From assembly GCF_004323595.1 (NCBI RefSeq), contig NZ_AP019373.1, positions 248,001-312,000 on the forward strand: a DNA stretch of 64,000 nt, in the 5' to 3' direction. The first letter of the stretch is position 1. Each line of letters opens with the position of its first letter. The translations under genes were made by a program, and so were the position numbers. Source of the DNA: Sulfuricystis thermophila. Its GTDB lineage: Bacteria > Pseudomonadota > Gammaproteobacteria > Burkholderiales > Rhodocyclaceae. Positions 1-64,000 of the stretch are shown here, piece after piece. A model generated the notes under the pieces. It was not told the DNA's origin. It saw only the letters and a program-made list of their open reading frames with translations, and did not search any database.

Positions 1-1746
1 CTGCACCCCGACTCCTTGGTGAGGAAGCTCGCCCTCAAGCCCGATTCGCTCTACTACGACTGGCTGGAGCGCGAGCTCGCCCATCGCTTTGATGTGGCCT
101 GTTGCACGACACAGGAGCAGTTTCGCCGCGAAACGCGCGCCATCACCCGCGCAGGCCAGATCAAGGATCCGACCGGCCGGCATGAGAAGGACGACCGGCA
201 CCGCATCGATGATCGCAGCCGCTATGTGCTCGGCTGGAGCAACAGTGCCAAGATCGCCGCGCTGGAAGACGAGCATCGTCGGCTCGAGAACCAACTCGGC
301 GCGCTGGGCGGTGAGATCGGGAGAATCGACGCCGAACGCAAGGGACTGCAGTCCAGACTGGATGCGCTCTCCCGCTTAGAAGAGTTTTCGAGCTTCGAGG
401 AAATCGATTGGGCCAGCGTGGCGATGGAGATCGCGGCACTGGAAGACGAGCGCCAAAAGCTTGCGCAGGCATCCGATGTCCTCAAGCAGTTGAATGAACG
501 CCTGCTGGAAATGCAGCAGACGCTCAAGGGCAGCGAAGGGGCGCTGCAATCGGCGCGCGAGCGGCGTGCCAAGGTGGAGCAACGTCGCACGGATGCCCAG
601 GAACTGCGCCAGCAGACGGCCTTGCTGGTGCAGGACACCACCCTCGATGCGACGCTGTCGACTACCTTGGAGGCCATGCGGGCCGAGGTCCTCGGCGAGC
701 ACCCGTTGACCGTGGAATCCTGCGACAACCGCGAGCAGGAAGTGCGCGCCCGGCTGCAAGGTCGGATCGATGCCGAGGACTCGAAGCTCAAACGCCTGGC
801 CGAGAAGATCATCAAGGCGATGGCCTCATTCAAGGAAACCTTCAAGCTCGAGACGGCCGAGATGGATGCCAGCCTGGAAGCCGCCTTCGAGTACGAAAAC
901 CTGCTGACACGGCTCAACCGCGATGATCTGCCACGCTTCGAGACGCGCTTCAAGGAATTGCTGAACGTCAATACCATCAACGAGATCGCCAATTTCAATG
1001 CCCAGCTGGCGCGCGAGCGCGAAACGATCAAGGAACGCATCGCCCAGATCAACAAGTCGCTCGCGGAAATCGACTACAACCCCGGGCGCTACATCGTGCT
1101 GGAATCGCAGGCGAGCCCCGATGCCGAGATCCGCGACTTCCAGCGCGATCTGCGCACCTGCACCGAAGGCGCGCTGACCGGTTCGGACGACGCCCAGTAT
1201 TCCGAAGCCAAGTTTCTTCAGGTCAAGGCGATCATCGACCGCTTTCGTGGCCGGGAGGGCTTGTCGGAACAGGACCGGCGCTGGACCGCGAAGGTCACGG
1301 ACGTGCGCAACTGGTTTCTGTTCTCGGCCAGCGAGCGCTGGCGCGCAGACGACACGGAATTCGAGCACTATGCCGATTCGGGCGGCAAATCGGGCGGCCA
1401 GAAGGAGAAACTGGCCTACACCATCCTCGCCGCCAGCCTCGCCTACCAGTTCGGCCTGGAATGGGGGGCGGTGCGCTCGCGTTCCTTCCGTTTCGTGGTC
1501 ATCGACGAGGCGTTCGGGCGCGGCTCGGACGAGTCGGCGCAATACGCGTTGCAACTGTTCCGCAAACTCAACTTGCAGCTATTGATCGTCACGCCACTAC
1601 AGAAGCTCCACATCATCGAGCCCTTCGTGTCCAGCGTCGGGTTCGTGCACAACGAAGGTGGCCGGGCCTCCAAATTGCGTAACCTGTCCATCGCAGAGTA
1701 TCGCGCGCAAAAGGCCCGCGAGGCCGTGGCGCCGCAGTCTGCTTAA
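1..1746 (+). CDS. jetC: JetC, SMC-like ATPase of a Wadjet system (C-terminal part, runs off the window start)
   Basis: The frame is open to the first base, so the N-terminus with Walker A lies outside the window. About 580 residues are visible. A long charged coiled coil occupies roughly residues 75-230. The ABC signature SGGKSGGQKEKLAY sits near residue 455 and the Walker B segment FVVIDEAFGRG near residue 494. This is the head and coiled-coil layout of MukB/SMC-type ATPases. The gene is followed 12 bases later by a JetD-type gene, which is the JetABCD order of Wadjet, a condensin-like system that recognises and cleaves plasmids. Without jetD it could be read only as a generic SbcC/MukB-like protein. 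Confidence 0.85.
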   Translation: MHPDSLVRKLALKPDSLYYDWLERELAHRFDVACCTTQEQFRRETRAITRAGQIKDPTGRHEKDDRHRIDDRSRYVLGWSNSAKIAALEDEHRRLENQLGALGGEIGRIDAERKGLQSRLDALSRLEEFSSFEEIDWASVAMEIAALEDERQKLAQASDVLKQLNERLLEMQQTLKGSEGALQSARERRAKVEQRRTDAQELRQQTALLVQDTTLDATLSTTLEAMRAEVLGEHPLTVESCDNREQEVRARLQGRIDAEDSKLKRLAEKIIKAMASFKETFKLETAEMDASLEAAFEYENLLTRLNRDDLPRFETRFKELLNVNTINEIANFNAQLARERETIKERIAQINKSLAEIDYNPGRYIVLESQASPDAEIRDFQRDLRTCTEGALTGSDDAQYSEAKFLQVKAIIDRFRGREGLSEQDRRWTAKVTDVRNWFLFSASERWRADDTEFEHYADSGGKSGGQKEKLAYTILAASLAYQFGLEWGAVRSRSFRFVVIDEAFGRGSDESAQYALQLFRKLNLQLLIVTPLQKLHIIEPFVSSVGFVHNEGGRASKLRNLSIAEYRAQKAREAVAPQSA

Positions 1747-1758
1747 GGATTCCGCACA

Positions 1759-2943
1759 GTGACGTGGACGACCGCAAAGGAGTTGAAAGCGCAGCTCGTG
1801 CGGCTGTGGGAACGCGGGGAGCTTCTGCGCGATTTCGTGACCTACAACAGCCGTTTTCCCTTGCGGCTTGCCATCAAGGGCCCGGCATCGAGAGACCTCA
1901 CCGAGCGGTTTGATGCCGTGCGCGCCTGGGCGGCGGAGTTGGCCAACGCCCGCCCCTTGCGCCTGGAATGGCAGGAGATACGCCACCGCGTGCAAGGAAC
2001 GCAAAGGCTTCCCGCAGCCGGCTGGATCGACTCGCTCGAAGACGCACTCGTCTGGCTCGGCAGGCGCTGCGAGTGGGATCGGTTTGCAAGCCTCGTCGAG
2101 ATGACCCGGCAGCAAAACCCCTTCCTGTTGCCCTGGCTGGGAAAGCGGCCCTTGCAGGCGCTCGAACTGGCGGGTGAATGGCCCCGGTTGCTGGCCGTGG
2201 TCGACTGGGTCAAGCAGCACCCCCGGCCAGCGGTCTATCTGCGTCAGGTGGATTTGCCTGGCATACACAGCAAGTTCATCGAGACCCATCGCGCCGTGCT
2301 GGCCGAGCTGCTCGATCTGGCCTTGCCTGCGGACAGCGTAGACACGACCAAGACGGGTGTTGCGCAGTTTGCCGCCCGCTATGGGTTTCTCGACAAACCG
2401 GCGCGGATTCGCTTGCGCATCCTCGATCCCGCCATTCATCTCGTGGCCGGCGCGCCCTGTCCGGATATCACGCTGGACGCCGGCAGTTTCAGCCGGCTGG
2501 CGATCGATGCGCGGCGGGTATTCATCACGGAAAACGAAATCAACTTCCTGGCCTTCCCTCCCGTGCCGGGCGCGATCGTCATCTTTGGCGCCGGCTACGG
2601 CTGGGAGGCGCTCGCCCAGGCGCGCTGGCTGACGCAGTGCGCCATCCACTATTGGGGTGACATCGACACCCACGGCTTTGCCATCCTCGATCAACTGCGC
2701 AGTCACTTCAGTCACGCGAGCTCGTTACTCATGGATCGCGCCACGCTCGAGGCGCACAGGGCGTTCTGGGGACGGGAAGACAAGCCACAACGGGGCGATC
2801 TCTCCAGACTGACAGCGGAGGAATTGAGCCTGTACAACGACCTGCGCGACAACCGTATCCGTGAAGGACTACGGCTGGAGCAGGAACATCTGGGCTTTGG
2901 TTGGGTGCAGGAGGGGATTGATCGATTGTTGCAACAGGACTGA
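1759..2943 (+). CDS. jetD: JetD, Toprim-domain nuclease subunit of Wadjet
   Basis: The 394-residue protein matches the DUF3322/DUF2220 family, which is related to the Toprim subunit of topoisomerase VI. The Toprim glutamate motif ITENEINFLAFP is near residue 255. The acidic DxD motif YWGDIDTHGFAIL is near residue 298. In Wadjet this subunit makes the DNA cut once the JetABC motor has extruded a small circular DNA. The start codon is GTG at 1759, 12 bases after jetC, so the two are probably co-transcribed. jetA and jetB should lie upstream, outside the window. Confidence 0.88.
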   Translation: MTWTTAKELKAQLVRLWERGELLRDFVTYNSRFPLRLAIKGPASRDLTERFDAVRAWAAELANARPLRLEWQEIRHRVQGTQRLPAAGWIDSLEDALVWLGRRCEWDRFASLVEMTRQQNPFLLPWLGKRPLQALELAGEWPRLLAVVDWVKQHPRPAVYLRQVDLPGIHSKFIETHRAVLAELLDLALPADSVDTTKTGVAQFAARYGFLDKPARIRLRILDPAIHLVAGAPCPDITLDAGSFSRLAIDARRVFITENEINFLAFPPVPGAIVIFGAGYGWEALAQARWLTQCAIHYWGDIDTHGFAILDQLRSHFSHASSLLMDRATLEAHRAFWGREDKPQRGDLSRLTAEELSLYNDLRDNRIREGLRLEQEHLGFGWVQEGIDRLLQQD

Positions 2944-2986
2944 ATAAAGACTATATTGAGTCCTTGTTGGATCAAGGCGTCAGGTC

Positions 2987-3262
2987 ATGCGCTACTCATC
3001 GCAAGTCAAACCCATCAGTTACCTCAAGGCAAACGCTGCCGAAGTCTTGGCTCAATTGACCGAGGGGCGGGAGCCGCTGGTCATCACCCAGAACGGGGAG
3101 GCCAAGGCGGTCATTCAGGACGTCGCCTCCTTCGAGGAAACACAGGAGACGCTGGCGCTGCTGAAAGTTCTCGCGCTCGGCAATGCACAGATCGAAGCGG
3201 GCAAGGTCAAGCCCGTGGGTGAGGTTGTCGCAAGATTGCGGGCCAAACAGGCAGCCGAGTAA
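2987..3262 (+). CDS. Antitoxin, Phd/YefM family
   Basis: The 91-residue protein opens with MRYSSQVKPISYLKANAAEV and contains PLVITQNGEAKAVIQDV, the typical Phd/YefM N-terminal DNA-binding fold. The tail, rich in K, R and A, would bind the toxin. Its stop codon shares one base with the toxin start (TAATG at 3260-3264), the usual coupled antitoxin-first order. Phd-type antitoxins normally repress their own promoter, which here would lie in the 43 bases after jetD. The pair may simply sit at the edge of the defence locus. Confidence 0.9.
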   Translation: MRYSSQVKPISYLKANAAEVLAQLTEGREPLVITQNGEAKAVIQDVASFEETQETLALLKVLALGNAQIEAGKVKPVGEVVARLRAKQAAE

Positions 3263-3597
3263 TGGCGGGGCGCAAATACGAGGTCTTGCTGACCGAGGGG
3301 GCCGAGCAGGATCTGGAGTCGATCTACGACTACATCGCAGAATTTGATTGCAAGGTCAATGCCGACCACGTGCTGGATCGGCTACTGGAAGTCGTCGAGA
3401 GTCTATCAACCTTTCCTGAGCGCGGTGCCTATCCCAAGGAACTTGCGGCGCTCGGCATCCGGGAATATCGGCAGACCGCCTTCAAGCCCTATCGCGTGAT
3501 CTACCGTGTCATCGCGCAGAAGGTTTATATCTACGTGATCGCCGACGGCCGACGGGATATGCAGTCACTCTTGGCGCGTCGCCTGCTTGGAGCTTGA
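3262..3597 (+). CDS. Toxin, ParE/RelE superfamily
   Basis: The 111-residue basic protein has the ParE/RelE layout: AEQDLESIYDYIAEF near the N-terminus, then IREYRQTAFKPYRVIYRV and VYIYVIADGRRDMQSLL at the C-terminus. Members poison DNA gyrase (ParE) or cut ribosome-bound mRNA (RelE). The pattern favours ParE, but the target cannot be settled from sequence alone. It is translationally coupled to the preceding antitoxin. A hairpin terminator follows at 3689-3710. Confidence 0.88.
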   Translation: MAGRKYEVLLTEGAEQDLESIYDYIAEFDCKVNADHVLDRLLEVVESLSTFPERGAYPKELAALGIREYRQTAFKPYRVIYRVIAQKVYIYVIADGRRDMQSLLARRLLGA

Positions 3598-3687
3598 CGG
3601 CCGAACGGGGCAGATAACCAACCGCAGCAGTGCTCATCGGCCCCAATAGCGAGTTTTCGGTAGTAAGCCTCGCACCACCATTTCAGG

Positions 3688-3710
3688 AAGCCAGCCGCGC
3701 GCTGGCTTTT
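3688..3710. terminator. Hairpin terminator between the toxin gene and ilvA
   Basis: A perfect 7-bp stem, AGCCAGC (3689-3695) with GCTGGCT (3701-3707), closes a 5-base loop and is followed by a run of four T residues on the plus strand. It lies between convergent genes. It suits termination of the plus-strand toxin-antitoxin transcript. The minus-strand side has only AAGCC before the stem, so it is weaker for ilvA. Confidence 0.6.
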
Positions 3711-3724
3711 CCATTTCTGCGCCC

Positions 3725-5230
3725 TCAACCGAGGAACAGCCGGTAGGCCGGGTTGGCCGATTCGTCCCAATAGCGATAGCCGAGGTTCTTCAAGAAGGCG
3801 CGGAATTCGCGCATCTCCTTGGGCGGCACCTGCATGCCGACCAGCACGCGGCCCGTGTCGGCGCCGTGGTTACGGTAGTGGAACAGGCTGATGTTCCAGC
3901 CGGCGCTCATCTTGTCGAGGAAGTTTTTCAGCGCGCCGGGACGTTCGGGGAATTCGAAACGGTAGAGCAGCTCGTCCTTCGCCTGCGGGGCGTGGCCGCC
4001 GACCATGTGACGGACGTGCGACTTGGCCATTTCGTCGTCGGTGAGGTCGAGCGTGGCGTAGCCGTGGCGGCGCAACAGCTCGGCTAGTTTGGTCGCTTCG
4101 GCGCGGTGATGCACCTGGATGCCGACGAAGACGTGCGCTGCACGCGGGTCGTGGTAACGGTAATTGAATTCGGTGATGTTGCGGTTGCCGATCAGCGAGA
4201 CGAACTTTTTGTAGCTGCCGGGTTTTTCCGGCAGTGTGACGGCGAACACCGCCTCGCGCTGTTCGCCGACCTCGGCGCGCTCGGCGACGAAGCGCAGCCG
4301 GTCGAAATTCATGTTGGCGCCCGAGGCGACGGCCACCAGGGTCTTGCCATGGGCCTTGTGCCGCGCCGCCCAGACCTTGGCGCCGGCGACGGCCAAGGCG
4401 CCGGCGGGCTCCAAGATCGAGCGCGTGTCCTCGAAGACATCCTTGATCGCGGCGCAGATCGCGTCGGTATCGACCAGCACCATCTCATCGACATATTCGC
4501 GGCACAGCCGGAAGGTCTCCTCGCCGACCATCTTCACCGCCGCGCCGTCGGCGAACAGGCCGACCTGATCGAGCCGTACACGCTTGCCAGCTTTGAGCGA
4601 GCGATCCATTGCATCGGCATCGGCGGCTTCGACGCCGATGATCTGCGTCTGCGGCCGCAGCCGCTTGATGTAGGCGGCCACACCGGAGATCAGCCCGCCG
4701 CCGCCGACACAGCAGAACACCGCGTCGATCGGGTCGGGATGCTGGCGCAGGATCTCCATGCCGATCGTGCCCTGACCGGCGATGACATCCGGATCGTCGA
4801 AGGGATGCACGAAGGCGAGCTTCTCGCGTTTTTCCAGCTCGCGTGCGTGCGCATAGGCGGCATCGTAGCTGTCACCAAAGAGCACCACCTCGGCGCCGCG
4901 CTTGTCGACCGCGTCGATCTTGATCTGCGGTGTGGTGACCGGCATCACGATCACTGCGCGGATGCCGAGTTTCTGCGCGGCGAGCGCGACTCCCTGGGCA
5001 TGGTTGCCGGCCGAGGCGCAGATCACGCCGCGCTTGCGCTGCTGCGGCGTCAGGTGGGCGATCTTGTTGTAGGCGCCGCGCAGCTTGAAGCTGAACACCG
5101 GCTGCATGTCCTCGCGCTTCAAGAGCACGCGGTTGCCGCTCCTGGCGGAGAGGTTGGGGGCGAATTCGAGCGGCGACTCGAGGGCGACGTCATAGACGCG
5201 GGCGTTGAGGATTCTTTCCAGGTAATCCAT
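3725..5230 (-). CDS. ilvA: Threonine ammonia-lyase, biosynthetic
   Basis: This PLP enzyme deaminates threonine to 2-oxobutanoate, the first step of isoleucine synthesis. The PLP lysine lies in PVFSFKLRGAYNKI near residue 50. The glycine-rich phosphate loop is CVGGGGLISG. Two ACT-like regulatory regions follow (about residues 320-500), as in isoleucine-inhibited biosynthetic enzymes. I chose the ATG at 5230, giving MDYLERILNARVYDV, because family members begin there. ATGs at 5278 and 5293 are in frame but would overlap the start of the divergent gene at 5277. No strong ribosome site distinguishes them. Confidence 0.93.
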   Translation of the reverse strand: MDYLERILNARVYDVALESPLEFAPNLSARSGNRVLLKREDMQPVFSFKLRGAYNKIAHLTPQQRKRGVICASAGNHAQGVALAAQKLGIRAVIVMPVTTPQIKIDAVDKRGAEVVLFGDSYDAAYAHARELEKREKLAFVHPFDDPDVIAGQGTIGMEILRQHPDPIDAVFCCVGGGGLISGVAAYIKRLRPQTQIIGVEAADADAMDRSLKAGKRVRLDQVGLFADGAAVKMVGEETFRLCREYVDEMVLVDTDAICAAIKDVFEDTRSILEPAGALAVAGAKVWAARHKAHGKTLVAVASGANMNFDRLRFVAERAEVGEQREAVFAVTLPEKPGSYKKFVSLIGNRNITEFNYRYHDPRAAHVFVGIQVHHRAEATKLAELLRRHGYATLDLTDDEMAKSHVRHMVGGHAPQAKDELLYRFEFPERPGALKNFLDKMSAGWNISLFHYRNHGADTGRVLVGMQVPPKEMREFRAFLKNLGYRYWDESANPAYRLFLG

Positions 5231-5276
5231 GATGGGTGCGGGGTCATGAGAGTTTTGCGCAAGAGTAACATGCGGC

Positions 5277-5699
5277 ATGGCGTTTCTCTTCACTCCCGAG
5301 GCGAGCCTCGCCGGCCTGCTGCTCGCCAGTTTCCTCGCCGCGACGCTGCTACCGGGTGGCTCCGAAGCCGTGTTTCTCGCCGTCGTGCTCGGTCATCCCG
5401 AACAGGCCGCTGCCGCGCTGTTGCTGGCGACGCTGGGCAATACGCTGGGCGGTATGACCACTTATGCGCTGGGGCGCTGGCTGCCGCAGAAAGTCGGCGC
5501 TGACAAAACGGCACGCGCGGTCGTCTGGCTGTGGCGGCATGGCGCGCCGCTGCTCGTGTTCGCCTGGGCGCCGTTGATCGGCGACGTGCTGTGTGGCGCC
5601 GCCGGCTGGCTGCGCCTTCACTGGCTGCCTTGCCTGCTGTGGATGGCCCTCGGCAAGGGGGCGCGTTACACCGTGCTGCTCTGGGCGGCGGCCGGCTGA
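5277..5699 (+). CDS. Small membrane protein, YqaA/DedA-like (SNARE-associated family)
   Basis: The 140-residue protein has about four hydrophobic segments and the family pattern LPGGSEAVFLAVVL, GNTLGGMTTYALGR and WAPLIGDVLCGAAGWLR. YqaA-type proteins are inner-membrane relatives of DedA transporters; the substrate is unknown. Repeat copy 1 lies inside at 5490-5515 and encodes KVGADKTAR between GRWLPQ and the conserved WRHGAP stretch, where I would expect a shorter linker. The gene diverges from ilvA with a 46-base gap. Confidence 0.8.
   Translation: MAFLFTPEASLAGLLLASFLAATLLPGGSEAVFLAVVLGHPEQAAAALLLATLGNTLGGMTTYALGRWLPQKVGADKTARAVVWLWRHGAPLLVFAWAPLIGDVLCGAAGWLRLHWLPCLLWMALGKGARYTVLLWAAAG
5490..5515 (+). 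repeat. Interspersed 26-bp repeat, copy 1
   Basis: Matches the repeat consensus (AAAGTCGGCGCT, six bases, ACGGCACG) with 4 mismatches, all in the middle block. It lies in the yqaA-like gene and is read as KVGADKTAR. Confidence 0.75.
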
Positions 5700-5759
5700 T
5701 GCCCGTTCCCCTGCAGACGATCAGTTAGAATTTGCTGCCTTGCAGCGAAAGCCGATGCC

Positions 5760-8700
5760 ATGACCGCCCGCCTCCGGGAAATTCCCTACAACACCACCTC
5801 GTTTTCCGACCGCGAGATCGTCATCCGCCTGCTCGGCGAAGAGATGTGGGCGGTGCTCGACGCGCTGCGCAGCCAGCGTGTCACCGGGCGCTCGGCGCGC
5901 ATGCTCTACGAGGTGCTCGGCGACATCTGGGTGGTGCGGCGCAACCCCTATCTCGAAGACGACCTGCTCACCTCCCGGGCGCGGCGCGAGGCACTGATCG
6001 GCGCGTTGCGCCACCGGCTGACCGAGATCGAGAAGCGCCGCCAGGGCAATGAAGAGGTGGCCCGACTGCTCACCGCCGCAGACAAGGCGGTGAATGATTT
6101 CGCGCGCTGGTTCGACGATACCGCCAGCTTGCGCCGGCGCGTCATGGAGCGCCTTTCGCGCCACACACGCCGCGACAATATCTGCTTCGACGGTCTGAGC
6201 CGCGTTGCCCATGTGACCGATGCGACCGACTGGCGCGTCGAATACCCCTTCGTCGTGCTGACGCCGGACAGCGAGGAAGAAATCGCGCCGTTGGTGCGCG
6301 GCTGCATCGAGCTGGGGCTGACCATCATCCCGCGTGGTGGCGGTACCGGTTATACCGGCGGGGCCGTGCCACTCGATCCCCGCTCGGCGGTGATCAACAC
6401 CGAGAAGCTGATCGACATGGGACCGGTCGAGGAACGCGTGCTGCCGGGGCTGGATCGCCCCTATGCGACGATCCGCACCGGGGCCGGCGTGGTCACGCGC
6501 CGGGTCATGGAGCGCGCCGAAGAAGCCGGCCTGGTGTTCGCCTGCGATCCGACCTCGGCCGATGCTTCCTGCATCGGCGGCAACATCGCGATGAACGCCG
6601 GCGGCAAGAAGGCAGTGTTGTGGGGCACCGCGCTCGACAATCTCTCCTCGTGGCGCATGGTCGACACCGAGGGCCGCTGGCTCGAGGTCGAGCGCCTCAA
6701 TCACAATCTGGGCAAGATCCACGAGCAGGAGACGGCGACCTTCCGCATCCGTCGTTTCGCCGACGACGGCAGCATCGAGCGCGAGGAGACCCTGGAAGTC
6801 CCTGGGACCCGCTTTCGCAAGACCGGGTTGGGCAAGGACGTCACCGACAAGTTCCTCGCCGGCCTGCCGGGGGTGCAGAAAGAGGGCACCGATGGTCTGA
6901 TCACCTCGGCGGTGTGGATCCTGCACAAGATGCCGCCGGTGCAGCGCACCGTCTGCCTCGAATTCTTCGGCCAGGTACGCGATGCGGTACCTGCCATCGT
7001 CGAGATCACCGACTACTTCAAGCCCGGCGGCGCCGGGCTGGCGGCGGGGGTGAAGCTCGCCGGCCTCGAACATCTCGACGAACGTTATGTGAAGGCGGTC
7101 GGTTATGCGACCAAGGCCAAGCGCCACGGCCGGCCGAAAATGGTGCTGCTCGGCGACATCGTCGGCGAAGACGAAGATGCGGTGATGCGTGCCACCTCGG
7201 AAGTGGTGAAAATGGCCAACCGGCGCGGCGGCGAGGGCTTCATTGCCGTCACGCCCGAGGCGCGCAAGCAGTTCTGGCTCGACCGCGCCCGCACCGCGGC
7301 GATCTCGCGCCATACCAACGCTTTCAAGATCAATGAGGACGTCGTCATCCCCCTGCCGCGCATGGGCGATTATTGCGACGGCATCGACCGGCTGAACATC
7401 GAGCTGTCGATCGCCAACAAGCTCGCCCTGTGCGATGCACTCAGCGAATTCCTAAGTGGGGATCTGCCGTTGCACGTCGGCGATGCGGGGCTTTCCGGCC
7501 GGGCGCTGATCGGCGAGCGGCGCGAGCTGGCGCTCGCCGCGGTCGCCGAGGTGCGCGCGCGCTGGCAAGGGCTGCTCGACGACCTCGACACCCACTTCCC
7601 GGCGCTGCAGGATCACAGTTTGCGCGTGTCCTGGAAGACCGAGCTCAAGCCGCTGCTCGAAGAAATCTTCGCGGGTGATGCTTACGCCCCGACACGCGCG
7701 CGCATCGAGGCGATCCACCAGGAAGTGCTGCGCGGCCGCCTGTTCATCGCGCTGCACATGCACGCCGGCGACGGCAACGTGCACACCAACATCCCGGTCA
7801 ATTCCGACAATTACGCGATGCTGAAGACGGCCAGCGAAACCGTCGACCGCATCATGGCGCTGGCGAAATCCCTGGGCGGGGTGATTTCCGGCGAGCATGG
7901 CATCGGCATCACCAAGCTCGACTATCTTGCCGACGCGGAGCTCGAACCGTTCCGCGAATACAAGCGCCGCATCGATCCGCAAGGGCACTTCAACAAAGGC
8001 AAGCTCCTGCCCGGCGCCAATCTCGCCAACGCCTACACGCCGTCGTTCGCGCTGCTCGGCATCGAGTCGCTGATCATGGAGCAGTCCGAGATCGGCAAAA
8101 TTTCCGACATGGTCAAGGACTGCCTGCGCTGCGGCAAGTGCAAGCCGGTCTGCTCGACGCACGTGCCGCGTGCCAACCTGCTCTACAGCCCGCGCAACAA
8201 GATCCTCGGCGTCGGCCTGCTGATCGAGGCCTTCCTGTATGAGGAGCAGACGCGGCGCGGCATCTCGCTCAGGCACTTCGAGGAATTCGGCGACATTGGC
8301 GACCACTGCACGGTCTGCCATCGCTGCCTCAAGCCCTGTCCGGTCGACATCGACTTCGGCGACGTCTCGATCGCGATGCGCAATTTCCTGCGCCGCGCCG
8401 GCAAGAAGAAGACGTCGATCGGCACGAAACTGGCGATGGCCTTCCTCTCCGCCACCGATCCCGCGCGCATCCGGCTGCTCAAGCGCGGCATGATCGATCT
8501 CGGCTACCGGGCGCAGCGGCTGGGCCACGCCATGGCCAAGACGTTCGGCTTGACGCAGGAGACGGTGCGCCATCCGCCCGCCTCGCTCGGCCGGCCGACG
8601 GTCAAGGCGCAGGTGATCCATTTCCTCAACAAGCCGATGCCGGCCAATGTGCCGCGCCGTACGGCGCGCGCGCTGCTCGACATCGAGGATGGCGCGACGA

Positions 8701-9530
8701 TTCCGGTGATCCGCGACCCAAACCGCGCCGCGGAAGACAGCGAAGCGGTGTTCTACTTCCCCGGCTGTGGTTCGGAGCGGCTCTTCTCGCAAGTGGGGCT
8801 CGCCACGCAAGCGATGCTCTGGCATGTCGGGGCGACGATCGTGCTGCCGCCGGGCTACCTCTGCTGCGGCTACCCGCAGACTTCCGCCGGAGAGGAAGAC
8901 AAGGGCACGATGATCACGACGCAGAACCGTGTGCTGTTCCATCGCGTCGCCAACACGCTCAACTATCTCGACATCAGGACCGTGATCGTTTCCTGCGGCA
9001 CCTGCCTCGACCAGCTCGAAAAGTACGAATTCGAGCGCATTTTCCCCGGCTGCCGGCTCATCGACATCCACGAGTATCTGATGGAGAAAGGCATCCGGCT
9101 CGACGGTGTGCCCGGCACGCGCTATATGTACCATGAGCCCTGCCACACGCCGATGAAGCTCTACAACGGCACACAGGTTGCCAACCGGCTGCTCGGCAGC
9201 CGCGTCGATCTCAACGACCGCTGCTGTGGCGAATCCGGTACGCTGGCGGTGACACGGCCCGACGTGTCGACGCAGGTGCGCTTCCGCAAGCAGGAGGAGA
9301 TCGTCGCCGGCATCGCCAAACTCGGCGCTGGCGAGACGTCACCGGTGACGACGAAGATCCTGACGAGTTGTCCGTCATGCCTGCAAGGGCTGGCGCGTTA
9401 CCGCGAGGACGTGCCGATCGAGGCCGATTACATCGTCGTCGAACTCGCGCGCCACATCCTTGGGCCGGACTGGCTCGACCGCTATGTCGCTGCCGCCAAC
9501 GCGGGCGGCATCGAGCGCGTCCTACTCTGA
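5760..9530 (+). CDS. Fused FAD-linked oxidase / Fe-S oxidoreductase with DUF3683 N-terminus
   Basis: The 1256-residue protein joins the GlcD and GlcF functions of 2-hydroxyacid dehydrogenases. After a DUF3683-like N-terminus come the PCMH FAD-binding domain ([14 protein letters not shown], about residue 192), the FAD-oxidase C-terminal domain ([14 protein letters not shown] about 667; GEHGIGITK about 711), two 4Fe-4S motifs ([11 protein letters not shown] about 788; [12 protein letters not shown] about 850) and two CCG domains (CCGYP about 1035; CCGESGTL about 1155). It probably oxidises a D-2-hydroxyacid such as D-lactate or glycolate and passes electrons to the membrane chain. The substrate is not determined. 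Repeat copy 2 lies near the C-terminus. Confidence 0.88.
9318..9343 (+). repeat. Interspersed 26-bp repeat, copy 2
   Basis: 4 mismatches to consensus. Its first 21 bases are identical to copy 4. It lies in the fused oxidoreductase gene and is read as KLGAGETSP, just before the conserved segment [12 protein letters not shown]. Confidence 0.6.
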
Positions 9531-9853
9531 GCTCACCCGCGCCCTTCCACTGATTCGGTCGATCTCGATCTCCAGCTCGCAGTATTCGGTCTGCGGCTCG
9601 ATCGGCGTCGGATCATCGGCGCAGGAGCAGCCGGCGAGGATGCCGGAAAAGAAGATGCCGACCTTCGCGGTGATGCATTCGGCATCGGCGCATGCGGCCA
9701 GCAACAGCACGGTCGGCGGCTCGTCGGTCACCGTGCTGGTGCTTCGCAGCGCCTGTTGCAGCGGTAGCTCGGCGGCCTGCGCGGCCAGCTCGCCCTTGAG
9801 CACGGCAGCGAAGTCGGGTGTACCCCAGGCACGCGACGATGCGGGCAGAAACA

Positions 9854-9854
<1 letters not shown>
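9522..9854 (-). CDS. Conserved hypothetical protein, cysteine-containing
   Basis: A 110-residue protein beginning [20 protein letters not shown]. Visible features are a hydrophobic [11 protein letters not shown] segment, [19 protein letters not shown] with a CxC pair, and an acidic [10 protein letters not shown] tail. I recognise it only as a small conserved betaproteobacterial protein and have no function to assign. Its ATG overlaps the stop codon of the upstream Old Yellow Enzyme remnant (TGATG at 9856-9852), so it was probably translated with that enzyme. Its 3' end overlaps the convergent oxidoreductase gene by 9 bases. Confidence 0.75.
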
Positions 9855-10790
<936 letters not shown>

Positions 10791-10794
<4 letters not shown>

Positions 10795-11210
10795 AACAAG
10801 CCGCCAAGACGCTCGAAATCCGCACCAGCGGCCGGGGTCTCATCGAGATCACCCGACAGATCGACGACTTCGTGCGTGCCAGTGGCCTCGATGACGGTCT
10901 GTTGACGGTGTTCTGCCGCCACACTTCGGCTTCGCTGCTGATCCAGGAGAATGCCGATCCTGACGTGCGCCACGATCTGGAGACCTTTTTCGCCAGGCTG
11001 GTGCCCGACGGCCAGCCCGGCTGGCGTCACGACAACGAAGGACCGGACGACATGTCAGGCCACATCCGCAGCGCGCTGACGCAGACCTCGCTATCCATTC
11101 CCGTCATGGGCGGCGAACCCGTGCTCGGCACCTGGCAGGGCGTGTATCTGTGGGAACATCGCACCCGGCCGCAACGGCGCGAGGTGGTCCTCCATTTGCT
11201 CGGAGAATAG
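10791..11210 (+). CDS. YjbQ family protein (UPF0047)
   Basis: The 139-residue protein carries the UPF0047 marks: FCRHTSASLLIQENADPDV, the HDNEGPDDMSGHIRSAL segment with its conserved histidines, and LGTWQGVYLWEHR. Members have been reported to have weak thiamine-phosphate synthase activity, but the physiological role is unclear. It is coupled by ATGA to the exporter upstream and lies two bases from the next start codon. Confidence 0.9.
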
Positions 11211-11212
11211 CG

Positions 11213-12994
11213 ATGTGCGGCATCGCCGGTGAGCTGAGATTCGACGGCGTCGCGCCCGACCCGGCGACGCTCGCGCGCATGAGCGCGTGCCTGGCGCGAC
11301 GCGGGCCCGACGGCGAAGGCTACTGGGCGTCCGGCCCGGTGGCGTTCGGCCACCGCCGGCTGGCGATCATCGATCTCTCCGCGCGCTCGCACCAGCCGAT
11401 GGTCGATGCCGCGGCAGGACTGGCGCTGGTCTTCAACGGCACGATCTACAACTATCCCGAGCTGCGCCACGAATTGATCCAGCGCGGTCATGAATTTTTT
11501 TCCGATGGCGATACCGAGGTTGTCTTACGTGCCTATGCCGAATGGGGCGAGGCTTGCGTCGAGCGCTTGACCGGCATGTTCGCCTTCGCGATCTGGGACA
11601 TGCAGCGCCAGCAGCTCTTCCTGGCGCGCGACCGCATCGGCATCAAGCCGCTCTACTTCGCGCGCACGGCGAGGTGCCTGCGTTTCGCCTCGAATACCCA
11701 GGCACTCCTGGCGTCCGGCGACATCGACACCCACCTCGATCCGGTCGCATTGCATCATCAGTTCATGCTGCATGCCTCGGTGCCGGCGCCGTTTACGATC
11801 CTCAAAGGCATCCGCAAACTCGAGCAGGGCACGACGCTGACGATCGACACGGCTGGACGCACTTTCGAGCGGCGCTATTGGCAGTTGCGCGCTCAGCGGC
11901 CCGCAGTGGCGAAGAGCGAGGCAGAATGGACCGAGGCGCTCCACGCCGCCCTGCGGCACGCGGTAAGAACCCATCTCGACATCGCCGACGTGAAAGTCGG
12001 CGTGCTGCTCTCGGGCGGGCTCGATTCCTCGCTGCTCGTCGCGCTGCTGGCCGAACAGGGGGTGCCGGATCTGATGACTTTCTCGGTCGGCTTCGAGGAT
12101 GCGCCCGAGGAGCGCGGCAACGAGTTCGAATACTCGGATGCGGTGGCCGATCATTTCGCCACGCGCCACCACAAGTATGCGATTCCCAACAGCGAGGTGC
12201 TCAAGCGTCTGCCCGAGGCGGTCGACGCGATGGCCGAGCCGATGGTGAGCCAGGACGCCGTGTCCTTTTATCTGCTGGCCGAGCAGGTGAGCCGCACCGT
12301 CAAGGTGGTGCAAAGCGGCCAGGGCGCCGACGAAGTGTTCGCCGGCTATTCCTGGCATGCGAAGATGGCGGCCGAAACCGGGCCGTATGTCGAACGGCTC
12401 AAGCGTCATTACTTCGACCGCGATCACGCCGAATTTGCGCAGATGCTGCGGGCGAACTACCAGGTCGGTGACGTGACCTCGGAGCTGCTCGCCGCAAAGC
12501 TGGCCGAGCCGTTTGCCGACACGTTCATCGACCAGCTGCTGCGCGCCGAGGCGACGCTCTTGATCACCGACGATCCGGTCAAGCGCGTCGATAACATGAC
12601 GATGGCATGGGGGCTGGAAGCGCGCGTGCCCTTCCTCGACCATCCGCTCGTCGAGCTCGCCGCGCAGATGCCGCCGGAACTTAAACTCGCATCCGGCGGC
12701 AAGCATGTGCTGAAGACCATCGCGCGCGGCCTATTGCCCGACAGCGTGATCGACCGGCCGAAGGGCTACTTCCCGATGCCGGCGCTCAAATACGTGCGTG
12801 GCGAATTCCTCGACTTCATGCGCGGCATCCTCGATTCCCAGGCCTGCCGCCAGCGAGGCCTCTACAAACGCGCCTACGTCGAAAAATTGCTCGCCGAACC
12901 GGAAAAGCACCTGACGCGCATCCAGGGCAGCAAGCTCTGGCACCTAGCACTGCTGGAATTCTGGCTGCAGCGGAACGTCGATGGCGTGCACTGA
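11213..12994 (+). CDS. asnO: Class II glutamine amidotransferase, N-acetylglutaminylglutamine amidotransferase-like
   Basis: A 593-residue asparagine-synthase-type enzyme. The mature start [12 protein letters not shown] exposes the catalytic Cys2 of the glutaminase domain (about residues 1-200). The ATP-pyrophosphatase loop [11 protein letters not shown] is near residue 266. The run SEPMVSxDxVxFYLL and [18 protein letters not shown] fits the osmoprotectant (NAGGN) amidotransferase subgroup better than plain asnB, from memory of that family. The usual partner, the dipeptide synthetase ngg, is not adjacent: miaB follows after 34 bases. A general asparagine synthase remains possible. The stop at 12994 is followed by miaB on the same strand. 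Confidence 0.75.
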
Positions 12995-13028
12995 TAAAAT
13001 CCGCCCCCTTTCAGCGAAGCCCTTGCCC

Positions 13029-14372
13029 ATGCCCAGGAAAGTCTTCATCCGTACCTTCGGCTGCCAGATGAACGAGTACGACTCGGACAAGATGGCCGAT
13101 CTGCTCGCCAGCGCGGAAGGCGCGGTCAAGACCGACGACCCCGAGGAAGCGGACATCATCCTGCTCAACACCTGCTCGGTGCGCGAAAAACCGCAGGAGA
13201 AGGTGTTCCATGAACTCGGCCGGGTGAAGCGGCTCAAGGAGAAAAACCCAGGGCTGCTGATCGGTGTGGGCGGTTGTGTCGCCAGCCAGGAAGGCGATGC
13301 GATCATCGATCGCGCGCCTTACGTCGATCTCGTCTTCGGCCCGCAGACCTTGCATCGCCTGCCCGAATTGCTCGCCGCGCGGCGCGCCTCGGGCAAGCCG
13401 CAGGTCGATGTCTCTTTTCCCGAGATCGAGAAGTTCGATAGCCTGCCAGCCGCGCGTGTCGAGGGCGAGGCGGGGGCGAGCGCCTTTGTCTCGATCATGG
13501 AGGGCTGTTCGAAGTTCTGTACCTTCTGCATCGTGCCCTACACACGTGGTCAGGAAGTCTCGCGCCCGCTCGAAGACGTTCTGAACGAGGTCCAGGCGCT
13601 CATTGCCCAGGGCGTGAAGGAAATCACGCTGCTCGGCCAGAACGTGAATGCCTATCGTGGTGAAACCGCCGAAGGCGATACGGTCGATCTCGCCTTCCTG
13701 ATCGAGACGCTCGCGGCGATTCCGCAGCTCGAGCGCATTCGCTATACCACGTCGCATCCGCGCGAGATGACCCAGCGGTTGATCGACGTCTATGCAACGA
13801 CGCCGAAGCTCGCCTCGCATTTACACTTGCCGGTGCAGTCCGGCTCCGACCGCGTGCTCGCCGCGATGAAGCGCGGTTACACGGTGCTCGAATACAAGTC
13901 GATCGTGCGCCGCCTGCGCGCCGTGCGGCCGGATATTTCGCTCTCCTCCGATTTCATCGTCGGCTTTCCCGGCGAGACGGCCGAGGATTTCGAAAAGACG
14001 ATGGCATTGATCGAGGAGATCGGCTTCGATACCAGTTTTTCCTTTCTGTTCAGCCCGCGGCCGGGCACGCCCGCCGCCGAGATGGCTGACGACACGCCAC
14101 AGGAAGTGAAGTCGCAGCGACTCGCGCGGCTGCAAAAGCGCATCGAGGAGCAGGCGTTCGCGATTTCCCAGGCGATGGTCGGCAGTGTGCAGCGCGTGCT
14201 CGTCGAAGGCCGCGCCAAAAAAGATGCCAACGAACTCGCGGGCCGCACCGCGAACAACCGTGTCGTGAACTTCAAGGGCAACCCGCGTCAGATCGGCCAG
14301 TTCGTCGATGTGAAGATCACCGCGGCGCTGCCGCACTCCTTGCGTGGCGAAGTGGTGATTCGGGACGAGTGA
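13029..14372 (+). CDS. miaB: tRNA-2-methylthio-N6-dimethylallyladenosine synthase
   Basis: The 447-residue radical-SAM methylthiotransferase modifies A37 of tRNAs that read codons starting with U. The three N-terminal cluster cysteines are in FGCQMN, NTCSVR and GGCVAS. The radical-SAM motif is CSKFCTFC near residue 160. A C-terminal TRAM domain follows residue 380. The start at [15 protein letters not shown] matches the family; an in-frame ATG at 12981 would overlap the upstream gene. Confidence 0.96.
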
Positions 14373-14387
14373 GCCCCGGCCACTGAT

Positions 14388-14825
14388 TCAGATCACGTAA
14401 TCGTTGAACGGCGTATCCTTGCCCTTGCGCCGGTCGCGGCCGCTACGGCGGGGTGGATTGTCTGGGTCGTAACGTACGACGGGGCGGCGATCGAAGCCTT
14501 CACGGCGTTCCTTGCCGCTGCGCCGCTCTTCGAGCAGCTTGTAGCTGCAGCGGCAGTCGAACTTGCAGGTGCAATCCGCGAGCGGCAGGTGGGGCGCCTC
14601 GTCGAACTTGAAGCGCCGGTCGGCAAGCTCTTTGGCAGCAAGACAGACTTGACCGTGGGTGGGGACGATCAGCTGTTTCCCCCAATATTGCTTCGGCGGT
14701 GGAGCGGCGTGCGCTTCGAGTCGCGCTTTCTCGCGGGCGAGGTGTGCGCGATGCAGATACAAAGCGATGCTTCCCGCCAAGGCAAGCCCGACGAGAATCA
14801 CGAGTAACCAGCCACCAGGACTCAT
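14388..14825 (-). CDS. Hypothetical membrane-anchored protein
   Basis: A 145-residue protein with one N-terminal membrane segment (about residues 5-23, LLVILVGLALAGSIALYL). A basic soluble part follows, with a dense cysteine patch CTCKFDCRCSY and a run of arginines (RRSGKERREGFDRRP, RRSGRDRRKG). The N-terminal anchor would place the rest in the cytoplasm by the positive-inside rule, where the basic tail could bind nucleic acid or the cysteines a metal. I do not recognise a family with an assigned role. It converges with miaB, leaving 15 bases between the stops. Confidence 0.7.
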   Translation of the reverse strand: MSPGGWLLVILVGLALAGSIALYLHRAHLAREKARLEAHAAPPPKQYWGKQLIVPTHGQVCLAAKELADRRFKFDEAPHLPLADCTCKFDCRCSYKLLEERRSGKERREGFDRRPVVRYDPDNPPRRSGRDRRKGKDTPFNDYVI

Positions 14826-15031
14826 TGCCCGACTCGTGCGAGAACGAAGGGAGAAAACGGAAGAAACCGCATGGTCGGAAAATCATACTCGAAGCGGGAG
14901 CACGGGAACTTACAGATGTGCCGAGCAGATGGGCGGAAAAACAGTAAACGTGGCAAAAAGACGGGCGGCAGTCATGAAGGCTGCCAGCGTAGTCAGCCTG
15001 CCGCGGCAAAGGGTTATGCTATTCTCAAAAA
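14826..15031. other. 206-bp divergent intergenic region
   Basis: This stretch separates the divergent hypothetical gene and the HIT gene. It holds no convincing gene. A TATGCTATT box just upstream of 15032 could be a -10 element for the HIT gene, but no clear -35 partner is visible. Confidence 0.4.
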
Positions 15032-15457
15032 ATGGTTAGCTGCGAGCTGTGCCAGTCACCCGGCGGAGAACTCCTCTGGCAAGATGAGCTCTGCCGCGTC
15101 ATCCGTGTCGGTGGTGCGGAAGGCGAGGCTTTTCCCGGCTTCTGTCGTGTCGTCTGGCGCGCCCATGTCGCCGAGATGAGCGATCTGCCGGCAGCGGATC
15201 GCCAGCATCTGCTCGCCGTGGTGCTGGCCACCGAAAGGGCGGTGCGGGAGATCATGCATCCAGACAAGATCAACCTCGCCAGCTTCGGCAACGTCGTGCC
15301 GCATCTGCACTGGCACGTCATCCCGCGCTGGCGCGACGACAGCCATTTCCCGGCGCCCATCTGGGAAGCGGCTCGCCGCCCTGCTCCCCGGCGGGCGCAA
15401 CCTTCCACTGAGGCACTGAGCGGTGCCCTGCGCCGGGTGCTGGAGTATTCGGCGTGA
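15032..15457 (+). CDS. HIT-family nucleotide hydrolase
   Basis: The 141-residue protein has the histidine-triad motif HLHWHVIPRW near residue 91 and the N-terminal pattern CELCQSPGGELLWQDELCRVI. HIT proteins hydrolyse nucleotidyl phosphoramidates or related substrates; the natural substrate is unknown. The paired cysteines at the N-terminus may bind zinc, as in some members. The stop overlaps the GTG start of the next gene (GTGA at 15454). Confidence 0.9.
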   Translation: MVSCELCQSPGGELLWQDELCRVIRVGGAEGEAFPGFCRVVWRAHVAEMSDLPAADRQHLLAVVLATERAVREIMHPDKINLASFGNVVPHLHWHVIPRWRDDSHFPAPIWEAARRPAPRRAQPSTEALSGALRRVLEYSA

Positions 15458-17118
15458 ACCCTGCGATGCCATCAGCCCTCGATCTGCCGCCGACCAGCAC
15501 GGCGGCTGTGCCGCATTTCAGCACGCTGCCAGCCTGCCGCGAGTGGATCGACCGCCTGCCGATGGCGAATCCCTCACTGGCGCAAAAAATGCTGCTCGAC
15601 GAGCTGCGGCTGTTGAACGGCTATACGCTGCCGGCCCCGCTGCGTTTGGAACTGCTCGAAGCCCTGCAAACGCCGTTGCGTTTCGTGCAGGAGGAGAGCA
15701 CAAGCCTTTTCAGCGGCAAATCGTTACCCCTGGCGCCGATCGAGCAGACGGCGCTCGAAACGACCCATGCGCTTTGGCAGGCGGCGCTGATCGGCTATCT
15801 GCGCTGTCTGGAGGTCGTGCTGCGCGGCGATGCGGGTTTTCTGCCCAAGGCGGCCCTCGTCTGTGAGCGTGCCCTGGCGATCCTGATCGTCGATTTCGCC
15901 GACCTGACGCGCGGCGGTTGGCAGGCGGATGCGTCGCTGTGGCGCTTCGCCCATTTGCTTTATTCGAGTGCCGAAACGCTTGGCGTGGTGCACGCGCCCG
16001 TTACCGATCCCTTCCACAGCGAGGCTGGCGCGCGCCCCGTGTCGCCGACGATGGCCTATGCCGAGCTGGCGTTGCTGGCGACCGCCGGCTTGCACGAACT
16101 GACCCCGCGCCAGCAGCGCTGGGTGATGCGTTGGGCGCGCCAGTGGTCGGTAAAGCTGAAAGTGTCGGCGGAGGTCCCGCCGCTGGACGCGGCATTGCCG
16201 CTGTGCGTCGATCTCGCCCAGGATGCGCCGCCCAGCTATTTGCCACATAGCGGCCCCGGTGCGCGCTGGCTGGAGACCAGCGCACTGCGCCTGAGCATGC
16301 AAAAACGCATCGTGCTGCTGGCGAAAAATGATCCGGGGATGACGCCGGCCAGTCTCGGGCTGGGCGAGGATTGCACGATGCCTGCCACGCTCGAAGTGCT
16401 GCAACGCGTTTATCCGCGTTGGGTCAAGGGAGGTGTGCAGCGTCGCTACACCCGCCATCCGCTGAGCGGTCATTGCCGGTTCGTGGCCGGGGGCGACGCG
16501 ATCCATTATTACCTTTCGGGCCGCAAGCCATTCAGACCGCCGGGCAGTCTGTCGGAGGAGACGCTGCGACGGCAGCGCGAAACGGTGGCGATGCTGGAAG
16601 GCGAGACGGTCGAATTCTTGGAAGAGACCAGCCGGGAATTGGGGTTCCAGACCGAAAGCTGGACGGTCGCCGAGGACTGGGGCCTGTCGGATCGGTCCGA
16701 CGGGGGGCTTTGTCTTACGCGGCCGATCGAGCGCGAAGGCGGGCGGCTCGCGATTGGCCAGCTGGTCGCGGTACAGCCGGCCGGCTCCGGTGAATTCATG
16801 CTCGGGGTAGTGCGCTGGACGCAGCGGCGCGGCAATGAACTCGTCGCAGGCATCCAGCTCATCCCCGGCCGGCCGGAGCCGGTTGCCGTCCGGCGCACCG
16901 GCGTGATGGCGACGCCGGATCCGTATCGGCCCGGCTTCGTCCTGCCGGCCGTAAGCGCTGTGCAGCAGCCCCTCTCACTGATCTTGCCGCCCGGCGGCTT
17001 CAAGGCCGGGCGCATCATGGAAGTCTGGACGGCTCGTATCACCCGTCATTTCAAACTGGAGGCGCTGATCGATCGCGGCGCGGATTTCGAGAGCGCCCGC
17101 TGCGTCGAGGTGAGCTGA
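15454..17118 (+). CDS. PilZ-like domain protein, putative c-di-GMP effector
   Basis: A 554-residue mostly helical protein without a signal peptide. Near residue 330 is RRYTRHPLSGHC, resembling the first PilZ motif (RxxxR). Near residue 412 is DRSDGGLCL, which fits D/NxSxxG, followed by a beta-rich segment GQLVAVQPAGSGEFMLGVVRW. The two motifs are further apart than in a compact PilZ domain, so c-di-GMP binding is an inference. It converges on a GGDEF-EAL gene. The start is GTG 15454, overlapping the HIT gene, or ATG 15466. Confidence 0.65.
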   Translation: MNPAMPSALDLPPTSTAAVPHFSTLPACREWIDRLPMANPSLAQKMLLDELRLLNGYTLPAPLRLELLEALQTPLRFVQEESTSLFSGKSLPLAPIEQTALETTHALWQAALIGYLRCLEVVLRGDAGFLPKAALVCERALAILIVDFADLTRGGWQADASLWRFAHLLYSSAETLGVVHAPVTDPFHSEAGARPVSPTMAYAELALLATAGLHELTPRQQRWVMRWARQWSVKLKVSAEVPPLDAALPLCVDLAQDAPPSYLPHSGPGARWLETSALRLSMQKRIVLLAKNDPGMTPASLGLGEDCTMPATLEVLQRVYPRWVKGGVQRRYTRHPLSGHCRFVAGGDAIHYYLSGRKPFRPPGSLSEETLRRQRETVAMLEGETVEFLEETSRELGFQTESWTVAEDWGLSDRSDGGLCLTRPIEREGGRLAIGQLVAVQPAGSGEFMLGVVRWTQRRGNELVAGIQLIPGRPEPVAVRRTGVMATPDPYRPGFVLPAVSAVQQPLSLILPPGGFKAGRIMEVWTARITRHFKLEALIDRGADFESARCVEVS

Positions 17119-17143
17119 AAGTCGGCGCTGGCGGGACGGCACG
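17118..17143 (+). repeat. Interspersed 26-bp repeat, copy 3 (exact consensus)
   Basis: Exact match to consensus, starting at the last base of the upstream stop codon and nearly filling the 35-bp space between two convergent genes. Its right end forms a small hairpin, GACGG (17135-17139) with CCGTC (17144-17148). CTGAAA at 17115 and TTTCAG at 17152 flank it as an outer inverted pair. It might serve as a terminator. Confidence 0.8.
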
Positions 17144-17153
17144 CCGTCGCGTT

Positions 17154-19892
17154 TCAGAGCTGCGGTTTTTCCAGCAGAGCGGCGAACTCTTCGGCCGGCA
17201 GTGGCTGGCTGTAGAGGAAGCCCTGGGCCAGTTCGCATTCGCGCTCACGCAACAGGCTGACCTGACCAAGCGCCTCGACGCCTTCGGCGACCACCGACAG
17301 GCCGAGGCTGTGCGCCATGGCGAGGATCGCCTCGACCAGCGCGCGTTGGCCGGGGTCGCTTTCCATGCCCTTGACGAAGCTCTTGTCGATCTTGACGTGG
17401 CGCACCGGGAAACGCTTCAGATAGGCAAGCGAAGAATAGCCGGTGCCGAAATCGTCGATCGCCAGATTAAGACCGGCTTCGCCCGCTGCGGCGAACCACT
17501 GCTGGATCGCCGGCATCTCGGCCAGCAGCGTGCGTTCGGTGATTTCGAGCACGATCTGCCCGGGCGACAGGCCGTACTTGGCGAGCACGGCGAGGATGCG
17601 CTTGACCGACAGTGCCTCGGGCAATTGGCGCACCGAGACGTTGATCGCCAACATCAGGTGGTGGCCGGCGGCTTCCCAGGCGGCGAGCTGAAGGCAGGCT
17701 TCCTCGAATGCCCAGGTGCCGATCTCGCGGATCTGGCCGGTTTCCTCTGCCAACGGCACGAATTTCGCCGGCTCGAGCTGGCCGCGTTGCGGATGCTGCC
17801 AGCGCAGCAGCGCTTCGGCGCCGGTGATGCGGTTGCTCGTCAGATCGACGAGTGGCAGGAACTGGAGCCGTAGCTCCCGCCGCGAGAGCGCGCCGCGCAG
17901 GTCGTTTTCGAGGCTGCGTCGATCGACGGCCGCAGTGGTCAGCGCCGGCTCGAAGAATTGCGCATTGTTGCGGCCGAGCGCCTTGGCACGATACATCGCA
18001 AGATCGGCATTGCGGAACAGTGCGTCGATGTCGCGGCCGTCGTCCGGGAACAGCGTGATGCCGATCGAGGCACCGATGTGGATCTCGTTGCCCTCGATGT
18101 CGAACGGCTCGTTCATCTGCGCGATGATCTTGTCGGCGACGTTGCCGGCCGGTGCGGATTCCCCGATGTCCGTCAGCACGACGACGAACTCGTCGCCGCC
18201 CAAGCGGGCGATGGTGTCGGTCTCGCGCACGCACAGGCGCATGCGCTCGGCCACCAGCTGCAGCAGGCGGTCGCCGACCGCATGGCCGAGCGTGTCGTTG
18301 ACCTGTTTGAAGAAATCGAGATCGATGAACATCACGGCGACGCGCGAGCCTTCGCGGCGCGCCTGCTTGAGGGCCTGGCCGAGGCGTTCGGCGAGCAGGT
18401 TGCGATTCGGCAAGCTGGTGAGCGGGTCGTAGTTGGCGCGGAAGGCGATCTCGTCTTCGTCGTGTTTTTTCTGCGTGATGTCGATCGCCAGCGCGACGTA
18501 GCCGGCCGTGCCGCCTGCGGCGTCGGGCACCGCCGAGATGATCTGCCAGACCGGGAAGACTTCGCCGTTCTTGCGCCGGTTCCACACCTCGCCTTCCCAG
18601 CGCCCCTGACCGCGTAGCCGTTCCCACATGGTGGCAAAAAACTGTTCGTCGTGGCGGTCGGACTTGAGCAACCGCGGTGTCTGGCCGACCGCCTCGGCGG
18701 CGCTATAGCCGGTCATGCGGGTGAACGCCTGATTCACGCGCCGGATCACGCCCTCGCCATCGGTGATCATGATCGCTTCGTTGGTGGTTTCGAATACCGC
18801 CGCCGCTTCGCGCAGTTTTCGTTCGGCCTCGACCCGTTCCGTGACATCGTGAATGATCGCGTAGATCAGCAGGCGATCGTCACGATGCATGGGGCTGGCA
18901 TAGACCTCGACGCTGCGCAGCGACCCGTCTTTCAGCCGGTGGCGCTGGACCGTTTGTTCGCGTCCGCTGGCCAGCGAGCGGGCCAGCTCGGCGGTGGTTT
19001 CTTCCTGCGTACTCTGGTTGATGTCGGTGATCGTCCGGGCAATCAGTTCGTCATAGGGGTAACCGTAGAAGCTGCAAGCGGCCGGGTTGGCATCGACGAT
19101 GCGGCCATCACGGGGATCGATCAGCAACATCACCGCCAGGGCGCTCTGGAAGAACTGCTGGAAATGCGCTTCGCCTTCCTTGGATGCCTGGATCAGCCGC
19201 GCGAGCCGCTGCTCCATTTGGCGTTGGGTCGTGATGTCGGCATTGATGCCGATCATGCGTTGCGGCCGACCTTGGTCATCGCGGATCAGCCGCGCCGCGG
19301 TATGTACCCAGCGCTGTTCCCCTGCCTTGGTGCGCAGGCGGTAATCGACTTGGAGGAAGTCGCCGCTTTTGCCGAGCACGGTTTCGAAAGCCCGCCGCAC
19401 CTGCGGCTGGTCTTCGGGGTGAATCAGCGCGCGCCAGGCGGCGAGGGAAGTCGGGAGTTCGTCGGCCCCATAACCCAGCCCACGCCACCACTCGGGCGAA
19501 AAGCGCACCTCGCCGCTGCCCGGATACAACGTCCACAGGTCATGACCGGTGGCTTCGAGGACGGTTTCCCAGCGTTCGGGAGCTTCGGCGGGGAGGGCCG
19601 CTGGCGCTGCGGCCTCGGTCGCGCTGCCGGGCTTGGCGGCAGGCGGCTGGCGGAAGACGAGCACGACCAACAATGCGACGACGACCAGCAGCACCAGCAG
19701 GGCGATCAAAGCGAGCGCCTGGCTCCAGACGAGCTGCGCTTCGAGTGCCGCGGCCAGCCGTTCGAGCATCACGGTGGCGCTGCCTTCGGCCAGCGCCGCA
19801 CCGCCTGCGGCAGAGCCCTGGCTGGCTACTCCCGGCTGCCCGAACAGCAGGCCGGCCAGGATGAGCGCGGTATGGAAGGTCAGGCGACGCAT
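17154..19892 (-). CDS. Membrane PAS-GGDEF-EAL protein (c-di-GMP synthase/phosphodiesterase)
   Basis: A 912-residue sensor. A signal-like N-terminus and a membrane segment (about residues 65-90) precede three PAS domains (about 110-230, 245-365, 370-490), then GGDEF and EAL domains. The GGDEF site is intact (RLGGDEFVVVL) with an RxxD inhibitory site (RETD) five residues before. The EAL site keeps EALLRW, NVSVRQL, EITE, DDFGTGYSSL and KIDKSF, so both synthesis and breakdown of c-di-GMP are plausible. I chose ATG 19892 (MRRLTFHTALIL) because it exposes the signal segment. An in-frame start at 20012 would add 40 residues without family character. Confidence 0.9.
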   Translation of the reverse strand: MRRLTFHTALILAGLLFGQPGVASQGSAAGGAALAEGSATVMLERLAAALEAQLVWSQALALIALLVLLVVVALLVVLVFRQPPAAKPGSATEAAAPAALPAEAPERWETVLEATGHDLWTLYPGSGEVRFSPEWWRGLGYGADELPTSLAAWRALIHPEDQPQVRRAFETVLGKSGDFLQVDYRLRTKAGEQRWVHTAARLIRDDQGRPQRMIGINADITTQRQMEQRLARLIQASKEGEAHFQQFFQSALAVMLLIDPRDGRIVDANPAACSFYGYPYDELIARTITDINQSTQEETTAELARSLASGREQTVQRHRLKDGSLRSVEVYASPMHRDDRLLIYAIIHDVTERVEAERKLREAAAVFETTNEAIMITDGEGVIRRVNQAFTRMTGYSAAEAVGQTPRLLKSDRHDEQFFATMWERLRGQGRWEGEVWNRRKNGEVFPVWQIISAVPDAAGGTAGYVALAIDITQKKHDEDEIAFRANYDPLTSLPNRNLLAERLGQALKQARREGSRVAVMFIDLDFFKQVNDTLGHAVGDRLLQLVAERMRLCVRETDTIARLGGDEFVVVLTDIGESAPAGNVADKIIAQMNEPFDIEGNEIHIGASIGITLFPDDGRDIDALFRNADLAMYRAKALGRNNAQFFEPALTTAAVDRRSLENDLRGALSRRELRLQFLPLVDLTSNRITGAEALLRWQHPQRGQLEPAKFVPLAEETGQIREIGTWAFEEACLQLAAWEAAGHHLMLAINVSVRQLPEALSVKRILAVLAKYGLSPGQIVLEITERTLLAEMPAIQQWFAAAGEAGLNLAIDDFGTGYSSLAYLKRFPVRHVKIDKSFVKGMESDPGQRALVEAILAMAHSLGLSVVAEGVEALGQVSLLRERECELAQGFLYSQPLPAEEFAALLEKPQL

Positions 19893-20027
19893 GAGGAGGC
19901 GCGATGGTGGGAACGTGAATCGAACCCATGCACAAAGCAGGATTCGGGCCAGTTTCGATAACTTATTACTAAAGTGCAGAATTTGCGTATCTGCAAGGTT
20001 TTCCGTCACCAAACTGTAAGGAATTCC

Positions 20028-21410
20028 TTACACTCGTTCATCCTCGCCGGGAGGTTCGAACCAGCGCAACTGCTGCTGCATGACCTCGACCGTCGCTTCC
20101 GAAGCATCGTTGCGGCGGGCGGCGATGCGCCGGGCGAGCTCGTCGGGTGAGGCTTGGGGTGCGATCAGTTCGAATGGCACGCCCAGACGCCATGCCAGGC
20201 CGCGAAAATGGTCGCGCTCAGTGCGTCTCAGGAAGGCCGCATCGACGATCACCGACCAGCCGTCGCGGAGGATCGCCTCTGCGAGCTCGGCGAGCCGGCC
20301 ATAAGTGCGCGCATTCGCCTCTGGGGTGTAGATCGTGCCGCCGCTCGCCGCATCGGGCGCCAGGCCGAACAGCCGTTTGCGCTCGACGTCCGAGCGGACG
20401 CGCACGGTGGTGAGAAACTCGGCGCTGGCGAGACGGCACGAGGTCACGTAGGTCTTGCCGCAGCCCGATGGCCCGCAGGTGATCGCAAGGCGCGGGGGTG
20501 GGGGAGCGGTGAGCCGCAATCCTTTGGCCAGATAGCCGTTGGCTTCCGCTGCATGGCCGGAAAGTGCGGCCACCTTGGCGCGCACCATCGCGCGATAGAC
20601 GAGATAGAACCGCAGCAGCGCGAGCGCCGCGAAGTCGCCGCTCCAGACCAGCCATTCGTTGAGCAGCCAAGTGGCCAACCCCGGCTGGTCGTGGTCGAGC
20701 AGGTCGAGCAGTGTGAAGGCGATTTCGCTGGCGACGTCGATACAGCGGAAATCGGCGTTGAACTCGATGCCATCGAAGGCGACGATACGGTCGTCGAGCA
20801 GCACCAGATTGCGCAGATGCAGGTCGCCGTGGCCTTCGCGGATGAAGCCCCCGGCATGGCGGTGTTGGAATTCGCCGCGGCGGCGCAGCCATTCGGTCTC
20901 GGTCCAGGCGCGCAACCGGGCGAGCAAGGCGGCCTCGGCCGGCAACAGACGCTCCAGCTCGTCGAAATTTTCCAGCGCATCGGCACGCACGCCCTCCGGC
21001 GTGCCGAATGCCGACGCGGCCCGCGCGGCGCCGCGCTGGAAACCGGCGAGCTCACGCGCGAAGCGCGAGAGGTGATCCTGGGTCAATCCACCGCGGCGGC
21101 AGACCTGATCGAGCTGCTGCGTCTCGTCGAAACGGCGCATCTTCACCGCCGGCTCTCCGCCAAGATCGACGACGGCGAGATAGAGCTCGGGGGCGAAGCG
21201 GCGATTCAGGCGCAGTTCCTCCTGGCAAAAAAAGCGCCGTTTCTCGACCGTGCCATAGTCGAGGAAGGGCAGCGTCACCGGCTTCTTGATCTTATAGGCG
21301 AACTCGCCGGCGAGCAGCACCCAGGAGATGTGGGTCTCCCTGACTTCGACCGAGGCAGGGTCGGGCAGCGCCTGAAGGCAAGCGAGGGGCGGTTCCGGCA
21401 TAATGTCCAT
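20028..21410 (-). CDS. APH-like kinase / P-loop ATPase fusion protein
   Basis: A 460-residue two-domain protein. The N-terminal part resembles aminoglycoside phosphotransferase-like proteins: ETHISWVLLAGEFAYKIKKP, then the catalytic GHGDLHLRNLVLLDD and FDGIEFN. The C-terminal part, from about residue 310, is a P-loop kinase with Walker A GPSGCGKTY. The role of this family is unknown. Start ATG 21410 or 21401, within a palindrome shared with oxyR. Repeat copy 4 falls in the C-terminal domain and is read as CRLASAEF. Confidence 0.85.
   Translation of the reverse strand: MDIMPEPPLACLQALPDPASVEVRETHISWVLLAGEFAYKIKKPVTLPFLDYGTVEKRRFFCQEELRLNRRFAPELYLAVVDLGGEPAVKMRRFDETQQLDQVCRRGGLTQDHLSRFARELAGFQRGAARAASAFGTPEGVRADALENFDELERLLPAEAALLARLRAWTETEWLRRRGEFQHRHAGGFIREGHGDLHLRNLVLLDDRIVAFDGIEFNADFRCIDVASEIAFTLLDLLDHDQPGLATWLLNEWLVWSGDFAALALLRFYLVYRAMVRAKVAALSGHAAEANGYLAKGLRLTAPPPPRLAITCGPSGCGKTYVTSCRLASAEFLTTVRVRSDVERKRLFGLAPDAASGGTIYTPEANARTYGRLAELAEAILRDGWSVIVDAAFLRRTERDHFRGLAWRLGVPFELIAPQASPDELARRIAARRNDASEATVEVMQQQLRWFEPPGEDERV
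20415..20440 (+). repeat. Interspersed 26-bp repeat, copy 4
   Basis: 2 mismatches to consensus. It lies antisense in the ATPase fusion gene, whose minus-strand reading is CRLASAEF, immediately after the Walker A region. Confidence 0.75.
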
Positions 21411-21414
21411 TATG
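21399..21414. promoter_or_regulatory. Palindrome holding the start codons of two divergent genes
   Basis: CATAATG (21399-21405) and CATTATG (21408-21414) form 7-bp inverted arms around TC. Each arm supplies an ATG on both strands. The oxyR start and the ATPase start both lie inside it, so there is no free space for a promoter between them. Confidence 0.55.
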
Positions 21415-22320
21415 ACGCTAACCGAACTGCGCTACATCGTCGCGCTCGCCCGCGAAAAGCATTTCGGACGTGCGGCCGAGAAGTGTTTCGTCTCCCAGCC
21501 GACGCTGTCCGTCGCGGTCAAGAAGCTCGAAGACGAGCTGGGCGTGATCCTCTTCGAGCGCGGCCAGCATGAAATCTCGGTCACGCCGGCCGGCGAGCCG
21601 ATCGTCCGCCAGGCCGAGAAGGTGCTCGCCGAGGCCGCACGCATCAAGGAGCTCGCCGATACGGCCGGCGATCCGCTGGCCGGGCCCTTGCGCATCGGCG
21701 CCATCTATACGATCGGTCCTTATCTGCTGCCGCGGCTGGTGCCGCTGTTGCGTCAGGTCGCACCGCAGATGCCGCTGATCCTGCAGGAAAATTTCACTGC
21801 GCAGCTCATCGAGGCATTGAAGAACTGCGAACTCGACGTCGCGATCGTCGCGCTGCCGGTCGAGGAGCCGGGACTGGTGGCGCAGGCCGTCTATGACGAA
21901 GCCTTCCGCGTGCTGGTGCCGGCCCGGCATCCCTGGGCCAAGGAAAAAGCGATCGCCCCACGAAAGCTGCTCGATCAGCCGCTGTTGATGCTCGGCCGCG
22001 GCAACTGTTTCCGCGACCAGGTGCTCGATCTGTGTTCGCGCGCCGGCGCGGGTGGCCCGCAGGTGCTGGAAGGTTCCTCACTGGAGACGATCCGCTACAT
22101 GGTGGCCTCCAACATCGGCGTCACCGTCATGCCGGCTTCGGCGGTCGATGAGCTGCCGAAGAACGACGCGCTGCTGCGCGTGCGGCCCTTCGTCGAGCCG
22201 ACGCCGACACGCCGCGTCGGCATGGTCTGGCGGGCGAGTTTCCCGCGCCATCAGGCGATCGACCTGTTGCGCCGCGCGCTGCTCGATTGCCGGCTGCCGG
22301 GATGCACCGCGGCGAAATAG
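21412..22320 (+). CDS. oxyR: Hydrogen-peroxide sensing transcriptional regulator OxyR
   Basis: A 302-residue LysR-type regulator. The helix-turn-helix is in HFGRAAEKCFVSQPTLSVAVKKLEDELG. The redox cysteines are in GRGNCFRDQVLDLCSRAGA, aligning with Cys199 and Cys208 of the E. coli protein. Oxidised OxyR activates peroxide defence genes, and dps lies directly downstream. I chose ATG 21412 (MTLTELRYIVAL) by family alignment; ATG 21403 adds MSI. Confidence 0.93.
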   Translation: MTLTELRYIVALAREKHFGRAAEKCFVSQPTLSVAVKKLEDELGVILFERGQHEISVTPAGEPIVRQAEKVLAEAARIKELADTAGDPLAGPLRIGAIYTIGPYLLPRLVPLLRQVAPQMPLILQENFTAQLIEALKNCELDVAIVALPVEEPGLVAQAVYDEAFRVLVPARHPWAKEKAIAPRKLLDQPLLMLGRGNCFRDQVLDLCSRAGAGGPQVLEGSSLETIRYMVASNIGVTVMPASAVDELPKNDALLRVRPFVEPTPTRRVGMVWRASFPRHQAIDLLRRALLDCRLPGCTAAK

Positions 22321-22411
22321 CCGCCGTCTATACAGCCGATTGATATATTTCGCTGGCATTGCCGGGACGGCAGGAGCACAATTCTCTCACGTTAACGGAA
22401 AGGAGACGACC
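22321..22411 (+). promoter_or_regulatory. dps leader with probable promoter and hairpin
   Basis: The 91-bp gap has a TATATT box (22344-22349), a 5-bp hairpin TGCCG/CGGCA (22360-22372) and a strong ribosome site GGAAAGGAGA before ATG 22412. The stretch 22352-22373 (CGCTGGC, then GGGACGGCA) partly resembles the interspersed repeat. No clear -35 or OxyR site could be fixed by eye. Confidence 0.4.
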
Positions 22412-22900
22412 ATGAAAAAGCAATCTGCACCCCGCATCGACATCGGTATCTCGGACGCCGACCGCGCGAAGATCGCCCAGGGGCTGTCGCGTCTGCTCGC
22501 CGACAGTTACACGCTCTACCTGATGACACACAACTTCCACTGGAACGTCACCGGGCCGATGTTCAACACCTTGCATCTGATGTTCATGCAGCAATACACC
22601 GAGCAGTGGAATGCACTCGACATCATCGCCGAACGCATCCGCGCGCTGGGCCACCCCGCCCCCGGCACCTATCGCGAGTTCGTCAAGCTCGCCTCGATCA
22701 AGGAAGTCGAGGGTGTGCCGAAAGCGACCGAGATGATCCGGCTGCTGGTCGATGCGCAGGAAGCCACGGCGCGCACCGCGCGGAGCATGATCCCGCTCGT
22801 CGAGAAGGCCAACGACCAACCGACGCTGGACATCCTGACCCAGCGGCTGGAGATTCACGAGAAGACCGCCTGGATGCTCAGAAGCCTGCTGGAGGAATGA
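22412..22900 (+). CDS. dps: Dps-family DNA-protecting ferritin-like protein
   Basis: The 162-residue protein has the Dps ferroxidase signature: the TLYLMTHNFHWNVTGPMFNTLH region and EQWNALDIIAERIRALGHPAPG. Dps dodecamers store iron by oxidising it with peroxide and coat DNA under stress. Placement directly after oxyR fits a peroxide regulon. The stop overlaps the next start as ATGA. Confidence 0.93.
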   Translation: MKKQSAPRIDIGISDADRAKIAQGLSRLLADSYTLYLMTHNFHWNVTGPMFNTLHLMFMQQYTEQWNALDIIAERIRALGHPAPGTYREFVKLASIKEVEGVPKATEMIRLLVDAQEATARTARSMIPLVEKANDQPTLDILTQRLEIHEKTAWMLRSLLEE

Positions 22901-23247
22901 GGGCCCATCAGACCTACCAGCTGCTGATCGGAATCGCCCGCCCGCTACGGGTGCGTATCGGGCGGTTCGGGGAGTTCGATTTCCCTGCCGGCTGCTACAT
23001 TTACACCGGATCGGCGCGGCGCAACCTCGAAGCGCGCATCGCCCGTCATCTGCGCAAGGAAAAGACCTTGCGCTGGCACATCGATTTCCTGCTCGCCGCG
23101 CCGGGCGTTTCCATCACGGGGGTGCGCCGTTATGTCGAGGAAGAGTGCGCGCTCAACCAGGCGACGCCGGGCAGCGTGCTGGTTTCCGGTTTCGGCGCCT
23201 CGGACTGCCGCGCCGGCTGCGGCAGCCATCTCAAGTTCCTGGGCTGA
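22897..23247 (+). CDS. GIY-YIG-like nuclease, DUF123 family
   Basis: A 116-residue protein with the DUF123 pattern: GEFDFPAGCYIYTGSARRNLEARIARHLR, the reduced GIY-YIG-type core, then LRWHIDFLL and a cysteine pair DCRAGCGSHL. Some members are annotated as endonuclease-related; the substrate is unknown. It is translationally coupled to dps (ATGA), and its 3' end overlaps the convergent hydrolase gene by 17 bases, which is unusually tight. Confidence 0.8.
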   Translation: MRAHQTYQLLIGIARPLRVRIGRFGEFDFPAGCYIYTGSARRNLEARIARHLRKEKTLRWHIDFLLAAPGVSITGVRRYVEEECALNQATPGSVLVSGFGASDCRAGCGSHLKFLG

Positions 23248-24064
23248 AGCGGGCGGCGAGCCAGTCGATCAGATCCTGTGCCGGCCTGCGCCAATCGGCT
23301 TCGAGCATCAGGCCGTGGCCCATGCCGCGATAGATGAACGGCTCGACACCATAGCTCTTTGCGGTCAGCGTCACCAATGACGCCGGAATGATGGCGTCCT
23401 GTGAGGCACCGACGATGCGTAGGCTATCGCGGCCGCCGGCCAGGTGTTCCAACACCTGCTGCGGGTGCGGCAGGTTGAACAGCATCATGTCCCAGATCGC
23501 GCGGTGTGATTCGGGCTGGGCGAGGCGGTAGTAACGGGCCAGATCGTCGAGCGACATCGGCTGTGCGAACAGCGCGTTCTTGACGGTGTCGAGGGCGACG
23601 CGCTGCCCAGCGAGCAGGCGGTTGAGATCGAGCAGCAGCCCGGGCTGGCTGAGGAGCATGCCGAAAGCCGCGGCACTGAGCCCCTGCGGCGGCACCGAGC
23701 ACATCAGCACGGCCGCCGGCGCCGGATGGCGCTCGAGGTATTTCTGCACCACGAAGCCGCCCATCGAATGGCCGATCAACACCGGTGCCGTGCGTAAGGA
23801 TGCGGCGACCTCGGCGACGTCGGCAACGTAATCGTCGATCGAATAGCTGTCGAGGTGCTCGCGGCGGCGGCTTTTGCCGTGGCCCGAGAAACTCAGCGCG
23901 TGATTCTCGAAACCGGCGGCGGCGAAGAAGGGCTGGTAATGCTCCCAGCACCAGGCGGCGGTGTAGGCGCCGTGCAGGAAGAGCAGCGGTGGAGCGTCGG
24001 GTCGAGGGTTTTGCGGCTGGAAGGAGAGGACTTCGAGGGTGTCGCGCGGGTGTCGATTTGGCAT
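23231..24064 (-). CDS. Alpha/beta hydrolase
   Basis: The 277-residue protein has the oxyanion-loop motif LLFLHGAYTAAWCWEHYQPFF, the nucleophile elbow IGHSMGGF (Ser near residue 97) and the catalytic histidine in GMGHGLMLE. DAIIPASL supplies the acidic residue. Substrate is not predictable from sequence. No signal peptide is present, so it should be cytoplasmic. Repeat copy 5 lies upstream of it. Confidence 0.88.
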   Translation of the reverse strand: MPNRHPRDTLEVLSFQPQNPRPDAPPLLFLHGAYTAAWCWEHYQPFFAAAGFENHALSFSGHGKSRRREHLDSYSIDDYVADVAEVAASLRTAPVLIGHSMGGFVVQKYLERHPAPAAVLMCSVPPQGLSAAAFGMLLSQPGLLLDLNRLLAGQRVALDTVKNALFAQPMSLDDLARYYRLAQPESHRAIWDMMLFNLPHPQQVLEHLAGGRDSLRIVGASQDAIIPASLVTLTAKSYGVEPFIYRGMGHGLMLEADWRRPAQDLIDWLAARFSPGT

Positions 24065-24092
24065 CGCCGCATTTTATGCGCTGTGCGGCCGG

Positions 24093-24118
24093 GATGCCGT
24101 CCCGCCAGCGCCGAATGT
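24093..24118 (-). repeat. Interspersed 26-bp repeat, copy 5
   Basis: 4 mismatches, all at the two ends; the central 20 bases are identical to copy 3. It fills the gap between two minus-strand genes. Its left-block end overlaps the last base of the stop codon of the HD-domain gene, as copy 3 does for its neighbour. Confidence 0.75.
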
Positions 24119-25137
24119 CAGGCGGCTTCCGCCAGCGTCCAGATCGCGCGCCAGTAGGCGGGCGGGATCGCGATGCCCCTCAGCGTCGTGAAGTCGCGGA
24201 TCGCGGTGTGGGCACGGCGCGTATCGCGCCGCACCGGCTCGCGCAGCAGCCGACCATGCACGCCGAGGATCGCGACGACCCGGCGCGGCAGCGCCATGCC
24301 GGCAGGCATGTCGACGACCAGCGCGGTTTCCCGGTTGGCCAGCCGCACGACGCTGCCGGGCGGGCAGAGGCCCGTGAGCCGGCGCAGCGCTTCGATGAGG
24401 CGCGCGTCGAACTGCTGCCGGCTGCGCGAGAGCAGCCAGTGCAGCGCGGCGCGGGGTGTCTTGGCGCTGCGCAGCAAACGCTGCGGCGCGACGAGGGCAT
24501 ACCAGACGTCGGCGATCTTGAGGATGCGCGCTTCGAGGCAGATCTCGTCGCCGGCGAGCGCCGCGGGATAGCCGCTGCCGTCGAGCGCCTCGTGATGCTG
24601 GAGCACGGCCTCGATCCAGGCGAGATCGGCCCCCGGCGACTCGCGCAGCAGGTCGGCGGCGAGCTGCGGATGGCGTGCGAGCGTGATGCGCTGGGCAGCG
24701 CTGGGGATCGCGTGGGGCGCGACGAGGTCGTCCTGCAGATCGAGGCTGGGCAGGTTCATGAACAGCGCGGCCTTGGCGATCGTGTGCTGTCTGCGCGCGT
24801 CGAGACGGATGGCGCGGCCCAGATGGATGCCGAGAATCGCAGCGGCGAAGGCGTGACGTAACGACGGGCTGGCAAAGGGCAGATGCGGCGCCATGCCGAG
24901 GCAGACGGCCGGCGCGCGCTCGACGAGGCCGACGAGTTCGGCGGCCAGCGTCGAGAAGCGGATCACGTCCTCGACCCGGCAGGCCCAATGTTCGATCACC
25001 TCGACATAGGCCGTGGCGATGGCGGCGAGCCGCTCGCAGGGCGCGGCGCGCTCGGGCGCGATCGGCGCCGGCCGGGCGACCGTGTTGGCGTAGGCGGTGG
25101 CAAAGGATTCGGCAAAGGCGAGGGCGGAGGCAGACAT
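24118..25137 (-). CDS. Degenerate HD-GYP domain protein
   Basis: A 339-residue protein whose middle keeps the HD-GYP signature HHEALDGSGYP (about residue 165) plus EARILKIADVWYAL downstream and TLARHP upstream. The usual N-terminal HD pair of the HDIGK motif is missing: the equivalent stretch reads AKAALFMNLPSLDL. Loss of those metal ligands suggests it binds rather than cleaves c-di-GMP, or acts in another way. Start ATG 25137 (MSASALAF) has an AGAGG ribosome site. An upstream in-frame start at 25311 has no support. Confidence 0.7.
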   Translation of the reverse strand: MSASALAFAESFATAYANTVARPAPIAPERAAPCERLAAIATAYVEVIEHWACRVEDVIRFSTLAAELVGLVERAPAVCLGMAPHLPFASPSLRHAFAAAILGIHLGRAIRLDARRQHTIAKAALFMNLPSLDLQDDLVAPHAIPSAAQRITLARHPQLAADLLRESPGADLAWIEAVLQHHEALDGSGYPAALAGDEICLEARILKIADVWYALVAPQRLLRSAKTPRAALHWLLSRSRQQFDARLIEALRRLTGLCPPGSVVRLANRETALVVDMPAGMALPRRVVAILGVHGRLLREPVRRDTRRAHTAIRDFTTLRGIAIPPAYWRAIWTLAEAA

Positions 25138-25231
25138 GACGAAACCTCTGCAACATTCTTGCCAGGGGCCGATGGGATGATTTTCGAGCGAGACCGGCAG
25201 CAGCGATGGGTTCGTCGGCAAGATCTGCCGC

Positions 25232-25696
25232 TTATTTGCTCGAACGTGCCGTGTCAATAGCGCCGACTTTCTGCAGCGCCTCTTCGGGGGTGAGGATGGA
25301 AAACTGCCCACGAAGCCGCTGCCGCCGGTCGAGCTTCAGCAGCAGCTTGTCGGCGGTGACGAGCCAGTGCGCGTGGCCGTCACGGGCGAGTTCGAGGAAT
25401 TTCTGGTCGTCGTGATCCTTGCAGCGCGGCAAGGCAGCCGCCTGCGGTGGCACGGCGTCGACGCTTTCGGCCTGGGCAAGATAGGCCGTATAGGCGGCCT
25501 CCTGCGCAACGCTGGCGAGCGCAAACAGTGGATAGCCGAGCACGCGCTTGAATTCGGCCAGACAGGGGGCGTTGGTCAGCGCGACCCAGCGGCCGGCGAC
25601 CACCTCGCCCCACAAGGGGGCGAGGCGGCTGTCGGCAAAGACGAAAATGGAGATCAGCACGTTCGTGTCGAATACGACGCGAACGGCGGTGCTCAT
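25232..25696 (-). CDS. PIN-domain protein (COG1569-type putative toxin)
   Basis: A 154-residue protein with the PIN acidic residues in VVFDTNVLISIF, EFKRVL, and KDHDDQKFLELA. Members of this group are called putative toxins, but no antitoxin gene is adjacent. Its ATG overlaps the stop of phaC (ATGA at 25696-25693), so it is translated with the PHA synthase. The C-terminal tail LQKVGAIDTARSSK comes from repeat copy 6. Confidence 0.82.
   Translation of the reverse strand: MSTAVRVVFDTNVLISIFVFADSRLAPLWGEVVAGRWVALTNAPCLAEFKRVLGYPLFALASVAQEAAYTAYLAQAESVDAVPPQAAALPRCKDHDDQKFLELARDGHAHWLVTADKLLLKLDRRQRLRGQFSILTPEEALQKVGAIDTARSSK
25245..25270 (-). repeat. Interspersed 26-bp repeat, copy 6
   Basis: 5 mismatches, all in the six-base middle block; left and right blocks are perfect. 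It encodes KVGAIDTAR, nearly the last residues of the PIN protein. Confidence 0.75.
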
Positions 25697-27510
25697 ACGG
25701 TTTGCTGGTCGAGGCGGAATTTGACGTAGGACCCCGGCGCATCCTCGATCACGCCGAGCTTGCCCTTCACCGGATCGCGCGCTGGCACCTGCTCGTCGTT
25801 CAGCGACGTGACCCAGGCCTGCCAGTCGGTCCACCACGAGCCGGGATGCTGCTCGGCGCCTTCGAACCACTGTTCAGGCGTGTCCGGCAGGGTCTTGGCC
25901 GGGTTGGTCCAGTAGCCATATTTGTTGGCGGCAGGCGGGTTGACGATGCCGGCGATGTGACCGGAACCGCCGAGCACGAAGCGCACCGGGCCGGAAAAGC
26001 GCTTGGCGCCGAGATAGGTACTCTGCCAGGGGGCGATGTGGTCCTCGATGGTCGAGATGAAATAGGCGGGGTTCTTGATCTTGCGCAAATCGATCGGCAC
26101 ATCGTCGAGCACGATGCCGCCCGGCTCCTTGAGCAGGTTCTTCATGTACATGTTGCGCAGGTAGAAGCTGTGCATCGCCGCCGGCATGCGCGTGGAATCG
26201 GAATTCCAGTAGAGCAGATCGAACGGGAACGGGTCCTTGCCGAGCAGGTAGTTGTTGACCACGAAGGACCAGATCAGGTCGTTGGCGCGCAGCATGTTGA
26301 ACGTAGTGGCCATCTCGCTGCCTTCGAGATAGCCGCGGCTGCGCATCTTTTCTTCGAGATTCGCCACCTGTTGCTCGTCGATGAACACGCCCAGCTCGCC
26401 GGGGATCGAGAAGTCGAGCATCGTCGTGAAGAAGGTCGTCGAGGCGAGCCGCTTGTCCTTCTTGGCCGCCAGGTAGGCCGCCGTGGTGCCGAGCAGCGTG
26501 CCGCCGAGACAGTAGCCGACGGCATTGAGCTCTTTCTCGCCGGTCTGCTCGCAGACCTTGTCGATCGCCGTCACCGCGGCTTCGGTGAGGTAGTCCTCGA
26601 AACTCTTCTCGGCCAGCCGCGCGTCCGGATTGACCCAGGAGATGCAGAACACCGTGTGGCCCTGATCCAGCGCCCACTTGATGAAGGAATTCTTCTCACG
26701 CAGATCGAGGATGTAATACTTGTTGATCCAGGGCGGGACGATCAACAGCGGGCGCTTGTATTGCGTCTTGGTGGTCGGATTGAATTGCAGCAGTTGCATC
26801 AGGTCGTTCTGGAACACCACCTTGCCGGGCGTCGTGGCGATGTTCTTGCCGAGTTCGAAGGCCGTGGTATCGGTCATCTTGACGCGCAGCTGGCCGTCGC
26901 CCGCCTCGATGTCGCGCAACAGGTTGTTCAAGCCCTTGATCAGGTTCTGGCCATGCGTGCGCACCGTTTCGCGGAACACTTCCGGGTTGGTGTGCACGAA
27001 GTTGGTCGGCGAGAGGGCATCGACGAACTGGCGCGTATAGAAATTCACCTTCGCCTGGGTCCGTTCATCGAGGCCCTGCACGCAGCAGACGGTGTCGTGG
27101 ATGTGGCGCGCGGTGATCAGATACGACTGCTTGATGAAGTCGAACAGGAAGTGCTCTTCCCACTGCTCATCCTTGAAGCGCTTGTCGCCTTTCGGCGGCG
27201 TGGCGACCGGTGGTGTGTGCAAGCCCATGAAGCGCAGCATCGAATGCTGCCAGAGCGAGAAGTAATCCCAGACCAGATTCATCTGGGCCTGGGCCAGGCG
27301 ATAGGGATTGGCGAGCAGCTTGGCCATCAGCTCCATGAACGCCTGTGCGACACCGAGCTCGTCCTGCGGCGGCACGATGCCTTTCTTGAGCTGGCGTTTG
27401 ACGTGCTGGTTGAGCAGTTTCGCGGCGCGTTCGGCGACTTCGGCGTAGGTCTTGGCGATCTCCTGCGGGTCGGGCAGGGTGGGCTTTTCGGTTACCTGGG
27501 GCGTGCTCAT
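25693..27510 (-). CDS. phaC: Class I poly(3-hydroxyalkanoate) synthase
   Basis: A 605-residue enzyme that polymerises 3-hydroxyacyl-CoA into storage polyester. The lipase-like box GYCLGGTLL holds the catalytic cysteine (about residue 335). The catalytic Asp and His are in IEDHIAPW and GGSGHIAG. Length and the long N-terminal domain fit class I. The start MSTPQVTEKPTLPDP at 27510 has a GGAG site in the tail of the upstream gene. It is the second of three coupled minus-strand genes. The neighbouring liu cluster would supply acetyl-CoA and acetoacetate. Confidence 0.95.
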   Translation of the reverse strand: MSTPQVTEKPTLPDPQEIAKTYAEVAERAAKLLNQHVKRQLKKGIVPPQDELGVAQAFMELMAKLLANPYRLAQAQMNLVWDYFSLWQHSMLRFMGLHTPPVATPPKGDKRFKDEQWEEHFLFDFIKQSYLITARHIHDTVCCVQGLDERTQAKVNFYTRQFVDALSPTNFVHTNPEVFRETVRTHGQNLIKGLNNLLRDIEAGDGQLRVKMTDTTAFELGKNIATTPGKVVFQNDLMQLLQFNPTTKTQYKRPLLIVPPWINKYYILDLREKNSFIKWALDQGHTVFCISWVNPDARLAEKSFEDYLTEAAVTAIDKVCEQTGEKELNAVGYCLGGTLLGTTAAYLAAKKDKRLASTTFFTTMLDFSIPGELGVFIDEQQVANLEEKMRSRGYLEGSEMATTFNMLRANDLIWSFVVNNYLLGKDPFPFDLLYWNSDSTRMPAAMHSFYLRNMYMKNLLKEPGGIVLDDVPIDLRKIKNPAYFISTIEDHIAPWQSTYLGAKRFSGPVRFVLGGSGHIAGIVNPPAANKYGYWTNPAKTLPDTPEQWFEGAEQHPGSWWTDWQAWVTSLNDEQVPARDPVKGKLGVIEDAPGSYVKFRLDQQTV

Positions 27511-27515
27511 GTCTC

Positions 27516-28538
27516 TCACTCCTTGTCGTGGGTTGTCGTGTAATGGATGATGCCGTCGTCGAGGCGGTGTTGCAGCTGACCATGACTTTCCAGGTGATTC
27601 AGATGGGCGATCGCCTCGCCCATCGCGAACATCGTCTGATGCGGATCTTCGATCGGCCGGCCGAACAATACTTCGAGCAATTCGCCGGCGCTGGATGGCC
27701 GTTTGGCGCAGGCTGCCAGCAGCTCGGCGCAACGGGCATCGTGATGGGCGACGAGTTCGGCGACGCGCGCGTGAAGGCCGCGGAAGGGCAGGCCATGCGA
27801 GGGCAGCACCAGCGTGTCTTCGGGTAGCCGGGTGAGGCGCTCGAGCGAGGCGAGATACAGCCCGAGCGTGTCGAGGTGCGGTGCGGCGGCGTAGCAGCTC
27901 ACGTTGGTCGAGATGCGCGGCAGCAGCATGTCGCCGGCGATCAGCACGTTCGGATCGGCACAGTAGAGGCTGGCATGCTCCGGCGCGTGGCCGTGGCCGA
28001 CGATCACCTGCCAGGTGTGTGTGCCGATCTGCAGCCGGTCGCCGTCGAAAAGCGGCCGGAAGGTTGCCGGAATCGCCGGCACGCCGCGCCGGTAGGCGTT
28101 GCCGCGCGCTTCCAGCGCGGCACAGCGCCCGGCATCGAGACCGTGCTGGCGGAACAGCTGCACCATCGACGCGACATCGAAAGGCGGAATGCCTGCGGCG
28201 ATCGCGTGGGCGGTGAGATATTCGCCCTGCGTCATCGACAGCGGCGCGCCGGTTTCGGCCTCCAACCAGGCAGCGAGCCCCAGGTGGTCGGGATGGAAGT
28301 GGGTGACGATCTGGCGTGTCAGGTGCCGTCCCGGAAGCAGAGACTTCCAGGCCGCTTTGACACTGTCCATCGCGATGCCGGTGTCGACCGCGGTGAAACC
28401 GTCGCCATCCTCGATCAGCCACAGGTTGATGTGGTCGAGCGCGAAGGGCAAGGGCATGCGCAGCCAATGCACGCCCGGCGCGACTTCTAGGGTCGCGCCG
28501 ACGGCCGGCGGTTGGGCATGAGGATGGCTGAGCGGCAT
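27516..28538 (-). CDS. MBL-fold metallo-hydrolase
   Basis: A 340-residue protein with the zinc motif THFHPDHLG (about residue 99), GHGHAPEHASL, the AGDMLLP aspartate and SHGLPF. Members include glyoxalase II-like thioesterases. The C-terminal part (GELLEVLFGRPIEDPHQTMFAMGEAIAHL) is typical of the LACTB2-like branch. ATG 28538 is preferred over a TTG at 28565. It heads the phaC operon and diverges from liuR. Repeat copy 7 encodes SLLPGRHL just before the zinc motif. Confidence 0.85.
   Translation of the reverse strand: MPLSHPHAQPPAVGATLEVAPGVHWLRMPLPFALDHINLWLIEDGDGFTAVDTGIAMDSVKAAWKSLLPGRHLTRQIVTHFHPDHLGLAAWLEAETGAPLSMTQGEYLTAHAIAAGIPPFDVASMVQLFRQHGLDAGRCAALEARGNAYRRGVPAIPATFRPLFDGDRLQIGTHTWQVIVGHGHAPEHASLYCADPNVLIAGDMLLPRISTNVSCYAAAPHLDTLGLYLASLERLTRLPEDTLVLPSHGLPFRGLHARVAELVAHHDARCAELLAACAKRPSSAGELLEVLFGRPIEDPHQTMFAMGEAIAHLNHLESHGQLQHRLDDGIIHYTTTHDKE
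28322..28347 (-). repeat. Interspersed 26-bp repeat, copy 7 (variant B)
   Basis: 7 mismatches to the main consensus. It shares TGCTTCC in the centre and GGACGGCAC at the right with copy 14, defining a second variant. Lies in the MBL-fold gene. Confidence 0.5.
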
Positions 28539-28634
28539 GAGGTGAGCGTTGCCCGGTGATCGCAAATCTGTTTTACTGCGGCAGCGTTCCGGCTAGTTTA
28601 TCTGAAACGGAAAACTTTTGTGCACTGCAACAAC

Positions 28635-29039
28635 ATGACTTCGACTGACCGGACTTCCTACAACATCGCCGATCTTTCGCGCGAATTCGGTGTGACGCCG
28701 CGCACGATCCGTTACTACGAGGATCAGGGATTATTGAACCCGGCGCGGGTCGGTGGCCAGCGCATCTACAGCAAGCGTGACCGCACACGGCTCAAGCTCA
28801 CCTTGCGCGGCAAGCGCCTCGGCCTGTCGCTAGCCGAGATCCGCGAACTGATCGACATGTACGACACCGCGCCGGAGACTTCGCAGCTCGCCCGGCTGAT
28901 CGAGGTGCTGGGGCGCCAGCGGGCCAAGCTCAAGCAGCAGCGCGAGGACATCGAAGCCGTGCTCGGCGAGCTCGACGCGTTCGAAGCCCAATGCCGCGCC
29001 CTGCTCGAAGCCGGCAAGGCGCGGCCCGAGTCGAGTTGA
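28635..29039 (+). CDS. liuR: MerR-family regulator of leucine/isovalerate degradation, LiuR
   Basis: A 134-residue regulator with a MerR helix-turn-helix and wing: YNIADLSREFGVTPRTIRYYEDQGLL. A C-terminal coiled coil forms the dimer. Its place directly before the liu cluster, and a palindrome of the LiuR type at 29041-29058, identify it. LiuR is known to control branched-chain acid degradation genes in proteobacteria; the inducer is thought to be a pathway acyl-CoA. ATG 28635 is preferred over an in-frame TTG start at 28620. Confidence 0.88.
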   Translation: MTSTDRTSYNIADLSREFGVTPRTIRYYEDQGLLNPARVGGQRIYSKRDRTRLKLTLRGKRLGLSLAEIRELIDMYDTAPETSQLARLIEVLGRQRAKLKQQREDIEAVLGELDAFEAQCRALLEAGKARPESS

Positions 29040-29065
29040 CGTTGACGTTAACGTCAACATACAAT
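29036..29065 (+). promoter_or_regulatory. liu operon promoter with LiuR operator in the spacer
   Basis: A perfect 18-bp palindrome, GTTGACGTTAACGTCAAC (29041-29058), lies between a -35 box TTGACG (29036-29041) and a -10 box TACAAT (29060-29065). The spacer is 18 bases, longer than optimal, as in MerR-type promoters that need DNA twisting. The -35 overlaps the stop codon of liuR. The palindrome fits the known LiuR motif. Confidence 0.8.
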
Positions 29066-29089
29066 CGGCCGAAAGCCTACGGAGGTCCC

Positions 29090-29563
29090 ATGAGCTATGG
29101 CATCCCGCGCGGTGAGGCGCGATTCGAACCCCGCGATCCGCACTGGAACGAGAAAGTGCGGACCAGTTTCGCCAAGCAGGGGATCATGGGCCTGCTCGGC
29201 GCCACGCTGGTGGATGTCTGGCCCGGCGGCTGCGAGATCCATCTGCCCTATCGGCCAGAGCTCACGCAGCAGCATGGTTTCTTCCATGCCGGCGTGACCT
29301 CGACCATCGTCGATAGCGCCGCCGGCTATGCAGGCTTCTCGCTGATGGCAGCCAACACCTCGGTGCTGTCGGTCGAATTCAAGATCAACCTGCTGGCCCC
29401 GGCCGATGGCGAATTGCTGATCGCCACCGGCGAGGTGGTCAAGCCGGGGCGGACGCTCGTCATCACGCGCGGCGATGCCTGGGTGGTGAAGCACGGCAAG
29501 GCGACGCATTGCGCGATGATGCAGCAGACTCTGATGACCATGCATGGAAAGGCGGAACAATGA
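29090..29563 (+). CDS. PaaI-family hotdog thioesterase
   Basis: A 157-residue hotdog-fold protein with the PaaI motif [22 protein letters not shown] and [12 protein letters not shown]. It should hydrolyse acyl-CoA thioesters, perhaps relieving CoA trapping during leucine breakdown. It is the first gene after the LiuR operator, with a strong GGAGG site at 29081. The stop overlaps the next start (ATGA). Confidence 0.88.
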
Positions 29564-30726
29564 TTGGCTTGAACTTCCAGCTCGGCGAAGAAATCGACAT
29601 GCTGCGCGACACGGTGCGCGCCTTCGCCACCAACGAGATCGCGCCGCGTGCGGCGCAGATCGACCGTGACAACGAGTTTCCCGCCGATTTGTGGCAGAAA
29701 TTCGGCGACCTCGGTCTGCTGGGCCTGACGGTGCCGGAAGAGGATGGCGGCACGGGCATGGGTTATCTCGCCCATATCGTCGCGATGGAGGAAATCTCCC
29801 GTGCCTCGGCTGCGGTGGGTCTTTCCTACGGCGCACACTCGAACCTGTGTGTGAATCAGATTCGCAGGAACGGCACCCCGGCGCAAAAAGCCCGCTATCT
29901 GCCGAAGCTGATTTCCGGCGAGCATGTCGGCGCGCTGGCGATGTCCGAGCCGAACGCCGGCTCCGATGTCGTCTCGATGAAACTGCGGGCCGACAAAAAG
30001 GGCGACCGCTATGTGCTGAACGGCAGCAAGATGTGGATCACCAACGGCGGGGATGCCGACACGCTGGTGGTCTATGCCAAGACCGATGTCAATGCGGGCC
30101 CGAAGGGCATCACCGCCTTCATCGTCGAAAAGGGCTTCAAGGGCTTCTCGCACGGCTCGCATCTCGACAAGCTCGGCATGCGCGGCTCGAACACCTATCC
30201 CTTGTTCTTCGACGACTGCGAGGTGCCGGAGGAGAACGTGCTGGGCGGCGTGGGCAATGGCGTCAAGGTGCTGATGTCGGGCCTCGACTACGAGCGCGCG
30301 GTGCTCGCCGGCGGCCCGCTGGGGATCATGGCCGCCTGCATGGACGTGGTGCTGCCCTATCTGCACGAGCGCGAGCAGTTCGGCCAGCCGATCGGCGAAT
30401 TCCAGCTGATGCAGGGCAAGCTCGCCGACATGTACTCGACCTGGCAGGCCTGCCGGGCCTATGTGTATGCGGTCGGCCGCGCCTGCGACGCGGGCGACCA
30501 TGCGCGCTCGCTGCGCAAGGACGCCGCCGGCGCGATCCTCTATGCAGCCGAGAAGGCCACCTGGATGGCCGGCGAAGCGATCCAGGCGCTCGGTGGCAAC
30601 GGCTACATCAATGAATATCCCACCGGTAGGCTGTGGCGCGACGTGAAGCTCTACGAGATCGGCGCCGGCACATCGGAGATCCGCCGCATGCTGATCGGCC
30701 GCGAACTGTTCAACGAAACTGCGTGA
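29560..30726 (+). CDS. liuA: Isovaleryl-CoA dehydrogenase
   Basis: A 388-residue FAD acyl-CoA dehydrogenase that oxidises isovaleryl-CoA to 3-methylcrotonyl-CoA. The diagnostic placement of the catalytic glutamate is seen in [18 protein letters not shown], equivalent to Glu254 of the human enzyme. The usual C-terminal base position is glycine in [13 protein letters not shown]. Flavin and substrate loops [16 protein letters not shown] and [11 protein letters not shown] are present. ATGA overlap with the thioesterase. Confidence 0.95.
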
Positions 30727-30737
30727 AAGGAAACGAA

Positions 30738-31928
30738 ATGAGTGATGCCATCGTAATCGTGGGCGCCGCCCGCACGCCGCTGGGCGGCTTTCAGGGTGAT
30801 TTTTCCAGCCTCTCCGCCGCCAATCTCGGCGCCGTGGCCATTCGCGCCGCCCTCGAGCGTTCCGGCCTGAAAGCGGATGACGTGCAGGAAGTGCTGATGG
30901 GCTGCGTGCTGCAGGCCGGCCAAGGTCAGGCGCCGGCGCGTCAGGCGGCCCTGCAGGCGGGCCTGCCGCTCTCGGCCGGTTGCACCACGGTGCACAAGGT
31001 CTGCGGCTCGGCGATGAAGGCGACCATGCTCGCCGCCGACATCCTCAAGGCCGGCGGACAGGACGTGATCGTCGCCGGCGGCATGGAGTCGATGAGCAAC
31101 GCGCCCTACTTGTTGCCGAAGGCGCGCGCTGGCTTACGGCTCGGTCACGGCCAGATCATCGACCACATGTTCTTCGACGGCCTCGAAGACCACTACTCGG
31201 CGGAAAACAAAGGCCGCCTGATGGGCACCTTCGCCGAGGATTGCGCGGCGCACTACGGTTTCACCCGCCAGGATCAGGACGCCTTCGCGATCGCCTCGAC
31301 CCAGCGCGCCCAGCAAGCCGGCAAAGACGGCAGCTTCGATTGGGAAATCGCTCCGGTCACGGTAGCCGGCAAGAAAGGCGAGACGATCGTCAAGGCCGAT
31401 GAGCAGCCGGCCAAGGCGCAGCTCGACAAGATCCCGCTGCTCAAGCCCGCGTTCAAGAAAGACGGCACGGTCACCCCGGCCAACTCTTCGTCGATCTCCG
31501 ATGGCGCTGCGGCGCTGGTGCTGATGCGTGAAGCCGATGCGGCCAAGCGCGGCCTCACCCCCATCGCGCGTATCGTCGGCTACGCCACGCATGCGCAAGA
31601 GCCGGCATGGTTTACCACCGCGCCGGTCGGCGCGATGCGAAAGTTGTTCGAGAAAACCGGCTGGAGCGCCGAGAGCGTCGATCTCTATGAGATCAACGAA
31701 GCTTTCGCCGTCGTCACGATGGCGGCGATGAAGGAATTGAATCTGCCCCATGACAAAGTCAATGTGCATGGCGGTGCCTGCGCGCTGGGCCATCCGATCG
31801 GCGCCTCCGGCGCGCGCATCGTCGTCACCTTGATCGGGGCATTGAAGAAATACGGCAAGCGGCGCGGCGTCGCCAGCCTGTGCATCGGTGGCGGCGAAGC
31901 CACCGCGATGGCCATCGAGCTCGTCTGA
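30738..31928 (+). CDS. Acetyl-CoA C-acetyltransferase (thiolase)
   Basis: A 396-residue thiolase. The acyl-accepting Cys is in [17 protein letters not shown] (about residue 91). The other catalytic parts are NEAFAVV and [17 protein letters not shown]. In this operon it would cleave acetoacetyl-CoA to two acetyl-CoA after the HMG-CoA lyase step, or run in reverse to feed PHA synthesis with the nearby phaC. The stop abuts the GTG of the next gene. Confidence 0.92.
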
Positions 31929-32843
31929 GTGTTCGCCACCTACGCGAAACTCGTCGTCACTGCGGTGATCTGGGGCGGCACCTGGGTCGCCGCGCGCGTC
32001 GCGGTGCAGGAGGTGCCGCCGCTCGGCGTCGCCGTCTGGCGCTTTCTTCTCGCCGCGGCGAGCCTGCTCGTCCTGGTACGCTGGCATCACGGCCGCTTGC
32101 CCGCGCTGGATCGCCGCGAACTGTTGTTGGTGATCGGCTTGGGCGCGACCGGTATCTTCATTTACAACCTGTTCTTCCTCTACGGCATGCAGCACATCAC
32201 CGCGGGGCGCGGCGCGCTGGTCGTCGCCACCACGCCGGTGATCACGCTGCTGGCGGCGGCGTGGCTGCTCAGGGAAGGCATGACGCGGCTCAAGGCGCTG
32301 GGCAGCGCGCTCGCCCTGCTCGGCTGCCTGACGGTGATCGGCCGCGGCGATCCCCTCACGCCCCTGCGCGGCCAGATCGGCAGCGGCGATCTGCTGATCC
32401 TCGGCTGCGCGTTGATGTGGTCGATCTACACGCTGATCGGCCGGCTCGGCACCGAGTCGCTGGCGCGACGCAATCTCGGCGCACTGGTGATGACCGCCTA
32501 CGCGAGCTGCGCCGGCTTTCTGATGCTGCTGGTCACCGCCCTGATCATCGACCCGGCGCAGTTGGTCCCGCATTACTCGTTGCCGGCCTGGAGCGCGATC
32601 GCCTTCCTCGGCCTGCTTGGCACCACGCTCGGCTTCACCTGGTTCGCGGCGGCGGTGCAAAAGATCGGTGCGCAGCGCGCCTCGATCTTCATCAACCTCG
32701 TGCCGGTGGCCGCCGTGCTGCAAGGGGCGCTCTTGCTGCACGAGCGGCTCGATCCGTCCGTGCTCGCCGGCGGCCTGCTGGTGATCGCGGGCGTGATGCT
32801 GATCCAGCGGCCGGCACGGAATGCGAAGGAGGCAGCAGCATGA
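31929..32843 (+). CDS. EamA/DMT-family transporter
   Basis: A 304-residue protein with ten predicted membrane segments in two EamA repeats ([34 protein letters not shown]). It is a 10-TM drug/metabolite exporter type with unknown substrate. It starts with GTG directly at the thiolase stop and ends in an ATGA overlap with the next gene, so it is fully embedded in the liu operon. A role in exporting an acid by-product is possible but unproved. Confidence 0.88.
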
Positions 32844-33979
32844 TCCTGAACGACGACCAGACAATGATCCGCGACACGCTGCGCGCCTTCGCGCGCGAGC
32901 GGCTCGCGCCCAATGCGGCGCAGTGGGATAGGGAACACACCTTCCCGGCCGCGGCCCTGCAGGAACTCGCAGCACTCGGCTGTTGGGGCATGGTCGTGCC
33001 GGAGGAATGGGGCGGGGCCGGGCTCGATTACGTCTCGCTGGCCGTCGCTATCGAGGAAATCGCCGCCGGTGACGGTGCGACCTCGACGATCATTTCCGTG
33101 CAGAACTCGCTGGTCTGCGGCATCCTGAACCGTTACGGCAGCGAGGCGCAGAAGCAACGCTGGCTCAAAGGCGCGGCGAGCGGCGAACTGCTCGGCTGCT
33201 TCTGTCTCACCGAGCCGCATGTCGGCTCCGACGCCGCCGCGATCAGAACCCGTGCCGTGAAGGAGGGCGATCACTGGGTATTGAACGGCGTCAAGCAGTT
33301 CATCACCTCGGGCAAGCACGCGAAGATCGCCATCGTCTTCGCCGTCACCGATCCCGCGGCGGGTAGGAAAGGCATCTCCTGCTTCTGCGTGCCGACCGAC
33401 ACGCCGGGCTACACCGTCGCCCGCATCGAGGAGAAGCTCGGCCAGCATGCCTCCGACACCGCGCAGATCGTCTTCGAGGACTGTCGCATTCCCGCCGCTT
33501 GCCTGATCGGCGCCGAGGGGGAGGGCTACAAGATCGCGCTGTCGAACCTCGAAGCCGGCCGCATCGGCATCGCCGCGCAGGCGGTGGGCATGGCGCGGAG
33601 CGCCTTTGAAGCCGCAGTCGCCTACGCCAAGGAGCGCGAGGCCTTCGGCAAGCCGATCGTCGAGCATCAGGCGGTGGCGTTCCGGCTCGCCGACATGGCG
33701 ACCCGGATCGAAGTCGCGCGCCAGATGGTCTGGCATGCCGCCAGCCTGCGTGATGCCGGCTTGCCCTGCCTCAAGGAGGCGAGCATGGCGAAACTCTTCG
33801 CCTCGGAGATGGCCGAGCGGGTGTGTTCCGATGCGATCCAGATCCACGGCGGCTACGGCTATGTCGCCGACTTCCCGGTCGAACGCATCTACCGAGATGT
33901 CAGGGTCTGCCAGATCTATGAAGGCGCATCCGACATCCAGCGGCTGGTGATCGCACGGGCGGTGACAGGAGAACCTTGA
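32840..33979 (+). CDS. Acyl-CoA dehydrogenase, short/branched-chain type
   Basis: A 379-residue acyl-CoA dehydrogenase. Signature loops are [16 protein letters not shown] and [11 protein letters not shown]. Unlike liuA it keeps the canonical C-terminal catalytic glutamate in [13 protein letters not shown]. Likely substrates are isobutyryl- or 2-methylbutyryl-CoA, which would extend the operon to valine or isoleucine, but the sequence does not decide. TGATG overlap with liuB. Confidence 0.9.
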
Positions 33980-35595
33980 TGTCCGTCATCAAATCGAAAC
34001 TCGATCCGCGCAGCGAGGAATTCAGGGCCAACGCCGCCGCACTGCAGGCGCTGGTCGACGATCTGCGCGAAAAATCGGCGCTGGTGGGACGGCACGGTGC
34101 GGGCGGTTCCGAGGAGGCGCGCGCCAAACATCTGGCGCGTGGCAAGCTCTTGGTGCGTGACCGCATCGACGGCCTGCTCGATCCGGGGGCGCCGTTTCTC
34201 GAAATCGCGCCGCTGGCTGCCTGGGGGTTGTATGACAATGAAGTGCCGGCGGCCGGCCTCGTCGCCGGCATCGGCCGTGTCTGTGGCGTCGAGTGCATGA
34301 TCGTCGCCAACGATGCGACGGTGAAGGGCGGCACTTACTATCCGCTCACCGTCAAAAAGCACCTCAGGGCGCAGGAGATCGCGCGCGAGAACCGCCTGCC
34401 GTGCATCTATCTCGTCGATTCCGGCGGCGCCTTCCTGCCGATGCAGGACGAGGTGTTTCCGGACAAGGAGCACTTCGGCCGCATCTTCTACAACCAGGCG
34501 AACATGTCGGCGCAGGGCATTCCGCAGATCGCCGTGGTGATGGGTTCCTGCACCGCGGGCGGCGCCTATGTGCCGGCGATGTCGGACGAGTCGATCATCG
34601 TCAAGAACCAGGGCACGATCTTCCTCGGCGGTCCGCCGCTGGTGAAGGCGGCCACCGGCGAAGTGGTGAGCGCCGAGGATCTCGGCGGCGGCGACGTGCA
34701 TACGCGCATCTCCGGCGTCTGCGACCATCTGGCCGAGAACGATCTGCACGCGCTGTCGATCGCGCGGCGCATCGTCGCGAATCTGAACTGGCAGAAAGCC
34801 GTGTCGCTGGAACTGGCCGCGCCGGAAGAGCCGCTGTATCCGCCCGAAGAGCTCTACGGCGTGATTCCGACCGATACCCGCAAACCCTATGACGTGCGCG
34901 AGGTGATCGCGCGACTCGTCGATGGCTCGCGCTTCGACGAATTCAAGGCCCGCTATGGCACGACGCTGGTCACCGGCTTCGCGCGCCTCTACGGCTATCC
35001 TGTCGGCATCGTCGCCAACAACGGCATCTTGTTCTCCGAATCGGCATTGAAGGGTGCGCATTTCATCGAGCTGTGTGCGCAGCGCGGCATTCCGCTCATC
35101 TTCCTACAGAACATCACCGGCTTCATGGTCGGTAGGAAATACGAGAACGGCGGTATCGCGAAAGATGGCGCGAAGATGGTCACGGCCGTGTCGACCGCGC
35201 AGGTGCCGAAATTCACCGTGATCATCGGCGGCTCCTTTGGCGCCGGCAACTACGGCATGTGCGGGCGCGCCTACGGCCCACGCCTGCTGTGGACCTGGCC
35301 GAACAGCCGCATCTCGGTGATGGGCGGCGAACAGGCGGCGAGCGTGCTGGCCACCGTCAAGCGCGACGGCATCGAAGCGAAGGGCGGCCGCTGGAGCAAG
35401 GAAGCGGAGGAAGCCTTCAAGGCGCCGATCCGCCAGCAGTATGAAACGCAGGGCCATCCCTACTATGCGACCGCGCGGCTGTGGGATGATGGCATCCTCG
35501 ATCCGCAAGAGACGCGACGTGCGTTGGGCTTGGGTATCTCGGCGGCGCTCAACGCACCGATCGAGCCGACGCGCTTCGGCGTGTTCCGCATGTAG
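33979..35595 (+). CDS. liuB: Methylcrotonyl-CoA carboxylase, carboxyltransferase (beta) subunit
   Basis: A 538-residue carboxyltransferase that moves CO2 from biotin to 3-methylcrotonyl-CoA. The acyl-CoA and carboxybiotin sites are seen in [33 protein letters not shown] and [33 protein letters not shown] is typical of MCC-beta. Repeat copy 8 lies near the N-terminus, encoding [10 protein letters not shown] in the linker before [10 protein letters not shown]. An in-frame TTG at 33976 is less likely. Confidence 0.95.
34071..34096 (+). repeat. Interspersed 26-bp repeat, copy 8
   Basis: 2 mismatches to consensus. It lies in liuB and is read in the second frame as KSALVGRHG, in a loop that varies among homologues. 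Confidence 0.75.
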
Positions 35596-35606
35596 GGAGA
35601 TGACCC

Positions 35607-36392
35607 ATGTACCAGAGCATCCTCACCGAAATCGATGCCGTCGTCGGCATCGTCACGCTGAACCGGCCGGAGCGCCACAACGCCTTCGATGAGGCGATGA
35701 TCGCCGAGCTGGCCGAGGCGCTGCTGTCGATGGCCAGCGACCCGGCCGTGCGGGTGGTGGTGATTTCGAGCATCGGCAAGAGCTTCTGCGCCGGCGCCGA
35801 TCTCAACTGGATGCGCCGTGCCGCAGGTTTCGATTTCGAGCAGAACCGGCGCGATGCCGGCGAGCTCGCCGAGATGCTGCGCCGCATCGCCGAATGTCCG
35901 AAGCCGGTGATCGCGCGCGTGCAGGGTCCCGCCTATGGCGGCGGGGTGGGCGTCATCGCCGCCTGCGATCTCGCGGTGGCGACCTTCGAAGCGCGCTTCG
36001 CGCTCACCGAGGTCAAGCTCGGCCTGATCCCGGCGGTGATCGGTCCCTATGTGGTCAACGCGATCGGCGAGCGTTATGCGCGCCGCTACATGCTGACCGC
36101 GGAAGCCTTCTCGGCGGCCGAAGCCTACCGCATCGGACTGATTCACGAGATGGTCGCCGATGAGGCGGCGCTCGACGCGGCGGTCGGCGAATGGGTCGAG
36201 GCGATCCTGAAGAATGGCCCGGGCGCCTTGAGCGAGGCGAAAGCGCTGATCAGGGCGATCGCCGGCGAGCCGTTGTCGCCGACATTGATCGAGGACACCG
36301 TCGGGCGCATCGCCCGTCTGCGCGTCTCGCCCGAAGGACAGGAAGGCATCGCCGCCTTCCTCGAAAAACGCAAGCCGAATTGGATGCAATGA
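35607..36392 (+). CDS. liuC: Methylglutaconyl-CoA hydratase (enoyl-CoA hydratase family)
   Basis: A 261-residue crotonase-fold protein. The oxyanion-hole segments are GKSFCAGADLNWMRR and GPAYGGGVGVIAACDLAVA. It hydrates 3-methylglutaconyl-CoA to HMG-CoA, as placed between the carboxylase subunits. ATGA overlap with liuD. Confidence 0.92.
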   Translation: MYQSILTEIDAVVGIVTLNRPERHNAFDEAMIAELAEALLSMASDPAVRVVVISSIGKSFCAGADLNWMRRAAGFDFEQNRRDAGELAEMLRRIAECPKPVIARVQGPAYGGGVGVIAACDLAVATFEARFALTEVKLGLIPAVIGPYVVNAIGERYARRYMLTAEAFSAAEAYRIGLIHEMVADEAALDAAVGEWVEAILKNGPGALSEAKALIRAIAGEPLSPTLIEDTVGRIARLRVSPEGQEGIAAFLEKRKPNWMQ

Positions 36393-38398
36393 GCATGTTC
36401 GCGAAAATCCTGATCGCCAATCGCGGCGAGATCGCCTGCCGCATCACCAAGACGGCGCGGCGCTTGGGGCTTCGCACCGTCGCCGTGTATTCCGAGGCTG
36501 ACCAGACCGCCCGCCATGTGCGCCTGGCGGATGAGGCCCTCTGTATCGGCCCGCCGCCGGCGCGCGAGTCCTATCTCGCCATCGACAAGATCATCGCCGC
36601 GGCGAAAGCCAGCGGCGCCGAGGCGGTGCATCCTGGCTATGGCTTCCTGTCCGAGAACGAAGCCTTCGCCGAGGCGTGTGCAAAAAACGGCATCGTCTTC
36701 ATCGGCCCGCCGCCGGCGGCGATCCGGGCGATGGGGCTGAAATCCGAGAGCAAGAAGCTGATGGCTGCGGCGGGCGTGCCGCTCACGCCGGGTTATCACG
36801 GCGACGAACAGGATGCCGAGTTCCTGCGCGAACAAGCCGATGCGATTGGCTATCCGGTGCTGATCAAGGCCAGCGCCGGCGGGGGTGGCAAGGGCATGCG
36901 CGTGGTCTGGAAGCGCGAGGAATTCCTCGATGCCCTCGCCTCCTGCCAGCGCGAAGCAGCATCATCGTTCGGCGACGATCATGTGCTGATTGAGAAGTAT
37001 CTGCAGCGGCCGCGTCATATCGAGTTCCAGATTTTCGCCGACACGCACGGCAACTGCGTTCATTTGTTCGAGCGCGACTGTTCGGTGCAGCGCCGTCACC
37101 AGAAGGTGCTGGAGGAAGCGCCCGCACCGGGCATGACGCCCGAGCGGCGCGTGGCGATGGGTGCGGCTGCCATCGCTGCGGCACGTGCAGTCGGTTATGT
37201 CGGCGCCGGCACCGTCGAGTTCATCGTCGAACCCTCGGGTAGCTTCTATTTCATGGAGATGAATACGCGGCTGCAGGTCGAGCATCCGGTCACCGAGATG
37301 ATCACCGGACTCGATCTCGTCGAATGGCAGTTGCGCATCGCCGCCGGCGAGCCGTTGCCGCTTGCGCAGGAGCAGCTCGCGATCCAGGGCCATGCGCTCG
37401 AGGCGCGCATCTATGCCGAGGATGCGGACAAGGGGTTTCTGCCCTCGACCGGCCGGCTGGTGCACTTCGCCCCCCCTACCGAAACACTCAACGTGCGCGT
37501 CGATAGCGGCGTCGAGCAAGGCGATGACATCTCGCCGCATTACGACCCGATGATTTGCAAGCTGATCGTCTGGGACGAAAACCGCGAGCGGGCGATCGCC
37601 AGGATGCTGCAGGCGCTCGCCGACTTCCGCATCGTCGGCGTGACGAGCAACGTCGGCTTTCTGTCGCGGCTGGTGGCCTGTCCGGCGTTTGCCAATGCCG
37701 ATCTCGACACCGGCTTGATCGAGCGCGAGCACGACTTCCTGTTTCCGGCCGAGTCCAGCCTGCCGCCGCGAGAGGCCTGGCTCATCGCGGCGCTTGCGGA
37801 ACTGCTGCGCGACCGCAACTTCGCCCGTGCCCATGCCCAGGCCAGCGCCGATCCGCACTCGCCCTGGCATTTGCGTGACGGCTGGCGCCTCAATGGCATG
37901 GCGCGGCGCACGATCCTGCTGCGCGTCGGCAATGCCGAACGGCGCATCGTCGCCGCTTATGACGGCGAAGGATTTCTGCTCGATCTCGACGACCATGCGG
38001 TGGCGGCAGCCGGCGAGCTGCGCGACGATGGCACGCTGCGCGCCGCGCTCGACGGCCGCCGACTGACGGCGACGGTGATCGCTGCCGGCGAGAAACGCCA
38101 CGTGTTCTTCGATGGCCTGGGGTTCGTCTTCGCCGCCGTCGATCCGCTGCATCATGCCGGCGAAGGGGGGGGCGCGGAAGGCAGTCTTGCCGCACCGATG
38201 CCGGGCAAGGTGGTCGCGCACCTCGTCCAAGCCGGCGCGCGTGTCGAGAAAGGCACGCCGCTCGTCGTGCTCGAAGCGATGAAGATGGAGCACACGCTGG
38301 TTGCGCCCGCCGCCGGCATCGTCCAGGCCTTCCGCTACGCACCAGGCGAACAGGTCGCGGATGGGGCAGAATTGGTGGCCTTCGAACCCAGCCCCTGA
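36389..38398 (+). CDS. liuD: Methylcrotonyl-CoA carboxylase, biotin carboxylase (alpha) subunit
   Basis: A 669-residue protein: biotin carboxylase (about residues 4-450, KILIANRGEIACRI start, ASAGGGGKGMR ATP loop, MEMNTRLQVEHPVTE), a linker domain, and a C-terminal biotinyl domain with EAMKMEHT holding the biotinylated lysine. It carboxylates biotin with ATP and bicarbonate and works with liuB. Start ATG 36389 overlaps the liuC stop; an internal ATG at 36395 also fits. Confidence 0.95.
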   Translation: MSMFAKILIANRGEIACRITKTARRLGLRTVAVYSEADQTARHVRLADEALCIGPPPARESYLAIDKIIAAAKASGAEAVHPGYGFLSENEAFAEACAKNGIVFIGPPPAAIRAMGLKSESKKLMAAAGVPLTPGYHGDEQDAEFLREQADAIGYPVLIKASAGGGGKGMRVVWKREEFLDALASCQREAASSFGDDHVLIEKYLQRPRHIEFQIFADTHGNCVHLFERDCSVQRRHQKVLEEAPAPGMTPERRVAMGAAAIAAARAVGYVGAGTVEFIVEPSGSFYFMEMNTRLQVEHPVTEMITGLDLVEWQLRIAAGEPLPLAQEQLAIQGHALEARIYAEDADKGFLPSTGRLVHFAPPTETLNVRVDSGVEQGDDISPHYDPMICKLIVWDENRERAIARMLQALADFRIVGVTSNVGFLSRLVACPAFANADLDTGLIEREHDFLFPAESSLPPREAWLIAALAELLRDRNFARAHAQASADPHSPWHLRDGWRLNGMARRTILLRVGNAERRIVAAYDGEGFLLDLDDHAVAAAGELRDDGTLRAALDGRRLTATVIAAGEKRHVFFDGLGFVFAAVDPLHHAGEGGGAEGSLAAPMPGKVVAHLVQAGARVEKGTPLVVLEAMKMEHTLVAPAAGIVQAFRYAPGEQVADGAELVAFEPSP

Positions 38399-38406
38399 CA
38401 ACCCAC

Positions 38407-39309
38407 ATGACTTTACCCACCACCGTTCGCCTCGTCGAGGTCGGCCCGCGCGATGGCCTGCAAAACGAACCGCAGTTCGTCCCCACCGCGACCAAGATCA
38501 CGCTGATCGAACGCCTCGTCGACTGTGGTCTCGAGTGCGTCGAGGCCACCGCCTTCGTCTCGCCAAAGTGGGTGCCACAGATGGCCGATGCCGCCGAGGT
38601 GTTACGCGGCATTGCGCACCGGCCCGGCGTCTGCCATCCGGTGCTGGTGCCCAATGAAAAGGGTCTGGAAGCCGCGCTCGCCGCCGGCGCGAAGGAAATC
38701 GCCGTGTTCGCCGCCGCTTCCGAAGCCTTCTCGCAAAAGAACATCAACTGCACGATCCGCGAATCGCTCGAGCGCTTCCGCCCGGTGGTGGAACACGCCA
38801 AGGATGCCGGGATCAAGGTGCGCGGCTATGTCTCCTGTGTGCTCGGCTGTCCATATCAGGGCGAGGTCCCGCTTGCGGCGGTGACCGATGTCGCCTGGGC
38901 GCTGTTCGAGATGGGCTGCTATGAGATCTCGCTCGGCGACACCATCGGTACCGGCACGCCGGAGAAAACCAAGGCGCTGATCGAAGCGGTGGGGCGGCGC
39001 GTGCCGATCAAGAAGCTCGCCGGTCATTTCCACGACACCTATGGCATGGCGATCGCCAACATCTATGCCGCCTTGCAGAAAGGCGTGAATGTCTTCGATG
39101 CCTCGGTCGGCGGCCTCGGCGGTTGTCCTTACGCGAAGGGCGCTTCCGGCAATGTCGCCACCGAGGATGTCGTCTGGCTGCTCAAGGGGCTGGGCATCGA
39201 CTGTGGCGTCGATCTCGACCGGCTGGTCGCTACCGCGCAATGGATCTCGGCCGAACTGGGCCGCGAACCGGCCTCGAAGGTCGCCCGGGCTCTGCTCGCC
39301 CGGCAATGA
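38407..39309 (+). CDS. liuE: Hydroxymethylglutaryl-CoA lyase
   Basis: A 300-residue TIM-barrel lyase that splits HMG-CoA to acetoacetate and acetyl-CoA, the last step of leucine breakdown. Motifs are EVGPRDGLQNE, HFHDTYGMA metal ligands and the active-site cysteine loop GLGGCPYAKGASGN. ATGA overlap with the next gene. Confidence 0.95.
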   Translation: MTLPTTVRLVEVGPRDGLQNEPQFVPTATKITLIERLVDCGLECVEATAFVSPKWVPQMADAAEVLRGIAHRPGVCHPVLVPNEKGLEAALAAGAKEIAVFAAASEAFSQKNINCTIRESLERFRPVVEHAKDAGIKVRGYVSCVLGCPYQGEVPLAAVTDVAWALFEMGCYEISLGDTIGTGTPEKTKALIEAVGRRVPIKKLAGHFHDTYGMAIANIYAALQKGVNVFDASVGGLGGCPYAKGASGNVATEDVVWLLKGLGIDCGVDLDRLVATAQWISAELGREPASKVARALLARQ

Positions 39310-40223
39310 AACTGCCGCCCGCGATCCACGTCATCGAACGTGGCTGGCTCTCTTCCAACAACATCCTGCTGTTCGACGGCGATGTGGCGACGCTGATCGA
39401 CAGCGGCTACGCCGGCCATGCCGCGCAGACCGTCGAACTCGTCGAGTCGGCGCTGGCGGGACGGCACCTGCGGCGCCTGATCAACACCCATTCGCACTCC
39501 GACCACATCGGTGGCAATGCAGCGCTCAAGCGCGCATTCGGTTGCGCGATCTTCATTCCCGCCGGTATCGAGCAACACATCCGCGACTGGGACGAACACG
39601 CCCTGCTGCTCACACCGGCGGCGCAGCGCGGCGAACGTTTCGATCATGACGGTGTCGTACGTGCGGGCGACACGCTGCGCATGGGCGGAATGGACTGGCG
39701 GGCGTATGCCGCGCCGGGACACGATCGCGACGCCCTGGTGTTCCACTGTCCCGATGTGCGGCTGCTGGTTTCGGGCGATGCGCTCTGGGAGAATGGCTTC
39801 GGCATCATCTTTGGCGAGTTGCTCGGACAGCCCGGCGCGCTCGCCGACACGCGCGCGACGCTCGATTTGATCGCCGGTCTGGAAGTCGAAATCGTGATTC
39901 CCGGTCACGGCCGGCCGTTCGCTGACGTGCCCGCCGCGCTCGAGCGCGCCTATCAGCGCCTTGCCGCCTTCGAGACTGATCCCGAACGGATGGCGAAGAA
40001 TGCCCTCAAGGCCTGCTTCGTCTTCAACCTGCTCGACCTCGGCGGACTGCCGCGCGAACGGCTGGAGAGCCATCTCGCCAGCGTGCCGCTCTTCCGCGAT
40101 GTCGGTACGCGCCTGCTGGGCATGGGCAGTGCCACGCTCGCGGACTGGCTGGTGTCCGAATTGAAGCGCGGCTGCGCTCTGGTGGAGCATGACGGGATGC
40201 TGCTGCCGACGATGGCGGCGTGA
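39306..40223 (+). CDS. MBL-fold metallo-hydrolase
   Basis: A 305-residue metallo-beta-lactamase-fold hydrolase with zinc motif THSHSDHIGG (about residue 60), APGHDRDALVF, SGDALWENG and IPGHGRPF. Coupled to liuE (ATGA), so it is the last gene of the liu operon. A thioesterase or lactonase role is possible. Repeat copy 9 encodes ESALAGRHL just before the zinc motif, at the same place as copy 7 in the other MBL gene. Confidence 0.85.
   Translation: MKLPPAIHVIERGWLSSNNILLFDGDVATLIDSGYAGHAAQTVELVESALAGRHLRRLINTHSHSDHIGGNAALKRAFGCAIFIPAGIEQHIRDWDEHALLLTPAAQRGERFDHDGVVRAGDTLRMGGMDWRAYAAPGHDRDALVFHCPDVRLLVSGDALWENGFGIIFGELLGQPGALADTRATLDLIAGLEVEIVIPGHGRPFADVPAALERAYQRLAAFETDPERMAKNALKACFVFNLLDLGGLPRERLESHLASVPLFRDVGTRLLGMGSATLADWLVSELKRGCALVEHDGMLLPTMAA
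39443..39468 (+). repeat. Interspersed 26-bp repeat, copy 9
   Basis: 3 mismatches, all at the ends; 23 central bases are identical to copy 3. It lies in the MBL gene and is read as ESALAGRH. Confidence 0.75.
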
Positions 40224-40244
40224 GTCGCCGAAGGCTGCCGGCTG

Positions 40245-40784
40245 TCACAGCCGCGCGATGTCTGGCAGGAACACTTCGGTGACGAGCAGTGGCCGGTCGA
40301 GGCGGCAGAAGCGCGAGCGGCGCGCCCAAAGTGTTGGCAACGGCGAGCCGAGCGCAGCGCTGGCACGACGATGGAGCGGATGACGGGCAGTCAGGCGCGC
40401 CGCGCTCAACGGGCCGCGGCAGATCGACGGGTCGGCGAACAGGGCGGCGCCGAGCGGTCGTGAACCGATGGCCTGCGCCATGTGCCAAGCGCCATTCAGA
40501 TCGCGCGGCGCGAGCGCGCTGTGCGCGAACACCACCGGCAGACCGTCGGCGAACAGCAGCACCTCGCGGGTCCAGGCGTAACGCCCTGGGGGCAGCCCGA
40601 TCAGCGCGCGCTCATCAGGAAAGGGGCGTGCGCGTCGTTCGCCGAGCACACGTACTTCGAAGCTGTCGCAGCGCGCGACGATGCGCGCGGTGAGCGAACC
40701 GGGATCGGCGAGCCAGGGACGCAACCAGGTCGGAGCACCCGCCAGGGCAGGGTCGGGTTTCCAGCGGAACTCCTGGCGAGACAT
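40245..40784 (-). CDS. ubiC: Chorismate--pyruvate lyase
   Basis: A 179-residue protein that turns chorismate into 4-hydroxybenzoate and pyruvate, the first step of ubiquinone synthesis. Family marks are the WLRPWLADPGSLTARI start, VRVLGERRARPFPDE, YAWTREVLLFADGLP, and the end RLDRPLLVTEVFLPDI. I chose ATG 40784 (MSRQEFRWKPDPAL); in-frame ATGs at 40826 and 40835 are possible. It diverges from rapZ. Confidence 0.9.
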   Translation of the reverse strand: MSRQEFRWKPDPALAGAPTWLRPWLADPGSLTARIVARCDSFEVRVLGERRARPFPDERALIGLPPGRYAWTREVLLFADGLPVVFAHSALAPRDLNGAWHMAQAIGSRPLGAALFADPSICRGPLSAARLTARHPLHRRASAALGSPLPTLWARRSRFCRLDRPLLVTEVFLPDIARL

Positions 40785-40856
40785 TTCGAGCGCTGCGTGG
40801 TGAGAGAGGGATGGCGATGCTACCATAGGGCGCATCGGCTTCTTCTCGGGTTTCCG

Positions 40857-41702
40857 ATGCAACTCGTGCTGATCAGCGGTCTGTCGGGTTCGGGCAAGAC
40901 CATCGCGTTGAACGTCCTCGAAGACGCGGGCTATTTCTGCGTCGACAATCTGCCGGCGGCGTTGCTCTCGGGACTGGCCGGCCATCTGCTGCGTGAGGGT
41001 CACGCGCGTGTCGCGGTGGCGATCGACATGCGCGGTGGCAGCGGCATCGCGGCCTTGCCCGCGCAATTGAAGCAGCTCGCGGCGCATCACATCGATGTGC
41101 GCTTCCTATTTCTCGACGCGCGCGACGAGGTGCTGATCCAGCGTTTTTCCGAGACCCGCCGCCGCCATCCGCTCGCCAGCGGCGACAAGACGCTCGCCGA
41201 GGCGATCGCCGAGGAGCGCGCCGCGTTGGAAACCCTGAAAAGCCTTGGCCACCGCATCGACACCAGCCATCTGCGGCCCAATGCCCTGCGGGCGATGGTC
41301 AAGGATTTCATCGACCTGCAAGGCGGTGGCACAGGGCTGATCCTGCTGTTCCAGTCCTTCGGTTTCAAGCATGGTCTGCCGCTCGATGCCGATCTGGTGT
41401 TCGACGTGCGCTGCCTGCCCAATCCGCACTACGACCCGCTGTTGCGACCGCTCACCGGCCGCGATGCCGCGGTGATCGAGTTCCTCGAATCCCAACCCGA
41501 AGTGATGCAGATGCTCGCCGACATCCGGCAGTTCCTGGAAACCTGGCTGCCGGCCTACATTCGCGACAACCGCGCCTATCTCACCGTCGCCTTGGGCTGC
41601 ACCGGCGGCCAGCACCGCTCGGTTTGGTTCGCCGAACGACTGGCGGAACACTTCAAGGACAAGGCGCGCGTGCTGGTGCGCCACCGTTCCCTCGTCGAAT
41701 GA
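40857..41702 (+). CDS. rapZ: RNase adapter protein / nucleotide-binding protein RapZ
   Basis: A 281-residue protein with Walker A GLSGSGKTIALNVLED at the very N-terminus and the C-terminal signature VALGCTGGQHRSVW. In E. coli it directs RNase E to the small RNA GlmZ and so controls glucosamine-6-phosphate synthesis. The common partners hprK and ptsN are not adjacent here. ATGA overlap with the next gene. Confidence 0.95.
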   Translation: MQLVLISGLSGSGKTIALNVLEDAGYFCVDNLPAALLSGLAGHLLREGHARVAVAIDMRGGSGIAALPAQLKQLAAHHIDVRFLFLDARDEVLIQRFSETRRRHPLASGDKTLAEAIAEERAALETLKSLGHRIDTSHLRPNALRAMVKDFIDLQGGGTGLILLFQSFGFKHGLPLDADLVFDVRCLPNPHYDPLLRPLTGRDAAVIEFLESQPEVMQMLADIRQFLETWLPAYIRDNRAYLTVALGCTGGQHRSVWFAERLAEHFKDKARVLVRHRSLVE

Positions 41703-42076
41703 AACACTGGCTGGCGCTGATGCGGGCCGGTGACTGGCTCACCGTGGTCTTGGCCGCGTCGCTCGTCATATCGGCCTTTGCGCTGTCGTGGACCGGCGGT
41801 CGCCCCGAGCGTGCCGTGGTGCGCGTCGAAGGCAAGGTGGTGGCCGAATTTCCGCTCGACGCGCCGCGGCGCTTCGCGGCACGCGGGCCGTTGGGCGAGA
41901 CGGTGATCGAGATCGCGCCCGGACGTGCGCGCGTGCTCTCCGACCCGGGCCCACGGCAGTACTGCGTGCAGCAGGGCTGGCTCACCCGCCCCAATGCGAT
42001 CGCCATCTGCGCGCCGAACCATGTGAGTCTTTCCCTTTCCGGGCGCGAACCGGGTCATGACAGCCTCAACTATTGA
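41699..42076 (+). CDS. NusG domain II-containing protein
   Basis: A 125-residue protein with one N-terminal membrane segment (LTVVLAASLVISAFALSW) and an extracytoplasmic beta domain containing GETVIEIAPGRARVLSDPGP and QQGWLTRPNAIAICAPN, typical of stand-alone NusG-domain-II proteins. Such genes commonly precede Gx transporters. Function unknown. It overlaps the next gene by 20 bases. Confidence 0.82.
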   Translation: MKHWLALMRAGDWLTVVLAASLVISAFALSWTGGRPERAVVRVEGKVVAEFPLDAPRRFAARGPLGETVIEIAPGRARVLSDPGPRQYCVQQGWLTRPNAIAICAPNHVSLSLSGREPGHDSLNY

Positions 42077-42572
42077 GCTGAAAGTCACCGAGACCGACCG
42101 CCGCATCGCCCGCTATGCGGCGGCGGCGATCGCGCTCGCCGTCGCCGAGGGGGCGCTGCCCTCGCCCTTGCCCGGCATCAAGCCGGGACTCGCCAACATC
42201 GTCGTGCTGATCGTCTTGTGGCGTCATGGCTGGCGTGAAGCGGCCTGGGTATCGCTGTTGCGCGTCGTGGCCGGCAGCCTGCTGATCGGTCAGTTTCTCG
42301 CCCCCGGCTTCTTCCTCGCGCTCGCCGGGGCACTCGCCAGTCTCGCCGCGCTGGCGGGGGCCGCGCGCTTGCCGCGCCGCTGGTTCGGCGCCGTGACGGC
42401 GAGCGTGCTGGCGGCCTTCGCCCATATCGGTGGACAATTGCTGCTGGCGCGCCTGTGGCTGGTGCCGCACGATGGCGTGTTCCTGCTCGCGCCGGTTTTC
42501 GGCCTCTCGGCGCTCGTTTTCGGTATCGTGAACGGTCTGATCGCTGCGCGCCTTTTGGAAGAGCCCACATGA
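42057..42572 (+). CDS. Gx transporter family protein (COG4769)
   Basis: A 171-residue membrane protein with about five hydrophobic segments. It matches the family once called heptaprenyl diphosphate synthase component I: EGALPSPLPGIKPGLANIVV, then LRVVAGSLLIGQFL. The transported substrate is unknown. It is coupled upstream to the NusG-II gene and downstream by ATGA to ubiX. Confidence 0.82.
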   Translation: MTASTIELKVTETDRRIARYAAAAIALAVAEGALPSPLPGIKPGLANIVVLIVLWRHGWREAAWVSLLRVVAGSLLIGQFLAPGFFLALAGALASLAALAGAARLPRRWFGAVTASVLAAFAHIGGQLLLARLWLVPHDGVFLLAPVFGLSALVFGIVNGLIAARLLEEPT

Positions 42573-43180
42573 ACAAAACCATTGCCGTCGCCTGGACCGG
42601 TGCTTCCGGCCTGCCCTATGGCCTGCGCCTCGTCGACTGCCTGCTCAAGGCCGGCTGTCATGTCTGGCTCTTTTACTCGCCGGCGGCGCAGATCGTCGCC
42701 AAACAAGAATGCGACCTCGTGCTGCCCGTGCAGCCGCGCGAAGCGCAACGAGAGCTTGCCCAACGCTTCGGCGATGGTGAGGGGTTGCTCACGGTATTCG
42801 GCCGCGAGGACTGGATGGCGCCGCCGGCTTCCGGTTCGAACCCGCCCGACGCCTATGTCATCTGCCCCTGCACCATGGGCACACTCGCCGAAGTGGCGGC
42901 CGGTGTGGCCAAAGACCTCATCACGCGTGCCGCCGACGTGGTGCTCAAAGAGGGAAGGCCCCTGATCCTGGTGCCGCGCGAGACGCCGTTTTCAGCGCTC
43001 CACCTCGAGAACATGCTGAAGCTTGCCCGCGCCGGCGCGGTGATCCTGCCGCCTTCCCCCGGCTTCTACCACCGACCGGCCGACATCCAGGGGCTCGTCG
43101 ATTTCGTCGTCGCGCGCATCCTCGATCGGCTGGGCATCGCGCATGCGCTGCTGCCGCGTTGGGGAGCGGAACGTGACTGA
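42569..43180 (+). CDS. ubiX: Flavin prenyltransferase UbiX
   Basis: A 203-residue flavoprotein with the WTGASGLPYGLRLVD FMN loop and the CPCTMGTLAEVAAGVA and LVPRETPFSALHLENM motifs. It joins a dimethylallyl group to FMN to make the cofactor of UbiD decarboxylases, needed in ubiquinone synthesis. It starts with an ATGA overlap. Confidence 0.93.
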   Translation: MNKTIAVAWTGASGLPYGLRLVDCLLKAGCHVWLFYSPAAQIVAKQECDLVLPVQPREAQRELAQRFGDGEGLLTVFGREDWMAPPASGSNPPDAYVICPCTMGTLAEVAAGVAKDLITRAADVVLKEGRPLILVPRETPFSALHLENMLKLARAGAVILPPSPGFYHRPADIQGLVDFVVARILDRLGIAHALLPRWGAERD

Positions 43181-43760
43181 AATGGAACTGCCGCTGTTCC
43201 TGCTCAATGTCGTGCTGCATTCCGGCGGACGCATGGAACTGCGCGTCTTCGAGACGCGTTACATGGACATGGTGAAGGAATGCCTGCGCACGGACACGCC
43301 GTTCGGTGTCTGCCTGATCGCGCAGGGCAGCGAAGTCGCCGTGCCCGGTCGGCCGACGGCCGAACCGCGCGCGGTGGGCACGCTGGCGACGATCGCCGAC
43401 TGGCAGATGCCGCAACTGGGCATCCTGCACATCGTCACGCACGGCGGCCAGCGCTTTCGCATCCTGTCGTGGCGGCGTGAGACGAGCGGGCTGGTGCGCG
43501 CACGGGTCGAATTGCTGCCCGAGCCGCAGGTAGCGCCGGTTCCCGGCGACTATGCACGCCTGGTGCCGATGCTGCGTTCACTGATCGAGTCGCTCGAGGA
43601 TCAGCCTCCCAAGCCCCACCGCTTTTACGACGCCGCCTGGGTGGCCGACCGCTGGGCCGAGCTGCTGCCGCTGCCGATGGACAAGCGTCAGGAGATCCTC
43701 GAACTCGACGATGGTATAGCGCGCCTCGACGCCATCTACCGTTTCCTCGAAGAAAGCTAG
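43173..43760 (+). CDS. LON peptidase substrate-binding domain protein
   Basis: A 195-residue protein consisting of a Lon N-terminal domain only (LPLFLLNVVLHSGGRMELRV, FETRYMDMV, FGVCLI). No ATPase or protease part follows, so it is a stand-alone form of unknown role. GTG 43173 has a GGGGAG site six bases upstream, which decides against ATG 43182. It overlaps the ubiX stop by 8 bases and the convergent gene by 4. Confidence 0.87.
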   Translation: MTEMELPLFLLNVVLHSGGRMELRVFETRYMDMVKECLRTDTPFGVCLIAQGSEVAVPGRPTAEPRAVGTLATIADWQMPQLGILHIVTHGGQRFRILSWRRETSGLVRARVELLPEPQVAPVPGDYARLVPMLRSLIESLEDQPPKPHRFYDAAWVADRWAELLPLPMDKRQEILELDDGIARLDAIYRFLEES

Positions 43761-44062
43761 CCGACGACGTTCTCGGCGACATCGACGCGCACCGCCGGTC
43801 GCTCCAGTACGCCGGCCACCGCTTCCGCATATTGCTGCGTCCAGGCATCCGGTTGGGCGAAGCGCTTCTCCCCAGCGTATTTGGCGATACCGAGGATGCG
43901 GTCGAGCACCAGCACCTTGCCCATAGGATGGCTCGGCTCACATTCCAACGCCAGCCATTGTTCCTCCAGCCAGCGGTTGGCAGCCTCACGCGGCAGCGTG
44001 GCATGGGCGATCAGCTCGTATTCGCGATGGCGGTCGAAGACGACGGTGACGATGCTGGACAT
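43757..44062 (-). CDS. Conserved hypothetical protein
   Basis: A 101-residue mixed alpha/beta protein beginning MSSIVTVVFDRHREYELIAHA, with an acidic middle (EEQWLALECEP) and an end VRVDVAENVVG. There is no signal peptide or recognised motif. ATG 44062 has an AAGGAAG site. I do not know its function. It is a single-gene minus-strand unit between convergent and divergent neighbours. Confidence 0.65.
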   Translation of the reverse strand: MSSIVTVVFDRHREYELIAHATLPREAANRWLEEQWLALECEPSHPMGKVLVLDRILGIAKYAGEKRFAQPDAWTQQYAEAVAGVLERPAVRVDVAENVVG

Positions 44063-44199
44063 GACGGCTTCCTTTCGTGGCTGACGGTGCAATTCTGAGG
44101 GGCATGCCCGCGGAAGAATAGTCGCCGTGGCGACAATCGCCGGCTGCATGTTGCAGGGCGGCATAATACGCATCCGCCACCGCCCACGCGCTCCACACC
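44063..44199. other. 137-bp divergent intergenic region before the efflux genes
   Basis: The region between the hypothetical gene and the first adaptor gene holds a short inverted repeat GTCGCC/GGCGAC (44121-44134) and a CATAAT box (44162-44167) that could be a -10 element. The inverted repeat might be a TetR-type operator, but the loop is only two bases. Confidence 0.35.
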
Positions 44200-45225
44200 A
44201 TGCTGCCGCAAATTCTGCTCATCTTGCATGCCACCCTCATGACAGCCTGCGGTCGAGAAAGCCCGCCGACCGTTGCCGTCCCGTCAGCGCCGACTTTCGC
44301 GGTCGGCTCCGTGGCCGAGGTGGCGCTCTACCCTGAGCGCAGCGCGCCGGCAAGCGTCGTCGGCAAGCACGAAGCACGCCTGTCGGCGGAAGTTGCGGCG
44401 CCGATTCAGGCCATCCCCGTGGATGTCGGTCAGACGGTAAAGAAAGGCCAGGTGGTCGTGCGGCTCGATGCGCGTGATGCCCAGCTGGCACTGGAACGCG
44501 CCCAGGCCGCTCTGGCCCAGGCCGAGGCGCGCCATGCCCTGGCGCGGGCCCAATTCGAGCGCGCCCGGGCGTTGCGCGAAAAGAATTTCATCTCGGCGGA
44601 AGCGCTGACAGTGCGCGAAACGGAGCTCGCCGCCGCCGTCGCCGATCTGCGCGCGGCGAAGGCCCAGCGCGATACTGCGCGCCGTGCGCTGGAAAAACAC
44701 ACGCTGCGCGCGCCGTTCGATGCGGTGGTACGCGAGCGGCGCGGCCAGGTCGGGGAACTCGCCGCGCCCGGCACCGTCCTGTTGACGCTGGTGTCGCACA
44801 CCGAACTGGAACTGGCCGCGCAGCTGCAGCCGCGTGATGCGGAATCTTTGCAGCGTGCCGTCTCGGCAGCGCCGATTTTCGAGAGCGCGACGGGCCGCTA
44901 CGAACTGAAGCCGCTGCGCGTCTCCCCTGCGGTGAACCGCGAATCGCGCAGCATCGAAGCACGTCTGGCCTTCGTCGGGCCAGCGCCGGCGGCAGGTAGC
45001 GAGGGCCGGCTGGTGTGGCGCGAGGCGCAGGCGCATCTGCCGGCCGAGCTGCTGGTGCAACGCGAAGGGCGGCTTGGCGTGTTCGTCGTCGAAGGGGGCA
45101 AGGCGCGTTTCCATGCGCTGCCGCAGGCGCAGGAAGGCCGGCCCGCGCCGCTCGATCTGCCTGCGGATGCGCGCATCGTGACGCAGGGACGTCATGCCGT
45201 GCAGGATGGCCAAGCCCTGCCATGA
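44200..45225 (+). CDS. RND efflux periplasmic adaptor (lipoprotein), first system
   Basis: A 341-residue adaptor with a lipoprotein-type signal ending LMTAC at Cys17. Then come the lipoyl/barrel-sandwich halves (PIQAIPVDVGQTVKKGQVVVRLD; APFDAVVRERRGQVGELA) around a helical hairpin (about residues 85-160). It would bridge the RND pump to an outer-membrane channel. Repeat copy 10 encodes VAVPSAPTF just after the lipid-bearing cysteine. It overlaps the next gene by 4 bases. Confidence 0.88.
   Translation: MLPQILLILHATLMTACGRESPPTVAVPSAPTFAVGSVAEVALYPERSAPASVVGKHEARLSAEVAAPIQAIPVDVGQTVKKGQVVVRLDARDAQLALERAQAALAQAEARHALARAQFERARALREKNFISAEALTVRETELAAAVADLRAAKAQRDTARRALEKHTLRAPFDAVVRERRGQVGELAAPGTVLLTLVSHTELELAAQLQPRDAESLQRAVSAAPIFESATGRYELKPLRVSPAVNRESRSIEARLAFVGPAPAAGSEGRLVWREAQAHLPAELLVQREGRLGVFVVEGGKARFHALPQAQEGRPAPLDLPADARIVTQGRHAVQDGQALP
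44272..44297 (-). repeat. Interspersed 26-bp repeat, copy 10
   Basis: 3 mismatches to consensus. It lies opposite to the coding direction in the adaptor gene, which reads it as VPSAPTF. Confidence 0.7.
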
Positions 45226-48200
45226 AGCTCTACCGGCACCTGCTCGAAAACCATCCGCTCGCCAACATCGCCTTCGTGGTGGTGTTGCTGCTCGGCGCTT
45301 ACAGTTATCTCACCATGCCGCGCGAGCAGGACCCGGAGATCAACTTCAACTGGGTGATGATCACCACGGTGTTGCCCGGCGCCTCGGCCGAGGATGTCGA
45401 AAAACGGGTGACCAAGCCGCTCGAAGATGCGATCAAGGGGGTGGCGGATGTGCGCTTTTCCTCCTCATCGTCGCGCGAGGGGGTATCGAACATCCTGGTG
45501 CGCTTCCGCGAGATTTCCGAGCGCGTCTTCGACAAGCGCGTCAACGATCTGCGGCGCGAGATCCAGAACAAGGCGAAGAGCGAATTGCCCACCGAGGCGA
45601 AGGAGCCGCGCGTGCTGGAAATCACCACCTCGAACGGTTTCCCGACCGCGCTGGTGCTCGTCACCGGACAGGCGGCCGACGAGGTGCTGAGAAACCGCGC
45701 GCGATTACTGCGCGACGCCTTCGAGCGCATGCCGGGCATCGACCAGGTGTTCGCCACCGGCCTGCGCGATCCCGAGCTCTTGGTCGAATATGACCCGGCC
45801 GCGCTGGCAAACCGGGGCTTGAATGGCAGCGATGTCGCCGATGCGGCGTTCGCCTGGTTTCGCGACACTTTCGCCGGCAAGCTGGAAACCGGCCAAGGCG
45901 ATGCCCGCGCAGCCTGGCTGGTGCGCGTGGTGGGGCAGGATGTCGATCCGGAGCGCATCGCGCAGATCCCGGTCGGTCGCGCCGGCACGCCGCTGGCGAG
46001 CGTCGCGGAAGTCTCGCGGGCGCGCCCAAGGCCGGCTCTCTGGCGAGTTACGCGGGCAAGCCGGCGGTAATGCTGGCGATCACCAAGAAAAGCCGCACCA
46101 ACACGCTGGAGCTCATCGAGCGCATCAACCGCTTCATCGCCGAAAAGAACCCGCAGCTCGCCGGCGAGGGCCTCGAATTGAAGCTGCTCGATGACCAGAC
46201 GCCGAAGACCCGTGCTTCGATTGCGATCATGGAGGCGAATGCGCTCGTCGGCCTGTTGGTGGTGCTGGGAATGTGTTGGATATTCCTTGGCACGCGCATC
46301 GCCGTGCTCGTGGCGCTGGGCGTGCCTTTCGCGCTGGCGGGTACCTTCGCCGTGCTCGGCAGCCTCGGCTACACGGTGAACATCTCGGTGCTGCTCGGCG
46401 TGGTGATCGCGCTGGGCATGCTGGTCGACGATGCAGTGGTCGTCGTCGAGGCGATCTACTACCGGATGCAACGGGGCCTCGATGCGCTGGCAGCCAGCCT
46501 CGCCGCGATGCGCGAGGTGTTCGCGCCGGTCACCTCCTCGGTGCTGACGACGATGGCGGCTTTTCTGCCGCTGATGCTCTTGCCGGGCATCGTCGGCAAG
46601 TTCATGTTCATCATCCCCTTCATCGTCACGCTCGCCCTCGCCATCAGCCTGATCGAAGCCTACTGGATTCTGCCGGTGCATGTGGTGACGGCGAGCCGCA
46701 CGCTGCCGCCGGCCGACGACTGGCGTGCCCGCTTCAACCATCTGTTGCGCCTGAAATATGCGCGCTGGCTGATCGCCGTGCTGCGTTGGCCGAGGCTGTC
46801 CGTGGCGGTGATGCTGCTGTTGTTGGCCGGTGCAGTCGCCGCGGTGGCGAGCGGGCTGGTGCGCGTGCAGTTCTTTGCCTTCGATCCGCTGCGGCTGTTC
46901 TATGTCAGCGTCGACATGCCGGCCGGCGCACCGATCGAACAGAGCCTGCGAGAGGCACAGAAGATCGAGGCACGCGTGAAGCAGCATCTACAACCCGGCG
47001 AGGCGCGCAATACCGCCGCCTATGCCGGCGTGAAATTCACCGACACCGAACCGCTGTATGGTGAAGCCTACGGGCAGGTGGTGGTTTCATTGCTCCCCAC
47101 AGAAGGCGGCCGCAGCGTTCCGGAGATCGTCGCGGCGATGCGCGCCGACATCGAGTCGATGGAGAGTCCCGGCAAGATCAGCTTCACGATGCTCTCGGGC
47201 GGTCCGCCCGTCACCCGACCGATCCGCGTGCGCGTGCGCGGCGACGATCCACTCGAGCTGCGGGCCGCGGCCGATGCGCTGGCTGCCATCGTGCGCGCGG
47301 TGCCAGGCGCGAAGGACGTGGTCGATGACGACATTCCGGGCCGGCCGCAACTGGTGCTGGAACTCGACCGCGAGGCCTTGCGCGCGGCGGGGCTGGATGC
47401 CGCCAAGGTGGCGCGGCTGGTGCGTCTCGCCGTCGATGGCGAGATCGTCGCCATCACGCGCGACCGCGGCGAGAAGGTGGAGCTGCGCGTGCGCGCCCGG
47501 CATCGGGGCGACGGCACACTCGGCGCCGATATCTTCGATCTGCTGAATGACCCGGTGGCGCTGCCCAATGGCCAGACGACCACGCTCGGCGCCCTGCTGC
47601 GCGCCGAGACGAGGATCGGCAAAGGGGTGATCAAGCATTACAATCTGGCGCGCGCGATCACCGTCGAGGCCGATCTCGACAAGAAGGTCACCGACACGCT
47701 GACGGCCAACCGGTTGATCGCCGAGGATTGGCAAAAGGTCGCCGCGCAGTTTCCGAATACCAGCATCGATTTCTCCGGAGAGATGGAGGACATCCGCGAG
47801 AGTCTCGCCGCGATGCCCTGGCTGTTCCTGCTCGGCGTCGGGCTGATCTATCTGATCCTCGCCGCGCAGTTCAGGAGCTACTGGCAGCCGCTGTTGATCC
47901 TCGTCACCGTGCCGCTCGCTTTCACCGGCGTCGCGTTCGGCCTGCTGATTTCACGCAACCCGTTGTCGCTGTACACCCTCTATGGCGTGATCGCGCTGAC
48001 GGGCATTGCGGTGAATTCCGCGATCGTGCTGATCGATGCCGCCAACGAACGCCTGCGCAGTGGCATGAGTGTACTGCACGCCGCAGTGTATGCTGCACGC
48101 CGGCGCGTGGTGCCGATCCTGATCACCTCGACGACGACGGTCGGCGGACTGTTCTCGCTCGCCTTCGGCCTGGCCGGCAAATCACTGCTTTGGGGGCCGG

Positions 48201-48307
48201 TGGCCCAGGCCATCGTCTGGGGACTGACCATCTCCACCATGCTGACCCTGTTCGTGATTCCCTTGTTGTATTGGATGGCCATGCGCCGTCGGAAAGCTGT
48301 GCAATGA
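45222..48307 (+). pseudogene. RND efflux permease with a one-base frameshift
   Basis: The gene reads in one frame to about 46020 (MKLYRHLLENHPLANIAFVV start, GVSNILVRF, then SVAEVSRA). It continues from there in the next frame (AGSLASYAGKPAVM, then ITKKSRTNTLELIERI) to a normal RND end at 48307. Joined, it gives about 1028 residues, the usual RND length with 12 membrane segments (LGMLVDDAVVVVEAI in TM4). One G missing from the GGG at 46018-46020 would explain the break. As given, the first product stops at 46070. It may be a real mutation or a sequencing error. Confidence 0.82.
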
Positions 48308-49320
48308 AATACTGGATCCTGCTGACACTTCCCCTGCTGGTCGCCTGCGGCGAAAAGACGCCCCAGGCGGACAAGATCGACACCGGCCCGAAACTGGTGA
48401 AGGCGCTCAAAATCGGCGCTGACAGGACGGCACGTGAGCACCTCTACAGCGGGGATGTGCGTGCGCGCATCGAATCCACGCTGGGTTTCCGCGTCGGCGG
48501 CAAGATGATCGAGCGGCTCGTCGATGTCGGCGCGCCGGTCAAGCCGGGGCAGCCGCTCGCCCGGCTCGATCCGACCGATCTGCGCTTGGCATATGCCCAG
48601 GCCGAGGCCAATGCCGCGCTCGCCGCCGATGAATTGAAGCGCGCCGAAGGCCTGCGCCGCCAGAATTTCATCAGCCAGGCGGCGCTAGAAGCCAAACAAA
48701 CTGCCGCGACGGCGGCGCGGGCGCAAGCCGATCTCGCCAAAAACCAGATGGCTTACGCCACCCTCGTCGCCGATACGGCCGGTGTGATCACCGCGGTTTT
48801 GGCCGAGCCGGGCCAAGTGCTCGCCGCCGGCCAGCCGGTGTTCCGCATCGCCCGCGAAGGCGAGCGCGAGGTGGCGATTGCGATTCCCGAAGCGCAACTT
48901 TCCGGTCTTAAGATCGGCGCGGCAGCCACGGTGGAGCTGTGGGCCGGCAAAACCTATCGCGGCAAGCTGCGTGAGCTCGCGCCGGCGGCCGATCCGGCGA
49001 GCCGTACCTATGCCGCACGGGTGACCATCGTCGATGCCGATGCCGATGTCGCGCTGGGCCGCTCGGCGACGGTGCGTTTCGACGAGATGGTGCGCGAGGA
49101 GCACCTCGTGCCTCTGGCGGCAATCCTGCAACAGGGCGAGCGTCCGGCAGTCTGGGTGATCGGCGCCGATGGCACGGTCAGCTTGCGTCCGATCGAAGTC
49201 AGTCGCTATAGCGATCGCGGTGCGGTCGTCACCGCCGGCCTCGACGCAGGCGAAACCATCGTCGCCGCCGGCGCTTTCAAGCTCTCCGCCGGCGAAAAAG
49301 TGCAGGTGGCCAACCCATGA
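48304..49320 (+). CDS. RND efflux periplasmic adaptor (lipoprotein), second system
   Basis: A 338-residue adaptor with signal MKYWILLTLPLLVAC, a lipobox LVAC. The barrel-sandwich halves are IERLVDVGAPVKPGQPLARLD and DTAGVITAVLAEPGQVLAAG, flanking a helical hairpin. The beta-barrel follows (about 210-280). Repeat copy 11 encodes KIGADRTAR at about residue 36, just before the first sandwich strand. It is coupled by ATGA on both sides. Confidence 0.9.
   Translation: MKYWILLTLPLLVACGEKTPQADKIDTGPKLVKALKIGADRTAREHLYSGDVRARIESTLGFRVGGKMIERLVDVGAPVKPGQPLARLDPTDLRLAYAQAEANAALAADELKRAEGLRRQNFISQAALEAKQTAATAARAQADLAKNQMAYATLVADTAGVITAVLAEPGQVLAAGQPVFRIAREGEREVAIAIPEAQLSGLKIGAAATVELWAGKTYRGKLRELAPAADPASRTYAARVTIVDADADVALGRSATVRFDEMVREEHLVPLAAILQQGERPAVWVIGADGTVSLRPIEVSRYSDRGAVVTAGLDAGETIVAAGAFKLSAGEKVQVANP
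48409..48434 (+). repeat. Interspersed 26-bp repeat, copy 11
   Basis: 3 mismatches to consensus. It lies in the second adaptor gene and is read as KIGADRTAR, almost the same peptide as copy 1. Confidence 0.75.
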
Positions 49321-52300
49321 TCGGGCCGAACCTCTCCGAATGGTCGATCCAGCATCGCTCGATGGTGCTCTACCTGATCATCGTCCTGATGATCGGCGGC
49401 GCGCTGGCCTTCCTCAAGCTCGGCCGCGCCGAGGATCCCGATTTCACTTTCAAGGTGATGGTAGTAAGGACGCTGTGGCCTGGTGCGACGGCGCAGGAAG
49501 TCGAAACCGAGCTCACCGAGCGGCTGGAAAGAAAGCTGCAGGAAACGCCCTGGATCGACATCCTCAAATCCGCCTCGCGTCCCGGCGAGTCGTTGATCTT
49601 CTTGCAGCTCAAGGATTACACGCCGAAGGCCGAGGTGCCGCAGGCCTGGCGGGTGGTGAGAAACAAGCTCGACGACATCCGCCCGACCTTGCCGGCAGGC
49701 GTGCGCGGGCCATATCCGAATGACGAATTCGGCGATGTCTATGTGAATATCTATGCCCTGACCGGCGACGGCTACGACTTTGCCGAACTACGCCGCGTGG
49801 CGATGGATATCCAGAAGGCGCTGCGCAATCTGCCCGACGTCAAGAAAGTGGATCTGTTGGGTGTGCAGGACGAGAAGATCTACCTCGACATGGCGCCGCG
49901 GCGCTTGATGGCGCTGGGACTGACGCCAGCGATGGTGGCCAATGCGCTGGCGCAGCAAAACGCCGTGCAGCCGGCCGGTTTCATCGAGACCGCGTCCGAC
50001 CGCGTGCGCCTGCGCGTCACCGGCGCCTTCGCCACGGTGGCAGCGATTCGCGACACCGATCTGGTCATCGGCGGACGTCACCTGCGCTTAGGCGATCTCG
50101 CCGAAGTCTCGCGCGGCTATGCCGAGCCGCCCAATCCAAAGATGCGCGTCGATGGCAAGGACGCCATCGGCATCGCGGTGGTGATGGCCAAAGGCGGCGA
50201 TGTGATCGCGCTCGGCCGCGCTTTAGAGGTCGAGATCGACCGGCAGATCCGGGCGCTGCCGCTGGGGCTCGCAGTGACGACGATCGCCAATCAGCCGGAT
50301 GTGGTGCGCGTCTCGCTCGATCTGTTCCAGGATTCGCTGATCGAGGCGCTGGTGATCGTGCTCGGGGTGAGCTTTCTCTCGTTGGGGGTGCGCACCGGCA
50401 TGGTGGTGGCGCTGTCGATACCGCTGGTGCTCGCCATCACCTTTTTGCTGATGAAAGCCTTCGGCATCGATCTGCACCGCATTTCGCTCGGCGCCTTGAT
50501 CATCGCGCTGGGCTTGTTGGTCGATGATGCGATCATCGCCGTCGAGATGATGGTGGTGAAGATCGAGGAGGGATGGGAGAAGGCCAAGGCCGCCACGTTT
50601 GCCTACACCTCGACGGCGTTTCCGATGCTCACCGGCACCCTGATCACCGCGGCGGCCTTCACGCCGGTGGGCTTCGCCCGTTCGGCGGCTGGCGAATATG
50701 CCTTCGCGATTTTCGGCGTGACGGCCATCGCGCTGCTCGTCTCCTGGATCACGGCGGTCATTTTCACACCCTACATCGGCTTCAAGATCCTCGATGAGCA
50801 GGCTTTGCGCAAAAAATTCCATCAAACGCATCATGGCGACATTTACGATACGCCGTTCTATCGCCGCTTCCGGGCGCTGGTGGCGTGGTGCCTGCGCCGC
50901 CGCTTCCTGGTCATTGGGCTGACCTTGTTGGCCTTCGTCGGCGGGCTGTTGCTGTTCAAGTTCGGCGTGCAGCACCAGTTCTTCCCACCCTCCAACCGCA
51001 GCGAGCTGATCGTCGATCTGTGGCTGCCGCAAGGGGCATCGCTCAAGGCGACCGAACATGAGGTCAAGCGTGTCGAGCAGCTTTTGGCCGGAGACGAGCT
51101 GAAGGACAAGCTGGTGAATGTCTCGGCCTACATCGGCAACGGCGCGCCGCGCTTCTATCTGCCGCTCGATCAGCAGTTGTTCAATGACAACTTCGGTCAG
51201 CTCGTCGTCGTCACCAAGGATTTCGCTGCCCGCGAGGCGGTGCGGCGCGCCCTGCTCGCAGAGTTTGCGGCCCCCGACGGCCGCTGGAGCCATCTGCGCA
51301 CCCGCGTGCAGCGGCTGGAAAACGGCCCGCCGGTCGGTTATCCGGTGGTGTTCCGGGTCAGCGGCGAAGACCTCGAAACCCTGCGCGGCATCGCTCAGGA
51401 GGTGGCGGGCGTGATGCGCGCCAACGCCCATCTCACCAATGTGAATCTGGACTGGAACGAAAAGGTCAAAAGCGTGCGCGTGGTGATCGACCAGGATCGC
51501 GCGCGGCAGCTGGGTGTGTCGAGCCAGGAAGTCGCTCAGGCGCTCGAGGCGCAACAGCAGGGCATCGTCCTCACCCAATACCGCGAAGGCGATCAACTGA
51601 TCGACATCGTCTGGCGGGCCGATGCTTCCGAACGCGGCCGGCTCGATCGCCTTGCCGATCTGCCGGTGCCGACGCTTGCCGGCAAGTGGATTCCGCTCGC
51701 CCAGGTGGCGCGCCTGGAACCCGCCCTCGAAGAGGGCATCATCTGGCGGCGCAACCGCCTGCCGACCATCCAGGTGCGCGGCGATCTCGCCAATGACCAG
51801 GTCACCGCGCCGACGGTGTCGCTGCAGATCGACCCGCAGCTCGACGAGATTCGCCGCCGCCTGCCGCCCGGCTACCACATCGAGGTCGGCGGCACCATCG
51901 AGGAGTCGGCGAAGAACGAAAAGGCGTTGGAAGCCGTCGTGCCCATGATGATCGTCGCCGTGATCACCCTCTTGATGGTGCAGCTGCAGAGCATGAAGCG
52001 CACGCTGCTCGCCTTGCTCACTGCCCCATTGGGTTTGATCGGCGTGGCCCTCGCCCTTTTCATGCTCGCCAAGCCGTTTGGTTTCGTCGCCAATCTCGGG
52101 GTGATTGCGCTCTTCGGCATGATCCTGCGCAACAGCGTGATCCTGCTCGACCAGATCGATCGCGACGAGAAGGCCGGCAAGAGCCCTTGGGAGGCGATCG
52201 TCGGCTCGGCGGTGCGGCGTTTCCGGCCGATCATGCTCACCGCCGCCGCGGCGGTGCTGGCGATGATTCCGCTCTCGCGGCAGATCTTCTGGGGGCCGAT

Positions 52301-52403
52301 GGCGGTGGCGATCATGGGCGGGCTGATCGTCGCCACCGTCTTGACCTTGCTCTTCCTGCCGGCGCTGTATGCGGCGGTCTATCGGGTCCGGGAGCCGCAG
52401 TAG
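49317..52403 (+). CDS. RND efflux permease, second system
   Basis: A 1028-residue intact inner-membrane pump of the AcrB/MdtB superfamily. It has 12 membrane segments, two large periplasmic loops, and TM4 with GLLVDDAIIAVEMMVV, the proton-relay aspartate pair. RND pumps use the proton gradient to expel drugs, metals or metabolites. The substrate is not determined. ATGA overlap with its adaptor. Confidence 0.94.
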   Translation: MIGPNLSEWSIQHRSMVLYLIIVLMIGGALAFLKLGRAEDPDFTFKVMVVRTLWPGATAQEVETELTERLERKLQETPWIDILKSASRPGESLIFLQLKDYTPKAEVPQAWRVVRNKLDDIRPTLPAGVRGPYPNDEFGDVYVNIYALTGDGYDFAELRRVAMDIQKALRNLPDVKKVDLLGVQDEKIYLDMAPRRLMALGLTPAMVANALAQQNAVQPAGFIETASDRVRLRVTGAFATVAAIRDTDLVIGGRHLRLGDLAEVSRGYAEPPNPKMRVDGKDAIGIAVVMAKGGDVIALGRALEVEIDRQIRALPLGLAVTTIANQPDVVRVSLDLFQDSLIEALVIVLGVSFLSLGVRTGMVVALSIPLVLAITFLLMKAFGIDLHRISLGALIIALGLLVDDAIIAVEMMVVKIEEGWEKAKAATFAYTSTAFPMLTGTLITAAAFTPVGFARSAAGEYAFAIFGVTAIALLVSWITAVIFTPYIGFKILDEQALRKKFHQTHHGDIYDTPFYRRFRALVAWCLRRRFLVIGLTLLAFVGGLLLFKFGVQHQFFPPSNRSELIVDLWLPQGASLKATEHEVKRVEQLLAGDELKDKLVNVSAYIGNGAPRFYLPLDQQLFNDNFGQLVVVTKDFAAREAVRRALLAEFAAPDGRWSHLRTRVQRLENGPPVGYPVVFRVSGEDLETLRGIAQEVAGVMRANAHLTNVNLDWNEKVKSVRVVIDQDRARQLGVSSQEVAQALEAQQQGIVLTQYREGDQLIDIVWRADASERGRLDRLADLPVPTLAGKWIPLAQVARLEPALEEGIIWRRNRLPTIQVRGDLANDQVTAPTVSLQIDPQLDEIRRRLPPGYHIEVGGTIEESAKNEKALEAVVPMMIVAVITLLMVQLQSMKRTLLALLTAPLGLIGVALALFMLAKPFGFVANLGVIALFGMILRNSVILLDQIDRDEKAGKSPWEAIVGSAVRRFRPIMLTAAAAVLAMIPLSRQIFWGPMAVAIMGGLIVATVLTLLFLPALYAAVYRVREPQ

Positions 52404-52451
52404 AATTGCGCCATTCCGACCCCATTTGATGTGTTTGAGCGGAGACTCACG

Positions 52452-53111
52452 ATGAATTTCGAATCAGCCCGTCATCACATGATCGAACAACAGCTGCGGC
52501 CGTGGTGCATCACCGACCCGGAGGTGATCGAGCAGCTCTACGCCGACCGGCGCGAGAATTTCGTTCCGGAAGCCTATCGTGCGCTGGCCTTCGCCGATGT
52601 CGAGATTCCCCTCGGCCATGGCGCGACCATGCTGCCGCCCAAGCTCGAAGGGCGCATCCTCCAGGCGCTGGCCGGCATGCCGCTGCGGCGCGTGCTCGAA
52701 GTCGGCGCCGGTTCCGGCCACATGGCCGCCTTGTTGGCGCAACGCGCCCAGGAAGTTTGGACCATCGAGATCGAGCCGGCGCTCGCCGATCTGGCGCGCA
52801 CCAATCTCGCCAACGCCGAAATCGACAACGTGCATGTCGAAACCGGCGACGGCCTGGCCGGTTTGCGCGATCAGGCCCCTTTCGACGCGATCGTCCTCTC
52901 GGGCGGGGTGCGCGAAATTCCACGCCTGCTCATCGACCAGCTCGCCGAGGGCGGCCGCCTGGTGGCCTTCGTGCCGTTGCCCGGCCAAGAACCGCTGATG
53001 GCGCTGCGCGTCGTCAAACGGTTGTCGGGTGGGGCCTTTTCGAGCGAGGACCTGCTCGAGACCATCGTGCCGATGCTGCGTCAGCCAGCGGCCAAACAAT
53101 TCATCTTCTGA
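52452..53111 (+). CDS. Protein-L-isoaspartate O-methyltransferase family protein
   Basis: A 219-residue SAM methyltransferase. Motif I is VLEVGAGSGHMAALLA (about residue 82), with the N-terminal ITDPEVIEQLYADRRENFVPE and DVEIPLGHGATMLPP patterns of PCMT. The substrate-loop sequence differs from the E. coli Pcm form, so repair activity is likely but not certain. A GGAG site precedes ATG 52452. In betaproteobacteria this gene often precedes a rhodanese gene and tolC, as here. Confidence 0.88.
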   Translation: MNFESARHHMIEQQLRPWCITDPEVIEQLYADRRENFVPEAYRALAFADVEIPLGHGATMLPPKLEGRILQALAGMPLRRVLEVGAGSGHMAALLAQRAQEVWTIEIEPALADLARTNLANAEIDNVHVETGDGLAGLRDQAPFDAIVLSGGVREIPRLLIDQLAEGGRLVAFVPLPGQEPLMALRVVKRLSGGAFSSEDLLETIVPMLRQPAAKQFIF

Positions 53112-53113
53112 CC

Positions 53114-53437
53114 ATGAAACAAATGACCGCCACACAGCTCAAAGCGTGGCTCGACGACCCCCAGCGCCCAAAGCCTGTCCTGCTCGATGTGCGCGAGCCT
53201 TGGGAGTTCGATGTCGTGCATATTCCGGGGGCCAAGCTGATGCCGATGCGTTCGGTGCCGGCACGTTACCTGGAGCTCGACCGCGACGCCGAAACCGTGG
53301 TGATCTGCCACCACGGCGCGCGCAGCTACCAGGTGGCGATGTTTCTCGAGCACCAGGGCTTTTCCAACATCATCAACCTTTACGGCGGGATGGCGGCGTG
53401 GTCGCGTGACGTCGATCCGTCCGCGCCCACCTACTGA
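53114..53437 (+). CDS. Rhodanese-like domain protein
   Basis: A 107-residue single rhodanese domain: PVLLDVREPWEFDVVHIPGA and the active-site loop VVICHHGARS with Cys near residue 70. It would transfer sulfur or act as a phosphatase-like domain. There is no signal peptide. It starts two bases after the upstream stop, and tolC follows after 29 bases. Confidence 0.9.
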   Translation: MKQMTATQLKAWLDDPQRPKPVLLDVREPWEFDVVHIPGAKLMPMRSVPARYLELDRDAETVVICHHGARSYQVAMFLEHQGFSNIINLYGGMAAWSRDVDPSAPTY

Positions 53438-53466
53438 ATCTTCATCCAGCATCTTCGGAGCCTGTC

Positions 53467-54792
53467 ATGTCGTCTTCCCTGAAACTCCTCGTCGCCCTTG
53501 CCTTCTCGGGAAGCGCCCTCATCGCCCAGGCAGCCGATCTGCTGCAGGTCTACCGTGACGCCACCGCCTGGGATGCGCAGTATGCCGCGGCGCGCGCCGC
53601 GCGCGATGCCGGCCTGGAAAAGCTGCCGCAGGGCAGGGCCGGCCTGCTGCCGAGCATCGGCTTGTCGGCCAATACGACCTGGAACGAAAGCGATACCACC
53701 TTGCGCGCCACCGGCACGACGGTCTCGCGCAACTACAACAGCAACGGCTGGAATGTGAGCCTGTCGCAGCCTCTGTTCCGCTGGCAGAACTGGGTGGGTT
53801 ACAAGCAGGCCGAGCTGGCTGCCGCGCTGGCCGAGGTGCAATTCGTCCAGGCCAGTCAAGACCTGATCGTGCGCGTCGCCCAGGCGTATTTCGACGTGCT
53901 GCTCGCCCAGGAGACGCTCGCGACCGCACAGGCGCAGAAAGCGGCCATCGCCGAACAGCTCGAAGCGGCCAAGAAGAGTTTCGAGGTCGGCTCGGCGACG
54001 ATCACCGATACGCATGAAGCGCAGGCGCGCTATGACTTGGCGATGGCGGCCGAGATCGCCGCCGAGAACGATCTGGCCGTCAAACGGCAGGCGCTGCGCA
54101 CGCTGACCGGCAAGGAGCCCGAGACGCTCAAAGGCTTGCGCTCTGGGGTGCAAATCGACCCACCCCAGCCAGCCGATCCCGCCCAGTGGGTGTCGCAGGC
54201 GGAAACCGGCAATCTGGCCGTGCAGCTCGCGCAGAGCAATTTTGAAATCACCAGCCGCGAAATCGAAAAACAGCGCGCCGGCCATTACCCGACACTCGAT
54301 CTGGTGGCAACGTATGGCAAGAGCGGCAGCGGCTTCAGCTCCTCTGCCGGCGGTGGGGTGGATGTCAAGAGCAGCACCATCGGTCTGCAGCTCGCATTGC
54401 CGATCTATGCCGGCGGTGCGGTGAGCTCGCGTGAGCGCGAGGCGGCAGCCTTGAGCGAGAAGGCGCGCGCCGAGCTCGACAATGCCCGGCGGCAGGCGGC
54501 GCTTGCCGCGCGCCAGGCGTATCTTGGCGTGAGCTCCGGCCTGGCCCAGGTCAAGGCGCTCGAAGCGGGGGTGGCTTCCTCGCAGCTCGCCCTCGAATCG
54601 AACAAGCTCGGCTATGAAGTCGGTGTGCGCATCAACATCGATGTGCTGAACGCCCAGAGCCAGCTCTTTGACACGAAGCAGAAACTCGCCAAGGCGCGGC
54701 TCGACACGTTGATCGCCCAGCTCAAGCTCAAAGCCGCCGCCGGCACGCTCTCCGAAGCCGATCTCGCGGCGATCAACGCCTTGCTCGAATGA
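53467..54792 (+). CDS. tolC: TolC-family outer-membrane efflux channel
   Basis: A 441-residue protein with signal MSSSLKLLVALAFSGSALIAQA and two OEP repeats of long helices (about 40-215 and 235-430), as in TolC. Barrel strands include GLSANTTWNESDTTLRATG and LDLVATYGKSGSGF. It would complete the tripartite pumps encoded upstream. The helical core lacks cysteine, as is usual. Confidence 0.93.
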   Translation: MSSSLKLLVALAFSGSALIAQAADLLQVYRDATAWDAQYAAARAARDAGLEKLPQGRAGLLPSIGLSANTTWNESDTTLRATGTTVSRNYNSNGWNVSLSQPLFRWQNWVGYKQAELAAALAEVQFVQASQDLIVRVAQAYFDVLLAQETLATAQAQKAAIAEQLEAAKKSFEVGSATITDTHEAQARYDLAMAAEIAAENDLAVKRQALRTLTGKEPETLKGLRSGVQIDPPQPADPAQWVSQAETGNLAVQLAQSNFEITSREIEKQRAGHYPTLDLVATYGKSGSGFSSSAGGGVDVKSSTIGLQLALPIYAGGAVSSREREAAALSEKARAELDNARRQAALAARQAYLGVSSGLAQVKALEAGVASSQLALESNKLGYEVGVRINIDVLNAQSQLFDTKQKLAKARLDTLIAQLKLKAAAGTLSEADLAAINALLE

Positions 54793-54811
54793 CTGTCCAG
54801 GAGGTGCGACG

Positions 54812-55381
54812 ATGCTGAGCCGCAAACTCGAAGTCATCAGCCCCGAAGAATATCTGCGCTTCGAAGCGCAAAGCCCCGTGCGGCACGAATACGTCAATGG
54901 CCAGATTTTTGCGATGACCGGCGCGAGCATTCGCCACAACTTGATCGCCGGCAGCATCTACGCCGCCTTGCGCAGCCATCTCAAAACCTCTCCCTGCCGC
55001 GTGATGATCGAAGGCGTCAAGCTTCATGTCGCGCGCGACAACGCCTACTACTACCCGGACGTGATGGTGAGCTGCGACCCGAAGCTGGAGAAACTCACTG
55101 CCAACGACATGGTGGTCGATCAGCCGAGCGTCATCGTCGAAGTGCTCTCCGAGTCGACCGCCGGCATCGACCGGCGCGAGAAGATGAGCGCTTATCGCAA
55201 GCTGGCCAGCCTCAAGGAGTATGTGCTCGTCGAGCAGGATCGGCGTCAGGTCGAAGTGTTCCGTCGCATCGGCGACGTCGGCTGGGAGCAGCTCCAGCTC
55301 GACGGCAGCGACGTGCTGGAGCTCGCCAGCCTCGAATTTCGTCTGCCGCTCGATGAAATTTACGAAGGCACTGGCCTGTAA
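54812..55381 (+). CDS. Uma2-family putative restriction-like endonuclease
   Basis: A 189-residue PD-(D/E)xK-fold protein: RHEYVNGQIFAMTGASIRHN at the N-terminus, YYPDVMVSCD and VIVEVLSEST holding the acidic active-site residues, and RREKMSAYRKLASLKEYVLVEQD. Uma2 genes are scattered, often in many copies, and of unknown role. The stop TAA is part of the GTAA duplication that flanks the MITE-like element. Confidence 0.9.
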   Translation: MLSRKLEVISPEEYLRFEAQSPVRHEYVNGQIFAMTGASIRHNLIAGSIYAALRSHLKTSPCRVMIEGVKLHVARDNAYYYPDVMVSCDPKLEKLTANDMVVDQPSVIVEVLSESTAGIDRREKMSAYRKLASLKEYVLVEQDRRQVEVFRRIGDVGWEQLQLDGSDVLELASLEFRLPLDEIYEGTGL

Positions 55382-55556
55382 GGAAACACTGAATAAGTCT
55401 GCTGCGCGGTCGGATGGCTTCGTTGCGCTAGGAAGGGGGAGGGGCCCTTTCCTTCCCTCCATGTCGGATGCTCGCCTATCGAGTTGATATGTCTCGCATC
55501 CTGCGCTCCGGGCGCCTTGCCCTCCGACCGCTCGCGACGACTTCTTCAGTATTTCC
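55382..55556. mobile_element. MITE-like element, 175 bp, with terminal inverted repeats and GTAA duplication
   Basis: The left end starts GGAAACACTGAATAAGTC (55382-55399). The right end, read on the minus strand, starts GGAAATACTGAAGAAGTC (55556-55539). That is 16 of 18 bases identical, and both continue into GCGGTCGGA. GTAA flanks both sides (55378-55381 and 55557-55560). It is too short for a transposase, so a full-length relative elsewhere would have to move it. The ends faintly recall IS5-type termini. The 3' end of waaA lies inside. Confidence 0.8.
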
Positions 55557-56798
55557 GTAACGCTCGATCAGCGCCAAGGTCTTCGCCGTCGCCCCGCGAT
55601 GCCGGGCGGCAAACTTTCGCCCAGCCTCGCCCATCCTGCGGCGCGCCGCTTCATCCGCCAGCAGCGTCAGCGCTTGCGCGACGAGTTCAGCCGCATCGCG
55701 AACCTGCCGCGCCGCCCCGGCTGCGAGCGCCCCGCGCGCGGCTTCGGCGAAATTGAAGGTCGAAGGCCCGATCAGCACCGGCGTGCCTTGGCTGCATGCC
55801 TCGATCAGGTTCTGGCAGCCGTAGTCGAGCAGACTGCCGCCGACGAAGGCGACCCCGTTGTCCTGTGCGGCGGCATAGTAGGCGAACAGCTCGCCCAGGC
55901 TGTCGCCGAGCCAGACCTGCATTTCCGGCGCGATGGGGCGATTTTCCGAGCGTCGCTGCAGTGTCAGTCCGCGCGCTTCGATCAGCTTGGCCACCTCGTC
56001 GAAACGCTGCGGATGGCGTGGCACGATGACGAGGAGTGCCGTCCGCTGAGCGCCGACTTTCAGCCAGGCATCAAGGATCATGGCTTCCTCGCCTTCCCGC
56101 GTGCTCGCGCACAGGAACACCGCTCGCTCGCCGATCAGCGCCCGGAAATCGGGCAGATCGTCGACAGGGGTGACATCGAACTTGAGATTGCCGAACACCT
56201 CGACGGCCGGCGCTCCCAGTTTGCGCAGACGCCGGGCGTCGTCTTCTCCCTGTGCGGCGATCGCCGCCAGCCCCGCGAGTGTTGCGCGCGTCAGGCGGGG
56301 AAAACGTGCATAGCGCCGCGCCGATTTCTCGGAGAGCCGCGCATTGACGAGCAGCAAAGGAATGCCGGCATCGCGGCAGGCCGCGACCAGATTCGGCCAG
56401 AGCTCGGTCTCCAGCACGATGCCGAGCGTCGGGCGGAAATGGGCGAGGAAGCGGCGCATCGCCCAGGGCAGGTCGTAGGGCAGATAGACGTGCTCGACCG
56501 CATCGCCGAATAACGCTTTGGAAGTCGCGCGACCGGTCGGGGTCATATGGCTGATGAGGATGCGATGGCCAGGATAGCGGGCGCGCAGCGCGGCGACGAG
56601 CGGCTGGGCGGCGCGGGTCTCACCCACCGAGACCGCATGGAGCCACAAAGTCGGCGTAGGCAGAGCGGCACGAAAGACGCCGAAGCGCTCACCCCAATGG
56701 CGCAGGTATTGCGGCTGCCGTCGCGCGCGCCAGAGAAGATGCAGCAGCGCCCACGGCAGCAGCAGATGGAGGGCGAGGGTGTAGAAAAAGCGCGTCAT
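55476..56798 (-). CDS. waaA: 3-deoxy-D-manno-octulosonic acid transferase
   Basis: A 440-residue glycosyltransferase that attaches Kdo to lipid A at the inner membrane. An N-terminal membrane anchor (FYTLALHLLLPWALLHLLW), the HAVSVGETRAAQPL loop, LETELWPN and FVGGSLLDYGCQN are seen. The last 26 or so residues (NTEEVVASGRRARRPERR onward) are encoded by the MITE-like element and have no family counterpart. Repeat copies 12 and 13 also lie in this gene. It overlaps waaC (TGATG). Confidence 0.93.
   Translation of the reverse strand: MTRFFYTLALHLLLPWALLHLLWRARRQPQYLRHWGERFGVFRAALPTPTLWLHAVSVGETRAAQPLVAALRARYPGHRILISHMTPTGRATSKALFGDAVEHVYLPYDLPWAMRRFLAHFRPTLGIVLETELWPNLVAACRDAGIPLLLVNARLSEKSARRYARFPRLTRATLAGLAAIAAQGEDDARRLRKLGAPAVEVFGNLKFDVTPVDDLPDFRALIGERAVFLCASTREGEEAMILDAWLKVGAQRTALLVIVPRHPQRFDEVAKLIEARGLTLQRRSENRPIAPEMQVWLGDSLGELFAYYAAAQDNGVAFVGGSLLDYGCQNLIEACSQGTPVLIGPSTFNFAEAARGALAAGAARQVRDAAELVAQALTLLADEAARRRMGEAGRKFAARHRGATAKTLALIERYGNTEEVVASGRRARRPERRMRDISTR
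56035..56060 (-). repeat. Interspersed 26-bp repeat, copy 12
   Basis: 5 mismatches, four in the middle block. It is read in waaA as KVGAQRTAL, before LVIVPRHPQRF. Confidence 0.7.
56647..56672 (+). repeat. Interspersed 26-bp repeat, copy 13 (divergent)
   Basis: 5 mismatches, in the middle and the adjoining ends of both blocks. It lies opposite to waaA, which reads it as RAALPTPTL just before the conserved HAVSVGE. Weaker than the others. Confidence 0.45.
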
Positions 56799-57766
56799 CA
56801 GCCGAGCAGCTCGAGTGCGGCGTGCACCACTTCGGCCGACGTCGGCGCCTGTTTCGGCCCGCCCAGATTGCGGTGCGGCGCCGTGCCGAGCACGCCGGTG
56901 AGCCTTGGGTCGGAGGCGCAATAAATCGCCAGCGTGGGCCGTCCCAAGGCAGCGGCCAGATGCACGAGGCCCGTATCGACGCCGACGACCAGCTTCGCCC
57001 CCGCCAACAGCCCGGCCAGCTCGGTCAGATTCATCGCCGGCGCGGCGATCGCCCTTCCTAACTGCTGCGCGAGCCGGCCGGCGCGCGCACGCTCGGCATC
57101 CGAGCCCCCGGGGAGCACGCAGCGCAGACCGGTGGCGATCAGCGCACTGCCCAGCGCGCGCCAGTCGTCTTCCGGCCATTCCTTGTCGGCGCGGCTGGTG
57201 GCAGTGAGCAGCACCGCATAATCCCCACGCGGCAGCCAGGCCGCTTTCAATGACGGCGCGGCGATCCCATAGTCGAGCGGCAGATCATCCAGCCGGTAAC
57301 CCAACGCGCCAGCGGCCAGTAGCCGGTTGCGCGTCACGGCATGCAGATCGCGCGGCACCTCGACCGCGACATCGTAGGCAAGCGCTGCCACAGCCTCGCG
57401 CGGCGAGGCAAAGCCATACTTCTTGCCACGCGCCAGCGCCGTCAGCAATGCGCTCTTCACCAGCCCCTGCGTGTCGACCACCCCATCGTAAGCGGCAAAC
57501 TCTGTGCTTCCAGGACGGCACACCGCGCGTCGATAGGCCATGAACTCACGCCAGCTCTGCGCGGCAAACGGCGCTTTCCGCCAGCGTCGCACCGCCACCG
57601 GAATCACGCCGCTCACCGCCGGATGCAGGCGCGGAATCTCGGCGAAACTCTCTTCCACCACCCAATCGATCTCGGCCTGCGGCAGCGCGCGGCGAATGTC
57701 GCTCACCACCGGCAGATTGTGGATCACGTCGCCGAGCGACGAGGTCTTGACGAGGAGGAGGCGCAT
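56798..57766 (-). CDS. waaC: Lipopolysaccharide heptosyltransferase I
   Basis: A 322-residue GT9 enzyme that adds the first heptose to Kdo2-lipid A. Features are LLVKTSSLGDVIHNLPVVSD at the start and VVGVDTGLVHLAAALGRP near the end. Between YRRA and YDGVVDTQGL it holds VCRPGSTEFAA from repeat copy 14, apparently longer than the linker in relatives I remember. ATG 57766; upstream in-frame starts overlap the intergenic space. Confidence 0.93.
   Translation of the reverse strand: MRLLLVKTSSLGDVIHNLPVVSDIRRALPQAEIDWVVEESFAEIPRLHPAVSGVIPVAVRRWRKAPFAAQSWREFMAYRRAVCRPGSTEFAAYDGVVDTQGLVKSALLTALARGKKYGFASPREAVAALAYDVAVEVPRDLHAVTRNRLLAAGALGYRLDDLPLDYGIAAPSLKAAWLPRGDYAVLLTATSRADKEWPEDDWRALGSALIATGLRCVLPGGSDAERARAGRLAQQLGRAIAAPAMNLTELAGLLAGAKLVVGVDTGLVHLAAALGRPTLAIYCASDPRLTGVLGTAPHRNLGGPKQAPTSAEVVHAALELLG
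57497..57522 (+). repeat. Interspersed 26-bp repeat, copy 14 (variant B)
   Basis: 7 mismatches to the main consensus but only 5 to copy 7, with TGCTTCC and GGACGGCAC shared. It lies opposite to waaC, which reads it as CRPGSTEF; copy 4 gives CRLASAEF in the same frame. Confidence 0.55.
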
Positions 57767-57776
57767 GGCGGCGCGA

Positions 57777-58799
57777 TTATAGGCGCGCCTGCAAACGCTC
57801 GAAGGCTGCCAGCGCCGCGTCGACGGTAATGTCATTCACATCGTGGCTGTCTGTTTGCAGCAGCTCATAAGGCACACCCCACGGATGCCAGCGCGCGGCA
57901 TCGGAATTGCCAAAGAAGCAGACGATCGGCTTGCCCAAGCCCGCGGCGATGTGCATCGCGCCGCCGTCGGAGCAGATGACGAAATCACAAGCGGCCAGCC
58001 CGCCCATCAGCTCGATCAAACGCTGCGTGGGGAAAGGCAGCAGCGGCAAGTTGCGCGTGCGTTCAACGATCCACGCCGCTTTTTCGTCGTCGCCCGGATG
58101 CAAGGGGTTCGTTTCGCTTCCCGGCGACCAGAACAGCATCAAGCGTGCGCCATGATGTCGGTGAAGCTCTTGCGCCAACGCGACGAAACGCTCTTTCGGC
58201 CAACGCTGCAGGACCTTGCGCGCACTGATGTGAAGGCCGATGACTGGCCCCTGACCGAGTGCGGCAAGCTGGGATTGCGCGTGCCGGCTCTCTGCGTCGG
58301 GGGCCATGACAGTGAGCGGCCCGGGTGTGCCATCGATGCCCAGGAGATGAAGCAGGCGATGGATATCCTCGACCTCATGCAAAGGGTGTGTCAATGTATA
58401 GGGAATGCCGGTATCGATATATTCCACGCCCGGCCGTCCTGCTTCCGTAAAGCCGATGATGTGGCGTGGCGCAACTGCCCGCGCCAGCCGCAGCGCGCGT
58501 GGCAAGAAATGCGCCCCGGCGATCAACGCGTAATCGAAATGCATGCGGCGCAATTGCCAAAAGAGCTTCACACGGTCCCAATACACCCCTGCGACTGTTT
58601 TGCCGGCTGGCCGATGCTTTGCTTTGGTGTAGCGATATACCGCATCCAGGTACGGATTTCCCTGCAATACGTCGGCGTTGTAGCTATTCACGAAGGCGGC
58701 GATGAAAGCATCGGGAAAGCGGCTGCGAAGGGCTGAAAACAGGGGGGTGGTGCACACCAGGTCGCCGATGTTGTCGCGGCGGATGACGAGGATTTTCAT
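57777..58799 (-). CDS. Glycosyltransferase family 9 (heptosyltransferase-like)
   Basis: A 340-residue GT9 protein with the start MKILVIRRDNIGDLVCTTPL and the nucleotide-sugar site CDFVICSDGGAMHIAAGLGKP. It probably adds heptose or a related sugar to the LPS core. ATG 58799 overlaps the stop of the preceding WaaL-like gene (ATGA). It is not clearly WaaF or WaaQ. Confidence 0.88.
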   Translation of the reverse strand: MKILVIRRDNIGDLVCTTPLFSALRSRFPDAFIAAFVNSYNADVLQGNPYLDAVYRYTKAKHRPAGKTVAGVYWDRVKLFWQLRRMHFDYALIAGAHFLPRALRLARAVAPRHIIGFTEAGRPGVEYIDTGIPYTLTHPLHEVEDIHRLLHLLGIDGTPGPLTVMAPDAESRHAQSQLAALGQGPVIGLHISARKVLQRWPKERFVALAQELHRHHGARLMLFWSPGSETNPLHPGDDEKAAWIVERTRNLPLLPFPTQRLIELMGGLAACDFVICSDGGAMHIAAGLGKPIVCFFGNSDAARWHPWGVPYELLQTDSHDVNDITVDAALAAFERLQARL

Positions 58800-60079
58800 C
58801 GTGCTGTATTCCGACGTGTTGCTTCGAAAAGCCCAAGCCAAGCCATCGATGGACCTAGGCCAAGCCAAAGTCCATTGGCTAACCCGAGAATCAGGTGGTC
58901 TATGAGAAACCCGAAAGTGATCGCTGCCACGATCTTGCCCCACTCAGAGCCTCGCCTACTCTGTTGCCATGCGAGCTTGATCAAGATGAGAACCAAAACA
59001 GAATATGCCATGAGACCCAATATGCCGGCCTCAAAGTAAATTTGCAGATAGAGATTGTGTGGATTGACCTTATCTGTTGGCAAAGAAAAGTAATCCGATT
59101 GGGCTTGAGCGATCGGCTCGTCATTTTTCTCCTGCCACCGGGCGACATAGCCTTTTTCGACCGCAATGGCGCCAAGCTTTTTCCAGCCGAATCCGTGGCC
59201 GAGCGTCGGTCGTTCATTGGCAATCTCAATTACACCGAGCCAGATCGGCGTCCTGCCGCTAAGCCCATCGCTACCGCGACCATATTCTTGAGGATCGAGC
59301 GCCTTTAAGTAGGTCTGCAATGAAAATGCCGGCGCAAATCGCTCCCGAATCTCCAGCTTGGGCAGAACAATCGTCAGCATTAGGAGCAGTCCAAGGCCAA
59401 GGAAAATTGCTAGGACGCGCCAGCGTCGCAAGAGAAACAATATTGCGAGCATTGAGATCAACGATGCCAGCAGTGGAGCACGTCCCTGTACCATGAGGAT
59501 GGTTGTGATGACCAACCCTATGGCGAGCGCGGTAAGCCATCGTTGCGAGTGTGACCATAGAGCGAGCCCAAGATAGACAGGCAGGTAAAAGCCTGCATCA
59601 AGAGCAAAACCCTTGACAAACATTCCGTCTGCACGGGCAACCTGAAGATCTTCGTAATGTATGAGTTCTCCCAAGGCCAAACCTGTGCGAACCAGAAAAG
59701 CTGCTCCAACGATGATGAATACTCTTCGTTGCCAGATTTCATCATTGAATACGACTGAAGTCAGCATGAACAAAAGAATTGCTGGCAGAAAATGCTTACG
59801 CAACTCGTTTAGGCTTTCCAAGGGCGCCACGCCCGTAAGCGCGCTGAGAGTCAGGATGACGAGCAGTGCCGATAAACCAATGACAATCGGCGATCGTAAG
59901 TCAATCTCCAAGCTACGAGCCTTAACTAGCCAAAGAACAGCCAGTAGCATGAATACAGTAGCTATGTTTTTCCATGCTGCATTGTGCGTGAATGGCAATG
60001 CCAATAAGTAAAAAAATACGCTGATACGTGCGAATTCTTCTAGTGATAACGGGCTGTAAGCTCGAAGTATTCGAATCAT
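58796..60079 (-). CDS. O-antigen ligase-like membrane protein (WaaL/Wzy family)
   Basis: A 427-residue protein with about 11 membrane segments and a large periplasmic loop containing GYVARWQEKNDEP and VNPHNLYLQIYFEAGI. The H-N-x-Y-L motif in that loop is typical of O-antigen ligases. It would join O-antigen to lipid A core, or polymerise it. Base composition is noticeably more AT-rich than in waaA and waaC. Confidence 0.82.
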   Translation of the reverse strand: MIRILRAYSPLSLEEFARISVFFYLLALPFTHNAAWKNIATVFMLLAVLWLVKARSLEIDLRSPIVIGLSALLVILTLSALTGVAPLESLNELRKHFLPAILLFMLTSVVFNDEIWQRRVFIIVGAAFLVRTGLALGELIHYEDLQVARADGMFVKGFALDAGFYLPVYLGLALWSHSQRWLTALAIGLVITTILMVQGRAPLLASLISMLAILFLLRRWRVLAIFLGLGLLLMLTIVLPKLEIRERFAPAFSLQTYLKALDPQEYGRGSDGLSGRTPIWLGVIEIANERPTLGHGFGWKKLGAIAVEKGYVARWQEKNDEPIAQAQSDYFSLPTDKVNPHNLYLQIYFEAGILGLMAYSVLVLILIKLAWQQSRRGSEWGKIVAAITFGFLIDHLILGLANGLWLGLGPSMAWLGLFEATRRNTAR

Positions 60080-60108
60080 CGGTTTACTCTATGAAGTTTT
60101 AGAGTTGT

Positions 60109-61200
60109 TCAGTAACCCACTGCTCTGTCATAGGCCGATTCCAGTTTTGCAGTGACGACTTTCGGGTGAAACAATGCGAGCCGTGACTGGGCATTGGCAA
60201 GCAGGCGGTTCCGCTCGTCGGCTTGCTCTGGCTTGAGTAGTCTCAGGGCACGCTCAAGCCCCTGCCGTAGGGAAGTCTGATCGGCAGGATCAACGATGAC
60301 GGCGCAATCTCGGTCGGTAAATTCAGATAAGCCGCCAGCCTGCGAAACGAGCGGAATCCGATGTAAAGCCATTGTTTCCTGAGCAATCAAGCCAAAAGAT
60401 TCATCAAAAGAAGGTATGGCGACGATATCCGAGCTGCGCATTCTTTCGAAAAATGTACTGGCGCTCAGCTTGCCAATGACGCCGATGTTTGGCTTAGGCA
60501 AACCATCAAGACGTTCAGCGCCATTTCCGGCAAGTACCAGACGTGCGCATCCTGATGGCAATTGAGAAAATGCTGCGATTAACTCTTTCCCGCCTTTCAG
60601 CGGATTACCGCCGCCACCGAAAAGAATGACCGGCGGTGAATTGATAGGCAATTCCGACTTATCGAGTGAGGTGAGGCGAAGCGCCTCAAGAGATAGTGGG
60701 TTGTGAACGATTGCCCAAGACTTCTTTGTGTGTGTTTTATCTGTAATGTAGTCGCATGTGCGCTGACTGACAAAAATGAGTACATCAGCCGTCGATGGGA
60801 TAACGGGTTCGGCAAAGTGGCGGTGGTAGTGAACGGCTACAGCCGGACGGTAATCGAGACCCTCGATGACGGCATCGACCAGCTCCTGACGATTGTGAAA
60901 ATGCAATAGATGGGGGCGAACTTGATGGATGAGATCGATTAGTGCAGGATAGGTGAAGGCGCCCAGCCTGAACATCTTATTGAGCAGCCGATTCTTCAGT
61001 CTGTTTTCGTAAAAAGTGAAAACATCGACGCCCTCATGCTTGAATTCATCCGGTGCATCCATTTCTCCAGGGCAGCAGGCAATCATGTGTCGATAGCGTT
61101 GCCCATGCGCTGCGAAAGCGGTTATAACTTTTTCAACAGAGCCAGCTGTGTTTCGAATATCGGCCCAAAAGTGTATATGCAGTGCGGTCGGTCTGGTCAT
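60109..61200 (-). CDS. Glycosyltransferase family 4
   Basis: A 363-residue GT-B enzyme. N-terminal acceptor half has TALHIHFWADIRNTAGSVEKV. The donor half has VILFGGGGNPLKGGKELIAAF and PSFDESFGLIAQETMALHRIP, the GT4 ExxxxxxxE motif. It probably adds a sugar to the LPS core or O-unit. ATGA overlap with the upstream broken fkbM gene, showing the operon order is old. Confidence 0.88.
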   Translation of the reverse strand: MTRPTALHIHFWADIRNTAGSVEKVITAFAAHGQRYRHMIACCPGEMDAPDEFKHEGVDVFTFYENRLKNRLLNKMFRLGAFTYPALIDLIHQVRPHLLHFHNRQELVDAVIEGLDYRPAVAVHYHRHFAEPVIPSTADVLIFVSQRTCDYITDKTHTKKSWAIVHNPLSLEALRLTSLDKSELPINSPPVILFGGGGNPLKGGKELIAAFSQLPSGCARLVLAGNGAERLDGLPKPNIGVIGKLSASTFFERMRSSDIVAIPSFDESFGLIAQETMALHRIPLVSQAGGLSEFTDRDCAVIVDPADQTSLRQGLERALRLLKPEQADERNRLLANAQSRLALFHPKVVTAKLESAYDRAVGY

Positions 61201-61871
61201 GTTAGTTTTGAATGGACAGCAATGCTGTCGGCCCCTTCTTCATATAGCCGGTAGCCATTGAGTTGTAATAACGGATACGTTTCCTGCTTCCGTATTGGCG
61301 GCAGATTCTTCGATTCGAACTTGATCAACAGCGGTGAGAGACGAGTAAAGTCGATCATTTTTATAACGTCGGCATCGAATCCCTCAGTATCAATCTGCAA
61401 CAGAAGAGCATTTGGCATTTGAAATTCCGTTACAACCTCCATCAGAGGAGAGGTCGGCATGGCACCATCTCCACGCAAATATCCTCTGGCGCAATACCTG
61501 CTTTTTTGTGATGGTCGGAAAAGAAAAAACCTATGCCTGCTGCTCAGAGGGGGGTATTTATAAACAGATTCTTGCTTGACACGATAAATCGGTGCATCAA
61601 GAAGAGGTTGATGAACAGCAATCCTTATCGGCAATACTTCTGGATAATTACGATAATTGAGCTTGAGCACCTCAAAGAATTCAAAAAAAGGGTCGTTCAC
61701 TAGCCCGGTCATGCGGAGAGTGGTGACTTTGAAGTACAGGTCGTCGAATTGAATTCCGTCATTCGCGCCAATCTAAATGAATTCGGGATGGTTAGAGCTT
61801 TCGACAAGTCTGAAATAAAGATCGAATCGTCGAAGTTCGTTATTTGATTTCCGAATGGCGCCAAGATGGAG
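61197..61871 (-). pseudogene. FkbM-family methyltransferase interrupted by a stop codon
   Basis: The 3' part (residues from ATG 61712) has the FkbM features LLLQIDTEGFDADVIKMIDF and LLIKFES. In the same frame upstream, the SAM-binding motif IGANDGIQFDDLYFKVT is encoded but is directly preceded by a TAG at 61775-61773. Before that, another 32 open codons end NHPEFI. Relatives read PEFVQIGANDG, so a CAG to TAG change is likely. No obvious start codon was found in the upstream part. FkbM proteins O-methylate sugars. Confidence 0.78.
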
Positions 61872-61882
61872 TTAATCAGTGT

Positions 61883-63028
61883 TCAAGCAGGCATTGTAGG
61901 TTGATTGTATTTAGACTGAAGACGCGACTGAAGTGCTGCGACGATCATCTTTGGTGAAAAAGAAAGACATACTCGGCTCTTGTTGTGGCAAACATAAGGG
62001 CTATCGAAGGCATGAGAGCAAGGTGCGCATTGGGCATCTGGTTTGATGATTATCGAGTTCGGCCCCAGAGGACGTTGATCATCGGCATCGGCCGGGCCCA
62101 TGATGTCGATGACTGGCACATCGAGAGCATCCGCTAGGTAGGTTACCCCTGAGTCCACGCCGATATAGGCGTCGAGAGTACTGAGCAATGCGGCTAGCTC
62201 CTCTAGCTGCCATTCTCCGGTGGTGTTAATCACACGTTCGCCTACCAACTTGTTCTGTAAATCTGCAGCGGTCTGTCGATCGCGCTCCGTGCCAATGAGA
62301 ACGAGCGTGGCATCAGTGGCAGCAAGGATTGCTGCTGCTAGCTCGAGTAGGCTTGTAGTGGGCAACGACTTCATCGGGTTTCCGGCGCTGATACCAAGGC
62401 CGATGTATTGGCCGAGTCCATCTTTACGAATTTTTGCTGCCTTTTGTTGTGCATGGATTGGCGGAGCGGGCACCTCGTTGCGCATCGATAATAATTGTGG
62501 AGTGACTTCGATCCCTAACCCTGACAAAGCATGCAACGCAGTTTCGCGGAACAAACGACCATGCAGATGCTGTATTCCATGACTCAAGAATGGCCAAGCG
62601 ATTCTTGCTATACCGATGCGACGGTCGGGAAGCAAGGAGATGCGCCTTGGAATACATGCCCAGAGCGGGACGAGATAGGTTGCTAGATTGGGGCTGAGAA
62701 CCAAAATGCTGTCAAAGCGGCGCCTCAAGAGACGATAAAACCAAATTTTTCCTCGCCAGCCTCTAAAGCCATGTGCAGGGAGAGTAACGACCTCGTCGAT
62801 CGAATCGAGATGCTGTGCCAGAGGTAAATTTACTGAATGAATCAATCCCGTTACGTGCGCATTAGGAATGTGTATGCGCAGTGCCCGGAATACTGGTGTC
62901 GAATTGATGAAATCGCCTATTTTTGCAGTTTGTACGATCAGGATGCGCTTTGGCTTTTGATGCTGCTTTATCCGACAACTAAGCCAAAGCACAGGGGAAG
63001 CAATCCAGGTCAGCATGAGCCAGAACAT
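61883..63028 (-). CDS. Glycosyltransferase family 9
   Basis: A 381-residue GT9-type enzyme: RILIVQTAKIGDFINSTPVFRAL near residue 28 and LDAYIGVDSGVTYLADALDVP near 290. An N-terminal hydrophobic stretch (MFWLMLTWIASPVLWLSC) may anchor it to the membrane. Near the C-terminus the cysteine-rich CAPCSHAFDSPYVCHNKSRVC is characteristic of some heptosyltransferase relatives. It overlaps the upstream gene by 19 bases. Confidence 0.87.
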   Translation of the reverse strand: MFWLMLTWIASPVLWLSCRIKQHQKPKRILIVQTAKIGDFINSTPVFRALRIHIPNAHVTGLIHSVNLPLAQHLDSIDEVVTLPAHGFRGWRGKIWFYRLLRRRFDSILVLSPNLATYLVPLWACIPRRISLLPDRRIGIARIAWPFLSHGIQHLHGRLFRETALHALSGLGIEVTPQLLSMRNEVPAPPIHAQQKAAKIRKDGLGQYIGLGISAGNPMKSLPTTSLLELAAAILAATDATLVLIGTERDRQTAADLQNKLVGERVINTTGEWQLEELAALLSTLDAYIGVDSGVTYLADALDVPVIDIMGPADADDQRPLGPNSIIIKPDAQCAPCSHAFDSPYVCHNKSRVCLSFSPKMIVAALQSRLQSKYNQPTMPA

Positions 63029-64000
63029 GCAGCCTCCCCAAGGTGTCTTTCTACGCCACTCACGTAATTCTCGATCGAGAATCTCTCTCGCACACGCTTT
63101 TGGCCAGCAATACCCATTTGGGTGCGCAATTCATTTTTGGTCAACAATTCAGCCAAGGCCATGGCCAAACGGTCGATATCGCCATGTGGATAAAGAAATC
63201 CGGTTTCACGATCGACGACGAGTTCTCGGGAACCGACAGCATTGGCTGCAACGACGGGTTTGCCGAGGAGCATTGCCTCAAGGATGACGCGGGGCAAGCC
63301 TTCGCGGCTCGATGCTAGTACGAAAACATCCATCGCTGCAACGAGCGAAAGGGGGTCTTCCTTGAAACCGGTGAAATGGACTCTTTCCGATATTTTCAAA
63401 TCATTCGCAAGAGCCTGTAACGCGGTGGCTTCCGGCCCTTCGCCAACGATCATCACATGTGCACGTAATCCGTACTCATCTTCGAGTTTAGCAACCGCCA
63501 GTAGCAAATCTGAAACCGATTTGCGTTTGACAAGCTGCCCAACCGTGCCGATGATCAATTGATCTTCTGAAACGCCATCGGGAAGACAAGGAGCGGGAAC
63601 TGTTTGCGCAATATCGATGCCGTTATGAACAATAGAAAGCTTTTCCACAACGATTCCTTGCACTTTAAGAGAATCCGCTACACCTTGCGAGACGCATATG
63701 ATCCGCTTGGCTAGACGATTGACGATAGAGATTTCCTCTGCATTCAGGCGTGTGTCGATGCGACAGTGCTGTACCACCGGCACATTAGCGATTTCCGCTG
63801 CCAGATAGCCTTCCAGATTCGAGGAAGGCTGATTGTTGAGATAGAGCAGATCGAAACGGCCATCGCGGATCAGTACACCGATTCGCTGGGCATTGGGCTT
63901 GATTCGCCAGCGCTTTTCGATGGTAAAGAGTATTTTTTCGCGCCAGTCGCGCCGGATGCGCAATAAGCCGCGTGCCAACTCCTTGCCAATCTTCGCCCAC
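63010..64000 (-). CDS. Glycosyltransferase family 4 (N-terminus beyond the window end)
   Basis: The visible 330 residues cover most of a GT-B enzyme: DLLYLNNQPSSNLEGYLAAE, ICVSQGVADSLK, then GTVGQLVKRKSVSDLLLAVA, and the GT4 donor motif ASSREGLPRVILEAMLLGKP. The frame is open to the last base, so the true start lies outside. Part of the LPS cluster. Confidence 0.87.
   Translation of the reverse strand, partial: WAKIGKELARGLLRIRRDWREKILFTIEKRWRIKPNAQRIGVLIRDGRFDLLYLNNQPSSNLEGYLAAEIANVPVVQHCRIDTRLNAEEISIVNRLAKRIICVSQGVADSLKVQGIVVEKLSIVHNGIDIAQTVPAPCLPDGVSEDQLIIGTVGQLVKRKSVSDLLLAVAKLEDEYGLRAHVMIVGEGPEATALQALANDLKISERVHFTGFKEDPLSLVAAMDVFVLASSREGLPRVILEAMLLGKPVVAANAVGSRELVVDRETGFLYPHGDIDRLAMALAELLTKNELRTQMGIAGQKRVRERFSIENYVSGVERHLGEAACSGSC

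Follow-up and report, generated by a model that had tools for sequence, protein, structure and literature searches.

The window, the whole 64-kb stretch of DNA analysed here, carries a word of 25-26 bp that recurs on both strands, within unrelated predicted genes and between them (Table 1). Copies were sought with the pattern AAAGTCGGCGCT-N6-ACGGCACG, in which 20 fixed positions were scored for mismatches. At ≤3 mismatches the window holds 12 copies vs 0.03 expected, a number reached by none of 100 dinucleotide shuffles of the window, and at ≤4 mismatches it holds 14. The preliminary description had placed copies at 14 positions; 11 of these are among the 12, 24093 and 57497 need 4 mismatches and 28322 needs 5 by hand count from the letters, and one copy with a single mismatch, at 44854-44879 on the reverse strand, had been overlooked. 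Its reading of the copy at 17118 as exact is borne out, and the stretches of 23 bases said to be shared by its third and ninth copies and of 20 bases by its third and fifth both hold in the letters. Site 56647 may be a chance match, while 28322 is read as a probably decayed site because the same place in genomes G004 and G003 holds clearer copies.

Table 1. Copies of the word in the window, with mismatches at the 20 fixed positions, gene context and state in the congener G002 and in G017.
Feature	Position	Strand	Mismatches	Gene context	Comparison
Site	5490..5515	+	0	in predicted gene, weak VTT-domain match	identical in G002
Site	9318..9343	+	3	in FAD-oxidase/DUF3683 gene	1 difference in G002
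Consensus copy	17118..17143	+	0	intergenic, 1/26 bases coding	between alignment blocks vs G002
Site	20415..20440	+	1	antisense in AAA_33 gene	1 difference in G002
Site	24093..24118	-	4 (hand count from letters)		1 difference in G002
Site	25245..25270	-	0	in PIN-domain gene	identical in G002
Probably decayed site	28322..28347	-	5	in metallo-beta-lactamase-fold gene	dialect copy in G017
Site	34071..34096	+	1	in carboxyl transferase gene	identical in G002; intermediate in G017
Site	39443..39468	+	3	in metallo-beta-lactamase-fold gene	dialect copy in G017
Site	44272..44297	-	2	antisense in HlyD-type gene	1 difference in G002
Site	44854..44879	-	1	antisense, same HlyD-type gene as 44272	1 difference in G002
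Site	48409..48434	+	1	in HlyD-type gene	identical in G002; dialect copy in G017
Site	56035..56060	-	1	in kdotransferase gene	3 differences in G002
Weak site	56647..56672	+	3		G002 alignment only with gaps
Weak site	57497..57522	+	4 (hand count from letters)		left out of G002 comparison

The single-contig genome of 2.74 Mb contains 257 forward and 259 reverse copies, 516 in all, vs one on each strand for the pattern read backwards. The preliminary description had suggested selection or a copying mechanism acting on the ends of the repeat; a real genome-wide repeat under selection or drive is upheld. It had also named two controls. Both were run: the genome-wide count is far from a handful, and synonymous-codon shuffles of the predicted window genes, with the intergenic DNA kept, gave 1-4 copies per shuffle (n = 20) vs 12, so that the repeat is not refuted. 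The density is ~190-245 copies per Mb. A consensus, AAAGTCGGCGCTGGCGRGACGGCAC, was built from 100 sites (≤4 mismatches) in a sample of 464 kb, consisting of the window and 20 evenly spread 20-kb stretches, and a refined profile of 31 bits found 98 sites in 400 kb outside the window. The profile has sharp edges at positions 1 and 25, and the 40 bases on either side carry little or no information. The conserved ends described earlier stand; the middle, described as variable, is also conserved (GGCGRG), more weakly than most of the ends, and the loosest positions are 4 and 16-18. Such a layout, firm ends around a looser middle, agrees better with a two-block recognition site than with the ends of an element. 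An Rfam scan of the 64-kb window gave no match, and single-strand folding of the sites was no better than that of shuffles, with no hairpin. The word is thus a real genome-wide repeat, strand-balanced and without conserved flanks.

The placement of the 100 sampled sites was assessed with a simple purpose-made codon-based gene caller, which assigned 86% of bases as coding. Fifty-six sites lie wholly in genes, 12 fall on a gene edge and 32 are intergenic, an excess outside genes whether only full in-gene sites are counted (p = 1.7e-13) or edges are counted as in-gene (p = 2.6e-6). Within genes, 35 sites are on the gene strand and 21 on the opposite strand, a bias that is not significant (p = 0.08), and five of the six frame registers are used, so no single peptide is encoded. 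The genes flanking 31 sites are tandem at 17 (17.6 expected), convergent at 10 (6.2) and divergent at 4 (7.2), and no inverted pairs at terminator distance were found among the sampled sites. Pairs less than 500 bp apart are rarer than random (2 of 79 vs 10%, p = 0.01). The sites show no replichore polarity: the best half-circle imbalance is 20 of the 100 sampled sites, with a permutation mean of 17.7 (p = 0.37), and a KOPS- or Chi-like polar motif was rejected on this basis.

The fate of individual copies was followed in G002, a congener with 81-93% identity across the aligned blocks, for 14 window sites (57497 was left out). Twelve align without gaps and show 0-3 differences each, 12 in total over 312 bases; their flanks are ~12% different. 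Third codon positions have changed at 5 of 93 places within sites vs 3422 of 16926 elsewhere in genes (p = 8e-5), about fourfold less, and the constraint is therefore on the DNA, not the protein. Six loci were compared in up to 14 congeners; the corresponding place holds the site, a degraded form of it or none, with small gaps in some alignments. No gain of a site by insertion of the unit was seen in the loci compared, either in G002 or at these six. The copies are not mobile; they stay put between species and change mainly by substitution. The earlier term 'interspersed repeat', in so far as it suggests a copied element, is not supported, since nothing is shared beyond ~25 bp and the window sites differ from the congener by substitution.

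Seventeen of the 19 genomes of the genus, this one included, hold at least 190 copies; G017 has 54 and G006 has 1. Counts of k-mers in G017 yielded AAACTCGGCGCT and CTGGCGGGGCGG, and a profile from 28 sites in 120 kb of this genome reads AAACTCGGCGCtGGCGgGGCGGCG. At the four window loci where G017 could be aligned, the altered form is found at three (28322, 39443 and 48409) and an intermediate at 34071, which shows that orthologous copies were converted in place to another dialect. Further dialects were found in other genera, from profiles built on 56-100 kb with 7-20 sites each (reversed-profile controls, 0-2): AAAGTCAGTCCc.gCggcACGGCG in genus g11, AAAGTCGACGcTGG.ga.ACGGCa in g69, AAAgTCGGCGCTGGtGa.ACGgCG in g88 and a form with CGCcGG in g70. 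Genera g9, g62 and g2 are close to the form described here, with ACGGCG, the g2 sample being weak (7 sites vs 2 in its control). Common to the dialects is a frame with AAA-TC and CGGC as its two ends.

The distribution of this outer frame, searched as AAAGTC-N12-ACGGC with zero mismatches, is patchy. Taking at least 30 copies as word-rich, it is found at that level in 49 of 297 family genomes and 10 of 68 genera, the remaining 248 genomes having 26 or fewer. An order-wide set of 399 genomes included 13 of this family; among the other 386, G384 has 18 copies (control 2) and 385 have 8 or fewer. Among the matches listed (at least 80), 63 of 80 named loci are titled as Rhodocyclaceae or Sulfuritalea. 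Genomes G006, G194 and G277 are word-poor and most of their sampled congeners word-rich; a profile search found one site or none in G006, G194, G036 and 40 kb of G064, and k-mer counts in samples of G006 and G036 revealed no replacement motif. The repeats in G036 resemble a local array. A looser pattern has 286 matches in G017 and 507 in G290, both poor in the strict frame, and these two genomes are for that reason better read as dialects than as losses.

The word is also carried by phage contigs. At least 120 stretches of IMG/VR contigs contain a 17-base version of it without mismatch, vs 7 for the reversed pattern. The 80 viral loci listed, a few of which share a contig, hold 96 exact hits, and in 86 of these the middle is also within 2 bases of GGCGGG or GGCGAG. 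Five viral contigs were inspected: four have genes matching PHROGs replication, recombination or tail families, and on L365 the one protein tested matched only PHROGs families of unknown function. Contig L385 has five copies in units ~316 bp apart. The dialect of G028 was found in 24 viral stretches, from which nothing is drawn because this count had no control of its own.

Competence machinery was sought in the same genome. It encodes ComEC (TIGR00361, 320 bits; cut-off 190) and 14 pilin-like genes. Close to a PilA-like pilin lies a gene for a PilB-like ATPase, which at 473 bits does not reach the PilB cut-off, and a cluster next to ispH contains PilE-, FimT- and PilV-like genes, the last over its cut-off, with a PilY1-like gene below its own; the names PilE, FimT and PilA were assigned from position and pilin signature. 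A crude pattern search of about one-fifth of the genome gave none of ComEA, DprA, PilQ, PilT or ComM, which is not evidence of their absence. Having ComEC predicts nothing by itself, since matches to it turn up in 55 of 61 relatives whether or not they carry the word. Its reading frame is open and free of stops in the word-poor G006, G194 and G277, so a lost ComEC does not account for loss of the word. All nine genomes compared, rich and poor in the word alike, encode PilE- and FimT-like proteins, which are strongly divergent between G000 and G012, two genomes with the same dialect. Searches of PDB sequences with PilE and FimT of this genome returned 18 and 4 hits respectively, pilins or pseudopilins, none named ComP. 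In these nine genomes PilE and FimT track neither dialect nor presence of the word, and the other pilins were partly recovered, so that no receptor candidate is claimed.

We consider the repeat likely to be a DNA uptake sequence, a self-identification word for the uptake of DNA in natural transformation. This reading draws on the strand balance, the ratio of genic to intergenic copies, the lack of shared flanks, substitution in place, the dialects and the conversion between them, the patchy loss and the carriage by phages. The general marks of uptake sequences are seen here together: abundance on both strands, genic and intergenic copies, change in place, lineage dialects and competence genes. 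The preliminary description knew of no named element with this sequence. A search of the open-access literature by motif letters and for uptake sequences in Rhodocyclaceae, which covered part of the long result lists and had subscription papers and preprints outside its range, likewise found no description.

As late as 2025, the families named as having uptake sequences were two, the Neisseriaceae and the Pasteurellaceae (PMC12616744, in the text available). The neisserial DUS, whose receptor is ComP, resembles this word in copy abundance and in having dialects: the accessible sections of two papers describe hundreds to thousands of copies, with dialects that follow species and uptake specificity as the explanation (PMC3630211, PMC7371117). 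The DUS is, however, 12 bp long rather than 25-26 bp in two blocks, and at one per 400-1100 bp (PMC7371117, in the part available) it is several-fold denser. The CTG core, kept in all dialects within the DUS 10/12-mer according to the portion seen of PMC3630211, is missing here, the reverse complement of the consensus having C-Y-C, and the word failed as a neisserial DUS on this test. The AT-DUS (ATGCCGTCTGAA, as given in the accessible text of PMC7371117) and the reverse complement of this word have TGCCGTC in common, a match that could be accidental or reflect shared ancestry.

In the USS of the Pasteurellaceae, with ComN/PpdA as predicted receptor, a second part of the signal consists of A/T tracts. 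This word is likewise long with a second block, but that block is GC-rich. The intergenic excess is similar to that of the USS: in H. influenzae 65% of signals are in ORFs vs ~86% coding, in the available part of PMC2346458. Dialects (PMC12616744) and carriage by phages (PMC6776037) are also on record for the USS in the sections accessible; the latter source describes Pasteurellaceae phages accumulating the host uptake signal, explained by long coevolution, and gives a Hin-USS density of ~750 per Mb, several-fold above that found here. The USS words, AAGTGCGGT or ACAAGCGGT with a GCGGT core (same 2025 paper, text available), are unrelated in sequence to this one and belong to another class of bacteria; their absence from the consensus led us to reject the word as a Pasteurellaceae USS.

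Other explanations were weighed against the same data. The word could be what an abundant DNA-binding protein of the cytoplasm recognises in chromosome organisation, repair or segregation, its copies being selected for that role. A long, specific site spread genome-wide, with short-range spacing more even than random, is what such a protein might require, but the lack of polarity along replichores, the change of dialect by whole sets and the scarcity in single species, and the presence of the word on phage contigs make this explanation unlikely. A regulatory or terminator element would account for the intergenic excess and for what may be a small excess in convergent gaps, yet more than half of the sampled sites are wholly within genes on either strand, divergent gaps fall below expectation, and neither a hairpin nor, in the window, an Rfam match was found; we regard such a role as very improbable.

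REP/BIME and MITE repeats also form many short interspersed copies. If the word had been left behind by a small element of this type that moves or copies itself, the many near-identical copies and the regular array on contig L385 would be explained. This word differs from those repeats in having no palindrome, no flanks and no mobility seen, with many copies in genes; an element of the REP or MITE type was rejected on the absence of a hairpin, inverted ends and mobility. Orthologous copies keep their place and differ by substitution, and in unrelated genes the word can be read through in several frame registers; a mobile origin is slightly less probable still than a regulatory role. An artefact of codon usage or a protein motif, conceivable at ~65% GC and with so much of the genome coding, has next to no likelihood and is refuted by the two reversed-pattern copies, the codon shuffles and the conserved third codon positions, the copies lying in different frames and specifying different peptides.

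For an uptake sequence the following course can be proposed. A surface DNA receptor, probably in the type IV pilus machinery and presumably a pilin, would prefer DNA bearing the word, and such fragments would be taken up and recombined more often than others. Copies that arise by point mutation could then spread and persist chromosome-wide, on both strands and in genic and intergenic DNA alike, by molecular drive, with biased uptake as the putative driving force. A shift in receptor preference would convert the sites one by one to a new dialect, and once specificity was lost the copies would decay. On balance we lean towards the view that uptake specificity arose a third time, in the Rhodocyclaceae, with a two-block signal of 25-26 bp, a receptor other than ComP or ComN, at least five dialects acting as transformation barriers between environmental species, and a signal absorbed by temperate phages of these hosts.

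If the uptake reading is true, this would be the first uptake sequence outside Neisseriaceae and Pasteurellaceae and the third family of such words. A third family, in environmental bacteria, would provide an independent test of why uptake sequences evolve, of how receptors read them and of how dialects change; the in-place conversion in G017 and the near-complete absence of the word from G006 and G194, beside word-rich congeners, bear on the last of these. The word-rich bacteria, represented here mostly by uncultured genomes, would be, or would recently have been, capable of natural transformation, and DNA bearing the word could serve to transform them.

The search of the window found no copy of the word in the low-GC stretch at its end (GC content about 50% from 60001 to the window end), an absence that is not significant because only about one copy is expected there. 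In the viral contig L385 (IMG/VR), four of the five copies of the word sit in units 316 bp apart, and lambda-type tail genes lie a few kb away from them.

Features of the window end and of the viral contig
Location	Feature
58796-63978	O-antigen ligase and glycosyltransferase genes, low-GC stretch at window end
L385:883-2238	word, five copies, in viral contig

Other repeats were seen in two relatives. The coding stretch L192:2334-2702 of G017, a genus member with its own dialect, consists of short repeats centred on ATGTCTGGCATG and encodes Met-Ser-Gly-type repeats. G036, which is word-poor by profile search, carries a local array (L201:2023-3338) of a repeat that differs from the word and is centred on AGGTTGGGCTGA, accompanied, in both orientations, by GCCCAACA-type partners.

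Two records whose titles do not name Rhodocyclaceae also contained consensus-type copies of the word: an 8-kb stretch of L070 (titled Gammaproteobacteria bacterium) had four exact copies and a weak one, and 8 kb of L031 (Tepidicella xavieri) had a single copy. The outer frame, AAAGTC-N12-ACGGC, matched 18 times in G384, a genome of another family in the same order, with a consensus or near-consensus middle in two among the matches listed. The G384 matches may mean that this signal has gained a small foothold there, or they may stem from contamination.
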